Assembly (NCBI GenBank): GCA_029891385.1
Contig: CM057231.1
Coordinates: forward strand, 65,455,103 to 65,519,102
Reading direction: 5' to 3'
DNA from: Erythroxylum novogranatense
Lineage: Eukaryota; Streptophyta; Magnoliopsida; Malpighiales; Erythroxylaceae
DNA: 64,000 nucleotides
Shown: piece after piece, positions 1 through 64,000 of the stretch
Layout of the letters: each line of letters begins with the position of its first letter
Numbering within the stretch: the stretch's first letter is position 1
Notes under the pieces: model-generated
The model's input: only the letters and a program-made list of their open reading frames with translations
Told to the model about the DNA's origin: nothing
Databases searched by the model: none
Translations under genes and position numbers: made by a program

Positions 1-139
1 TCATTGTTATAATAAATTACTTTCACTTCGTGAGCTTTACATCTTTCTGAAGAAGCATGACATTGGTGGAAGGGTTGACTTCTGCGAGATTGATTATTTC
101 TGGATTAAGTCAAGTTTGTGTTTTTTGTTCGGGCAGAGA

Positions 140-290
140 CATCGCGACGTATTTTAATTCATACGTCGCGACGTGCCTCGTTTTTCTTTAATTTCTACGT
201 CGTGACGTATTTTCATTTATACGTCGCGATGTATCTCATTTCTTTTGGCACTTACGTCGTGACGTGGCACATTCTGACACCGCGACGTCC
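140..290. repeat. CGTCGCGACG palindrome array, copy 1 (TE-A)
   Basis: Five or six near-copies of acgtcgcgacgt lie about 20-35 bp apart in T-rich spacer. Variants are cgtcgtgacg, cgtcgcgatg and ccgcgacgtc. Most differ from the palindrome by single C-to-T or G-to-A changes at CpG, as expected from methylated-cytosine deamination. It lies upstream of the TE-A ORF. Bases 291-596 are C/T-rich non-coding sequence with no feature I can name. Confidence 0.8.
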
Positions 291-596
291 ATCGTTTGAA
301 ATACCTTTGTTACCCCTTCTGTCCTGCGGTCTCTTAGTTTTTCCGGAGCCCTTTTTGTCTTTTCACCTTGTGACCGTCCACCTCCTTTCGCTGTCTCTTC
401 TTCATCTCTTTCCCTTCATATTTTTTTCTATTTCTGCCGGTCCCGCTCTCAATTTCTCTCTACTCTCTCCGTTGTTCAACTGTGCCTGCCGTCTCCGCCA
501 TCCCCATCTTTATGTTTTAGACTTCTGTAAGTGTTCCATTGCTCCTCATTTTCCTGTTTTTTCGTCTTCTTTGTTAGTAGTTTCGAGTTAGGGTTC

Positions 597-750
597 TCGC
601 GACGAGCGTTGCTCGTCGCAATGCGTCTGGAGAAAATCGCCATACGTCGCGACGAACGCTTTGCCTCGTCGCGGCGTACGAAGTACCCTATCTCGTCGCG
701 ACATCTGGTCGAGGATTTTGCCTCGCCGCGGCATCTGCCCACACGTCGCG
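597..750. repeat. CGTCGCGACG palindrome array, copy 2 (TE-A)
   Basis: A second cluster of the same core (cgcgacgagcg, cgtcgcgacgaacg, cgtcgcggcgtac, cgtcgcgacatc, cgccgcggcatc, cgtcgcgacgagg) lies just before the TE-A ORF. It is strongly CpG-rich against an AT-rich background. A splice-acceptor-like tract (tttttgtgtgcag) follows at about 803-815, next to the ORF's ATG at 820. Confidence 0.8.
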
Positions 751-819
751 ACGAGGTAGCTGATTTTTGCTTAACTCTTTATTGAATTTTCTGTTTTGTT
801 TCTTTTTGTGTGCAGGATA

Positions 820-2142
820 ATGCCTCGGACAAAGAATGTTAGCAGGGTCGACCGTCCCCAATCTCCTTCGCATGTTCTCCCCTTCCCCTCCAACTCGCTC
901 GACGAGTTTTATTCTGATCCTTCCGTTTCCCCTCACTCTGTTGCTTCCTCATCTTCTTTGGGGGTGTTCTCTGCTCATTCTCCTTCCCCTCAACCATCAC
1001 ATTCTTCGCGCCACCAACCTTCTCCTACTCATTCCTCTTCCCTTCCGGTTGATCCGGAGTATGTTGCACTGGCCACCAAAATTGAGGCCAGAACCATACT
1101 CAAGGAAAAACCCTTTCCTTTAACCCCCCACGACAAGACCTTCATCCACTAACTGTTTCAACTAAACCTCTCAAACCTAGCCCAACCCCGCACCTCCGGG
1201 AACCTCACCTTCGTCCGTTAGTTCTATACCCAGTCCCGTTACTCAGGCACCTTCGGCATTGAGTTTCGTGGTGTTACCGTTCCCCGTGCTTTTGCTGTCG
1301 TCTCTATTAGGGAACATTATCATCTTCCCCCTACCCCCCGTTGCCACTACTCGGAGCTCATCCATGAGTACCCGTGGGCTGATGTTCTTCGTACCCTCCG
1401 TCCTGAGGGTACCGAATGGTATCAACCCAGGGGGGCTCAGCGTTATATCCGCCGTGCTGACCTTCGCTCCGAAGCTCGTCCGTGGCTTCATTTTATCTGT
1501 AACAACATCCTCCCCACCTCCCACCTAGCCATGGTTCCCAAGGAGCAGGCTCTTTACATCTACCTATTGATGGTCGGTTGGCCCGTCGACCTCGCTCTAG
1601 CCATCACCTCCACCCTTCATCAATGCACCCTCTCCACCAACATCAATCATTCCCTCATATTTCCCCATCTCATCACTGACATGTTTCGAGCCTATCGGGT
1701 TCTGAAACATCCGACCGATCTTACTTTCGAGCCTGCTCTTACTTTTAAATACATTCGTCTCCGCCAACCTTGTCGCCTACCCACCCCACCTGTCCCTTCC
1801 CCACCTTCTTCTCCCTCCCCTACCCCTGTTCCTTCTTCCCCTCTTCCCCCGGCTCCTACTCCCTCTATTCTTTTCCCTCCATCCGAGGCTCCACCTCGCG
1901 ACCTTATCCGTCCACCACCTTCCTCTTCCACCCCTCCTGACTCGGTCGCCCTTCTTCGCGACGACTTACGATGCATCGAGGCATAGATGGTAGCTGACCG
2001 CCAGTTTTATCATTCGATGTTCACACTGATTGCGGATCGCCTACAGTTGCCCATCCCTCCTGCACTCCGGGATTCTTCAGCTAGCCCTAGCACTTCTCAG
2101 GCTGCCCCTTCGGACCCGCCGGGTGATGATCCTTCGACTTAA
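820..2142 (+). pseudogene. TE-A ORF resembling putative plant transposon protein, with in-frame stops
   Basis: One reading frame is followed from ATG 820 to TAA 2140-2142, broken by TAA 1150, TAG 1219 and TAG 1984, with no frameshift needed. The N-terminus is Ser/Pro-rich. A middle region of about 180 codons (from about 1225 to 1760) has the hallmarks of the plant retroelement domain I know as PF20167 (recalled, not searched): RAFAVVSIREHYHLPP, then a P-W-x-H-F-I-C-N-N-I-L-P stretch, then EQALYIYLL followed by PVDLA. The C-terminus (1780-1975) is very Pro/Ser-rich and a short tail follows the last stop. ATG 820 is chosen because it follows a splice-acceptor-like tract. The function of this family is unknown; a gag-like or envelope-like accessory role is only suggested. 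The stops indicate a dead copy. Confidence 0.7.
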
Positions 2143-2327
2143 TTTTGTCTTTTAGTTCTTTTCTTTTCTTGTATTTCTTTTCTTATGTTGTCTTTTATTT
2201 CTGTATTTAGTTTATTCCTTCTGTTGTCCTTTTGTACTTGACTTATTCCATTTAATGATCAATCTTTCATTCTGTCTTCCTTCTTTTTGTGCCTTGTGCT
2301 TCTTATCTTTTCCTTCATCTACATTTT

Positions 2328-2366
2328 CATTGAGGACAATGTGTGTTTTAAGTGTGGGGGAGTTGT
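2328..2366 (+). other. Polypurine-tract-like sequence downstream of the TE-A ORF
   Basis: The sequence tgaggacaatgtgtgttt leads into aagtgtgggggag. The latter nearly matches the tract (aagtgtgggggaattt) that primes the 3' LTR at 7752. It lies 5.4 kb upstream of that LTR, so it may be an internal duplicate tract or the relic of an older LTR boundary. Bases 2143-2327 are T-rich non-coding sequence. Confidence 0.5.
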
Positions 2367-2489
2367 TTCCCCATTTATCCTCCATAGTGCATGACTGTTG
2401 ACACTGTGATTATGAATCGTTGGCCAATTGGTGCATTCTGTCGATTAACTTGGTGCATTTTACATCTTTCTGTCATTCTGCATTTCTTC

Positions 2490-2622
2490 GCCGCGACGAG
2501 TGATCACACGTCACGGCAAAGCTATTCTTCCGAGTGTGTATACGTCGTGATGTCACCCATTTTATACGTCGCGACATCCGTACATTACGACGTCTGCCTC
2601 AGCACGCCGCGACGTCACATGT
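2490..2622. repeat. CGTCGCGACG palindrome array, copy 3 (TE-A)
   Basis: Copies cgccgcgacgag, cgtcacggc, cgtcgtgatgtc, cgtcgcgacatc, acgacgtc and cgccgcgacgtc lie in a 130-bp stretch downstream of the ORF. Together with copies 1 and 2 the array brackets the ORF on both sides. The decay pattern is again mostly CpG to TpG/CpA. Confidence 0.8.
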
Positions 2623-3403
2623 ATGCATGAATGACTTATGCTTCATTTTTCCATTTTTCTATTCAATCAAACATTTTCTGCACTGGATTTTTGTGGCTGT
2701 TATCTTCAAAGTTTTTAATAGTTTCAAAATGATGCTTGATGTTTTTGAAAACACCTCCCATTCTTTTAATAATAGTTGGAATTGGGAAAAATTTTGCTCT
2801 TCATGTTTTCAAAACACAGTGAATGGAGGCATGTTAATAAAGAGGCATTTTAAGTTTTTGAGGCTTAAGATTGTTCATATAGATAATACCCTTGTTGGAA
2901 GGATATTTGAGCCAAAATTTTCTTTTATCTTTGTGTGCATCTGCTTATTTCATTCTCCTCTAGAACTTCTTTTAATTCTTACTTGAAGCTTAATGGACTG
3001 GATTTTTGTTGATATGATAGAGGCGTTTCTTCCTCAACCCATTTTCCTAAACACAGTCCCTTACATAGTTATCCTTTGCTAACCCGTTGAGCCTTCTTGT
3101 TATGAGCATTTGCATTCATATTTTTACGTGTCATTAGTTATTTTGCTAAAAAAAAGTTCCAAAAAGGGGACAGAAGTGTTTTTCAAATAAATAAAAATAA
3201 AAAAAAGAGAAAGAAGAAAAGCAAGATCAATAACAATTTATGCAATATATATATTGCATAATATTTTTTTAATAAATAAATAAATAAATAAAAAATTTGC
3301 ATTCTGTTTATGCATACATTTAGTTTCAGAAAACTTTTGACACAGCTCTTTGTTCAATGCATGTGCTCATACTATTCTTTCTTTCTTTCACCTTATCCAT
3401 TCA
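2623..3403 (+). other. TE-A non-coding 3' interior with A-rich and (TAAA)n microsatellite
   Basis: No credible coding sequence is seen. An A-rich stretch lies at 3148-3230, and a TAAA microsatellite at about 3270-3292 follows an ATAT-rich segment. The sequence resumes at 7370 after solo LTR-1 and runs into the polypurine tract. The short frames here have no retroelement motif. Confidence 0.6.
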
Positions 3404-4173
3404 TTTAGTGTAGCACCCCCTCACCGCAGGGCACACATTGGGACGCCCGTGGGTCGTTCCGACGCATATCCCACGATAAGGAAGTGCTACTACGAAAATA
3501 ATCTCTAAACACTCGCATGGCATCAATACACTAAATTCCACAATATGAAATTCACTGAAATTTAAAACCATAATAATCATTCATTTATAACATCAATCCC
3601 AAAATATAGACCGATCTATCGGTTCCTACAAAGCTAAATACATCTCAAAAGGGAAACTGATATAAACGTCTATACTAAGTCATCCCAAAACAATGTTCCC
3701 AAAAGAAGTCACCCCAGCTGACCGACCTATGATCCATCGCTGTCCTTGATCACGAACACTCACTGCCGAAACGTCTATCCCGGGAGCTAGAGTCCTACCG
3801 ACGCTGTCCTGAAAAATATATTGCAATGTTGGGTGAGTTTGCGAACTCAATGAGAAACCATCATTGATGGTTCATCCAACACATGCATATACATATACTA
3901 TACCTCAAATTACACTTTAACGCTTTATAAACACTATTCACAATTTACACATTATATTATATCACACGCAATATCACAATGCGCACTTTATACTGTCACA
4001 TAATTCTCACATTACACTTCACAATTTACACAATTACAATATCACATATCAATCCACATTTTTCGTATGTCACTCGCATTCTCCATCACACTATACACTC
4101 AGATGCATATGTATGCAAAGTCTCTTGTTATGACATTGTTGTGACTGAGCATTTATATTCACATTTTTGGCAA

Positions 4174-4310
4174 GTAGGAGAGCCCTCAGGGTATGCACTA
4201 CTGCCCACTCACTTTAGGGATAGGAGAGCCCTCTGGGTATGCACTATTCCTTTTCACAATGATCACAATTTAGGCAAATAGGAGAGCCCTCTGGGTATGC
4301 ACTACTGCCG
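4174..4310. repeat. Three direct repeats (aggagagccctctgggtatgc) in solo LTR-1
   Basis: The phrase aggagagccctctgggtatg recurs at about 4176, 4222 and 4279 with one or two differences, about 46-57 bp apart. Next to it (4339-4353) lies the small inverted repeat GAGCT-CAA-AGCTC. Solo LTR-2 and LTR-3 have related GAGCT..AGCTC hairpins at the corresponding place. Confidence 0.75.
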
Positions 4311-5339
4311 ATTTGGCTCTAGGCCCTCTCACTGATAATCGAGCTCAAAGCTCTGAATCACTGTGCTCTAGTCACAACGGTAAATTTTACCGCTCATATC
4401 ATGCTAGGCATGCGCTCACACTTACACAGTCACTAGCACATTTATCTCACTTCACTCACTTGTCACAATCAGAGCTCTTATTCACAATTATATACACTGA
4501 TTCTCATTCACATGAATTCACATTTATGTAGATCACACTTGGTACAATCACTAACACTTATCGCATTTAGCTCATTCACTTCACATGTATATCACTCACC
4601 TTTACACTTAATTTATACATATTCACAGCACATATAATCACTTAAAAGCTGAGGAACCAACTAGGTTACTCACCTGTAACTTCCGAGCTACTGCCTGGAA
4701 GTCCCAGCAATATCCGTGGTCTGACGATCCAACGGAGCCTCTAAAACAATCAAACAATTTCTCATCACTAGGTGCTCAATTAAAGATATTCAATAATGCA
4801 CATGTCTTTAATTCAAACTTGTATGATGCATGTTCATGATTCTACCGGCACTAAACCCAATTCGGCTATCGCTCACTTTACAACCAAAATTCACTATTCA
4901 CTAGGTCAATAGCATTCCCTTTAATTCAATTTCACTCACTCAAACACTAATCATACTCCATTAGTTACAACGTAACTCTTTGGTCACATTAGAAACTATA
5001 ATGGACTCTCTTCGATACTTGCAATCCCGTAAATCAAAATTCAAACTCTCAATCTTTATCACAATGATAGACCTCTTTCTCTAGTTCATAACGAATCAAG
5101 TATCACCTTAATTGGAATACCATAGACCAAGATATCATCACATCAACGAAACATGTTCAAGAAAACATCTAGTTCATGTTCCTCCAAAGAATACCCTTAC
5201 TTTGACTCACTTAATCATTTCCAATTTAATACTAAAACCCATAAATTATTTGTGGAGAGATTAAGAAATGTGTTAGGAATCCAATGCTTCAAGAATCAGG
5301 TCATTTGGAGTTTTATAACTCACGTTATCCTCAAAACAC

Positions 5340-6445
5340 TGATCTATGCACAGACTGTTTTCCTTCCGTCTGATTTTTGCTTCAGCTGGTTTTCGCTTCA
5401 GCTAATTTTTGCTTCAGCTGATTTTTGCTTCAGCTGATTTTTGCTTCAGCTGATTTTTGCTTCAGCTGGTTTTTCCTTCAGCTGGTTTTCGCTTCAGCTG
5501 GTTTTCGCTTCAGCTGATTTTTCCTTCCTTCTGATTTTTGCTTCAGCTGATTTTTTTTCTGCCCAGAACATGTCCACTTATATAGATCATATCTTTTGAC
5601 TCCGATATCCAAATTGGACAAACTTGACATCTATCTCATAGAGAAAAGAAAGATCTACAACTTTCAAGAAGGAAATTGTGTCTAAATCTATCGATATCAC
5701 GTCCATATCATCTGTTTTTGCTTCAGCTGATTTTCCTTCAGCTGATTTTCGCTTCAGCTGATTTTCCTTTCAGCTGGTTTTTGCTTCAGAACATGTCCAC
5801 TTATATAGATCATATCTTTTGACTCCAATATCCAAATTGGACAAAATTGACATCTATCTCATAGAGAAAAGAAATATCTACAACTTTCAAGAAGGAAATT
5901 TTGTCTAAATCTATCGATATCACGTCCATATCGTCTGCTTTTGCTTCAGCTGATTTTCCTTCAGCTGATTTTCGCTTCAGCTGATTTTCCTTTCAGCTGG
6001 TTTTCGCTTCAGAACATGTCCACTTATATAGATCATATATTTTGACTCTAATATCTAAATTGGACAAACTTGACATCTATCTCATAGAGAAAAGAAAGAT
6101 CTACAACTTTCAAGAAGGAAATTTTGTCTAAATCTATCGATATCACGTCCATATCGTCTGCTTTTGCTTCACTGATTTTCCTTCACTGATTTTTGCTTCA
6201 CTGATTTTCCTTTCAGCTGGTTTTCGCTTCAGAACATGTCCACTTATATAGATCATATCTTTTGACTCAATATCCAAATTGGACAAACTTGACATCTATC
6301 TCATAGAGAAAAGAAAGATCTACAACTTTCAAGAAGGAAATTTTGTCTAAATCTATCGATATCACGTCCATATCGTCTGCTTTTGCTTCAGCTGATTTTC
6401 CTTCAGTGATTTTCGCTTCACTGATTTTTCTTTCCAGGACATATC
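5340..6445. repeat. About 222-bp tandem repeat with CAGCTG arrays in solo LTR-1
   Basis: A run of ttttgcttcagctgattt units occupies 5360-5560. Then four copies of a longer unit follow, each starting acatgtccacttatatag (5568, 5791, 6014, 6234; periods 223, 223 and 220 bp). Each unit carries a conserved box (catatcttttgactcc..ccaaattggacaaacttga) and ends in its own short CAGCTG array. The later units lose the palindrome (cactga in place of cagctga), so the array is degrading in its last copies. Confidence 0.9.
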
Positions 6446-6617
6446 ACCGAACACTAAAAGTTTTCTCAACCACTCATTTAACACTATAACAGAATTTATT
6501 CCTCCCCAACTACCCAGGATTTATGAACAAACACATGAAATACATCTTTCCATGAAAACGACAGAAATCTCTCAACTTTATTTCATAAATCTCTAACAGC
6601 AAGGGGGTTTCTCTAAC

Positions 6618-6624
6618 ACTTACC
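6618..6624 (-). promoter_or_regulatory. Splice-donor consensus inside solo LTR-1
   Basis: On the minus strand the sequence reads CAACAG|GTAAGT. Equivalent donors appear in LTR-2, -3, -4, -5 and the truncated LTR-6, each a few hundred bases or less downstream of the presumed promoter. This supports a leader intron beginning within the LTR. Whether it is used is not known. Confidence 0.5.
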
Positions 6625-7369
6625 TGTTGAGAACTCAAACAGATCTTCAAGCTCCAAACTCCACACGAAAAGATCAGCTTATGGATTCTCCTTAGAGTCG
6701 ACAACACCAAAGGTAGAGAAAGGTTGGTGAAAGAAAGAAAGAACACCAAAGTCCCTTAGAAGATAATTTGGGTAGGAAAGCTCTATGTCTCCGAGAGAAA
6801 AGTTTTTTTTTGGAAGAAAATGAATAAAGAAGGCTTGGACAAGACTTAACCCATCAGCCCTCAAGGAATAGTGACCACCTACTCTAGCTAGGTACAAAGT
6901 CCAAGTACACATGTCACTTTCTTAATGAATAAACTATAACTTAGTTACTTTTGAACTAACTCCATTTAGTTCTCCCCTTTCCAATATAACCAAACTATCT
7001 CCAACACTTCATTGAATTAATTCTTGCTCCCAACTATAAATATATCTTCCAATACACCATAAATTTACCAGCATATACAAATACAATAATTTCACCAAAA
7101 TTCATAATCGCAAGATTTCATTAACCCAATTATTTCAACATTTTAAATAATCACAATTCACAAAATCATCTCAATTTCACTTTTCCAAACACAATCACTA
7201 TCAAATGCCGGAACAATCATGAATACATGTCACTATGTATATGCATGTGCAAAATGATCTATCTCTCTAAAATCAGAGGCCACAAAACACTCGATCACAA
7301 ATTAAGCACTAACAACTCTACACTCATAACACGATGCTCATCGCATCGGTAACGGGATGCTACATTTAG

Positions 7370-7751
7370 CCTACCATATATTACAACCCTCAAAGTCCTC
7401 TTGATCTTTAAAATGATAGTTCTTGTGGTGGAGAAATAGAATTGACACAAGCCTATGGTAGGAGATGGATTAAGCAGACTAAGAGCAACAATATTCCTAG
7501 ACACAAGTGAGATGAGCATATACACTATATCCCGAGTGATTCTCTTTTGTTCAATCTCTTGTGCTTGAATTCTTTCAATGTTTTTTTTATTAGGACTCTT
7601 TCACTTTTCTGTGGTTGATTTCTGAGGAAATGAATTGAGTTAATTTCCTTTTATTGTTTTGAGCATGGCAGATATTTTCTTTCACTCTTGTATTCTTTTT
7701 TACTCTTGTAAACTTTGTCTAGGAGTACAAAGGTCTAAGTGTGGGGGAATT
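7370..7751 (+). other. TE-A 3' interior and polypurine tract
   Basis: This is the continuation of TE-A after solo LTR-1, non-coding, ending in ctaagtgtgggggaattt (7734-7751). A G-rich tract directly before a TG start is the usual plus-strand primer site of an LTR retroelement. Confidence 0.65.
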
Positions 7752-9190
7752 TGATTGAGCCAAGTTTACATTATAAATTGGCTGCATTTTCATAGCTGCT
7801 TATGCATTCGTTGACTCCTAATTGATGATTTTTGTGCTTAAATTGGTTCCTCATACCGATCTCTTTAAATTCACAATTTATCAGTAAATTGTCATGATTT
7901 GATACTACTTTCTTTATAATTTTCATGAGGACAATTGTTACTGCAAATTGTTATTTTTATTGCAGGAGCAAAGGAGTCAACACATTAGGAAGTCAACAGT
8001 CATGAGGTCAATCCGCACGTCGCGACGAATATCAATCTATACGTCGCGACGTATGATAATCCGCACGACGCGACAAGCAGGCAACTCCACACGTCGCTAC
8101 GAATTTTTATTTATACGTCGCGACGTACGAGCGGATATCCGATCTTAAATGGAAAGTTTGTCGCACTGCTCTAACCCAACTCGCACCCACCATATAAAAA
8201 CCTTGCTATTTTTAGGTCAAAGCAGACTGGATACTCGGAGACTGGGGGAATACGCACATACTGAAATAGATATCTGGAGGCAGTAGAGAGACGAAAACTT
8301 ACTCCATCATCATCTTCACGTTTTCATCATCGTTAACTATCTCCATCAAAATCGCCACCGTCACTATCTTCTGCCAACATGAGTATTGCTCAATCTCCAG
8401 TAGTTGAGGAACAGACCAGAGCCATGCATAGCTAAGCCACATTTCCTCTTGAAGATGTAACAATGGCTTGAGTTCACAGAAGCTTCAAAGGGGAGTAATC
8501 ATATAGTGTCTGAAGTTTAGTTATACTTGTGTAGACTATAAGTTAGAGGTTGCATCTGTATAGATAGATTAGCATTGTTATAGTTTAACCGTGTGCTGAA
8601 CACTATGTTGGGATTTGGACAAAGTGATTTGTAGAATGTTTGATGCTTAATATATGAAGTTTCATATATGTCGTTGGATATTGCATTTACTGTCTTCATC
8701 TACCTACCTGTGTTTGATTAAGATTGTCGTGTTTTTATCCAATTGACTGATTGCATTTACTTGTCCATTCTCACACTAAGGTTTTTAACAAGGATTTAAA
8801 TGATGGAGTTCATTAGTTAAATCTTTGGACCTAAAGAGTCCTTTAGGGTTGATTTTTCGAAACTTAGTGGATTCTACACCTAAAAATCATTTTTGGACCG
8901 TGATAGTCTGCGCCCATTTTCAAGAGGATTTTATCAATTTGATTTCTATCTGATTTTTGTTAATTGCATTATTTCCAAAATTCCAAAAATATTCTTTTAT
9001 ACTTTTTATCCAATTTTGATTACTTCATCAGTTTTGACAAAAATACCAAACCCCCATTTTATCAACTTGATTGCAATTTTTGACATTTAGGCTAGTTTAG
9101 ACCTTTTTCACTTGGTTCCAATTAAGTGAGAAGACCCAAGAATTGCAACCTATACCGCAATCTTGGAATTTATTATATTTGACCGGTTTC
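7752..9190 (+). mobile_element. TE-A 3' LTR
   Basis: It starts TGATTGAGCC directly after the polypurine tract. A splice-acceptor-like tract (tttttattgcag) ends near 7964. A CGTCGCGACG array lies at 8017-8132 and a TATA box (TATAAAAA) at 8193-8200 in a suitable promoter position. The right boundary is not defined: no clean CA end with a TSD was found, and about 9190 is an estimate. The frames within are short and without motifs. Confidence 0.55.
8017..8132. repeat. CGTCGCGACG palindrome array, copy 4, just upstream of the LTR TATA box
   Basis: Copies are acgtcgcgacga, acgtcgcgacgt, acgacgcgaca, acgtcgctacg and acgtcgcgacgt, spaced about 20-26 bp. The array ends about 60 bp before TATAAAAA (8193), in the usual enhancer position of the LTR. 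The same motif therefore occurs in the interior and in the LTR of one element. Confidence 0.85.
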
Positions 9191-9992
9191 CAAGGATCGA
9201 TCGTAAGATCGAATCGACAGAGCCGCGATCACCTGGTTTGTGACTGTAATATGAAAAGTGTCGATTCCACAAGGAGGAGGAGTAATCTAATCCTAAAATC
9301 TAAGGCCAGAAAACTATAAAATTGAAAATAAAAGATGCAACAGAAATTAATTACAAGAATTGAATTCAACCAATCAAATCATAAATTAAACATAAAAGTA
9401 TTAACTTGTAAGCAATAAATCAACCTAAGAAATTTACCAATTTATGAGAAAGGGGATTTTATTATTAATGCTAACCGAGCTGATTATGTGTCAATGGAGT
9501 GTCAATTCCAGACTATCCTAGGGCTAATTACTCTCTCTCAAGTTATAACCATTAAACCCTAAATTATAAACCCTAATTAGATTATAGAATTTGCAATCTC
9601 TAAATTCATAAATTATCCAAAACTCCCAATTAGATTTGAAGCACTCTAATGAACTATTGGAACATAACACATGATCTCTCTCCGCACAATTATCAATATG
9701 ATTTGTCACAATTCCTATTAAATCACTTAATGCTCATTAATCAAATTTAATTTTTTTTCATTTAGTTCACCCTCTTAATTTATTACAGAACTATGAAAAA
9801 ATATCAAATCATGACATTCATCTAATAAATACAATCGACTAAATTATCATTAAATCAAAATAAAATCCCAAAGGAGAGTTTAGAACATCATCAATATTCC
9901 AAATCATATCATCATACTATCTACATCAATTCTATACATAAATAAGGTCGAAACGAAAAGGAAATATGACTTGGAATAGATGATGGAAGGTA
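9191..9992. mobile_element. TE-C left fragment (probable LTR-like sequence, non-coding)
   Basis: This AT-rich sequence contains no recognisable protein. It is the flank into which Copia-1 inserted: AGGTA at 9988-9992 is repeated at 19619-19623. The phrase gatcgatcgtaagatcgaatcgacag at its start resembles a common plant retroelement border. Continuity with 19624-20085 is direct; continuity with 63870-64000 is inferred. Confidence 0.4.
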
Positions 9993-12078
9993 TGCTGGAG
10001 TTATGTAAATATAGTGCCCTGGAAAGCAAGTGTAGTTACATGTAATTTTATCTTCTTGATTCTGCTTTGTAATGAAAATATTTATTATTAATAAAACAAA
10101 AGAGTTTGGTTTTATCTGTATGAGCATTATATATCTGGTCATAAGGTACCAAGATTCATTTGTAAGTAATATACATATATATAGAGATGTATGGGAAACA
10201 TGTATATTATTAAAATCTGAATTAATTGATTCACAGTTGAATAATCAAGTTGGTCGTTTGATTATGGTTTAGGCGTAGTGTTGCGATTTATCTCCATATA
10301 AGTAAAGGAGTTTACTTAAAGGGAATGATGAGTTTCATATCATGATAGTAGTAGACTATCGATAATGGCACTATTAAATGAATTGAATCAAGTATGTTTT
10401 CAAGAATAAAGTGGGTCGTTACTTTAATCTTAAAACATACAACTTAAGCATTCGCTATTATGAACCACAATCTTGATGAGTAGTGAACTCATATGTGTTT
10501 CATTATAATTCTTGATATGATCGGAATGGATTTTTATAGGGTATTAATCCGATTATCGCATGTTGGAATTATTAATTGAAACATGTATCGTGGAACATTC
10601 ACTCAAATAAAGAGTTTATAGTGTTATCATCTCTTTTAGATGTTTTAAGGAGATTTGGTGATTAAGCTGGCGCGAGAGTTTGATGGACTAGCTACCCATC
10701 AAGTCTTAACGCTAAGATGAGATCTTATGTGTTAATCACCATATAAAGTAAAATGAGAGATCTAGAAGGAAAAACCAACATAAGGGCAAAACGGTAATTT
10801 TACCCTTTGTTGTGTGGATGGCTATAATAAGGTTCTAAATAGGGTTTGCAATTGGACATATTCTCATAATATTTAATAATTCAAGAGTTCAACTAATTGT
10901 CTTTAGTGGAATGACATTTAGTTAATAAGCTAGAATTAATTCCAATGAGATTGAATTATTTCTGGGCTATCAAAGTTCAATAAGATTCCCCACTTGGCTT
11001 TAAGGAAGGTTATCAAGCTAAGTAAGAAGTAGTTTGGAGGCTTTAGAAGTCCATAATTGAATGATGGGCTTATACTAATTAATGGTTAATTGGAAGCCCA
11101 TATGTTCATTTAGAAATGGGCTTGTTTTGGTTTAATGTAATTGATTAGATTAATTATATTAAAACAATTTTTTTTTAAATGGAGAAGAAGCAATTTCGAA
11201 ATTCTGTTAGGTTAGATGTGTAACCACACATTTGACATTAAAATACTAAATAAAGATGGTCTTTATTATGGTTCATCATTATTAAATGGAGTTATGAACT
11301 TACCATTAAATGGTTCAATGGTTGGCTTTTAATGTTGACATGTAACCTATTTGCATTCATTAGATTAAAGATGAAAGATGTGCATTAGATGGATCATCTT
11401 CCTTCTTTCTTCTTTCCAAAAATGAAATGGGTATTCAATTATAGGTTATGGTCTTTTCAAATAGCCGTTTTAAAGATAAATGAAGTAAGTCTCATTTATT
11501 GGCTATTTGATGAGTGATTAATGTAAGAAGTGATGCATTGGATGCCTCTCACTTTTTCCATTCATGCATATTTAGAAATTGAGATGTAAGAAGGGGTTCT
11601 TGCATGGTTTTTAGACATTCTCTCCTTTCATGCAAGGTAGAACCGAAATTCCTAAGTGAAAGAATTGAAAGAGTTTCAATTTTGGTTCTTCTTCTTCTAA
11701 GAAAATCTCCTCCAAATATTTCTTCTCCTTTCTCACCAAAGTATTTTGTTATCCTAGTTGTCCTTGAAGAACAAGTGGTAAATCTAATTGTTTGAGGATA
11801 CTACAACAAGGAAGAAGATAGATTGCTAAAGGAAAAGACTCAAAGGCAAAGGATTTGGATATAAGAAGGAGAGGATAGCGCAGCGAGGATTTAAAGCTGT
11901 AATGAAGGAGTCGGTAATTCCTTTTATCTTGTTCTTGGTTTTATTATCCTTATACCATATCATGTATGGATTAGCATGTTGATTTGGATATATTGCTTCC
12001 GCTGCAAGATGATTTCCTAAAAAGTTTTGAAATCTATCGTTTCTCCATACTAAGCATGCTTTCTTTTCCGATCCAACA
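9993..12078 (+). repeat. Copia-1 5' LTR
   Basis: It begins TGCTGGAGTTATG and ends GATCCAACA, paired with 17514-19618. The second base pair of the opening (TGCT versus TGTT) has changed. Relative to its partner it lacks about 15 bp near 10968 (gggctatcaaag here). It has many short AT-rich frames but no coding content. Confidence 0.93.
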
Positions 12079-12080
12079 AT

Positions 12081-12093
12081 TGGTATCGAGCGG
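12081..12093 (+). other. Copia-1 primer binding site (tRNA-iMet type)
   Basis: TGGTATCGAGCGG lies two bases after the 5' LTR. It matches the usual TGGTATCAGAGC site complementary to the 3' end of initiator tRNA-Met, with one base missing. That deletion would weaken priming. Confidence 0.8.
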
Positions 12094-13581
12094 TTTTTCA
12101 TGCATGATTTCGGTTCCTATATGGTGGATGCATGGGTTGGCAATCTTTTATGTATACTGCATATTTTTATGTGATAGAAATATATATGGTGTATGTTGCT
12201 CTTTTGGTTGTCCATAGAAGTTAAATTTTATCTTGTAAGATTTCTTCATTTGGTTGTAACAAGGAGGTGGTCTATCATCACCATGTTTCCTCCTTGGTTT
12301 CTTTTTCTATTTTATTTGATTTTGTAATGTACAAAATTGATGTAATGATGAAGAAGGAGCAGCCATGGATTGAAGAAATGGAAAGGTAAAATTTTCGGTG
12401 TATCCTTTTGTGTTTTGGCATAATTTTTGTGAAAACTAAGTTGCTAGAATTTTTGTTTCAATGAATCATATTTCAGTTATGATTGGAAAACAAGTGCTGG
12501 TTTTTTGTTTCAAAGAATCCAATTTCGGTTTTGCTAAAATACTAAGTGCTTTTTTTTATTTTTCATGAAATGAGTTTCGGTTTTAATAAAACAAGTGCTG
12601 GAATTTTTTGTCAAAACAAATATTTGGTTTTCTAAAAATCTAGTGCTGGAATTTTATTTTTCAAAACGACAAAATTCTAATTTCATAAATGCCATTACAT
12701 TTTGTTTACCGAATGGGCCGGATCATGTTAGCGAAGACTTCGAAGTGGAAGATCCAAGATGAAGAAGCATATTTTGGGCCTAAAAGGCTTGTAATTATTT
12801 TATGTTTCTAGGATGGACAATCAAAAGTGGCTTTATTAGTTCATGTGATGAATGGAGAAATGAATGCTTGTAATATGTGATATTATGTGATTGCATGTCA
12901 TTTAGAAAATTGCCAACCCTAGGTCTTGCCATGCATTCATTATGTATGAGATATATAATGAAACAATATAGGATGGATAATAAATTGCATCTAGACAAGA
13001 TGGTATTTAAAACTTAAAGCCCAAAAAGATTGAGTGGGAGAGGATGCTCCTGTGAGAGTCCACGGTCTCCAAATGATGGCCCGTTTGCATGTGGTGAAGT
13101 GTTACTCCCCATCGGAGGGCATGGATCCTAGATCTTGCATGGTTTGGGTCTCCTTAAGGATAAGTCCACTTAATGATAGCAAATGTGACCTCCCACCGAG
13201 GCATGATTTGTAGGTATCTTTAGTGAATTAATCAAATGGTTATACACTCAACATTTTTTATCAATAAACTGCCCACCGTAGCTCTGTTGGTAAAAGTATG
13301 GACCAAATTAAGATGCTTCTTAAAAAATTGAGCATGAGATGCTTGGTAGTTTTTTGAGTGGGAGGGTCCCAGTTTTTCTTTTAATAGATAAGATGGCCCA
13401 CCGTCACTTAGTTTGTTATAGATAAGAAAAATAACTGTCAGTATAATGTTTTAATTTTTAAGTTTTGTTAAATCTATCATCATGCATACATGCATCATGA
13501 TTTTATACAAAGTTCCATAAATTGTTGACTAGTATGCTCATGTTTTAATAATTTATATTTTCGGACATAATCATCCACAAA
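12094..13581 (+). other. Copia-1 untranslated leader
   Basis: About 1.5 kb lie between the primer site and gag with no convincing coding sequence. At 12490-12660 an imperfect repeat of about 60 bp recurs three or four times (agtgctggaatttt followed by T-rich sequence and tttcggtttt). The segment 13030-13400 holds G/C-richer blocks (for example gtgggagaggatgctcc). Confidence 0.65.
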
Positions 13582-14395
13582 ATGAATCCACTCACCCCGC
13601 TCTTGACTAATAACAAATTGGAAAATGGAGACAAGTTTAATGAATGGAGACGTAACCTTGACATTGTTCTTCAATATGAGCGTATTTCATGGGTGTTAAC
13701 TGAAAATGAGCCTACACCTCTAAGTGGAGATGCAACTCTGAGCAAGTCCAACAACATGGCGTTGGCGAGAATCTTGACAAGACTACTAAGTGTTATATTA
13801 AAGCTTCATCATGGCATGTTGCAAAAGCAAATTGCTTGTATGAAAACTTCTAGTGCAATGGTCCATCACCTACATGAGATGTTTGGTGTGAGGACTAGGT
13901 CTGCAAGAGTGAAAACTATCCAAACCTTTCATAATCTCGCATGAAACACTCGTGAGCCAGTGCGGGATTACATGATGAAGGTAATCTCTGAGGTCACTAA
14001 GGCTGAGATGTTTGGGGCGGATATGGATGCGAACACGCAGATGATTATGATCATCAATAGCTTAAACTCTTCTTTTCAGCAGTTTAAGTTGGACTATGAG
14101 CTCAACAGCAAGGATTACACCTTGAGTGAGTTGATGAATACCCTCCAGAGCACGGAGGAAATATTGAATATTAAGGCTCATGGGCCAGAAGCTAATGTAA
14201 CTTCTTCTTCTAAGCCCAAGGGTAAGGGCAAGGAAAAGAAGAAGGGTCCAATGAAAAAGAAGGCCCAAATAGGGGTCAAGGCCAAACCCATGAAAAAGAA
14301 GGCCAAAGAGAACATCAAAGGAAAGTGTTTCCACTGTGATGAGATGGGCCACCGGAAAAGAAACTGTCCAGTCTACCTAGAGTCCCTCAAAAGCA
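13582..14395 (+). pseudogene. Copia-1 gag with zinc knuckle, one in-frame stop
   Basis: The frame starts at ATG 13582, directly after the leader. The N-terminus (NGDKFNEWRRNLDIVL) is the typical copia gag opening. An in-frame TGA at 13942-13944 breaks it, and the frame then continues through a gag body and a Lys-rich stretch to a CX2CX4HX4C zinc knuckle at 14326-14367 (CFHCDEMGHRKRNC). Gag forms the particle and the knuckle binds RNA in this family. All four metal ligands of the knuckle are intact, so damage here is limited to the stop and possible missense changes. Confidence 0.9.
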
Positions 14396-14690
14396 AACAA
14401 GGTATGGGCTTCCTAAGTTTGTTAGGAACTACAAATGTGGCAGATTTATCTACTTCTTGGATATTAGATTCAGGAGCCACTAACCATGTTTGTAATTCTT
14501 TGCGAGGGTTCAATGAAGGAAAAGACTTCTAAAGGCCGCCAAGTTAAGATAGCAGATGGTTCCTATGTTTCAGCAGAATCGGTGGGAGTAGTTATCTTGG
14601 ACTTTCCTAGTGGTCATAGGTTATATTTGGAAGATGTTTATTACATGCCAATGATTGTAAGGAACATGATTTACATTTTTGTCTAATAAA
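14396..14690 (+). pseudogene. Copia-1 aspartic protease remnant, frameshifted
   Basis: The motif WILDSGATNHVC at 14458-14493 is the copia protease active site (Asp codon at 14467). The frame ends at 14530-14532, while the following protease strands (VKIADGSYVSAESVGVV, then LEDVYYMP) are read in another frame from about 14486 to a TAA at 14684-14686. A frameshift therefore lies near 14510-14530. Protease cleaves the gag-pol polyprotein in intact relatives. Confidence 0.85.
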
Positions 14691-15800
14691 ATCTGGCTAT
14701 TCCTTATATTTTGAAAAGGTTGTTTCAATATATGAGAATAAGGATTTTATTTGTGAAGCGATAATTAAACAGGATTGTTTTTATAGAACCTATGAAAGGC
14801 TCACTAAACACCACAGAATTGATAAAACCAAGACAATCCAATATCTCTAGCATTAATTCAAAGTATCTGTGGCATCTAAGGATGGGTCATATTAATCAAA
14901 AAAGACTTGACAGGCTAGTAAAGGATGGGATCCTTATGGGCTTGGATAGTGATCCATTACCTACCTGTGAATCTTGTATTGAAGGAAAAATGACAAAAGC
15001 CTCATTTCCTTCTAAAGGAAACAGATTTGAATCCACATTGGACATGGTACATACTGATGTGTGTGGGCCCATGAATGTACAAGCTAGAGGAGGTAATGAA
15101 TATTTCATAACTTTTATAGATGATTACTCAAGACATGGCTATTTGTATTTGATGCATACAAAGAGTGAATCTTTTGAAAAGTTCAAAGAATTCAAAGCTG
15201 AAGCTGAGAAGCAACTTGGCAAGCCATTAAAACGACTTCGATCGGATCGAGGTGGTGAGTATTTATCCGAGAGTTCCAGAATATTTAATTGACAATTGAA
15301 TTGTTTCCAATTTGTCGCTCTCGCACGCCTCAACATAATGGTGTAGCAGAGAGAGAAATAGAACTCTATTGGAAATGGTAAGATCAATGATGTCCTATGC
15401 TAGCCTTCGAGAATCGTTACGGGATATGCCATACAACGGCAACATATCTTCTTAACTTTGCTCCATCCAAATCGATGCCTAAAACACCTAGGGAGTTGTG
15501 GATGGCCGAGTGCCTTCATTGAGGCACTTGAGTACTGGGGCTGTCCAGCCCATGTTCTAAAGCCTGAATCCACAAAGATGGAACCAAGGTCAAGTATGTT
15601 TGTTTGTAGGATATCCCACGGAACTCGAGGGTACTATTTTTACAATCCTCATGATAGGAAGGTATTTGTGTCGACAAATGCAAACTTCTTAGAGGAAGAG
15701 TTTGTGAGAAATCACAAAGGAAGAAGTGAAGTAGTACTAAATGAGTTAGCAATTTCATCCAAACCAAGAGTTGTTTTGGATATGATGTAACAAGATGTCG
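14691..15800 (+). pseudogene. Copia-1 integrase with pre-integrase zinc region, frameshifted
   Basis: Residues WHLRMGHINQKRL..CESCIEGKM (14792 onward) give the H-H-C-C zinc region. The core follows with HTDVCGPM (first Asp), FIDDYSR, and LRSDRGGEYL (catalytic Glu). The frame stops at 15290-15292. The next segment (QHNGVAERE-type motif near 15335) is in another frame, and a third open piece at 15458-15790 carries the downstream region ending SKPRVVLDMM. At least two frameshifts separate these parts. Integrase inserts the DNA copy in active relatives. Confidence 0.88.
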
Positions 15801-15959
15801 AAATGGATTCAAGAGTTGAATCAGAAGTGCAACCTGAACATCAAGATGTGCCTAGACGTAGTGGGAGGGTTATGAGACAACCAAATAGGTATCTAGGTTT
15901 AGGAGAAGGCTTAATTGCCATCTCAGACTAAGAAAAAACAGATCCGTTCGTATACACAA

Positions 15960-16900
15960 AGCTATTAATGATGTTGATGCGGAAAATGGCTCGAGGCAAT
16001 GGAATCGAAATAGATTTTATGTATACTAATGAAGTGCAGGTCCTTGTAGATCTACCACCAGTGTCTAAAACCATAGGGTGTAAATGGATCTACAAAAGGA
16101 AAAGGGATCGGATGGAAAGGTAGAGACCTTTAAAGCTAGATTGGTAGCTAAAGGCTATACTCAAAAGGAGGGTATAGACTACGAGGAGACTTTTTCTCCG
16201 GTTGCCATGCTTAAGTCCATCAGGATTCTTTTGGCCATAGCAACCTATTTCAATTATGAAATATGGCAAATGGATGTCAAAACCGCATTTCTGAATGGAG
16301 ATCTTGAGGAGACCATTTATATGGCCCAACCAGAAGGATTCATTGAGTTAGGTAATGAGCATAAGGTTTGCAAGTTGCAAAGGTCCATTTATGGACTTAA
16401 GCAAGCATCTAGGTCTTGGAACATTAGGTTTCATAAGGCTATCAAAACCTATGGGTTCATACAAAACCTAGATGAGCCTTGTGTTTACAAAAGAATACAA
16501 GAAGGTAAGGTTACTTTCCTAATCACAGTATGTTGATGACATTACGCTCATTAGAATGATGTGGGAATGTTATCTGCGGTTAAGGATGGCTGAATGAGCA
16601 GCTTTTCAATGAAGGATTTGGGAGAAGCTACCTATGTTCTAGGGATCAAACTTATAAGGGATCGTAAGAACAAGAAGATAGTTTTGTCTCAACTATCCTA
16701 CATTGAGAATATGCTCAATAAGTTCGCCATGCAAGATTCCAAGAGGGTTTCACTCTACTAGACATGGAATCAAACTTTCAAAGGAACAAGCACCTAAAAC
16801 CCAAGAGGAGGTTGAGCGCATGCGTAACATTCCATATGCTTGGCAGTTGGTAGTTTGATGTATGCAATCTTGTGCACTAGACCGGATATACATTACGCGA
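15960..16900 (+). pseudogene. Copia-1 reverse transcriptase, frameshifted at the catalytic YVDD
   Basis: The region starts with a WLEAME-like motif near 15990. The best piece (16084-16536) has KGYTQKEGIDYEETFSPVA, the catalytic D in WQMDVKTAFLNG, QPEGF and YGLKQASRSWN. The frame ends TVC*, while YVDDITLI is read in a different frame immediately afterwards (about 16529-16555), so a small indel sits just before the active site. Downstream motifs (LGEATYVLGIKL) confirm the thumb region. Confidence 0.9.
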
Positions 16901-17499
16901 TGGGACCTGTAGCGATTTCAGTCCAATCGAGAATGGAACATTGAATTGCGGTTAAGTGTATATTTAAGTATCTTCGTGGGACGAAGAACTTAATGCTTGT
17001 TTACTCTAAGTAATCTTATTCCGATAGGATATACGGATTCTGATTTCCAATCAGATGTTGATTCAAGGAAATCAACTTCTGGTTCTATATTTACTTTAGG
17101 AGGTGGAGCCATAGTTTGGAGGAGTGTCAAGCAATCTTGTATTGCTGATTCGACTATGGAGGTTGAGTATGTTGCTTTGCTTGTGAAGCAAAGAAAGGAA
17201 GCGATCTAGCTCAGGAAGTTCTAAATGATTTGGAGGTAGTTCGAGGCGTAAAAGCCATTACACTTTATTGTGATAATAGTGGGGCGGTGGCTAATTCTAA
17301 AGAACCTCGGAACCACAAAGTCGCTAAACACATTGGCGAAAGTATCATCTCATAAGGAGATAATACAACGTGGAGAAGTGGATGTGGTAAAGATTCCTGA
17401 GCAAAACCTTGCGATCCGTTCACAAAGACATTGGCTCAAAAGAGCTTTGAGGGTCACCTAGAAGGGATGGGAATGAAGGATATGTCAAACTTGCTTTAG
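16901..17499 (+). pseudogene. Copia-1 RNase H and polyprotein end, broken
   Basis: Residues GYTDSDFQSDVDSRKSTSG, then GGGAIVWRSVKQSCIADSTMEVEYVA (17032-17180), identify copia RNase H. The remainder (YCDNSGAVANS-like, then a C-terminal HLEGMGMKDMSNL-like tail) is spread over other frames up to TAG near 17497. It degrades RNA in RNA:DNA hybrids in active relatives. Two or more frameshifts are needed to read it. Confidence 0.88.
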
Positions 17500-17513
17500 G
17501 GCAAGTGGGAGAT
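17500..17513 (+). other. Copia-1 polypurine tract
   Basis: GGCAAGTGGGAGAT lies directly before the 3' LTR start TGTTGGAG. It is the standard position and composition for plus-strand priming. Confidence 0.85.
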
Positions 17514-19618
17514 TGTTGGAGTTATGTAAATATAGTGCCCTGGAAAGCAAGTGTATTTACATGTAACTTTATCTTCTTTAGTTACAGTTTTGTAATGAAA
17601 ATATTTATTATTAATAAAACAAAAGAGTTTGGTTTTATCTGTATGAGCATTATATATCTGGTCATAAGGTACCAAGATTCATTTGTAAGTAATATACATA
17701 TACATAGAGATGTATGGGAAACATGTATATTATTAAAATTTGAATTAATTGAATCACAGTTGAATAATCAAGTTGGTCGTTTGATTATGGTTTAGACTGT
17801 AGTGTTGCGATTTATCTCCATATAAGTAAAGGAGTTTACTTAAAGGGAATGATGAGTTTCATATCATGATAGTAGTAGACTATCGATAATGGCACTATTA
17901 AATGAATCTGGAATCAAGTATGTTTTCAAGAATAAAGTGGGTCGTTACTTTAATCTTAAAACATACAACTTAAGCATCTGCTATTATGAACCACAATCTT
18001 GATGAGTGGTGAACTCATATGTGTTTCATTATAATTCTTGATATGATCGTAATGGATTTTTACAGGTATTAATCCGATTATTCGCATGTTGGAATTATTA
18101 ATTGAAACATGTATCGAGAACATTCACTCAAATAAAGAGTTTATAGTGTTATCATCTCTTCAGATGTTTTAAGGAGATTTGGTGATTAAGCTGGCGCCAT
18201 AGTTTGATGGACTAGCTACCCATCAAGTCTTAACTCTAAGATGAGATCTTATGTGTTAATCACCATATAAAGTAAAATGAGAGATCTAGAAGGAAAAACC
18301 AACATAAGGGCAAAACGGTAATTTTACCCTTTGTTGTGCGGATGGCTATAATAAGGTTCTAAATAGGGTTTGCAATTGGACATATTCTCATAATATTTAA
18401 TAATTCAAGAGTTCAACTAATTGTCTTTAGTGGAATGACATTTAGTTAATAAGCTAGAATTAATTCCAATGAGATTGAATTATTTCTGGGCTTATTGGAG
18501 CTAGAATTATCAAAGTCCAATAAGATTCCCCACTTGGCTTTAAGGAAGGTTAACAAGCTAAATAAGAAGTAGTTTGGAGGCTTTAGAAGTCCATAATTGA
18601 ATGATGGGCTTATACTAATTAATGGTTAATTGGAAGCCCATATGTTCATTTAGAAATGAGCTTGTTTTGGTTTAATATAATTGATTAGATTAATTATATT
18701 AAAACAATTTTTTTTAAATGGAGAGGAAGCAATTTCGAAATTGTGTTAGGTTAGATGTGTAACCACACATTTGACATTAAAATACTAAATAAAGATGGTC
18801 TTTATTATGGTTCATCATTATTAAATGGAGTTATGAACTTACCATTAAATGGTTTAATGGTTGGTTTTTAATGTTGGCATGTAACCTATTTGCATTCATT
18901 AGATTAAAGATGAAAGTTGTGCATTATATGGACCATATTCCTTCTTTCTTCTTGCCAAAACCGAAATGGGTATTCAATTATAGGTTATGGCCTTTTCAAA
19001 TAGCCATTTTAAAGATAAATGAAGTAAGTCTCATTTATTGGCTATTTGATGAGTGATTAATGTAAGAAGTGATGCATTGGATGCCTCTCACTCTTTCCAT
19101 TCATGCATATTTCGAATTTGAGATGTAAGAAAGGGTTCTTGCATGGTTTTTAGAAATTATCTCCTTTCATGCAAGGTAGAACCGAAATTCCTAAGTGAAA
19201 GAATTGAAAGAGTTTCAATTTTGGTTCTTCTTCTTCTAAGAAAATCTCCTCCAAATATTTCTTCTCCTTTCCCACCAAAGGATTTTGTTAACCTAGTTGT
19301 CCTTGAAGAACAAGTGGTAAATCTAATTGGTTTAGGATACTACAACAAGGAAGAAGATAGATTGCTAAAGGAAAAGACTCAAAGGCAAAGGATTTGGATA
19401 TAAGAAGGAGAGGATAGCGCAGCGAGGATTTAAAGTTGTAGCGAAGGAGTCGGTAATTCCTTTTATCTTGTTCTTAGTTTTATTATCCTTATACCATATC
19501 ATGTATGGATTATCATATTGATTTGGATATATTCCTTTCGCTGCAAGATGATTTCTTAAAAAGTTTTGAAATCTATCGTTTCTCCATACTAAGCATGCTT
19601 TCTTTTTCCGATCCAACA
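17514..19618 (+). repeat. Copia-1 3' LTR
   Basis: It begins TGTTGGAGTTATG and ends GATCCAACA, followed by the TSD AGGTA. It retains a segment (ttattggagctaga near 18491) missing from the 5' LTR. Point differences from the partner are visible along the whole length. Confidence 0.93.
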
Positions 19619-19623
19619 AGGTA

Positions 19624-20085
19624 GAGATGTAAGAAAACCTCATGATCTGAGAAGTATGTCAAATCAGTTTTGTCCTCCTCTTCTTCCTCTTCCTTCTTCT
19701 TCTTTCTCTCTCTCGGTGTTCTCTCTTTAGGGTTTCAAGTGTGTTTGCACAAAAAAGCTCCTCTTTCTCTCCTCTTTTTGTTCTTTAAATAGTCTTTTGT
19801 GTTTTAGAAAACCCTAGGGGTTTTTTAGGGTATAAAAGGTCCAAAAAGTCCCTCAAAATGTGAAGTTTGTAAGTGTTTGCACTTCTGTCCAATGCAGGCC
19901 ACAATCAGGGCTCACATCTGAGCCTTCTATCATGATCGTGGCATACAGGGCATGATCGTGGGCTATTCCTAAAGCTTTTTTTCATGATCATGGCATGTAG
20001 GCCACGATTGTGGGCCTATGTTATAGCTCAGGTTGCCTCTTAAACTCCTCAATTCTTTGATAATGACCCTAAAACACTAGCAAGT
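19624..20085. mobile_element. TE-C middle fragment, LTR-like, with CATGATCGTGG repeats
   Basis: This is the continuation of 9191-9992 across the Copia-1 insertion, with no coding sequence. A C/T-rich tract (19665-19740) and aaccctaggggttttttaggg near 19810 precede a 110-bp stretch (19925-20030) where catgatcgtggc, gcatgatcgtgggc, catgatcatggcatg and ccacgattgtgggcc recur. It ends where TE-D starts (TGTAAGGCCCC, 20086). Confidence 0.5.
19925..20030. repeat. CATGATCGTGG-type repeat array
   Basis: There are four near-copies of a 10-12 bp partly palindromic core (atgatcgtgg / ccacgatcat), some in opposite orientation. The arrangement resembles the palindrome arrays of the other LTRs in this window, but the motif is different. 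Confidence 0.7.
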
Positions 20086-21650
20086 TGTAAGGCCCCAACA
20101 TATACCCTCAAAGTATTATAACATGTCTAGGGTGCATCAAGAAATGAACATAATAAATGAATTAAGCGCATCTAAGTATAGTAAGAGACATAATGGTACT
20201 TAATGTAAAAGATTTGGCCAAATGGGTACATTGTTCGTTTCAACATGAACATACCTCTGTAATTTGGCCATATCTAGGTATGTATACCTCCAAATTGGAT
20301 AATTCCAACTCGAAATTGATCTAGAGACATACATATAAAACTTTCATAAAGGAAGCAAAATTTTATTGTGCCTCTAAGGCTTTTGAATTTTGGCTTGAAG
20401 TTGAGTTATGACTGTTGTCCCTGTTTTCGAAAAACCTATAGTGTTTTAAGTATAACTCCTAGCATAATTAACCAAATTGCATGAAATTTAATACATTAGA
20501 AAATTAAGACATAGGGGAATGAAATTAATTGATAAGATTGTAGGCCAATGTGGGAAGTAAAGGAAGACGAAGGACGAATATGTAAATTTTCTAAAGTTAA
20601 CACATGGACCAATTGAATTAAGGCATGTGGGACCAATAATAATAAAGCATGTGTTTCCAATAGGAATTAAGCATATATGTGAGTCTTGAAAGTTCTAGAA
20701 CGGGGATATAGAGAGAGGAGATGCACGATATTTTGGGGGTTCTGAGTTTAGATTTTTCACCTTTCCATTTTATCTTCTTCATCCCATCATTTTTCAGTAA
20801 GAAATCAAACCAATCTTAGGTGGAAATCAAGTTGGTGAGTTAAGCAAAGCCAAAGAGGAAGGGAAGGAAAGGAAATAGAAGACTTACTTTTCCAATTTTC
20901 AGGTTTGGGACTTCACTTAGTTGATTTCTATATTTGTGTATGATTGAATGGATATAAAGATTCATTTAGTGGAATGGTTGCTTAGATGCTTCTTTGGTGT
21001 TATTTTGGTGTTATCTTGTATAAAATTGGTTGAATATGATAAGAGAGTATTATGTAGTGAAATTTTTCGAGGGTTTGTTTGAGTTAGTCACATTGTTTAA
21101 GTCATAACTTAGCCTAAAAATGTCCAAATTGTGTGGTTTCAGTTGCATATGAAACTAAGAAATAGAGATAAATATCGTTAGAAGGGACTTTGAGTTAATT
21201 ATGGCTCTTTGACTTTGGAAATTGAGATTGAGAAAGGTGATGTGATGCTACCTCTATTTTGGAGAAGCTTGTGATATTTTGCCTATATCTCATGATTTAG
21301 AAGTCCAAATTGTCTTATTGTTAGTGTTATAGTAACTATAGACGTAGGGGAAAAACTTTCTAGAAGACTAAGAAACCCAGTTTTGACTTTTTCTACACAT
21401 ATATTAAGGAACAAGTAGTGGTATGAATAAAGAGAGTGTCTATCATGACCATGACTTTGTTTTTGTTTTTGATTTCTATCGTATCTTATCCGAACCTTTA
21501 TGAATGAGTATGAAAATTTTCAAACACCTAGAAATAAATGAAATAGGACTTACCACATGTTAATTGGGAGACTAAACATTGGAACATAAGATCGAGCATA
21601 ATGCATTCCAAAGAAAATTTACATGTACATAAATGATTTATATGTATGTA

Positions 21651-22310
21651 TGTTGAGTCAAAATGACTTTACATATATATGATTTTGATGAATAACAAAG
21701 AAGGAGTAAAAACAGACGTAAAATAGAAAACAGACAGACGGAGAATAAAACACAGACGCAAACGAAGAAATACAGACGTAGATTGAGAAACAGACGGAGA
21801 AGTAGAAAAGTAGACGCAGACGCAGACGTAGACGCAGAAACACAGACCCAAAAATACAGACGGAGAAAAGCAGACGCAGAATTCAAAAGAAGACACAAGA
21901 GTCAGTTCGAGTTAGTTACAGAACTCAACTGATTAACCGTTTCTTTCAAGATTCAAGAAACAAGATTCAAGAAGCAAGAATCAAGAAGCAGTTGCAGACG
22001 AAGGCTATAAATATGAGTCGAAGTCTAAGATTGCAAAGTTAGTGAAAGTGAGCAAAAAGTTAGCAAAAAATTGATTTACGTACGCGAACGAAAAAGCTTG
22101 TCTGTAAGATAATTGTGCAAATTAGTTGAGAGCTAATTTTATTGTAACAGGTTTCAAATACTTTTGTAAGAAAGTAGTGCAAATAGCCTGCAGAGGCTAA
22201 GAGTGAAAGAATACTGAGTGTAGAGACCTAAAGGGGCTCGGAAAGAATACTTGTAAACTTTGAAGAGATAGTGAAATCTCATAAAGAGATAGTGAAATCT
22301 CAGACATATG
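21651..22310 (+). repeat. Sirevirus 5' LTR, truncated, with cagacg minisatellite
   Basis: It aligns with the start of 40674-41649 over about 650 bp and then breaks off in a duplicated phrase (agagatagtgaaatctca twice) before RT sequence begins. At 21714-21890 a cagacg repeat recurs about every 12-20 bp. The minus-strand frames across it (rich in Leu, Phe, Ser) are by-products of this repeat. Confidence 0.85.
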
Positions 22311-22312
22311 CT

Positions 22313-23415
22313 ACAATGACAAAGCTTTATACGGCCTGAAGCAAGCTCCTAGAGCTTGGTATGATCGTCTAAGTAATTTTCTCTTGGAGAATGGGTTTAC
22401 TAGAGGTCAAGTTGATAAAACGCTTTTCAGAAAGTTATATGAGAATGACTTTATCTTAGCGCAAATCTATGTTGATTATATTATTTTTGGTGCTACTTCA
22501 AAGAAGTTGTTTATGAGTTTTGAGAATCTGATGAAAAATGAATTTGAAATGAGTATGATGGGTGAGTTAAAGTTCTTTCTTGGGTTGCAAGTTAAGCAAA
22601 CCGAAGAGAAAATCTTTATCCATCAACAAAAGTATGTGAAAGAATTGTTGTCTAAATTTGATATGAATAATGTGAAGCCTATGGCGACTCCGATGCATCC
22701 TTCAAACCTTTTGTCGAAAGATGAACTTGGTAAGAAGGTCGATCAAACCCTGTATAGAGGGATGATCGGCTCTTTACTGTATCTTACATCAAGTAGATCT
22801 GATATTCTGTTCAGTGTATGTTTGTATGCAAGGTTTCAGGCCAATCCTAGAGAGTCTTATTTTATTGCTGTTAAAAGGATTATGAGATATCTCGTAGGTA
22901 CTACTGATCTTTGCTTAATGTTTAAGAAAGGTAAAGATTTCAGGTTAATCGGATATTACGATGCGGACTATGCCAGAGATAGAATTGAAAGGAAGAAAAC
23001 CAGTGGAGGATGTCACTTTCTTGGCTCAAACCTAGTTTCCTAGTCAAGCAAGAGACAAAGCTCAATCGCTCTATCAATTGCCTAAGCCGAGTACATGTCT
23101 GCCGCAAGCTATTGTTCACAAACCTTGTGGATTAAATATCAACTGGAAGATTATTCAGTTCAAGAAGATGAGATCCTAATCTATTGTGACAACACCAGCG
23201 CCATCAATCTGTCGAAAAATCTAATATAGCATTCGAGAGTGAAGCATATTGAAGTCAGACATCATTTCTTGAGAGACTACGTTCAGAGGAAGGTGGTGAC
23301 ACTACAGTTCGTTGAAACAGAGTATCAGTGGGCAGATATCTTCACTAAACCATTGAGTGAAGAACGGTTCAAGGAAATTAGACGAAACCTTAACATGGTT
23401 ATGTTAAATGACTAG
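22313..23415 (+). pseudogene. Sirevirus RT C-terminal part and RNase H, three in-frame stops
   Basis: One frame runs from the deletion junction to TAG 23413-23415. It includes ALYGLKQAPRAWYDRL, the polymerase box as IYVDYIIFG (YVDY in place of YVDD, an active-site Asp lost), GMIGSLLYLTSSRSDILF, the RNase H region (GYYDADYARD, YCDNTSAINLSKN), [16 protein letters not shown] and [10 protein letters not shown]. Premature stops are TAG 23041 (expected Trp), TAA 23083 (expected Glu) and TAG 23227 (expected Gln). No frameshift is needed. The N-terminal RT and all upstream domains are deleted. Bases 23416-23677 are a non-coding spacer before the envelope-like frame. Confidence 0.92.
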
Positions 23416-23677
23416 TCAAGCTAAGAGATCGTCAAAGTTAACGGCGTCAGAAACACTGGAGTACAGCTGGTAAATTCTCTCACAAGGAAGTTGTGGAGGG
23501 AAAATCTCATAGTCTTGAGGATCACAATGATTCTAGAACACACCGGATAAGAACCCTACAAGTAGTCTGAAACTAAAGTCATTACGATTATACAGACGTT
23601 TCATCTCACTAAAAACCCTTGCAATCACCTTTACCATTGAAGAATAGCTTACCAGAGATAGTTTCGATTCAGAACCA

Positions 23678-23921
23678 ATGGCGTCAGCTATGATGTATGG
23701 AAGACATATGGATTTCGAATCTCTAAAGAAAGACAACATGGATGTTAAACCAGAAATCATAGAAGCTAGATGGAGAAAATTCTTCGAGGTACGAGAACCA
23801 GTGTATACTGATGAGGTGTATGACTTCTGGAAGAATGCGCAACTAGTAGATGAAGCTATTGTCTCAATAGTAGATGGAATATCTATTATTGTAACAAAGG
23901 AGATAGTGGAGAAGGTAACTG
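23678..23921 (+). pseudogene. Sirevirus envelope-like ORF, segment 1 (N-terminus)
   Basis: ATG 23678 opens a frame interrupted at 23921 by Copia-2; the TSD AACTG at 23917-23921 is repeated at 33659-33663. It continues in the same phase at 33664. The segment is acidic and has no signal peptide that I can see. The start is chosen as the first ATG in frame, about 260 bp after the polyprotein stop, the usual place of the envelope-like ORF in this group. The family's role is unproven; similarity to viral envelope proteins is by position more than sequence. Confidence 0.75.
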
Positions 23922-25895
23922 TGTAGGAAAATCCCGGGAGGTACATCACATGTACCGGCAGCGGAAAACAAAAATTTTTGTTCCCGGGACTTTCCCGAAA
24001 CCCAGGATCCAGGTGTCAGTATGAAGACCTCAAACCTAAATAGCCAATAGAGACTATCTCTAAAGGTATCCACGCAGAGATCAGAAAACCTAACCGAGTC
24101 AAACTCCTTTGACCCGGAATAGCTAGAACGAATAAGAGCTGCTAGACCCTACCTACATCTGGAGAGCTTGAGATCCACGTTGGATCATGAGCTTGGAGAA
24201 GAGAACTAACGATGATGCTTGTGAGAGAAGAATGAAAAACCAATTTTTCAAAGATTTAACTCTTTAAACCTTTTTCCTTCTCCTTTCTGGAGCTCCACCG
24301 TCGACAACCACCTTCACAAGCTTCTTTTTCTAGCTTTTTAACAATTAAAGAAGACTTAAAGCTTGTGAAGGAAGGCCATACACGTGAATGGTTCTTAACC
24401 ATTCATTATTTAATAAATAAACTAAGCTTTTGAAAAGTCAAAAGCTATCATCTCTTCTCCCAAATTCCAACGTGCAAGGTGGCTTTAATTTATATAATTA
24501 ATTAATTAATTAATGATATAAATAATTGCTAAGGTCCAGTCAAACTGGGGTCGGTCCAACCGGCCTACCGGGCCCCGATGCTGAAACAGCTCCGGAAACC
24601 TTTCTTAGCAATATTGATGTCGCGATCTCATCGGGACATATCCCAATCCCATCGGGATCCATTTAATCCGAATGCTCTCCATAATTGGAACTCTGTCCAA
24701 TTACTATTTTACAGATTCTCTGAAACAATCTTATGCGTGTGACCCTTTAGGTTCCCGGTTATGTTGGCCACTTAGATTAACAATTAATCTGAGCAAGTCA
24801 TGAGCGGTATCTAGCAACACATCATGACCCCCAATTGACCGAAAAGTAATCGGTTTAATGCATTCATCACGAACCAGATCACGAACCCTTCCATAGACAA
24901 TTACTGTGCAATTCGTCCTTTCACCATCCTATACCCCACTTGGTTATGAGTATGGTCAAAGTGTCAACTCTTACTAGACCAAGTCCAGCCCAAGTGATAA
25001 CAGTTCTTGTCCTAGGACTCATTACTCTATATGTCCATGAAGACACTCTTCATGACATATTCACTCTAGCCAGAGATTTTCGAGTAATGATCCTGACAAG
25101 AGGCTATGGGTATCTCTTCTGCTAATCCAGAAGTGGTGAATCCTTTATTGGCTACTCAATTATCTTCGAATACCTCAAACTGTACCCAAACACCACCCTA
25201 TGAGTTACCTCTGGAAGGCAACAAGGAATGGAGTCAAAGCACAGGATCAGTATCCAAGATAGCCTTGAGTACCTCAAGTCTAAGGATACTTGCACCATTG
25301 CTATGATGAGATTATCACTGACACTTAGATAAGATATCCATGTGATGATCTCATGACAGTCATCCAATGAACTTACTACTACTAGTAAGCATCCATATGT
25401 CAACTCTAAATATCTCATATTTACGGTTTACGAGATCCACCGCTGATCCAATCAAGGAGTATGACATATGTTAGTCCGTCCGGGATTAATGATGTCCAGC
25501 CTCATTAATCCTATGACTAGGAAAATTTAGATCTTGACATAATTGCACATGATAGGAATCTCGAGTATGATCACATCATAATTTCCTTCATGCTATGTCA
25601 TATATCATGGACTTCATTAATTTGATTAAAGATCCAATCAATTCATAAACAATGTTCATGAACATCAAATTAATGAATTATGCCTTTTCTTTATTTATTC
25701 ATTCGATGCGCATCATTTGTGAATAAAACGCAGCTAAAGGGATTGCCTTTAGGGCACAAATAAACAATGATCAGCCCTTGAATAAGTCGACTTATCCAAT
25801 GTACAAGTCGACTTATCGGTACCGAGCAAGCATAAGTCGACTTACACATGGTACAAGTCGACTTACACATGGTACAAGTCGACTTACCACTTACA
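23922..25895 (-). repeat. Copia-2 3' LTR (element sense)
   Basis: Partner of 31717-33658. At its U3 start (plus 25780-25890) it holds five GTCGAC palindromes (aagtcgactt). A TTAA microsatellite lies near 24500. The pair differs by many small indels and substitutions, so insertion is not recent. Confidence 0.92.
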
Positions 25896-25910
25896 AATCT
25901 CCCACTTGAC
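25896..25910 (-). other. Copia-2 polypurine tract
   Basis: On the minus strand GTCAAGTGGGAGATT precedes the LTR start TGTAAGTGG. The composition is the same as the Copia-1 tract. Confidence 0.8.
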
Positions 25911-26480
25911 GTAAAGCCAATCGCCTTGGTATCTAATACCATAAGCGCGTCCATGAGAATCACAATTCTCCTGTGACAATGGCTTTGTCAACGGATCAGC
26001 AACACTTTGCTCTGTGGGATTTCTCTCTATCAGGACATCATCTCGACTAATGATCTCCCGAATTGGCGGAGTAGATGTTCGGATCGTCGATGAGACCTTG
26101 ATTCCTTTGCCTGCGCACTAGCCCCATTGTATCACAATACAATCCTATGGGCCTATCACAGCTAGGGACTAGATCAAGTTCAGTAATGAACTTCTTGATC
26201 CAAACTGCTTCCTTTGCGCATCTCATGCGATAGGTACTCTGCCTCGGTTGTTGAATCAGCAGTCCTTTCTTGTTTTGAAACTCTTTCAATTGACCGCCAC
26301 GCTATTCAGTGTGAATGTATATAACCTGATCGTGATTCAGAATCATCCTTATCGATTAAATCTTGGCATCCGAATGCCCGCTCACTAGAGATTTCCATCT
26401 CCAAACATCAAAAAACATCCTTAGTGCTTCAAAGGTACTAGAGGATATTCTTGACAGCCACCCAGTGACCCTCACTAGGA
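25911..26480 (-). pseudogene. Copia-2 RNase H and polyprotein C-terminus, broken
   Basis: The minus-strand frame 26289-26047 carries AKEAVWIKKFITELDLVPS and IGLYCDTMG, typical of copia RNase H after its tEAEY motif, which here is decayed (SAKEAVW preceded by RM). Frames to both sides carry further fragments, among them MDALMVLDTKAIGF near the 3' end. It has several frameshifts. Confidence 0.8.
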
Positions 26481-27240
26481 ACCGATTGGTATTTGCTCGT
26501 AACACTTAGAGCATACGATACATCGGGCTTCGTACATAGCATCTTTTCATGCTAAACCTCTTTAGCATCTCATCTATGTACGATGCTTGTGAAAGACCAA
26601 GCAACCTTTGATCTATCTCTATAAATCTATATCCTAAGGATATTCGTTGCTTTACCAAGGTCTTTCAAGGCAAATTGTTTGGACAACCAAATTTTAACTG
26701 ATTGCAGCATAGAGACATCGTTTCCGAGTAACAGTATATCATCTACATACAACACAAGGAATACGATTGCAGTCCCATTAACCTTCTTATACACACAATG
26801 ATCATCCGGATTTTATGAGAAACCAAACTCTTTGATTAACTCGTCAAAACGGACATTCCAACTCCTGGATGCTTGCGTCAATCCATACATGGATTTCTGA
26901 AGCTTGCATACCATTTCGCCATCATAAGATGTGAAGCCCTCTGGTTGTGTCATATACACATCCTCGGCCAGATTTCCGTTAAGGAAAGTTGTCCTCACAT
27001 CCATTTGCCATATCTCATAATCATAATGAGCGGCAATGGCTAGGAGTATCTGAATGGTTTTAAGCATTGCTACGGGGCTGAAGGTCTCGTCATAGTCAAC
27101 TCCTTGTCTTTGACGAAATCCTTCGGCCATTAGTCTCGCTTCATAGGTAATCAGATTACCATCCATGTTGGTTTTCTTCTAAAACCTCTTTGCACCTCGT
27201 GGGTTTTATCCCTTCAGGTGTAACAACCAAAGTCCATACT
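26481..27240 (-). pseudogene. Copia-2 reverse transcriptase, catalytic YVDD intact but frame broken
   Basis: The minus frame 27166-26813 has GFRQRQGVDYDETFSPVAML, the catalytic D in WQMDVRTTFLNG, QPEGF and YGLTQASRSWNVRF. It ends at a TAA just after GFS. The polymerase box LVLYVDDILLL is read at 26738-26749 and neighbours, in an adjoining segment. Compared with Copia-1, the YVDD context itself is undamaged. Confidence 0.9.
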
Positions 27241-28200
27241 TGGTTTTCATACATGGAATCCATTTCAGATTTCATGGCACGAAGCCATTTTCCAGACTCT
27301 GAACTCTTCAGAACCTCTTCATAGGTAGTAGGCTCATCATCTCATATGAGCAATACGTCATTCTGTTCCCCACGAGAAATCCATATTTCTCGTGAACAGG
27401 CGTATCCTACGTGACCTCTGAAATTGTGTGTAATAGAAGGTTGAATCATTACCTCATCTATATGAGTGACAGTTTCAGGTTCAGGCAGTTGATCTATGTT
27501 TGTTCGAGCATCTTGAACTTCTCCAAGTTCAACTTTGCTCCCACTGTCCTCTTACAGAAGAAACTCTTTCTCTAAGAAAACAGCATGCTTTGAAACAAAC
27601 ACTTTTGTTCCTAAGCAAGGTAGAATTAATATTCCACGAACAAACACTTGTCAGACTTTGCATCAAGCTAATCTGACTATGTCCGCTTCACATAAGCAGG
27701 ACAACCCCAAACTTTCAGCTGAGAAAGATAGGGCTTTCAGTTAGTCCATATCTCCATATGGAGTAACATCAACTGTCTTTAATGGAACTCTGTTTAACAT
27801 GTAAACAGCTGTCTCGAGCGCATACCCCTAAAACTGTGCAAAACCTATCATCAATCGCACCATGTCTAACAAGGTTCGATTTCTCCTTTCAGCCACACCA
27901 TTGTGCTGCAACGTGCAAGGTGGAGTGAACTAAGATAAAATCCCATTATCTCTGAGATAATCCAAAACTGTTGGTCTAAGTATTTTCCACCACGATCAGA
28001 TCGTAATGCCTTGATACTTTTACCAAACTGCTTTTCTACTTCATTTCTGAATTGTTTGAACTTTTCAAACGCTTGATTTGTATCTCATCGATACATGTAC
28101 CCATATCGTGAATAATCATCGATAAAAGTAATGAAGTAACGACAACCACTTCTGGCATGGGTGGACATCGGACCACATACATCTGAATGTATTAGGTCTA
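27241..28200 (-). pseudogene. Copia-2 integrase core, degenerate
   Basis: Minus-strand fragments spell a HSDVCGPMSTHARSG motif, then YFITFIDDYSRYGY (about 28095-28180), then ALRSDRGGKYL (about 27990-28020, with the catalytic Glu position reading Lys), followed by an S-x-HLA..TMV segment related to the usual QHNGVAER-type motif (27880-27960). The frame changes several times. The downstream linker to RT (27250-27700) is hard to read. Confidence 0.75.
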
Positions 28201-28870
28201 ATAATCCAGTCGTTCATCATTTCCATTGAAGGATAACTTAGTCATCTTGCCTAATAAACAAGATTCGCATGTGTCATATGATTCATAATCAAATGACCCT
28301 AAACATCCACTCTTATGGAGCTTAGCGATGCGTGTCTCATTTATATGGCCAAGCCGACAATGCCATAAGTAAGTTGATTTTAAATTATCTCGATTATGTC
28401 TTTCCGCGTCATTGACATTCATAACTGGATATGACATATCTAATATGTCAATTCTATTGCATAATGTACCAGTACCATAGAGCATTCCATTCGAACTAAT
28501 AGAACAACCATTGCTTCTAAAAGTCAAATGGAAATCAGCTCTAATTAAACATAAAACATACAATATGTTCTTTGTTTAAAACGGGTACAAAATGCCAATC
28601 ATCCAATTTGAATATAAGCCCACTAGGGAGTAACAAGACATAAGTGTCTACGGCTAATGTAGCAACTCTTGCTGCATTACCTACACGAAGGTCTAGTTCT
28701 CCTTGAATGAGCTTTCTACTGTCCCTGAGGCCGTGCATATCATTTCATATGTGTGAGCCACAACCGGTATCAAAGACCAATATGTTTTGATCAGGAATAG
28801 TATCAACCTCAATGAAAAACATAATTGAAGGAGTAGAGGCATCTGATACCTTTTACTACTTCAGGGACTC
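28201..28870 (-). pseudogene. Copia-2 protease and pre-integrase zinc region, degenerate
   Basis: The minus frame 28563-28201 has STYLWHCRLGHINETRI and CESCLLGKMTKLSF, the H-H-C-C pre-integrase module. Upstream, the protease active site appears as VFDTGCGSHI (about 28745-28780), followed by a TGA where Cys is expected, then MHGLRDSRKLIQGELDLRVG. The catalytic DTG is kept. Confidence 0.85.
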
Positions 28871-29600
28871 CAGATAGATTTTACAGTTTCGCCTCTAGTG
28901 GCTAGACTTGCCACAATGAAAGCAAAATCCTTTTGGGGCAGAATCTTTGGTTTTTCCTTGATGGCACTTCCCTTTGGTTTTCTTCTAGAACCAGAAGAAG
29001 GAGCATCCACCACTAGCACTTTCTATCTCTCTTGATAGCACCTTTCACCGTCATGAAAGATTGATTAGCTCAGAATTGTTGTGGATATTTGGTTTATCCG
29101 ATAGTTTATCACAAACCGTGAATAACCATCGACAATCCAACCGAATTAAGTATCTACTTAAATCATAATCCATTACAAATCTAAAGGCGCCAATCTCTCA
29201 ATATAGCTATTCATCTTGAGGCATCTTGCATGCCAGATATCCTGGAGCCATCTTTATGATGAAGAGAAGCCTCGAGGTCTCGAACCTTTCGATCGAGCTT
29301 GCTCAACAAACAGCTCCCTAAGATGAGATACTATAGAGTGAGCATCCATGGACTCGTGCTGCTGCTGCAGCTCTGGTGACATCAAGACAAGCATAATGCA
29401 AGTATCCATATCACTGTCCTTTAGATGTTTACGATATGCTTTCTGATCCTTATAAGAAGCATCGACAGCAGGTGCATCTGGAAGTGGAACATTTAGGACA
29501 TATCCCAGTTCCTCAGATCTGAGAACAATTCTCAGAGTCCTTAGCCAATCAAGAAAATCGGTCCAGAAAGGAGAGCATTAATTCACACTGAAAGACTTCT
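28871..29600 (-). pseudogene. Copia-2 gag with zinc knuckle, degenerate
   Basis: A minus-strand open piece (about 29590-29254) reads WTDFLDWLRTLRIVLRSEEL, then CIMLVLMSPELQQQHE and HLRELFVEQARS, which is typical copia gag. It ends at TAA 29254-29256. The zinc knuckle CX2CX4HX4C is at 28883-28924 (CFHCGKSSH, stop, RRNC), with TAG where Trp is usual. The start codon was not identified. Confidence 0.8.
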
Positions 29601-31703
29601 TCAATCAACCTAAACGCAATAAAGAGAAGGAATGATAGAATAGATATGCCTGCATGATCATAAGGACTTGCATGATATGCATATGGCTCCCACTAGTTTC
29701 CTAGAATCCATAACCCTCTTTACTGAATCCGAGAAACAAAGTGACATAATGTCTAGTGGGTCGATATCCGACATTGCTAAGAGTGACCTTGGGTTTACCC
29801 AACAAGCCACAACTTAGGTCAATCGGTAGGTATCGGTCATACCAATTACATCATCGATAACCGACTTTGAGAATGACCTTGGGTTTACCCAACAAGCCAC
29901 CTTAAGTCTCGGGAGGTATCGATATACCAATTACATCTTAGACACAACTATCGATCGCTCTATCAACTTGTTGATGTGTGCACTACATTGGGTATCAACT
30001 CTTTGATGCGCATACATCCGATATATGCTACCCAATTTCACCTCTGTCCACGTTGACCTTGAGTTTACTCAACAAACCAACGCTTCGGTGAAAACCAACC
30101 CATTAATCGAAAATCATATTTTCATGGTTTGAACATATCCGTATAGAGTGAGCTTGGGTTTACCCAACAACCCATCCCTATAAGAACTCTGGTTCTTACC
30201 ATATTAATGGAAGGCGTTAGTTTTCATATACCAAGGAGGGATTTAGAAACTCTAGACTCCAAGCTGAAGGATCATAGTCACTAGGACTATATGGAATGAT
30301 TTAGGTGTCATCAATCACATTGAATCAATCCTTATAATCATCCATCATCCAACTAGAGCATGTCATAAGTCGCCTTACATCAAATGCAAGTCGCCTTAAG
30401 CCACTGCCCACACACAAGTCGACTTGTCTGATATAAGTCGACTTATGCAAAAACTTTGAACAAGTCAACTTATGTACAATACAAGTCGACTTATCTAGAA
30501 ACTTTGAACAAGTCGACTTATGTATAGTACAAGTCGACTTATCCAAAAACTTTGAACAAGTCGACTTATGTATAAAACAAGTCGACTTATCCAAAAAGAA
30601 TTGCTATACTTTCTAATCGGCTAATACCTCAATCATTGCGATTCCAATTCACAACACCTACATACCTAAAGTAATATCTGATAAATTTGATGTATCAATG
30701 AACACTTCATTGATCCATGAATGCCTTATATGGTCAAACCATACATGAAAAGCTTTAAATGAGTCAAAACTCATAAATATCCAAACAATTTAAGAACACC
30801 CAAATTCTCACCCTAAGCATCTCAAGCTAGTGTATACACTCTCAAAACTACTCCGGCACTTGTCACAAAAATTGTGACGGCCAAAACAAGCAAGAAAATG
30901 AAATGTACTAACGAGACACAAATGTGACTAATTCGGCATTCAAAAATTCTTGGAAAAGCAACTTCAAGCAATTCAATTTGGCAATTATTCTACATCAAGA
31001 TAACACATTTTTAATCACATTAAAAATGCTGCAAGGCATTGGAATTGAAAAAGCAAACTCAATCAAGCCAAGCGAAACAGTCCCAACAATTTTCACCAAA
31101 ACTGTCCAGTTCTGTACATTGCTTGAAATGATCAATGAAACAATTTCAATAAATTCTGAGAAAATTATATAGGTTACTACATGTTCAGAACATGCTACCT
31201 GAATTTTTCAGGATTTTAGGCCATCAAAAACTCAGTCAACCAAAATAACAAAACCGATTAAAATTCTGTGTTCATCAACACAGCAATTCCCAACAGCATA
31301 GAATAAAATCGAAAATAAATATCCAATCACCTTGAAATCCAATTTCCATGATCACAGAAATTCACCAACATCTTTGAGACATGTAGGTGAAGGAAAATCT
31401 AGAAAACAATTTTTCTAGAATTTATTCTTGATTTTATACTACTGCCTGTTCACAGAATCGTTTCAAAAACAGCATCTGTAAGCTTAGGGAATTAATTAGC
31501 AAAACTATATCAAATCAAATCAATAAATTCTGAAAATTCATAGACATATTCTCTAACATGTTATGAACATTCCTGGGCAGAAAAATTTCGAAAAATATAT
31601 CACAATATAAATTCGAAAATCAGGGAGTATGCATGCATCAACATCAACAGCACTTAGGGTTTCTGATCTAGCTTCGGTTTTAGCTTCATACATGACACCA
31701 GAC
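29601..31703 (-). other. Copia-2 leader region with GTCGAC palindromes
   Basis: About 2.1 kb lie between the primer site and gag, without coding motifs. Two plus-strand repeats of gaccttgggtttacccaacaagccac (29785 and 29874) and related copies (30056, 30149) are visible. The GTCGAC array at 30366-30596 is listed separately. The remaining sequence (30600-31700) is AT-rich. Confidence 0.65.
30366..30596. repeat. ATAAGTCGACTTAT palindrome array in the Copia-2 leader
   Basis: Seven GTCGAC-centred palindromes plus three degenerate copies (aagtcgcctt twice, aagtcaactt once) occur in 230 bp. From 30450 they form a double unit of about 56 bp: gaacaagtcgacttatgta, nacaagtcgacttatc, then naaaaacttt. 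The frame on the minus strand (DKSTC repeated) is an artefact of this repeat. Confidence 0.9.
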
Positions 31704-31715
31704 GCTTTGATACCA
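31704..31715 (-). other. Copia-2 primer binding site (tRNA-iMet type)
   Basis: On the minus strand TGGTATCAAAGC lies one base after the 5' LTR end. It differs by one base from the common TGGTATCAGAGC site. Confidence 0.85.
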
Positions 31716-31716
31716 C

Positions 31717-33658
31717 TGTAGGAAAATCCCGGGAGGTACATCACATGTACCGGCAGCAGAAAACAAAAATTTTTGTTCCCGGGACTTTCCCGAAACCCAG
31801 GATCCAGGTGTCGGTATGAAGACCTCAAACCTAAATAGCCAATAGAGACTATCTCTAAAGGTATCCACGCAGAGATCAGAAAACCTAACCGAGTCAAACC
31901 CTTTGACCCGGGAATAGCTAGAACAGAATAAGAGCTGCTAGACCCTACCTCTGTCCTGGAGAGCTTGAGATCCACGTTGGATAATGAGCTTGGAGAAGAG
32001 AACTAACGATGATGCTTGTGAGAGAAGAATGAAAAACCAATTTTTCAAAGATTTAACTCTTTAAAACTTTTTCCTTCTCCTTTCTGGAGCTCCACCGTCG
32101 ACAGCCACCTTTACAAGCTTCTTTTTCTAGCTTTTTAACAATTAAAGAAGACTTAAAGCTTGTGAAGGAAGGCCATACACGTGAATGGTTCTTAACCATT
32201 CATTATTTAATAAATAAACTAAGCTTTTGAAAAGTCAAAAGCTATCATCTCTTCTCCCAAATTCCAACGTGCAAGGTGGCTTTAATTTATATAATTAATT
32301 ATTTAATTATTTAATTAATTAATGATATAAATAATTGCTAAGGTCCAGTCAAACTGGGTCGGTCCTACTAAGCCATCGGGGCCCCGATCTCAAAAAGACT
32401 CAAAACCTTTCTTAGCAATATTGATGTCGCGATCTCATCGGACATATCCCAATCTCATCGGGATCCATTTAATCCGAATGCTCTCCATAATTGGAACTCT
32501 GTCTAATTACTATTTTACAGATTCTCTCAAACACTCTTATCGTGTGACCCTTTAGGTTCCGGTTATGTTGGCCACTTAGATTAACAATTAATCTGAGCAA
32601 GTTATGAGCGGTATCTAGCAACACATCATGACCCCAATTGACCGGAAAGTAATCGGTTTGATGCATTCATCACGAACCCTTCCATGACAATTCTTGTGCA
32701 ATTAGTCCTTTCACCATCCTATACCCCACTTGGTTATGAGTATGGTCAAAGTGTCAACTCTTACTAGACCAAGTCCAGCCTAGTGATAACGGTTCTCGTC
32801 CTAGGACTCATTACTCTATATGTCCATGAAGACACTCTTCATGACATATTCACTCTGCCGAGATTTCAGAGTAATGATCCCGACAAGAGGCCATGGGTAT
32901 CTCTTACGCTAATCCGAAGTGGTGAATCCTTTATTGGCTACTCAATTATCTTGAATACCTCAAACTGCACTCCAAACACCACCCTATGAGTTACCTCGGA
33001 AGGCAACATGGAATGGAGTCAAAGCAGATCGAGATCAAGATAGCCTTGAGTACCTCAAGTCTAAGGATACTTGCACCATTGCTATGATGAGATTATCACC
33101 GACACTTAGATAAGATATCCATGTGATGATCTCATGACAGTCATCCAATGAACTTACTACTACTAGTAAGCATCCATATGTCAACTCTAAATATCTCATA
33201 TTTACAGCTTACGAGATCCACCGCTTGATCCAATCAAGGAGTATGACATATGCTAGTCTGTCAATGGATTAATGATGTCGGTCTCATTAATCCTATGACT
33301 AGGAAAAATTTAGAATCTTGACATAATTGCACATGATAGGAATCTCGGAGTATGATCACATCATAATTTCCTTCATGCTATGTCATATATCATGGACTTC
33401 ATTAATTTGATTAAAGATCCAATCAATTCATAAACAATGTTCATGAACATCAAATTAATGAATTATGCCTTTTCTTTATTTATTCATTCAGTCTGCATAC
33501 GACTGTGAATAAAACGCGCTAAAGGGGATTGCCTTTAGGACACAAATAAACAGTACCATCCTTGAATAAGTCGACTTATCCAATGTACAAGTCGACTTAT
33601 CGGTACCGAGCAAGCATAAGTCGACTTACACATGGTACAAGTCGACTTACCACTTACA
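31717..33658 (-). repeat. Copia-2 5' LTR (element sense)
   Basis: Partner of 23922-25895. It carries four GTCGAC palindromes near its U3 start (33565-33650), one fewer than the other LTR, which has an extra cacatggtacaagtcgactta unit. It ends at CTTACA, followed by the TSD AACTG. Confidence 0.92.
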
Positions 33659-33663
33659 AACTG

Positions 33664-34692
33664 AATGTCCATCGGTTGGAGAAATATTGACAACCAAAGC
33701 CAGATGGATGTCCCAGGTTAATATGAAGGAAGAAGATGTGAGAAAACAACTATATGGAGTGAATGACCCATGGGAGAGGAAGACCTCGAGTCTGGTCTCA
33801 AAGGCTAGCGTTTTTCATGCAATCCTGTTTAATTGCATTTTACCGAGAGCCGGGTCAAGACATTTAGTGACCACCCTGGATGAGCAATGCTTGTTCTATC
33901 TGCTAAATCGTCGTCCCATAGATTTACCATATTTAATTTTTCATTATATGGTTAAAGGAATGAAGGATACCAACAGTTATCCTTACGGCATGTTGCTCAC
34001 AAGGATCTTTAAGGAATCTGGAGTCCTTCTTCATAGAGGAATCAAAAGGATGGTATCTGTTAAGAGTACTATTAACTCTGATACAGTAAGAAGAATGGGC
34101 TTGATAGTGAAAGAAGAAGCAGTCTACAATGAAAGCTAGAACTGAGGGGGGTTATTGAAGAAGACTCCCGCCACAAGTTCTAAATCTCAAGTGAGTGTGA
34201 GATTGCTGATCGAAGAAAGAAGAAAATTATCGGGAAGACCGTTGATCAAACAGGCTAGTCCTCAAAGAGACGTGAGCCAAGTCTAAAGGACAGATGAAGG
34301 TGCACAGAAAAGAAAAGGAGAGAGTCTTTTGGGTGAGATTTCCATAAAGGCGAGGAGATCACCAAGGATTCGCACTCTGCGACAACAGGAAGAGAGGAGA
34401 ACCAGAGAACAGAGTGAGGCAGAAGTTCCTGGATCTCGCGTATCAAAAGCAACAAGATCTCTAGTCTCGATTCTACAAGAAGACTCAGCCAAACAGGCTA
34501 AAGAGACTGAGAAGAAGAGGAAGTCGGAGTCTGAGAAGGAAAAATCTCAAATTCAGAAAACTCCGAGACTGACTGAAGTTGAAGAGAAGACTAAGAAGAT
34601 TAGTAGAAAGAAAAGTGTGTTCACTGCTGAGGAAGTTAGTCAAAAGAAACAAAGCAGAGTTCAGGAAACTCCCATTATTATCCAACAGGAGG
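33664..34692 (+). pseudogene. Sirevirus envelope-like ORF, segment 2 (plant-transposon-like domain, charged region)
   Basis: It resumes in phase after Copia-2. The first part holds ILPRAG then DEQCLFYLL and PIDLP, the same pattern as the TE-A ORF (ILPTSH, EQALYIYLL, PVDLA), so the two share a domain. In-frame stops are TAG 34137, TGA 34143 and TAA near 34284. A Lys/Glu/Arg-rich region follows (34329-34690; RSPRIRTLRQQEERR, KKRKSESEKEKSQ), nuclear-signal-like and possibly coiled. Solo LTR-4 interrupts the frame at 34692 (TSD GGAGG), without changing phase on rejoining at 39484. Confidence 0.8.
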
Positions 34693-35857
34693 TGTTGGAC
34701 CCCGATCTTTTGATGGAAATTAGAATTATTAAAATGGAATTCAATGAGTGTGTTTGTATAGGTATTGTGTTGTAGATGTTATTGTATTTAAAGGAGATTG
34801 ATGACAAATGAAGTGATTGGTTTTGATGACTTTGAAATTTGAGTAGATTTGTATGATTTATGAAAATTAAAGTGAATGGGTTGATTGAAATGGAGTTGAA
34901 AAGCAAGAAATGATTAGTGAAAGTGTTATATGTTGAAGAAAATTAGAAAGTTTGACTTTTTGGAGTAAAGAGTTGACTTTTGATTTAGGCAGATTTTGAG
35001 GAAATAATCTACATGAAATCTGTAGATTATGTTGAGAGCTTTTCGTAGCCATAAAGTATGCTATTTTTCGATATCGGGTTTGAAAGTTATGATATTTGAA
35101 AGTTAAGTGTATTTTGCCTTGATTATGGAAAATGCTCTAAGTGTAGGATTGTATATGTTGTGTTTTGAGGCGATTTCTGTACTAATGTGGTTTGAATTGG
35201 AGTAAATTGTTACGTGAAATTTATAGAAAATTTGAATAGCTTTAAAATGATGTATAATATGCGATTCTTGGTTGTGGAGGTTGAAAGATATGATAATGTG
35301 AAATTTGGATATTGCTTAGCTGTTGGCTATCAGGGCAGAAATTTCGATTAAACAATTAACTTAGCTAGAGGTTGAATTTGCTTTGGAGTTTTTCATGACA
35401 TTGTAGAGCTTGTTTTTATCTTTCCATTGATATAAGGCACGAAAATATTGGACAAGGGAGTAAAAAGTTATGATTTTTAGAAGTTCTGATGTTGTTTAGT
35501 GTGAAGCTGACCGATCAGTCAGCTTTGTGTGGAGTTTTTGACCCATTTAAAGGTCGATATGATTCTTAAAGCCTTCATGAAAGTTGTAGAGGGTTCTTGT
35601 ACCTTTCCATAGACACCAAGTTTGTCAAATTTGGAGTTCTGGATCAAAAGTTATAATGTTTGCAAGTTTTTGTACTGTTGAGAAATTGTCGATCAGTCAT
35701 CTTTGTGTAAACTTTTGATCCCTTTAGAGTCCGAGCTTGCTTGTGAGTCCTTCTTGAAAATTGTAGATCTGTCTTTTATCTTTCCAACAAAACAAACCGT
35801 GTCTAATTTGGAGCTCGAAGTCAAAAATTATGAGGGTTTGAAGTTTAAAGGTCGGAT

Positions 35858-35945
35858 TGGGTGCCGACCGACCTCTGTTGGCCAAGCCGACCTTTGTTGG
35901 CCGACCGACCTCTGATGGCCGACCGATCTTCGTTCTGGCCGAGCT
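35858..35945. repeat. GGCCGACCGACC repeat array in solo LTR-4
   Basis: Four or five repeats of gaccgacctctgttggcc / gccgacctttgttggcc occur in 80 bp, followed by ggccgagctttg. A conserved box (gagcataacttcttcatccgacatccgatcgatctgatt) starts about 45 bp downstream at 35988. Confidence 0.85.
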
Positions 35946-35999
35946 TTGATTTTTCTGGCTGAGCTCTGACCTCCTTTCACTCTTTTGAGCATAACTTCT

Positions 36000-36720
36000 T
36001 CATCCGACATCCGATCGATCTGATTCTTTTTGGAAATTAAACTGGAGACATGAGGCTACAAATGTTATGAAGGAGCCGATCGACAATGTAGCCTCCAAGA
36101 CTTTCAAATACGGGTCGGAAGTTAGGTATAGAGTTCAGTCTTAACTTTGTAATGGTATGAGTAGTGTTCAGTGTTATAGGTCGTTAGAGCTCGGATTGAG
36201 TTGATTCTTTTTGTAAATTAAACTAGAGACATATATCTACAATTCATCTGAAGGAGCCGATCGATAATGTCGCCTCTAAGACTTCCAAATATCGGTCGGA
36301 AGTTCAGTCTCAGTTCTGTAATGGCTGAACAATTTTCAGTATTTTGGGTATATCTCGATCGCTAGAGCTCGGATTGAGCTGATTTTTTTTTATAATTAAA
36401 GTAGAGAGATGAGGCTACAAACGTTATGAAGGAGCCGATCGACAATGGAGCCTCTAAGACTTCCAAATATAGGTCGGAAGTTAGATGTAGTGTTCAGTCT
36501 CGGTGTTGTAATGGCTAAACAATGTTCAGTATTTTGGAGATATATCGATCGCTAGAGCTCGGATTGAGCTGATTCTTTTTGAGAATTAAAATAGAGACAT
36601 GGGTCTACAAATGTTATGAAGGAGATGATCGACAATGTAGCCTCTAAGACTTCCAAATATGGGTTGGAAATTAGGTGTAGTGTTCAGCCTCGGGTCTGAA
36701 GAACAAACTTCAGTATTTTG
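36000..36720. repeat. About 180-190-bp tandem repeat (four copies) in solo LTR-4
   Basis: The phrase gagctcggattgagctgatt recurs at 36187, 36365 and 36555, and a diverged first copy begins near 36005 (catccgatcgatctgattc). Each copy continues with agagacatgaggctacaaa, gaaggagccgatcgacaatg and cctctaagacttccaaat. The array ends about 250 bp before the TATA box. Confidence 0.9.
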
Positions 36721-36972
36721 AAGATATCTTGAGCTATAGAGCTCCGATCGATCCTATTCTTGAAGCGATGGATTCGTAAGACATAGAGGAAAATTTCTTT
36801 AGAAGAAAGTTTTATCAAATGACTTCATTTACCTGATCGAAATAATCAGACAAGATGTCAATTTTAAAGACCAATGAAGGGGCAATTTTGGAAGTTTACT
36901 TAAAGAGTTAAGTTTATAGGCTTAAATGGAGGGGCTTATGGGTCATTCCTTATTCATTAATTGACCTAGCAC

Positions 36973-37220
36973 TATAAAAGCAAGGTGGCTGTAGTTGTTT
37001 GGAGGAGAATCACGATTATTGCCCAAAAGACTTGAAAGAAATAAGAGGAGAGAAGAGAGAAAGCTTGTTTCGGATGGGAGAAGAAGAAGAAGCTAGGTCA
37101 CGATTTTTGCTGGATTTTAAGTGTGATTTTGATATTTCTTCATGGAGGAAAAACGTGGAGGATGACGAGAGCTCCAACATGAGCTAAGAAATCCGAAAAT
37201 TTGCGAAGGATGAGGTAAGA
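36973..37220 (+). promoter_or_regulatory. TATA box and leader exon with splice donor in solo LTR-4
   Basis: TATAAAAG at 36973-36980 is followed by a 235-bp leader with a 62-codon frame (36999-37187) and a donor-like gag|gtaaga at 37215. The same layout (TATA-like, short leader frame, GGTAAG) is seen on the minus strand of LTR-5 and LTR-6. The frame itself is not claimed as a gene. Confidence 0.6.
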
Positions 37221-39483
37221 CCCTAAATTTTGATTTGTGAATTTTGGAAGATTGTTGGTTTAGAATCATGGAAAATGATATGGGTTTGTGTATTGTGGAG
37301 TCGATTTTGGTGATTGCTTAGTATTATGGATTTAATTTTGGATGGAAATTAATTAGGGTTATGCCTAATTTTATGAATTGGGGTTTTTGGAAATTGGTGA
37401 TTTAGATAGCTTGAATTTATATGGAATTGGTGAATTCCTAAGTTAATTTTGAAGATTATGCTATTTATGAGGTCGAATTTGGATTAATTTGGTTTAGGAA
37501 ATTTTTTGTGGAAGAAAGAAGAAGGCTTTGGAGCAATTGAGGCACAAAGCAAGTTGTTAGCATGAATATGAGGTGGGTAGTATATTTATTTATTGAATTT
37601 TAAGCTAAAAATGTGAATTTGAAAATTCAAGAAGCAAAGTTTTGAGAAATGAATGTTTATAAAAATGTTTGGATATTATGATTTTGAAGGATTAATTTCC
37701 TTATGTTAGAAATGATTGTTAGAAAATACAAGATTTATGAAAATCATGTTTTTAGACAATTTGAGCAATGTGTTTTATGAAACTATATATGTTTTGATTT
37801 AAGTATGAAAGAAATAATTGCATTCATGTTTATACGTTTGATTTATATGTGATTAATTGATTTATTGAATATGATTGTATATGTGGAATATGCATGTGTC
37901 AAGCTTTTTGACACAATTTGATGTTATGATTTGAAAAATGTGAAAAATCAAGATTTTTGAAAAGTGCCTTCAGGCAATCTGAAATTCCGTTTTGCTTATG
38001 TGCTATGTGGGTTTGGTCAGGTCCTTTTGTGAGTCAGTGCACTGTCTCTACCTGTTTAAGCCTTCGCTCGATTGCCCGCAAGAGGCAATGGAGTTCCGAT
38101 CACGGACTCCCTTCACGGCTGCACATGACCACTATGCGGAAATGTGCAGTACGTCCTGTTATGGACCAAACCAAACCATTTAATGTGTTATTGTGATTTG
38201 TTTTGGATGCCGCCGTATAACCCGCAAACACACGCCGTAGTATAACCTGCAAACATCTACGGGTGGGGTGTGGGGTCCAACATCAAACCATTCTGTTATG
38301 TTATGTGGTTTTTGTGATGCATTCATGTTTAAAGCTGTGCATGATTGGTAAAAAGTTTGAGAATTTGAGAAATGAGAAAGTGAATTTTCAATCATGAATT
38401 TCGGAAACTGTTTATGAATGTTTTGGAAAGTTTGAAAATGGGTTTTTGGATAAATTTTCGAATGGGAAATGTTTGAAAATTTTGAAAAGATAATTTTCTC
38501 TTATGTTTCAATTTATAAATATATTATCCACGAGCTTCCGAGCTCACCCCCCTTTCATCCCCATCTCGGGTTTTGAAGCGGAGATCGGATGAAAGAATGT
38601 GAACATTTGGTTCGTTTATGCATCGTTTGCATTGTATTATGAATTGAGATTTGAAATATTTTGTAAATGGCTTGAATTGCCGTTAAGTGATTATGATGTA
38701 TTTCAGAATGTATGAAGATTATGAATGAATGTATGAGAGTATGAAATTGTATATGGAATTGTGTATAAGTTTGGGAATGAGATTGAACTATGAGAATAAT
38801 AGATTGAATTACAGTTATGAGAATGTTTTAGAATTAGGATTGCGATTGTTTCTGCTGAGATCCCGGACGGAGGGTCCGGTTGATTTTAATGATGGTATGA
38901 TTGTTTGGGCTTTTAGAAGTGTATTTTTTAATACTTTGCAGGTTTGGGTTAGAATAAATCAGATCGTTATCTTTTGAAATTTTGATAAAATTAGAATAAA
39001 AATGTAATTCTGATTTGTATGGATAAATAAGAATATGATCGATTTAGAGATTTGCATGAGAATGATTTTTCCAAAAGTGGAATTTGGTTGTGTGATTTGA
39101 ATGAGGTTGACTAATGAGGTAAGAAATGAGAATAAGAAAAGAAAAGAAAAATTTATACCGGATTTTGGAACGTCTTAGGGTTTCCAACGCGATTATGTTC
39201 ATTCGATCGTTTTCTTTGATTATTGTTCTCGGATGTCGGATATGTTTCAGTTTAATTGATTATTTCGTTTATCCCCGCCTTATGATTCGATTCTATTGAT
39301 TTCTGTCGATTTGGTATTCGATTCCGATTTGCATTTGCTTCGAGTATGTGCTTCGCTTTCGATTCTTATGCTTTGTTTTCTGATTCGAAATTTCGATGCG
39401 AAATTTCCGTTTCCATTCGATTCTATTTTCTGTTCTGCTTTTCCGGTTGGGATCCGGTTTCCAGATCGGGTCCCAACAGGAGG

Positions 39484-40472
39484 AACCAGCGGAGCCTAGC
39501 ATGGTTCAATCTATTCCCTGCACAGATCAACAATAGGCAACAACAAAATTAAACTTGGTTCAGGAACCACAGTAGAAATCCGATGAACCTGGTCTGATCA
39601 TATACAACTATTCTAAATTTTTTAGAAGAGACAAGTTGAAGATCAGAATGGTTGAAGTTATGACCAAAAGGAAGACTGCAATCGCCATCTGTGATCAACC
39701 AAGGAAGAAGATAATGGTTGTTGTACAACCTATTTTGATAAATAGTGATACATGGAATTTACTGAAAGAAGATGAAAAGATTTTCTATGATGTCTTGAGG
39801 GATGCTACTACAAAGCCATACCCTAAAAAAATGACCAGGTACTATTTATCCAATCACAGAGAAGACCGTAATAAAGGTTGTACCGGATATTCAGCCAAGA
39901 TATCCTTTGAATTTGAATAAGGGGAAGATAAAGCTATTTCCTGAAGAAATTAGTAATGATCTGTCCGCAGATCAAATTGAAAAAGAAGTGCACCGAATTG
40001 ATGCAACATGCGCTTCAAAAGAGAATACTGATGGAGCTACTTGTAGCTATACAGATAAGAATGAATACGGTCCAGTAGGGAGAAGACTGATAACAGGGAT
40101 GTTTATTGAATTCCTTTTCCAAACAGTTTTGTGTATCAGTCGGATACACTGACTATTAAAGCTGAAGCTCTACCCTTGCAAGGAAGACAGTTGTTTATGC
40201 TACCTGCTCCCTATGATTTAGACATTCCAGAGTCAAATCTATTCGCTCATCCACCCACATTTGCGATTAACGAAGATTACATTCCATCCTCGGACGCATA
40301 TGCTACAACAATTGCATTCACAGAACCCTCAGCAGATAATGATCAATCCTCCTCACCGTTTGACTCCTAAGCTGAAATCAGCCAATTACGCGGAGAAGTC
40401 AATGAGATAAAGTAGATGATGAATGATATGGAGAAGATGATGACAGAACTGACGAAACGTCATCGTCATTGA
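39484..40472 (+). pseudogene. Sirevirus envelope-like ORF, segment 3 (C-terminus with coiled coil)
   Basis: The same phase resumes after solo LTR-4 with stops near 39534 and 39570, then an open piece 39636-39920. Coding similarity then moves to another frame (39907-40152) and back (40131-40370), so frameshifts lie near 39,900 and 40,110. After TAA 40368 the final part reads as a heptad-like coiled coil (EISQLRGEVNEI, then MMNDMEKMMTEL) to TGA 40470-40472. A C-terminal coiled coil is typical of the Sirevirus envelope-like product. The product is dead in this copy. Confidence 0.75.
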
Positions 40473-40489
40473 TCATTTTTTATTATAAC

Positions 40490-40673
40490 AAATAGGGGGA
40501 GAAGAGAATGAGGAGAAGAGAATGGAAATTAGCAAACAAAGAATCTTAAGGGTGTGATTGAAGGAGTTGAAGAATAAGAAAGGAGGAAGAAGAAGATTTT
40601 TGAAGATAAGATTTTTTTATATATTTTGTTTTCTTTTATGTATATAATTTGTTATCATCAAAAAGGGGGAGAT
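40490..40673 (+). other. Sirevirus polypurine region (two or more tracts)
   Basis: A first tract (tagggggagaagagaatgag, 40492-40511) is followed by repeated gagaagagaatgg. The proximal tract AAAAAGGGGGAGAT (40660-40673) abuts the LTR start TGTTGAG. Multiple tracts ahead of the 3' LTR are described for Sireviruses. Confidence 0.8.
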
Positions 40674-41649
40674 TGTTGAGTATGACTTTACATATATATG
40701 ATTTTGATGAATAACAAAGAAGGAGTAAAAATAGACGTAAAATAGAAAACAGACAGACGGAGAATAAAACACAGACGCAGACGAAGAAATACAGAAGCAG
40801 ATTGAGAAACAGACGGAGAAGTAGAAAAGTAGACGCAGGCGCAAAATGAAAAGCAGACGCAGACGCAGACGCAGACGCAAAATGAAAAGCAGATCTGAGC
40901 GAACATAAAATGAAATGCGAGCGAAACACGAAGCAAAAAAAATACGAGACGGAGAAAGCGGTACGCAGAATTCAAAAGAAGACGCAAGAGTCAGTTCGAG
41001 TTAGTTACAAAACTCAACTGATTAACCGTTTCTTTCAAGATTCAAGAAACAATATTCAAGAAGCAAGAATCAAGAAGCAGTTGCAGACGAAGGCTACAAA
41101 TATGAGTCGAAGTCTAAGATTGCAAAGTTAACGAAAGTGAGCAAAAAGTTAGCAAAAAATTGATTTACGTACGCGAACGAAAAAGATTGTCTGTAAGACA
41201 ATTATGCAAATTAGCTAAGAGCTAATTTTACTGTAACAGGTTTCAAATAATTTTGTAAGAAAGTAGTGCAGATAGCCTGCAGAGGCTAAGAGTGAAAGAA
41301 TACTGAGTGTAGAGACCTGAAGAGGCTCGGAAAGAATACTTGTAAACTTTGAAGAGATAGTGAAATCTCAGAAAGAACTCTGAGGACTGGACGTAGCCCA
41401 CGGTTTGGGGTGAACCAGTATAAAATCACTGTGTCAACTTTTCTCTACCCTATTTCTTTTAAAGTTCAAAGTTTTATTATTACTTAAATTTTGAAACAAG
41501 GTTTCAAAGTTTTGATTAATTCGAACTTACTGAAGTTTTGGTAAAAGAACTTGTTTTTAAACAAAACAGTTTTGAAAGAGTTAAAAAAAAAAAGGGGAAT
41601 ACACAATTCAACCCCCCCTTCTCGTGTATTCGTTAGCGTTCTATAAGCA
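40674..41649 (+). repeat. Sirevirus 3' LTR with cagacg minisatellite
   Basis: It starts TGTTGAGTATGAC. The cagacg minisatellite lies at 40735-40985 and is longer than in the 5' LTR, with an extra block of agacgcagacgcagacgcag and a gcgcaaaatgaaaagcag duplication. A poly(A)-like run (41581-41593) and acccccccttctc precede the inferred end CATTGTA (CA at 41648-41649). Confidence 0.8.
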
Positions 41650-41654
41650 TTGTA

Positions 41655-42061
41655 CTAACGTGTTATTTACTTCAATGTCAATTACTCATATGTGTATAGT
41701 ATGATTATAGAAGTTTGATTTTGGTAGCCTTATAATAGTGGTAAGCCATGAATTGCATGTATAAACACAAATATATATTTTATGACTTGAAATATATTTC
41801 ATCTGATTTTTTAATATATAAATTGTTAAATTTGCAAATGGTTAAAGGAAATGTTATAGTGCCTGCTCTATTGTCTTGGTTATGGATAGATAGGCATGCT
41901 TATAGGTTACAATGCAACTGCTGCAGTTTGATACCACCGGTGTCCACAGTTTGATACCTTCAGGTATCCACAGCTTGATACCTTTGGGCATCCATAGTTT
42001 GATATCTTCGGATATCCACAGAACCTATTATCCACATCCACAGAAGATGTGTAAGTCTAAC
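41655..42061. mobile_element. TE-D fragment with the last part of tandem unit 0
   Basis: Bases 41655-41835 are AT-rich sequence not repeated elsewhere here. From about 41845 (gttaaaggaaatgttatagtg) the sequence matches the ends of units 1-3, including the four-hairpin cluster (41930-42016) and gtgtaagtctaac. Solo LTR-5 then interrupts at CTAAC. Confidence 0.8.
41930..42016. repeat. Four-hairpin cluster, unit 0
   Basis: Four 15-16-base hairpins start at 41930, 41953, 41977 and 42001: GATACC-ACC-GGTGTC, GATACC-TTCA-GGTATC, GATACC-TTTG-GGCATC and GATATC-TTCG-GATATC. Spacers are about cacagttt. Stem changes are partly compensatory. Confidence 0.9.
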
Positions 42062-45000
42062 TGTTGGCCCCCGTTTTCGGAGCTCAACTCTTATACAGAA
42101 ATCATAACTATTATCGCTTCCTTTTCTTGCTTTGATACCACAAATGTTGAGACCGAAACCCAACCGCTTAAACTAAACCATAACACTTATACTATTGGTT
42201 AAAACATACGACAGGAAAGAACGGATCATAAAGCTTGCGAAAGTCAAAGTGAGCGAAATCCATGAAATCAAATCGGATCAAACGCGAAGAAATCGAAAGC
42301 AAATCGAATGGCTCGGAAAGCATAAAACGGAAAACAAATCAAAAGCGGAATCAAAGGAATAGATTTACAAACCTCGGAATCAAAGAAACCAAAATGGTTC
42401 AATCAGACTGAGTGGTCAAGTTCTGATATCTGAAAACGTATACTTTAGAAAAACTAGCGTTGGAAATCACAAAGACACTTGATCTGAACCAATCCAATTC
42501 GGTATAAAAAATTTTCTTTGTCATTTTACACATCTTTATTCAAAGCAATACACTTTTCCCTTTTTGGAATTCATCAATTCCATAACCTCAATTCATTTTA
42601 TGCTTCATATACGAATCATAACCATCAATTTTAAACATTATTTTAGTTTTTCCTTTGCCATAAGGCACCTTACGCACATATCAATAAATCCACAATTCAT
42701 ACACAATAAGCACTTCAATATCTCAAATCCATCTACACAATCATCGAACCTCCTTTCCGGAATCCAAATGCAAACAAACACAATCATATACATATAGAAC
42801 TTCAATAGCCAAGTAACATTCACATTGATCTCATCTCATCCATATACCATTCACGTACTATATCCATACACAAATTTATATCCCAATTCCATACGCAAAA
42901 TCCATAACTCATTCAATCACATTCATATACAAAAGTCTAAAATCCTTAACAAAAGTCTAAAATCTTATTCTTATAAACATTTAACTTAACCCTACAACAT
43001 ATATACAAACGAACGAAGGTCTTGATTTGCTTTCATCCAATCTCCTTCTCGATACTTGGAGATGGGGATGAAAGGAGGTGAGCTTTACAGCTCATGGATA
43101 ACATGTTTATAATTAAATAACAAGCAAAAACCATTTTAAAGACTCATTGACATGGTACAATTTCAAAACCATAGTAATTTCGCACTTAAAAATCATAAAA
43201 CACTTATTTCATGAAAATCTCAATTTGTCAAACAATTAAAAATAGAACAAACCATGTATGCATCAATCTTGGCAAACATGTCATGAGCACATCAGCACAT
43301 CAAATTGATTCTGGTGGATCCAAAACAGAACGTACTACGCATTTTCACATAATGGTCTTGCGTAGCCGTGAACTTATGGGAGTCCATGAAGGAACTCCAT
43401 GCCACTAGCGGGTAGGCGGGAGAAGCCTTTAACTTGGTCAACATGCACATGACTTAACTTAGGGGACCACCACAAACCCACATAACACATATTTCATAAC
43501 TTGTAAACTTGTTGCCCAAAAAGGCACTTTTCTTGAAAACTTGCTTTTCATATACTTGACTATATCTTGAAAACCATTCTTGAAAGCATGATTTCATAAA
43601 CATGCATCTTTTCAAAGATATCACTTTCAAAATAACTTTTCATAAATCATCACACAAATCATGAAGCAAACATATAGTAGATTTCACAAATCATTTATAA
43701 ACAATAGATGCAACAATTATGATGCGATTGAAAATCAAAAATCTTTTTCAAAAATGCAGCTCTTAGACCCTAGTTTATTGAACGTGCCTATTACCTTGAA
43801 GGGGTAATACATTTAACCCTCATTAGCCATCATCTATATTCATCTTCATTCGCATAACATCCCAAAAATTTCCTCACAATTTATTCAATGGTGTGGCCAT
43901 ACCAATCACTCACCATAATCAAACTCATTTCTTATAACTTCCTAGAATAAATTTAGGAAACCTCAATTTGGAATTCTATAGATGAAGATATGTTTCATAA
44001 ACCAAAATATAATCATGCCCCAACATGCTCTCCCAATCGACCCCTCACATCCTTCCACTCAATCTTTTTGAATCCGAAACCAATGGCTATAAATTTTTTA
44101 CGAAGGTAGAAAACCGTGTTATAAATCTAACGCTTCAAGAATCACCTTAATTGGAGGTCGGACGAAGAAGTTACGACTAAACAAATTCAATCGGTTCATG
44201 TCCAAACTTACATTGTACATGCCCTGGTGCAAATGCCATAACTCTCACTACAGAGGTTGGATTGAATTTATTTTTAGACGGCTAGAAAGAAGACTTCTAA
44301 GAATACAACTTTCCTGAATACCACAAAATGAAATTCTTTCGTTTAAAGGGTCAAAACATGGACCAAAAGAACTAACTTGGACAGGCCGTGTAAGTGCAAC
44401 TTTCAGGTGAAACCTCCTATACAAAGTCCTATGATCATATCTCTCAATTCTGACATCCAAAAATTTCATACTTTATAGCGTTAGAAAGATATAAAGACAT
44501 ACTACAACTTTCATGAATGAAACTTTGGCTAATTCCATCTAGGCATATACGGTTTTTCCTCAGAAATCAGCATACACATTTTATTCTCATGCAAAACTTA
44601 CAATTTATCCCAACTTCACTTTCTCTACTACAACATCATTCAAAACGATTCAACTTCCCATTGGAATTTATCCAACACTCAACCTCAATTCATATGACTC
44701 TTTATATTCCATAACATCATATCATTCACCACAAATCCTATCTTTCTTTTCCATACTTTTCTTATATCTATACATAACAACATTTCATATTCATGGCTCA
44801 TCAACTCAAATCATATCCTCCATACACAATTCACATACTAAGCATAAAATAAATTCTCAAATCATTCAAAACAATAATGCAATATTTATGAAGCCATTTA
44901 GATCATTTTATTCTCTTGATTCAAAACAAACTTTATTCCTTGCTTTTTCGGAAAACATATTATGGCTCATTTCTCAAATTGTAAACATGAAACCCACCTC

Positions 45001-47203
45001 ATTTCCATGCTTGCACACCTTGCTCAAAATGCGTTTCCTCTAGCTCCTCTTGTCTCCCTTGAATTTCTTCAAAATCACAAAACCCTAAATCAAAAGGGAT
45101 CTTAAAAATTGGAAAACCTAAGGAAAAAAAAACATGAAATTTATCCTAGAACAACCATTCCCATACTTTTCCTAAGTCATTTGAACCAAAACCCCTTCAA
45201 AATTCCATAAGATTTGAAACAACTTACCTTAAATCTCTTCCCATGATTTTTGTGTTCTTTAGCTCTAAAGGAAGATCAAACCTTCCTCTTTCTTGTTTTC
45301 CTTCTTGAAAAACTCTTCTAAAGCAAGAAAAAGATGAAACCGTAAGTTTGTTCTTCTTTTTCTCTTCTTCTTCTCGTAACCGAACCACTCTCCTCCTTTT
45401 CTCCTTCAAAATGTCATTCCCTCTTCTCCTAACACACTCCAAGCTTTAATTCTTTCATTTAATGAAGCCAAAAGACCAAATTACCCCTCCTTATAAGCCT
45501 TACAACTTAACAACTTAAGTGATCTTCCCACTTTGCCCTTATTTTATCTTTAAAACTGACATCTTAACTCCTTATTTTGATCAGGTAAATGAAGCAATTT
45601 GACAATAGTTCCTTCTAGAAAATTATTCCTCTATGTCTTATGTTTCTAATGACACCAAAAACAATCAATTTGGTTTAGAAATCCGAAAGTTATGGCTAAA
45701 ACATTTTTAGACTATTGCTAAACCGAGACTGTACACTATACCCAACTTCACTCCAGAAATTGAACATCTTACGGACTGAATTGAAATTTGATTCCTTAGA
45801 TAACTTGTAGCCCCATGTCTTTAGTTTAATTAGGAACAAGAATCACCTAATTTGGATCTCCACAGAGCGATATATCACCAAAATACTGAAGTATGTTCAG
45901 ACTTTTTCAACCAATCCTCTCACTTTGATCTAATCACTCTTTTTCAATTTAATCTCAAAATCCATAAATTTTCATGGAGAGGTAAAGGAATGTCTTAGGA
46001 ATCCAATGCTTCAAAAATCAGGTCAATCGAAGATCAGACGGAAAATTTATAAGCAAAAGAGTGAAGAGAGGTCGGGTCAGGGAAACATGACTACTAATGC
46101 ATGTAAAAATTACATGCATTAGTCGACTAGTCGAAGACTATTAGTCGACTAATCGAAGACTATTAGTCGACTACAGTGGTTGACCTGGAAAACTCTGGTC
46201 TTTTTTCTTCCGACAACCCAACTTTCCTAATTCATAACTTCTTACTCAGAACTCCAAATTGAACAAACTTGGTATCAATGGAAAGCTAAAAGAAAACCCT
46301 ACAACGTTCATGAAGAGCTTAAGAACCAGATCTGCCTCTAAAGGAGTCAAAAACCACCTCAAAGTATCTATCAGATAAACATCATCCCACATAATGAAAG
46401 AAACTCTAAACATCATAATTCTCTACTCCATTGTTCAAAAATGTCATACTTTATATCAATATAAAGATAAACACAGAATCTACAACCCTTATGAAGACCC
46501 TAAGAACAATTTCTACCTCTATAAGGGTCAAAATCCAAATCGAAGTTACTGCCCTGAAATTTTCATACTAAACAACATACAACCTTCGAAAATGCATATC
46601 TTTCAATTTGTACATCCAAAAATGGCATATTATGCATCGTTGAAAAGATCAAAATCTAAACTACAATCTTGAAGAAGACTTTTTGGTCAAATTCTAACTC
46701 TATGAGGGAAAGAACTTCACTCAAACTTTCTGCCCATGATTGGCATTTTGACAACACCTCCCCCAAACTTCAAGTATCCATATTTCTTCAAACACCGACA
46801 CAATTTACAGCACCTGCACAAATACTTCAATCAGCCACATTCTCCAATTCCCACATTCAAACACAATGCACAATACCTCATTTTAAAGCTATGAAAATAC
46901 TCCATAATCCTTAAGAAGGTTAAAAAAGCCAATCAATTCCACATAAGTCCATAAATTTGTCTCAAAAGAAAGGAATACAATAAACACCATTTTATTCATT
47001 GGACGAGACCATGTTCAACATCATACTACCTCATCTTTTTATCAAACATATGCAAAACACAAGGAAACTCAAATGTCTTTCATTTCACCAAATGCTCATA
47101 GATTCATTTATACTTTTCATTCATTTCAAGGAATCATACCATATTTCCTCATTTAATTTCATTTAATAATTTCTAATTTCCAAAAAAAGTTCGGGGTCCA
47201 ACA
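42062..47203 (-). mobile_element. Solo LTR-5 (5142 bp) with TSD CTAAC
   Basis: The ends are TGTTGGCCCCCG and CGGGGTCCAACA, the same terminal type as LTR-4. CTAAC flanks both sides (42057-42061, 47204-47208). The uninterrupted target (gtaagtctaacacagaaag) is seen at the next unit junctions. Minus sense is inferred from a TATA-like cttataag (45490-45497), a leader frame (45442-45224) and a GGTAAGT donor (45222-45228). The region 43020-43090 matches 38520-38600 of LTR-4 in reverse, confirming kinship and opposite orientation. A perfect hairpin and a TAGTCGACTA array lie at 46093-46174. Confidence 0.9.
46093..46174. repeat. Perfect 14-bp hairpin joined to a TAGTCGACTA array in solo LTR-5
   Basis: Bases 46093-46106 and 46110-46123 are exact reverse complements around an AAA loop. 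The right arm runs into the first of three palindromes (ttagtcgactag, ttagtcgactaa, ttagtcgactac), separated by tcgaagacta. The conserved box lies about 60 bp to the left (45990-46050). Confidence 0.95.
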
Positions 47204-49337
47204 CTAACACAGAAAGTAAAGTAAAGGGATATAAATAAGAAACATAGTATGACAACATAAATAATCGGTATATGAATGAACATTTGCATTTGTATTGATA
47301 ATTTATATCATTGAGTGTTGAATATCAATGTTTAAGTTTTGAAGGTGAATTAATGGTATATGAAAAAAAATATTAAAGGATGTTCGCATTATTTATTTGA
47401 TTAAGTATTCCATCATTGTTTATTTTTATAAGATGTTCATGAATGTATGTGCTTCGGATGACTGCTACTAGTGGTTATCCAAATTAAGTGTTTCCCCACT
47501 AAGCTTTCAAGCTTAGCACAGGTGTTAATCCGTGTAGGTCCAACTCATAGCAGTGAGGTATAGGGAACATTCGTAAAGACCAAGGTCAAACAGAAAGAAG
47601 AAAAGGTACTTATAGAAGGTGCTTTTAGTTAAAGATGATTGTTGGACACCCCGCCCTTGTAAGTCATGAGCCCGACGTCCCAAGTGATATCTGGACATGT
47701 GTCCCGCAAGGGTGACGTGCCCCCACCAGGACAACCTATTTTTATTATATCCGAACAGAAGTCGACCTTAATCATTTTGCACCAGTCTTGGGATAATTGG
47801 CAAAATTGTCATTAGGAATATCGGGTTAAGACTCTCTTAGGACGATTTCAAAGAAGGCTTCGAAACCTACAACTTTAAAAAAGACCTTGAGGTCAGATTC
47901 TATCTTTTGAAGGGGTTGGAAATGGAACTGAAGAAGCAAAAGACAGAAGATAGCAAAACACAGAAGAAGCAAAAGACAGAAGAAGCAAAAAGGCAAAAGA
48001 AGAAAAAGACAGAAGAAGCAAAAAAGCAAAAGAAACAGCAAGACAGAAGAAGCAAAAAGGCAGAAGAGGAAAAAAAACAAAAGAAGCGAAAAGGCAAAAG
48101 AAGCAAAAAGACAGAAGAATCAAAAAGGCAGAAGAAGCAAAAAGACAAAAGAGCGAAAAGGCAGAAGAAGCAAAAAATAGAAGAAGCGAAAAAGTATGGG
48201 AAGCGAAAAGGCAGAAGAAGCGAAAAGACAGAAGAAGCGAAAAGGCAAAAGAAATAAAAAGGCGGACGAAGTGAAAAGGCAGCAGAAGCAAAAAGACAGA
48301 AGAAGCAAAAAGGCAGAAAAAGTCAAAAAGACAAACAATACAAAACACAGAAGAAGATGATTTCATCATAAAGGAAACACAAAAGGAGATGACGTCATCA
48401 CAGAAGAAGCAAAACACAGAAGAAGATGACATTATCTCAAAGAAAACACAGAAGCAGATGATGTCGTCACAGAAGAAGCAAAACACATACGATACAAAAG
48501 ACAGAAGAAGCTGACATCATCACGAAGAAAACACAGAAGGAGATGACGTTATCACAGAAGAAGTAAAACACAGATGATACAAAACACATAAGAAGATGAA
48601 AAGGCAAAAGAAGCAAAAAAACAGAAGAATTGAAAGGCAAAAGAAGCAAAAAGACATAAGAGCGAAAAGGCAAAAGAAGCGAAAAGGTAGAAGAAGCAAA
48701 AAAACAAAAGAAGTGAAAAGACAGAAAAAACGAAAAGGCAGAAGAAGCGGAAAAACAGAAGAAGCGAAAAGGAAAAAGAAACAAAAAGACATAACAAGCG
48801 AAAAGGCAGAAGAAGCAAAAAGACAGAAGAAGCAAAAAGGCATAAGAAGCCAAAAAGACAGACGATACAAAACACAGGAGAAGATGACGTCATCACAAAG
48901 GAAACACAAAAGGAGATGACATCATCACAGAAGAAACAAAACACAGACGATACAAAACATATAAGAAGATGACATTATCATAAAGAAAACACAGAAGGAG
49001 ATGACATCATCACAGAAGAAGCAAAACACAGATGATACAAAACACAGAAGAAGATGACGTCATCACAAAGAAAACACAGAAGGAGATGGCGTAATCATAG
49101 AAGAAGTAAAACACAGAAGAAGGGGTTGGAAATGTTATAGTGCCTTCTTTATTGTCTTGGTTATGGATAGATAGGCATGCTTATAGGTTACAATGTAGCT
49201 GCTATAGTTTGATACCACCGGTGTCCACAGTTTGATACCTTCGGGTATCTACAGTTTGATACCTTCAGGTATCCATAGTTTGATATCTTTGGATATCCAC
49301 AGGACCTATTATCTGCATCCACAGAAGATGTGTAAGT
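47204..49337. repeat. Tandem macro-repeat unit 1 (2134 bp)
   Basis: Counting from ctaacacagaaag to the next ctaacagagaaag, the order is: an AT-rich block with aagctttcaagcttagcacagg (47505), a GC-richer block with accccgcccttgtaagtcatgagcccgacg (47648), then aggggttggaaatgg. After that come a purine ladder, a TGACGTCA block, a second ladder, a second TGACGTCA block, and the four-hairpin cluster (49211-49297). Long Lys/Glu-rich plus frames and Phe/Leu/Ser-rich minus frames exist only because the ladder nearly lacks T on the plus strand. No gene is claimed. Confidence 0.9.
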
Positions 49338-51505
49338 CTAACAGAGAAAGTAAAGTAAAGAGATATAAATAAGAAACATAGTATGACAACATAAATAATC
49401 AGTATATGAATGAACGTTTTCATTTGTATTGATAATTTTTATCATTGAGTGTTGAATATCAATGTTTAAGTTTTGAAGGTGAATTTATGGTATATGAAAA
49501 AAATATTAAAGTATGTTTGCATTATTTATTTGATTAAGTATGCCATCATTGTTTATTTTTATGCGATGTTTATGAATGTATGTGCTTCGGATGACTGCTA
49601 TGAGTGGTTATCCAAACTAAGTGTTTCCCCGCTAAGCTTTCAAGCTTAGCAGAGGTGTTAATTCGTGTAGGTCCAAATCATAGGAGTAAGGTATAGGGAA
49701 CATTCGTAAGGATCAAAGTCAAACAGATAGAAGAACAGGTACTTATAGAAGGTGTTTTTAGTTAAAGATGATTGTTGGACACCCCGCCCTTGTAAGTCAT
49801 GAGCCCGACGTCCCAAGTGACATCTAGACACATGTCCCGCAAGGGTGGCGTGCCCGCACCAGAACAACCTATTTTTATTATATCTGAACAAAAGTCGACC
49901 TTAATTATTTTGCACCAGTCTTGGGATAATTGGCAAAACTGTCATTAGGGATATCGGGTTAAGACTCTCTTAGGATGATTTTAAAGAAGGCTTCGAAACC
50001 TACAACTTTAAGGAAGACCTTGAGGTCAGATTCTATCTTCTGAAGGGGTTGGAAATGGAACAGAAGAAACAAAAGACAGAAGATAGCAAAACACAGAAGA
50101 AGCAAAAGATAGAAGAAGCAAAAAGACAAAAGAAACAAAAGACAGAAGAAGCAAAAAGGAAAAAGAAGCAAAAAGACAGAAGAAACAAAAAGGCAGAAGA
50201 GGCAAAAAGACAAAAGAAGCAAAAAGCTAGAAGAGGCAAAAAGACAGAAGAAGCAAAAAGGAAGAAGAAGCAAAAAGACAGAAGAGCAAAAAGGCAAAAG
50301 AAGCGAGAAAGCAGAAGAAGCAAAAAAACAGAAGAAGTGAAAAGGCAGAAGAAGCAAAAACGACAGGAGAAGCGAAAAGATAGAAGAAGCAAAAAGACAG
50401 AACAAGCAAAAAGGCAGAAAAAGCCAAAAAGGCAGACGATACAAAACACAGAAGAAGATGATGTCATCACAAAGGAAACACAAAAGGAGTTGACGTTATC
50501 ACAGAAGAAGCAAAACGCAGATGATACAAAACACAAAAGAAGATGACATTATCACAAAGAAAACACAAAAGGAGATGACGTCATCACAGAAGAAACAAAA
50601 AGACAAAAGAAGCAAAACATGGACGATACAAAACACAGAAGAAGATGACGTCATCATAAAGAAAACACAGAAGGAGATGATGTCATCATGGAAGAAGTAA
50701 AAAACAGAAGAAGGAAAACACAAACGATACAAAACACATAAGAAGATCAAAAGGCAGAAGAAACAAAAAGACAGAAGAATAAGAAAAGCAGAAGAAGCAA
50801 AAAGACAAAAGAGCGAAAAGACAGAAGAAGCCAAGAAATAAAAGAAACGAAAAGAAAGAAGAAGCGAAAAGGCAGAACAAGCGAGAAGGCAGAACAAGCG
50901 AAAAGACAGAAGAAGTGAAAAGGCAAAAGAAACAAAAAGACAGAAGAAGATAAAAGTCAGAAGAAGCAAAAAGACAGAAGAAGAAAAAAAGTAAAAGAAA
51001 CCAAAAAGACAGACGATACAAAACACAGAAGAAGATGACGACATCACAAAGGAAATACAAATGGAAATGACGTCATCACAGAAGAAGCAAAACACAGACG
51101 ATACAAAACACAGAAGCATATGAAATTATCAAAAAGAAAACACAAAAGGAGATGACATCATCACAGAAGAAGCAAAAAGGCTGAAGAAGCAAAACACAGA
51201 CGATACAAAACACAGAAGAAGATGACATCATCATAAAGAAAACACAGAACGAGATGACATCATCACAAAAGAAGTAAAACACAGAAGAAGGGACTGGAAA
51301 TGTTATAGTGCCTGCTCTATTGTCTTGCTTATGGATAGATAGGCATGCTTATAGGTTACAATGCAGCTGCTACAGTTTGATACCATCGGTGTCCATAGTT
51401 TGATACCTTCGAGTATCCACAGTTTGATACCTTTAGGTATCCATTGTTTGATATCTTCGGATATCCACAGAACCTATTATCCGCATCCACAGAAGATGTG
51501 TAAGT
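49338..51505. repeat. Tandem macro-repeat unit 2 (2168 bp)
   Basis: It has the same order as unit 1: AT-rich block, cccgcccttgtaag block (49785), first ladder about 50045-50440, TGACGTCA block 50440-50745, second ladder 50745-51015, TGACGTCA block 51015-51290, hairpins 51379-51465. It differs by many substitutions and small indels, so the array is not recently homogenised. Confidence 0.9.
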
Positions 51506-53603
51506 CTAACACAGAAAGTAAAGTAAAGAAATATAAATAAGAACTTAGTATGACAACATAAATAACCGGTATATGAATGAACATTTTCATTTGTGTTGAT
51601 AATTTATATCATTGAGTGTTGAATATCAATGTTTGAGTTTTGAAATTGAATTTATGGTATATGAAAAAAATATTAAAGTATGTTTGCATTATTTATTTGA
51701 TTAAGTATGCCATCATTGTTTATTTTTATGCGATGTTCATAAATGTATGTGCTTCGGATGACTGCTATGAGTGGTTATCCAAACTAAGTGTTTCCCACTA
51801 AGCTTTCAAGCTTAGCAGAGGTGTTAATTCGTGTAGGTCCAAATCATAGGAGTAAGGTATAGGGAACATTCGTAAGGACCAAGGTCAAACAGATAGAAGA
51901 ACAGGTACTTATAGAAGGTGTTTTTATTTAAAGATGATTGTTGGACACCCCGCCCTTGTAAGTCATTAGCCTGACGTCCCAAGTGACATCTAGACACTTG
52001 TCCCGAAAGGGTGGCATGCCCCCACCAGGATAACTTATTTTTATTATATCTGAACAAAAGTCGACCTCAATCATTTTGCACCCATCTTGGGATAATTGGC
52101 AAAACTGTCATTAGGGATATCGGGTTAAGACTCTCTTAGGACGATTTGAAAGAAGGCTTCGAAATCTACAACTTTAAGGAAGACCTTGAGGTCGGATTCT
52201 ATCTTCTGAAGGGGTTGGAAATGGAACAGAAGAAACAAAAGACAGAAGATAGCAAAACATAGAAGAATCAAAAGACAGAAGAAGCAAAAAGGAAAAAAGA
52301 AACAAAACACAGAAGAAGCAAAAAGGCAAAAGAAGCAAAAAGACAGAAGAAGCAAAAAGGCAGAAGAAGCAAAAAGACTGAAGAGCAAAAAGGCAGAAGA
52401 ATCGAAAAAGCAGAAGAAGCAAAAAAATAGAAGAAGCGAAAAGGCAGAAGAAGCAAAAAGGCAGAAGAAGCGAAAAGACAGAAGATGTGAAAAGGCAGAG
52501 AAGCAAAAAGACAGAACAAGCAAAAAGGCAGAAGAAGCCAAAAAGGCAAACGATACAAAACACAGAAGAAGTTGATTTCATCACAAAGGAAACACAAAAG
52601 GATATGACGTCATCACAGAAGAAGCAAAACACAGACGATACTAAACCCAAAAGAAGATGACATTATCACAAAGAAAAATAGAAGGAGATGACGTCATTAC
52701 AGAAGAAGCAAAATGGCAAAAGAAGCAAAACACAGACGATAAAAAACACAGAAGGAGATGATGCCATCATAGAAGAAGTAAAACATAGAAGAAGGAAAAC
52801 ACAGACGATACAAAACACATAAGAAGATGAAAAGGCAGAAGAAGCAAAAAAATAGAAGAATCAAAAAAGCAGAAGAAGCAAAAAGAAAGAAGAGCGAGAA
52901 GGCAGAAGAAGCGAAAAGGCAGAAGAAGCAAAAAAACAAAAGAAGCGAAAAGACAGAAGAAGCAAAAAGGCAGAACAAGTGAAAAGGCAGAAGAAGCGAA
53001 AAGACAGAAGAAGCGAAAAGGAAAAAGAAACAAAAAGACAGAAGAAGAGAAAAGGTAGAAGAAGAAAAAAGACAGAAGAAGAAAAAAAGTAGAAGAAACC
53101 AAAATAACAGACGATACAAAACACAAAAGAAGATGACGACATCACAAAGGAAACACAAAAGGAGATGACGTCATCACAGAAGAAGCAAAACATAGACGAT
53201 ACAAAACACAGAAGAATATGACATTATCACAGAGAAAACACAGAAGGAGATGACATCATCACAGAATAAGCAAAAAGGCAGAAGAAGCAAAACACAGACG
53301 TTACAAAACACAGAAGAAGATGACGTCATTACAAAGAAAACACAGAAGGAGACGACATCATCACAAAATAAGTAAAACACATAAGAAGGGGCTGGAAATT
53401 TTATAGTGCCTGCTCTATTTTCTTGCTTATGGATAGATAGGCATGCTTATAGGTTACAATGCAGCTGCTACAGTTTGATACCATCGGTGTCCATAGTTTG
53501 ATACCTTCGAGTATCCACAGTTTGATACCTTCGAGTATCCATAGTTTGATATCTTCAGATATCCACAGAACCTATTATCCGCATCCATAGAAGATGTGTA
53601 AGT
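51506..53603. repeat. Tandem macro-repeat unit 3 (2098 bp)
   Basis: It has the same order: ladders about 52215-52550 and 52825-53110, TGACGTCA blocks 52555-52820 and 53110-53380, hairpins 53477-53563. In the hairpins one stem reads GATACC-TTCG-AGTATC, with one unmatched pair. Confidence 0.9.
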
Positions 53604-53908
53604 CTAACACATAAAGTAAAGTAAAAAGATATAAATAAGAAACATAGTATGACAACATAAATAATCTTTATATGAATGAACATTTGCATTTGTATTGATA
53701 ATTTATATCATTGAGTGTTGAATATCAAAGTTTGAGTTTTGAAGGTGAATTTATGGTATATGAAAAAAGTATTAAAGTATGTTTGCATTATTTATTTGAT
53801 TAAATATGCCATCATTGTTTATTTTTATGCGATGTTCATAAATGTATGTGCTTTGGATGACTGCTATGAGTGGTTATCCATACTAAGTGTTTCCCCACTA
53901 AGCTTTCA
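53604..53908. repeat. Tandem macro-repeat unit 4, left part
   Basis: The first 305 bp of a fourth unit are cut at aagctttca by solo LTR-3. The continuation aagcttagcacagg is found at 60642. Confidence 0.9.
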
Positions 53909-54585
53909 TGTAATACCCCACTCCCGTATCACCCGAACCCGGCATCGATGGTGATATCCGAGTCCGTGCCCTGCGAGGGTGGCGTGCTACATCACTCAAT
54001 CAAAACTTAGTATAATTTTTTTAAAAACACAACATACACTATGCAGAAATCAAATAACATATCACCAGTAAGTATAATGACTGCCCCTTTATAAATACAA
54101 ATTAATTCAGTCCGGTGACTTTACAAATTGACCGAATCATTTGTACAAAAATTTAGAAAATACAATTTTATACAGAATTTATCAGACACTAATGCAGACG
54201 TGAACTGATCCCTGACCTCTTCTCTCACTCTCATGCGGTTGCTATACGTCCGTTTCCTAACGGGGTATTCTTCTGTGTCCTGAAAAATAATTGCAAATTT
54301 TGGGTAAGTTTTGCGAACTCAGTCAGTGACCATCATTGATGGTTCACCCAATCACATAACACAATTTTCATACATCTCACATTATTTCATAGTGCACATA
54401 TTCACAATATTTCACATTCACACATTTACAGAATTCCACGTTCACATTATTCATAATCGATACATGCACATGAGACTCACTTTCTAGTTCTTATTTTGTG
54501 GTGACCGAGTGCCTAAACTGTCCCTTGTAGGGCTCATTAATAACTTTCCCTTATCCATTGGTGGATACAGGGCTCATTAAACGTT

Positions 54586-54649
54586 GAGCCTGAGGCTCTG
54601 AATCCTTTATGAGCTCGAAGCTCATTTTCACTCGTTGAGCTTAAAGCTC
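54586..54649. repeat. Three small hairpins with compensatory stems in solo LTR-3
   Basis: GAGCC-TGA-GGCTC (54586), GAGCT-CGA-AGCTC (54611) and GAGCT-TAA-AGCTC (54637) follow within 64 bp. The C:G to T:A change in the stem keeps pairing. A single related hairpin exists in solo LTR-1 (GAGCT-CAA-AGCTC) and a decayed one in solo LTR-2 (GAGCTCGAGGCTC, 57471). Confidence 0.85.
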
Positions 54650-55489
54650 TGATCGGTCGCGACTCTGGTTATAGCAACCATTATATGTCATGCACTTATG
54701 CCATGTGATGCAGCAATCACTTCCACTCACTTTCACATATTATCAAACCGTAGTCCGACACATATCAATCACATCACCCAAATTTCATAATTTCACATTG
54801 CTCAAAATAACATATGATCACAATCAAACACATGTGTCACAAATTATTACATCTCAAGCATGTAGTTCACAAATTCACAAATAAGTAGCACTTCTATGTC
54901 ATAGCTCCCCAATACATCGGACTTTCTGTCCGGAATCCACAATCAGAAGCATAATCCCACCATTATTCTCCACAGAATTATAAACACAGAATTTTAAGCA
55001 AATAATAATTGAGAAACCATCTAGGTCACTCACAAATAGCTTCCGAACTAATGCCTGGAAGTCTCGGCAATGTCAGTGAGTTGATGTTCCAAAACGCCTC
55101 TATAACAGTCAAAATATACAAACATTACCAAATGTATAATTAGAAATATTTAAAAATGCACATGTAGCAATTTAAAATGTGTACAATGTATGTTCGTGAC
55201 AATTTTAGAAACTCATTGAAATTAAAATCACTCACTTCGGACCTCTATAGGTCCAATTATTAAAAAAACATGGACCAGAAAAATAATTATCCGGTCCCCT
55301 CACTTTCACCTAATTAATCCACATCAATTTGAACTCTAAAAATTCACAATTTCACATAGAAATAAAATTAAAGGACTCACGAATCTTATGCCTCGAGAAT
55401 CAGGTCAATCGGAGGTCGGACGAAAAAGTTATGCACAAAAGAATGGGAAAGGGGTTTGGGTTGGGCCGAATCGGGTCGGCCCGTGTCAG

Positions 55490-55610
55490 ATCGAGTCGAC
55501 CTGTGCGGCTCTCCCTCGCAAGCCATCGGCTCGTGAGGGTGAGCTTAACATTCGCCCTCGCGAGGGCGGGTCTGACTCTCGCCCTCGCGAGCCCTCGCTT
55601 GCCAAATCTG
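55490..55610. repeat. CCTCGCGAGGG palindrome array in solo LTR-3
   Basis: Copies are ctccctcgcaagcc, ggctcgtgagggtg, gccctcgcgagggcg and gccctcgcgagccctcgc. The intact form is a 12-bp palindrome, and two copies show CpG-type changes (CTCGCAAG, CTCGTGAG). It stands beside the conserved box at 55380-55440. Confidence 0.9.
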
Positions 55611-58309
55611 ATTTTTTTTTTAACATTTAATACCTTCTCTTCTTCCATATAACACAATTCTTCATAAAAATGTCCAAAAATCACAAATGAGGTCTCATTG
55701 GAAAGATCACAGAAAACCCTACAAGTTTTATGAAGGACTCACAAACTAATTTCACTCCTAAGGGTGTCAAAAATGCAATCAACGTTACTGCCTACTCATT
55801 ATCATCCAAAACAATGCAACATTTTTCCAAAAATCATATCTTCCTATTCCCTTTGCCAAAAATTTCAAGCTTTATATCAAAAGAAAGAGAAAAACATATT
55901 CTATAACTTTCATGATAACTTGGAAGCAAATTCAACCTCTAAATAGATCAATTTCTCAACCAAATTTTCTGCCCATATAAGTGTCATCCTCAACAACAAC
56001 ACAATCTTCCAAAATTCATAACTTCCTATCCCATTTTCCAAAAATTCCATACTTTACCTCACTGAAAAGATCAGAAAACATGATACAATTCTCATGAAGG
56101 ACTTAAAAGCAAATTCCACCTCTAACTAAGTCAAATTCGCACATGATTGTGCTGCCCTGTTAAAGAGTATTAAAACAACATATCACCTAAATCATAACCA
56201 TACTTTAACAATTCATAACTTACAATCCCTACATCCAAAATTAGCTTATTATACCTCATTACAAAGCTAAGACATTTCTCTAAAACTTTCCATAAGATCA
56301 CTTGAGCTAATTTAAACGATAACAGTCTAGAACTAGCTTCAAAGCACAGAAATCACAAAACCTATACTTACAGACATTTCACACATAAAGCACATTCATT
56401 CTTTGAAAAACCATCTGAAAGTTCACAAGTCATAACTTTCAACCTCAAGCTCAAAAAATATAATACTTTGTGGCGATAAAAAGATAATAAGAAAATCTTC
56501 AACTTTCATGAAGACTAATTTCATAAAATCTGTTTACTTTAGCCTAGAACAATTCTCGAAAGTTTCAGGTCACAAATCTCTACATGCTAGAATTACCACT
56601 ATTCACCCTGCACATATATCTCACTTTCAAAGCAAAATTCGAAACCCTTCAAGCCACAATTAGACAGCACTTCCTTCATAAAAATTTTAGCCAAACTTCT
56701 CAAGTTTAATTCAAGTCAAACCTCATCTCAATAGCATAACCATATAAAAAATTATGTGTAGCGCCCCCTCACCGTAGGGTACACATCGGGACGCCCAAAG
56801 GTCGCTCCGACACGTATCCCACGATAAAGGTGCACTACCAGAAAATCTTTGACTGTAATCCACATGGCATCGCAATAATTAAAACCATAATATATCAAAA
56901 ATCAGTAAATTTTAAAATCCAAAATAATCTTGATACATTCATCCAATATCAGAATAGACAAGTCTATCAGTCCCCTAAACAACACCAAAAGGAAACTGAT
57001 ACAAGCATCTATCCTAAGTCATCCGCAAAAGTCCCACCCAGCTGATCGACCTGTGTGCCATCGCTTCTCTTGCCAGCACGCTCGCACGGCAGGAAAAGAC
57101 TATCTCTGGAGCTAGGGGTCTACTCTATCAGTCCTGAAAAATAGGTTGCAATTTTGGGTGAGTTTGCGAACTCAATGAGAAACCATCATCGATGGTTCAC
57201 TCAAATCATGCATTACGCATATTGCGTACAGCATGGCAGTATTCAATTTATCATATAACAATTTACAGTATCATATCACAATTTACAGTAAATCATGCCA
57301 TCACGTAATCAGTCATTGTCACAAATCAGTTAATCATGAAATTGCAATGCATATGTGACTCTTTTCCAGTTATTCAGTGTTGTGCCCAAGCGCTCGGTCG
57401 ATGTCGATATTTAGTGGGGGCGTCGTCGATTTCTCTCCTCGGGTTCGAGGCCGGTCGATCTGATATTAGAGCTCGAGGCTCATTTCAGTAAAAATCGCGA
57501 CTTGGGTCACAACGTTCATTATCTGATCATGCATTTATGCATGTAATGCGATGTTCAGTAATTTATAGTGTACGACTATAAAAGCCCAGTATTGCCATTC
57601 TCAGTTTCATACAGTAGTCCAATCCAATACAGTAAAAGCATGAAATTCGCTCCTATACATTTCAGTAATCATGTAGTTCACCTTTGCATGTAGTCATACA
57701 GAGCATTTAAGCAATCAGGAATTTGAGAAACCAACTAGGTTACTCACCTGTAACTTCCGAGCTACTGCCTGGAAGTCCTAGCAATGTACGTGGAATGACG
57801 ATCCAATGGTGTCTCTATAACAGTAAAATACAGTCCCATTACTAGATGCCCAATTAAACAATTCAGTGATGCATATGTCTCAATGGAATTATGTACAATG
57901 CATGTTCACGATTTTCGGCGCTAAAACCCAATTTTGAACTCTTATGCCCCATTCTAACTCTTTGTCCAATTGGATCAACACTGGTTTGATTCAAATCCTA
58001 AAATTCAATTCAATTTCCTCGATTCGTATACCCTATAGTAATTCCATAACCATTGGGTCTAAACCTCAATTGAAAATCCCAATTGAAACTCTACTTATCA
58101 TAATTCAATACTTAGGTCACTATAGGAACCATAATTGACCCTATTCTCTAAGAATCAGGACCATTTAAATTAAATTCCGACTCTCATATATTTCTTCAAT
58201 TGTAGACCTCTTTTCCTAGTTCATAATGAATCGAGAATCACCTCAATCGGAGGTCTATACCATAAGTTATGCCCAATAAACTAAAAATCAACCTATCAGA
58301 AAACTGCTC

Positions 58310-58540
58310 TTCGCCGCGACCTACATTCCTCGCCGCGGCGTACAGAAGGTTGCTCGCCGCGGCGTGAAGGACGCTTGCCGCGGCGTGCGTCCTCTTCACG
58401 GCTCGCCGTGGCATAAACAACGTTCGCACAGGCATGAAACCATCGCGCCATGCATGGCGTCTCATTCCTTCGCCGTCATGGCATGAAAGATCGAATTATT
58501 CGTCGCAGCGAGGCTGCGCCAGACGTCGCGATCTCCGATC
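58310..58540. repeat. CGCCGCGGCG palindrome array in solo LTR-2
   Basis: Copies are tcgccgcgacc, ctcgccgcggcgtac, ctcgccgcggcgtgaa, ttgccgcggcgtgc and ctcgccgtggca, followed by weaker forms down to gacgtcgcgatc (58534). CpG decay is visible. The conserved box (agaatcacctcaatcggaggtc, 58229-58252) lies just to the left. Confidence 0.9.
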
Positions 58541-58919
58541 GGTTTTTCCTCTTCTCTCTCTAAAAACCAGCATTAAACACTCCCATCTACCCATTCAAGC
58601 ACATTAAATACCATAAATGCATCAACTAACCATTAATAAAAACATTAAAGCCATAAATACTTACCAATCGAATATCAAATTCCACAAATCCCTCAAATCT
58701 CCGTAAACCCTAAAATCCTTCAATATCAACGATTAACCACTCTCAAAGCTTCTCAACCTTCATCAATCACAATAAACAAGTTATCTTTGCACAATGAGGA
58801 GAAAACCACAAGGAAAAATCGAAGAACCTCACCGATGGGAGGAATCGATGAACACCGTGGGAGGAGGAAGAGAAGAAACGATAATGCTTTAAAAAAATCC
58901 CCAAAATTTCAAACCTAAC

Positions 58920-58927
58920 TATTTATA
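58920..58927 (-). promoter_or_regulatory. TATA box of solo LTR-2
   Basis: On the minus strand it reads TATAAATA, a strong plant TATA match, about 490 bp inside the sense start of the LTR (59412). In this family the palindrome array lies downstream of the TATA box, unlike LTR-4 and LTR-5. Confidence 0.6.
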
Positions 58928-60641
58928 GACATAGGTCTCCAAATCAGTTCAAATTTCAGTCTTTAAATTTCAATGGCTCAATATTTTTATTTCCTAATAG
59001 TATAACTCTAATTTTTCCATTGCCATTGGACAATTCTTTCGATCTTATACTGATCGATCGATTCATCACTCCAAATTTTCGGTCCGGGCATTTTCTCCCG
59101 AATTTCCCAAAAATTTCCTATAAGTCACTATCAATAGCCAATCACACTTAAACTATTCTAAATCCATTACCTGAACCCAATTACTCCTAATTTCTCAATC
59201 GATTGCAATCCAGTCAGTTCAGTCAGTCCATGCTCACAATTAAAATACCGGAAAACCATGAATGCATGTACCTATGAATAAATGCAGATGCTATAAACCT
59301 GTTCCTCTATAATTAGAGGCCAGCAACATGCTCAATCAGTGAATGGAATGAAACCTATCAGTCTGACTCAATATTATCATAATGCCCTTGCTAACAGTAA
59401 CGGGATGTTACATTATGACCTAAACATTAAAACATATTCACATTCCATTTTTCTAGCTTGTCCACCTAACTCTACTCCTATCATTCCAATACCATTTCTA
59501 CACCAATAAGCATCCAATTTAGTCAAGAAATCAGCCAAAATTTCATCAAGACCTTCATTTGAACAAATAGCCATAAAATGGCAGCACACACATACAATTT
59601 TCTTTCTTCACTAAACACTCATTTAACATCATCAAACTTAATCTTAAGCACTTAATTCACATACTACACATGCCATAACATTCATCTTCAATCACTCTTA
59701 AATCAACCAAGAAAATAACCTACCCATTAACACCAAATACAAGTTCATGCAATTAATGCGCAATAAATCACAATAAGTGGATTTAACTATGAATTTATAC
59801 CTAAAGCACAATTCTTACCTATTAAAACCTTCAAATCTTCCAAAACCACAAACTCTCAAATTTCCTTCACCACACCCACGGCAATCATCATCATCACAAG
59901 GCTTAAGTTTGGATTTATGTGTGAATAGAGGAGGAGCAAGCAAGTAACAAGGAAGAGCTTTTTGGTGTGGAGGATGGAGAACCAATGAAGAAGAAAAGAG
60001 AAAGTGAGAACCTACAGATGAGAAGAGAAGGGAAACTTTCAATTTCAAGCAATTTTTAACTCCTCCTAATGGAAACATCGAGAAAGAGGTCCAAAAGGCT
60101 AGGTTAAAATAATAAAACCATTAAGTTTAGGACATAGTTAGGCAAGTGACAAGAGTCACTTGCCATATGTCTTGTTTTTAAGCACTCTTAAAGTCTCTTT
60201 CCAAAAAAAAATTAATTTCTACTCCAAATTCTAATGGCTCATATAAAAAAATCCTAAAATCATAAATTTAATTTTTCAGTGCCATTAGACAGTCATTTCT
60301 AGTACCGAAAACCAATCAGTCCGCCACTTGGCAATTGTTCCGATTCAAAAAAATTTTCCGAAAAATTTCTAAAATCTCCCAAAAATGTAAAACACACAAA
60401 AAATCCACTCCAATTCAAATTGCAAGCACAAAATCATATTTTTTTCACAATAAACACATTTATAAACACATATGCCGGGAAATGTCATGAATGCATGTAC
60501 AATCATGTGCATGTGCAAAAATTTCTATTCATGTATATATGGAGGCCATATTATGCATGAACATAGACAAGTCTAAACACTCATAACCCGTTCCAAATTA
60601 TTATTTTACCTTTCTCATCAGTGATGGGATGTTACATTTCA

Positions 60642-61828
60642 AGCTTAGCACAGGTGTTAATCCGTGTAGGTCCAAGTCATAGGAGTGAGGTATAGGGAAC
60701 ATTCGTAAGGACCAAGTGAAACAGATAGAAGAAAAGGTACTTATAGAAGGTGCTTTTACTTAAAGATGATTGTTGGACACCCCGCCCTTGTAAGTCATGA
60801 GCCCGACGTCCCAAGTGACATCTGAACACGTGTCCCGCAAGGGTGGCATGCCCCTACTAGGACAACCTATTTTTACTATATTCAAACAGATGTCGACCTT
60901 AATCATTTTGCACCAGTCTTGGGATAATTGGCAAAACTGTCATTAGGGATATCGAGTTAAGACTCTCTTAGGACGATTTCAAAGAAGGCTTCGAAACCTA
61001 CAACTTTAAGGAAGACCTTGAGGTCGGATTCTATCTTTTGAAGGGGTTGAAAATGGAACAGAAGAAGCAAAAGATAGAAGATAGCAAAACACAGAAGAAG
61101 CAAAGACAAAAGAAGAAAAAAGGCAAAAGAAGCAAAAGACAAAAGAAACAAAAAGGCAAAAGAAACAAAAAGATAAAAGAAGCAAAAAGGCATAAGAGAC
61201 AAAAAGACAGAAGAAGCGAAAAGGCAGAAGAAGCAAAAAGACAGAAGAATCAAAAAGGCAGAAGAAGCAAAAAGACAGAAGAGCGAAAAGGCAGAAGAAG
61301 CCAAAAGACAGAAGAAGCGAAAAGATAGAAGAAGCGAAAAGGCAGAAGAAGCAAAAGACAGAAGAAGTGAAAAGGCAAAAGAAGCGAAAAGACAGAAGAA
61401 GCGAAAAGATAGAAGAAGCAAAAAGGCAGAAAAAGCCAAAAAGATAGACGATACAAAACACAGAAGAAGATAACGTCATCACAAAGGAAATATAAAAGGA
61501 GATGATGTCATCACAAAAGAAGCAAAACACAGATGATACAAAACAAAAAAGAAGATGACTTTATCACAAAGAAAACACGAAAGGAGATGATGTCATCACA
61601 GAAGAAGAAAAAAGGTAGAAGAAGCAAAACACAGACGATACAAAACATAGAAGAAGATGATGTCATCACAAAGAAAACACAGAAGGAGATGACGTCATCA
61701 TAGAAGAAGTAAAACACAGAAGAAGGAAAACACAGGCGATACAAAACACATAAGGAGATGATGTCATCACAAAGAAAACACAGAAGGAGATGATGTCATC
61801 ACAAAAGAAGTAAGAAGGTAGAAGATAC
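60642..61828. repeat. Tandem macro-repeat unit 4, right part, truncated
   Basis: It continues unit 4 from aagcttagcacagg through the cccgcccttgtaag block (60781), one purine ladder (61040-61450) and one TGACGTCA block (61450-61820). It stops at the opening of the second ladder (gaaggtagaag), where LTR-6 sequence begins. The second ladder, second block and hairpin cluster are missing. Confidence 0.85.
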
Positions 61829-63645
61829 AACTCCTCTCTTGCACATCTTCCCTTATAAGAACAATGACTTTCAGTTCAGACGTCCAAAATTTCCATGCTA
61901 CATACCATTGGAAAGATTAAAAAAAAACTTACTACTTACTAGAAGACACATTTTCCTAAATTAACTTAGATTAACCTTGAAGTCAAAAAATGAATTTTTT
62001 CCTTTGTGAAACTTGGAAAATTTCAACGTATCAACTTTAGATAATCATGAGTAAATATGCAAAAATATTCCATTTGCATCAAAAGATAAAAATTTTACAA
62101 AGCTTAGTTGGGCATTTCAAGCAGCAAATACATTAATACATCAAAATCTCAAAATACAAAAGATACATGATTTGCTCAAAATGCACCTAAAGCCTTGCTT
62201 TACAAACTTGCTTGAAATACAAAACAATCAAAAACTAGGAGTGTTGCCTTGCCTCTTGACCTATTCGATATCCTGCTCATCACCTGAATATGTGGGAGGA
62301 GCTTGGGGGGTGAGCTTAAAGCCCATGGGTAACAATTTTATAATTTGTAACAAGAAAAAACATTTATAAGACATTTCCCATGCAGAAATTCATGAGTATG
62401 CAGATCATGAATGCATCACATAAATCAACTTGTCATCAACACATAAACATATCAAATGGTTTGGGTAAGTCCAAAACATGACGAGCTACACATTTCCAAT
62501 GTAACGGTCTTATGTAGTCATAAATTCTTAAGAGAGCTACATGCCACTAGCAATTAAGCGGGAAAAGCCTATACTTGGGTCAACGTGCACGTGACGGTTC
62601 TTGAGGGACTACCACAAACCCACATAATACATAGGTTTCATAATCTTGTAAGCTTGATACCCAAAATGGCACATTTTTTTGAAAATTTACTTTTCACATG
62701 CTTGTTATACCTTAAAAACCATTTTCAAAAGTATGGTTTCATAATCATGCATCATTTGTAAAAAAAAAACTACTTTTCATAAGTCATCACACAACTCATG
62801 TATAAGCATGTAGCATAATCTTGCAACATTTAAAAACATTAAATGCATATGAATGGGGTAGTTGCAAAATTTATTTGCTGTCATTTCTTGACAGAAAACT
62901 TTTATTAGCTTATTACTTAACTATAAAAGTGAAACCTACCTTGAAGTCCTTGATTTTGGCTTGTTCAAAAATGCCTCTGCTCTTGCTCCTCTTGTCCTTC
63001 TTGATTCCCTTTTAACATAAATACAATTCCCAAATCAATAGAAATTTCCAGATGAGAACCCAAAGAAGCTAATATATAAATTGATCCTAGAACCCTTAAA
63101 CCCATGCATCTACTAAGCTCTTGAAACCAAAACCCTTCTAGCAATTGAAAGCCTTAAAATGTTCTTACCTCAAATCTTCTCCAAATGAAGGATGCTTGGT
63201 TCAAAAGAAAGCTCTCATCTTCCTCTATATTTTTCCCTTCTTGCGCGCTCTCAAAATCCCTCTTGAAGGTTGAGAAAAAATCAAAACCTAGCTCAAACCT
63301 CTTTTTGCTCTCTAAACCCATGACACTCTCTCTCCCTTCTTTCTTATTTTGTGCTTTCTCTATTATGTTCTTCCTCACCAACGTTTTTAGCTTCTAAAAT
63401 GCAAGCCAATAAATTTCTCTTCCGATTTTGCCCCTCCTTCAAAGCCTTAAAGCCTTCCCACTTAAGTGATCTCCCCAAAATACCCCTTATGCAACTTATC
63501 ACTTTAACCTTAATCCAATTCACCTATGTAACATAATCTCATTAACATTAACATGCTAATTAATTCCAACATACACTAATCTAGCAAGATCCCAAAATTA
63601 ATCTAATTATGTTCATTTATCACGAAAAAAATTTGGGGGCGAACA
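61829..63645 (-). mobile_element. LTR-6: LTR fragment truncated at its left side
   Basis: The right end reads TTGGGGGCGAACA, the inverse of a TGTTCGCCCCC start, and resembles LTR-4/5 ends. The internal phrase ggggggtgagcttaaagcccatgggtaac (62307) matches LTR-5 at 43075. A minus-strand leader frame (63381-63154) and AGGTAAGAA donor (63163-63170) support minus sense. No matching left end or TSD is present, so the left part was lost by deletion together with the end of unit 4. Confidence 0.8.
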
Positions 63646-63869
63646 ATGATTGTATATGTAATAGTCAAAGGAAATTGTATGTTTTCTTTTGGATTACTAT
63701 GTAAATGTAAAAAAGTTTTACTACTGTTAAATGATAATATTAAGCATTGGGGAGTTTTGTAATGTGTATATGTATAGCATTGAACTGAATTGCATGTCGT
63801 GAATGTATATAAAGGAAATTAATTGCCTTATGTGTGGATGGTTGTAGGTTCCGTAAAGGGGGTGTTACA
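63646..63869 (+). mobile_element. TE-D right end
   Basis: AT-rich, non-coding sequence ends in GTAAAGGGGGTGTTACA. The end motif mirrors the TGTAAGGCCCC start at 20086. Confidence 0.5.
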
Positions 63870-64000
63870 CAAACATATCAAGGTACCTGCAAAACATAAC
63901 ATTTAAGCTTAAAAGCTTGTACTAACCCATAAAATACTTAAAACACAAATAATTAAAAAAATAACACAATTTTAACCTAAACACAGACTAAATGATTAAA
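63870..64000. other. Flank after TE-D, possibly TE-C
   Basis: AT-rich, with no coding sequence or repeat I can identify. It would be TE-C continued if the TE-D boundaries are right. Confidence 0.3.

What the first reader, a model, noticed from the sequence alone, without database searches (positions are those of the whole stretch)
3409..60636. Different palindromic or repeated arrays at one equivalent position in five divergent LTRs
Seen: in solo LTR-1, -2, -3, -4 and -5 a short array stands directly next to a conserved box (plus reading in LTR-2/3/5: gaatcaggtcaatcggaggtcgg then aagttatg; reverse in LTR-4; a diverged form in LTR-1). The box is shared but the motif differs each time: CAGCTG (5360-6440), CGCCGCGGCG (58310-58540), CCTCGCGAGGG (55490-55610), GGCCGACC (35858-35945), TAGTCGACTA (46119-46174). 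Order and spacing (about 30-60 bp) are kept. A slot that is fixed while its content is replaced suggests a fast-changing cis-element, for example a binding or dimerisation site under turnover. Palindromes in LTRs are known for Sireviruses, but this slot-and-swap pattern in long gypsy-like LTRs is one I do not recall being described.
Basis: partly seen in the sequence, partly recalled or inferred. Interest (0 to 1): 0.88.

Follow-up and report, generated by a model that had tools for sequence, protein, structure and literature searches.

The report
Swappable palindrome arrays in plant retrotransposons
In this plant genome, long retrotransposon ends share one fixed spot that often carries a short array of mirror-symmetric DNA words; the word is replaced from family to family, which looks like a fast-changing landing site for a DNA-binding protein, although that function is not proven.

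Summary
The core observation survives a whole-genome check. In 48 of 623 box loci, exact palindromes of 10 bp or more are enriched 0-200 bp after the box (43 seen, 8.3 expected), and fold z-scores are low there but not in four control windows. By eye 34 of 48 loci carry arrays of eight motif classes; 14 carry none. Trees of both flanks need repeated motif changes. Within the window the claim is weaker: LTR-4 is not palindromic, LTR-3 is weak, and the exact box is only in LTR-3. One word, AAGTCGACTT, is shared with a Copia element and forms 61,504 close pairs genome-wide, against 1 for one control palindrome. I read the slot as a modular array of symmetric protein-binding sites, comparable to Sirevirus palindromes, Tnt1 U3 modules and VANDAL/VANC arrays. 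Function is inferred; hairpin/small-RNA roles and neutral turnover remain possible. LTR-1 copies differ 13 times more at CHG sites, probably a base-calling artefact, so CAGCTG variation inside that family is not trustworthy.

The parts
3409..7364 (-). solo LTR-1 (TGTA class; sense taken as minus); TSD TTTAG
   Evidence: sense by analogy with L109
5293..5332 (+). diverged box of LTR-1
5360..6440 (+). slot of LTR-1: a first CAGCTG array and further ones inside 4.3 tandem units of 223 bp
56757..59412 (-). solo LTR-2, TSD TTATG, nested in LTR-3
58236..58275 (+). box-like sequence of LTR-2
58310..58540 (+). slot of LTR-2: CGCCGCGGCG-type array
53909..60636 (-). solo LTR-3, interrupted by LTR-2; TSD TTTCA
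55397..55419 (+). exact box GAATCAGGTCAATCGGAGGTCGG
55490..55610 (+). slot of LTR-3: CCTCGCGAGG-type array, weak in the window
34693..39478 (+). solo LTR-4 (TGTTGG class), TSD GGAGG; TATA-like site at about 36972 on plus
36004..36026 (-). box of LTR-4, 3 mismatches
35858..35945 (-). slot of LTR-4: GGCCGACC repeats, not a true palindrome
42062..47203 (-). solo LTR-5 (TGTTGG class), TSD CTAAC
46016..46038 (+). box of LTR-5 (diverged)
46119..46174 (+). slot of LTR-5: ATTAGTCGACTAAT array, 22-bp period
25784..25885 (-). AAGTCGACTT array at the sense 5' edge of a Copia LTR (LTRs about 23922-25897 and 31717-33660)
30416..30588 (-). AAGTCGACTT array, 7 copies, in the internal part of the same Copia element
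33568..33648 (-). AAGTCGACTT array, 4 copies, in the other LTR of that Copia element

Best explanation
The slot is a modular cis-region inside a long, otherwise conserved LTR. It often holds several copies of a short two-fold symmetric DNA word, best explained as an array of sites for a symmetric (dimeric) DNA-binding protein that acts on LTR expression or silencing. Shown: the fixed place, the arrays, different words in related LTRs, and the sharing of AAGTCGACTT with a Copia element. Inferred: that a protein binds, that it matters for expression or escape from silencing, and that the word is replaced under selection (host repression or a change of partner protein), with array growth by tandem duplication and word swaps by recombination or template switching at the conserved flanks.
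For: Exact palindromes 0-200 bp after the box in 48 loci: 13 and 30 against 3.2 and 5.1. Flanks 86-87% identical with unrelated slots: L043/L047 (0.87, slot 0.27), L044/L072 (0.86, slot 0.29). Both flank trees need more motif changes than the minimum (17 against 10; 14 against 9), and starred branches force at least 4 changes for GTCGAC in each. In the GTCGAC class the outer letters co-vary across the 10-bp word (22 of 34 against 14.4) and hardly beyond it (16 of 34 against 14.4); exact palindromes 22 of 57 units against 10.8 shuffled, 0/2000; LTR-2 units 16 of 74 against 8.4, 4/2000. AAGTCGACTT pairs 61,504 genome-wide; one control palindrome, AATCCGGATT, 1. Spacings of the 78 listed pairs: 58 at 18-22 bp, 20 at 26-32 bp, none elsewhere in the allowed 15-40. 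The same word stands in a Copia LTR pair and interior.
Against: 14 of 48 box loci have no array. LTR-3-type units show no co-variation (15 exact palindromes of 113 against 16.5 shuffled), and LTR-2 units no excess of complementary cells (242 against 243.4). The one-sided word AAGTCGACTA forms 1,494 + 1,481 pairs, about as many as the symmetric TAGTCGACTA (3,055), so symmetry is not strict. Loci are related by descent, so units are not independent. Some palindromes are long: exact 24 and 26 bp in L047, a 30-nt near-palindrome in L072. The slot lies downstream of a TATA-like site in LTR-2 and upstream in LTR-4. Slot identity is about equal to the upstream control at flank identity 0.60, 0.80 and 0.90 or more. 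No binding data.
Confidence: 0.42

Rival explanations
1. Hairpin region as proposed for maize Sireviruses: the arrays fold in RNA, feed small RNAs and mark the LTR for silencing; turnover is escape from these small RNAs, or a cost borne for a cis-regulatory role.
For: Slot z-scores mean -2.47, 58% below -2, against 0.05, -0.12 and -0.29 in three downstream windows and -0.62 upstream (n 47-48). Exact palindromes of 24 and 26 bp in L047. Sirevirus palindromes lie in a fast-evolving cis-region and are small-RNA hotspots (PMC5311732 and PMC10760457, passages).
Against: Mismatches in near-palindromes show no excess of G-U over A-C in the sense strand: in box orientation G.T 17, A.C 10, so sense G.T 10, A.C 17 (sense). 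By class, in box orientation: GTCGAC G.T 11, A.C 17 (which in sense favours G.T, 17 to 11), LTR-3 type 27/30, LTR-2 43/23. The test is small. A palindrome folds whatever it is for. No small-RNA data here.
Confidence: 0.22
2. Neutral micro-satellite turnover: palindromic seeds are amplified by slippage or template switching in an unconstrained spacer between conserved tandem units, with no function of the word.
For: LTRs contain ~180-223-bp tandem units; array length varies among near-identical LTR-1 copies; 14 of 48 loci lack arrays; LTR-3-type units decay without co-variation.
Against: Most other bins of the same LTR stretches are near or below baseline for palindromes, one (+1300) is not. 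The 42 tandem arrays of the window are not palindromic overall (Fisher p 0.096), so amplification alone does not make palindromes. One 10-bp word with differing spacers occurs in 61,504 pairs with two preferred spacings among the 78 listed.
Confidence: 0.25
3. Self-recognition of genomic RNA (palindromic kissing sites, one word per family).
For: Self-complementary words that differ between families.
Against: The same word is shared by Copia and by two deep LTR clades, which a self-recognition code should avoid.
Confidence: 0.05
4. Assembly or base-calling artefact.
For: LTR-1 copies differ at CHG sites at 0.192 per site against 0.0147 elsewhere, with indels.
Against: It can explain changes inside CAGCTG units; different words between families recur in copies on different contigs and cannot come from it.
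Confidence: 0.06

Closest known systems
Sirevirus palindromes (maize Ji, Opie, Giepum; Copia)
   Same: Palindromic motifs clustered in the LTR cis-region, high sequence variability there, small-RNA hotspots (PMC5311732, PMC10760457; passages only)
   Different: Here the host elements are not shown to be Sireviruses; a flanking box is shared by loci with different words and, in related form, by two LTR-end classes (TGTA and TGTTGG); no small-RNA data
Tnt1 superfamily U3 modules (Tnt1A/B/C, Retrolyc1, Retrosol)
   Same: Regulatory LTR segment diverges or is replaced while neighbouring parts are conserved, read there as modular evolution and possible escape from host control (PMC1838419, passages)
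   Different: That text has no hit for palindrom; here the variable piece is about 50-300 bp (longer in LTR-1) inside a 2.7-5.1-kb LTR and holds palindrome arrays
VANDAL / VANC motif arrays in Arabidopsis
   Same: Short motif in dense tandem arrays in noncoding parts, motif differs between related families, spread by tandem-repeat formation (PMC5735166, PMC10398659; passages)
   Different: VANDALs are not LTR elements (recalled) and encode the binding protein; VANC21 motif YAGTATTAY is not palindromic; no partner protein is known here

Membership tests
Sirevirus palindromic cis-region | Copia element of the Sirevirus lineage | tested here: inconclusive
   All five slot LTRs are solo; in the stretch between L003 and L004 no ORF of 100 aa or more in the 5 kb read
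Sirevirus palindromic cis-region | clustered palindromes in the LTR | tested here: met
   (not LTR-4, weak for LTR-3)
Sirevirus palindromic cis-region | small-RNA hotspot | not testable with these tools
   no small-RNA data
Long-LTR Gypsy (chromovirus or other) element | Gypsy-order pol genes | tested here: inconclusive
   no pol found in L109 (one search read two plus frames only, the element lies on minus); nothing else of an interior was fetched
LTR retrotransposon | TG...CA ends with 5-bp TSD; tRNA primer site next to the LTR | tested here: met
   TSDs; LTR end + TATG + TGGTATCAGAGC in one TGTA-class element, L109 minus strand, (reading as an initiator-Met primer site is recalled)
LARD (large non-autonomous LTR element) | long LTRs and a non-coding interior | tested here: inconclusive
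   two box copies 8.1 kb apart, no ORF of 100 aa or more in the 5 kb read; LTR borders not both mapped
VANC-type target array | array bound by an element-encoded anti-silencing protein | not tested
   no binding data; no partner protein was sought
VANC-type target array | family-specific short motif in dense array in noncoding DNA | tested here: met
   family-specific only in part, since AAGTCGACTT is shared

The most novel reading that the evidence does not exclude
One plant genome uses a small set of symmetric DNA words as a shared docking code for retrotransposons of different superfamilies: Copia elements, long-LTR (perhaps non-autonomous) elements and Athila-like elements carry arrays of the same or analogous palindromes, and a conserved LTR cassette lets families change their word when host or partner proteins change. 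This would be a retrotransposon counterpart of the VANC system, possibly with hijacking of one element's factor by another.
Probability: 0.18. Interest if true: 0.87.

Novelty: new variant of a known kind. Interest (0 to 1): 0.62.

Why it matters
If the words are binding sites, the slot is a natural record of an arms race written in one fixed place of many LTR copies, with the conserved box as an anchor for collecting it. It would let one ask directly which plant proteins read retrotransposon LTRs and whether unrelated elements share a factor. Even if neutral, it names a reproducible hotspot of modular LTR turnover and a word (AAGTCGACTT) with over 60,000 paired occurrences in one genome.

Tried and rejected
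Palindrome test on 42 non-overlapping tandem arrays of the window: not significant overall (Fisher p 0.096; 9 of 42 below 0.05, five of the nine from LTR-1), so the idea that every array here is palindromic is rejected. G.U test for RNA hairpins: no clear support, and small. Comparisons of neighbouring copies for slot mutability: mixed. Slot less changed than flank in L003/L004, L062/L063 (no array), L097/L098 and L084/L085 (array lost); more changed in L044/L045 (interrupted), L067/L068, L080/L081 (slightly), L091/L092 and L105/L106; I could not prove that these are LTR pairs, and CHG errors confound the LTR-1 ones. IMG/VR search for a box piece gave nothing; for the paired AAGTCGACTT one contig (L120), not followed. 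Literature searches for this pattern were seen as listings with starts of abstracts, at most 20 titles each; none of the listed titles describes it. Bousios 2016 (PMC4728375) is not held, so the main Sirevirus paper was not read. Motif classes of the 48 loci were set by eye; L039 was put under none, and L045, L050, L061, L064 and L070 are degenerate or interrupted arrays put under a class. Dropped rows: C1:68356566, C1:68370628 and C1:77653154 among the first 51 listed box places; wLTR2, L013, L045 and L050 in the downstream tree (anchor score under 30; 57 of 61 rows kept). Only 100 of 623 box places were listed, and those taken are from C1 and C2. LTR-4 copies were never obtained.

Unanswered (not completed), the genome search. 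So pair counts for CGCCGCGGCG and ACGTCGCGAC and the LTR-4 search were not obtained.
Full report
Setting. The window is C8:65455103-65519102 of a 1.30-Gb, 267-contig genome. It is rich in retrotransposons. They fall in two classes by their ends: LTR-1, -2, -3 read TGTA...TACA, LTR-4 and -5 TGTTGG...CAACA. In one TGTA-class element from the genome the LTR end is followed by TATG and TGGTATCAGAGC on the strand opposite to the box (L109); I read this as a tRNA primer site (recalled), so the box is antisense to the element. TATA-like sites in LTR-2 and LTR-4 agree in strand with that, but the slot lies downstream of the site in LTR-2 and upstream in LTR-4.

Noticed in passing
L080-L108 against window 3409-5350: Near-identical LTR-1 copies differ about 13 times more at CHG sites outside CG context (CAG, CTG and the like), with indels: a signature of base-calling error at CHG-methylated sites, or a very odd mutation process.
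   Followed up: partly
window 1-3000 and 8005-8130: Stretches that I would call Athila-like (recalled look; ORF 1222-1983 matches PF20167 Transposase_32) with scattered CGTCGCGACG / TACGTCGCGACGTA words; exact palindromes of 10 bp or more 3 against 0.42 (150-760) and 3 against 0.37 (8005-8130) in shuffles.
   Followed up: partly
window 47930-49302, 50060-51470, 52226-53568, 61058-61825: Tandem family with ATGACGTCAT / GATGACGTCATC words in AGAAG-rich 17-, 32-, 85- and 102-bp repeats; the first three blocks are followed by 24-bp repeats that hold GATACC-TTCG-GGTATC.
   Followed up: no
window 36013-36673 and 5482-6434: LTR-4 and LTR-1 contain tandem units of about 190 and 223 bp; four LTR-1 units carry CTATATAAG followed in sense by CAGCTG words.
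   Followed up: partly
L003/L004, G000:C1:8508093 and 8516210: Two boxes 8.1 kb apart with slots 198 of 200 bases identical and, in the 5 kb read between them, no ORF of 100 aa or more: perhaps a large non-autonomous element.
   Followed up: partly
L050 and L045: Slot arrays that appear to be interrupted by other inserted sequence, in L045 one starting like an LTR end TGTAATACCCC.
   Followed up: no
G000:C1:24107882-24121719: One-sided AAGTCGACTA pairs at a regular spacing of about 1.7 kb in the listing, like a satellite or tandem duplication.
   Followed up: no
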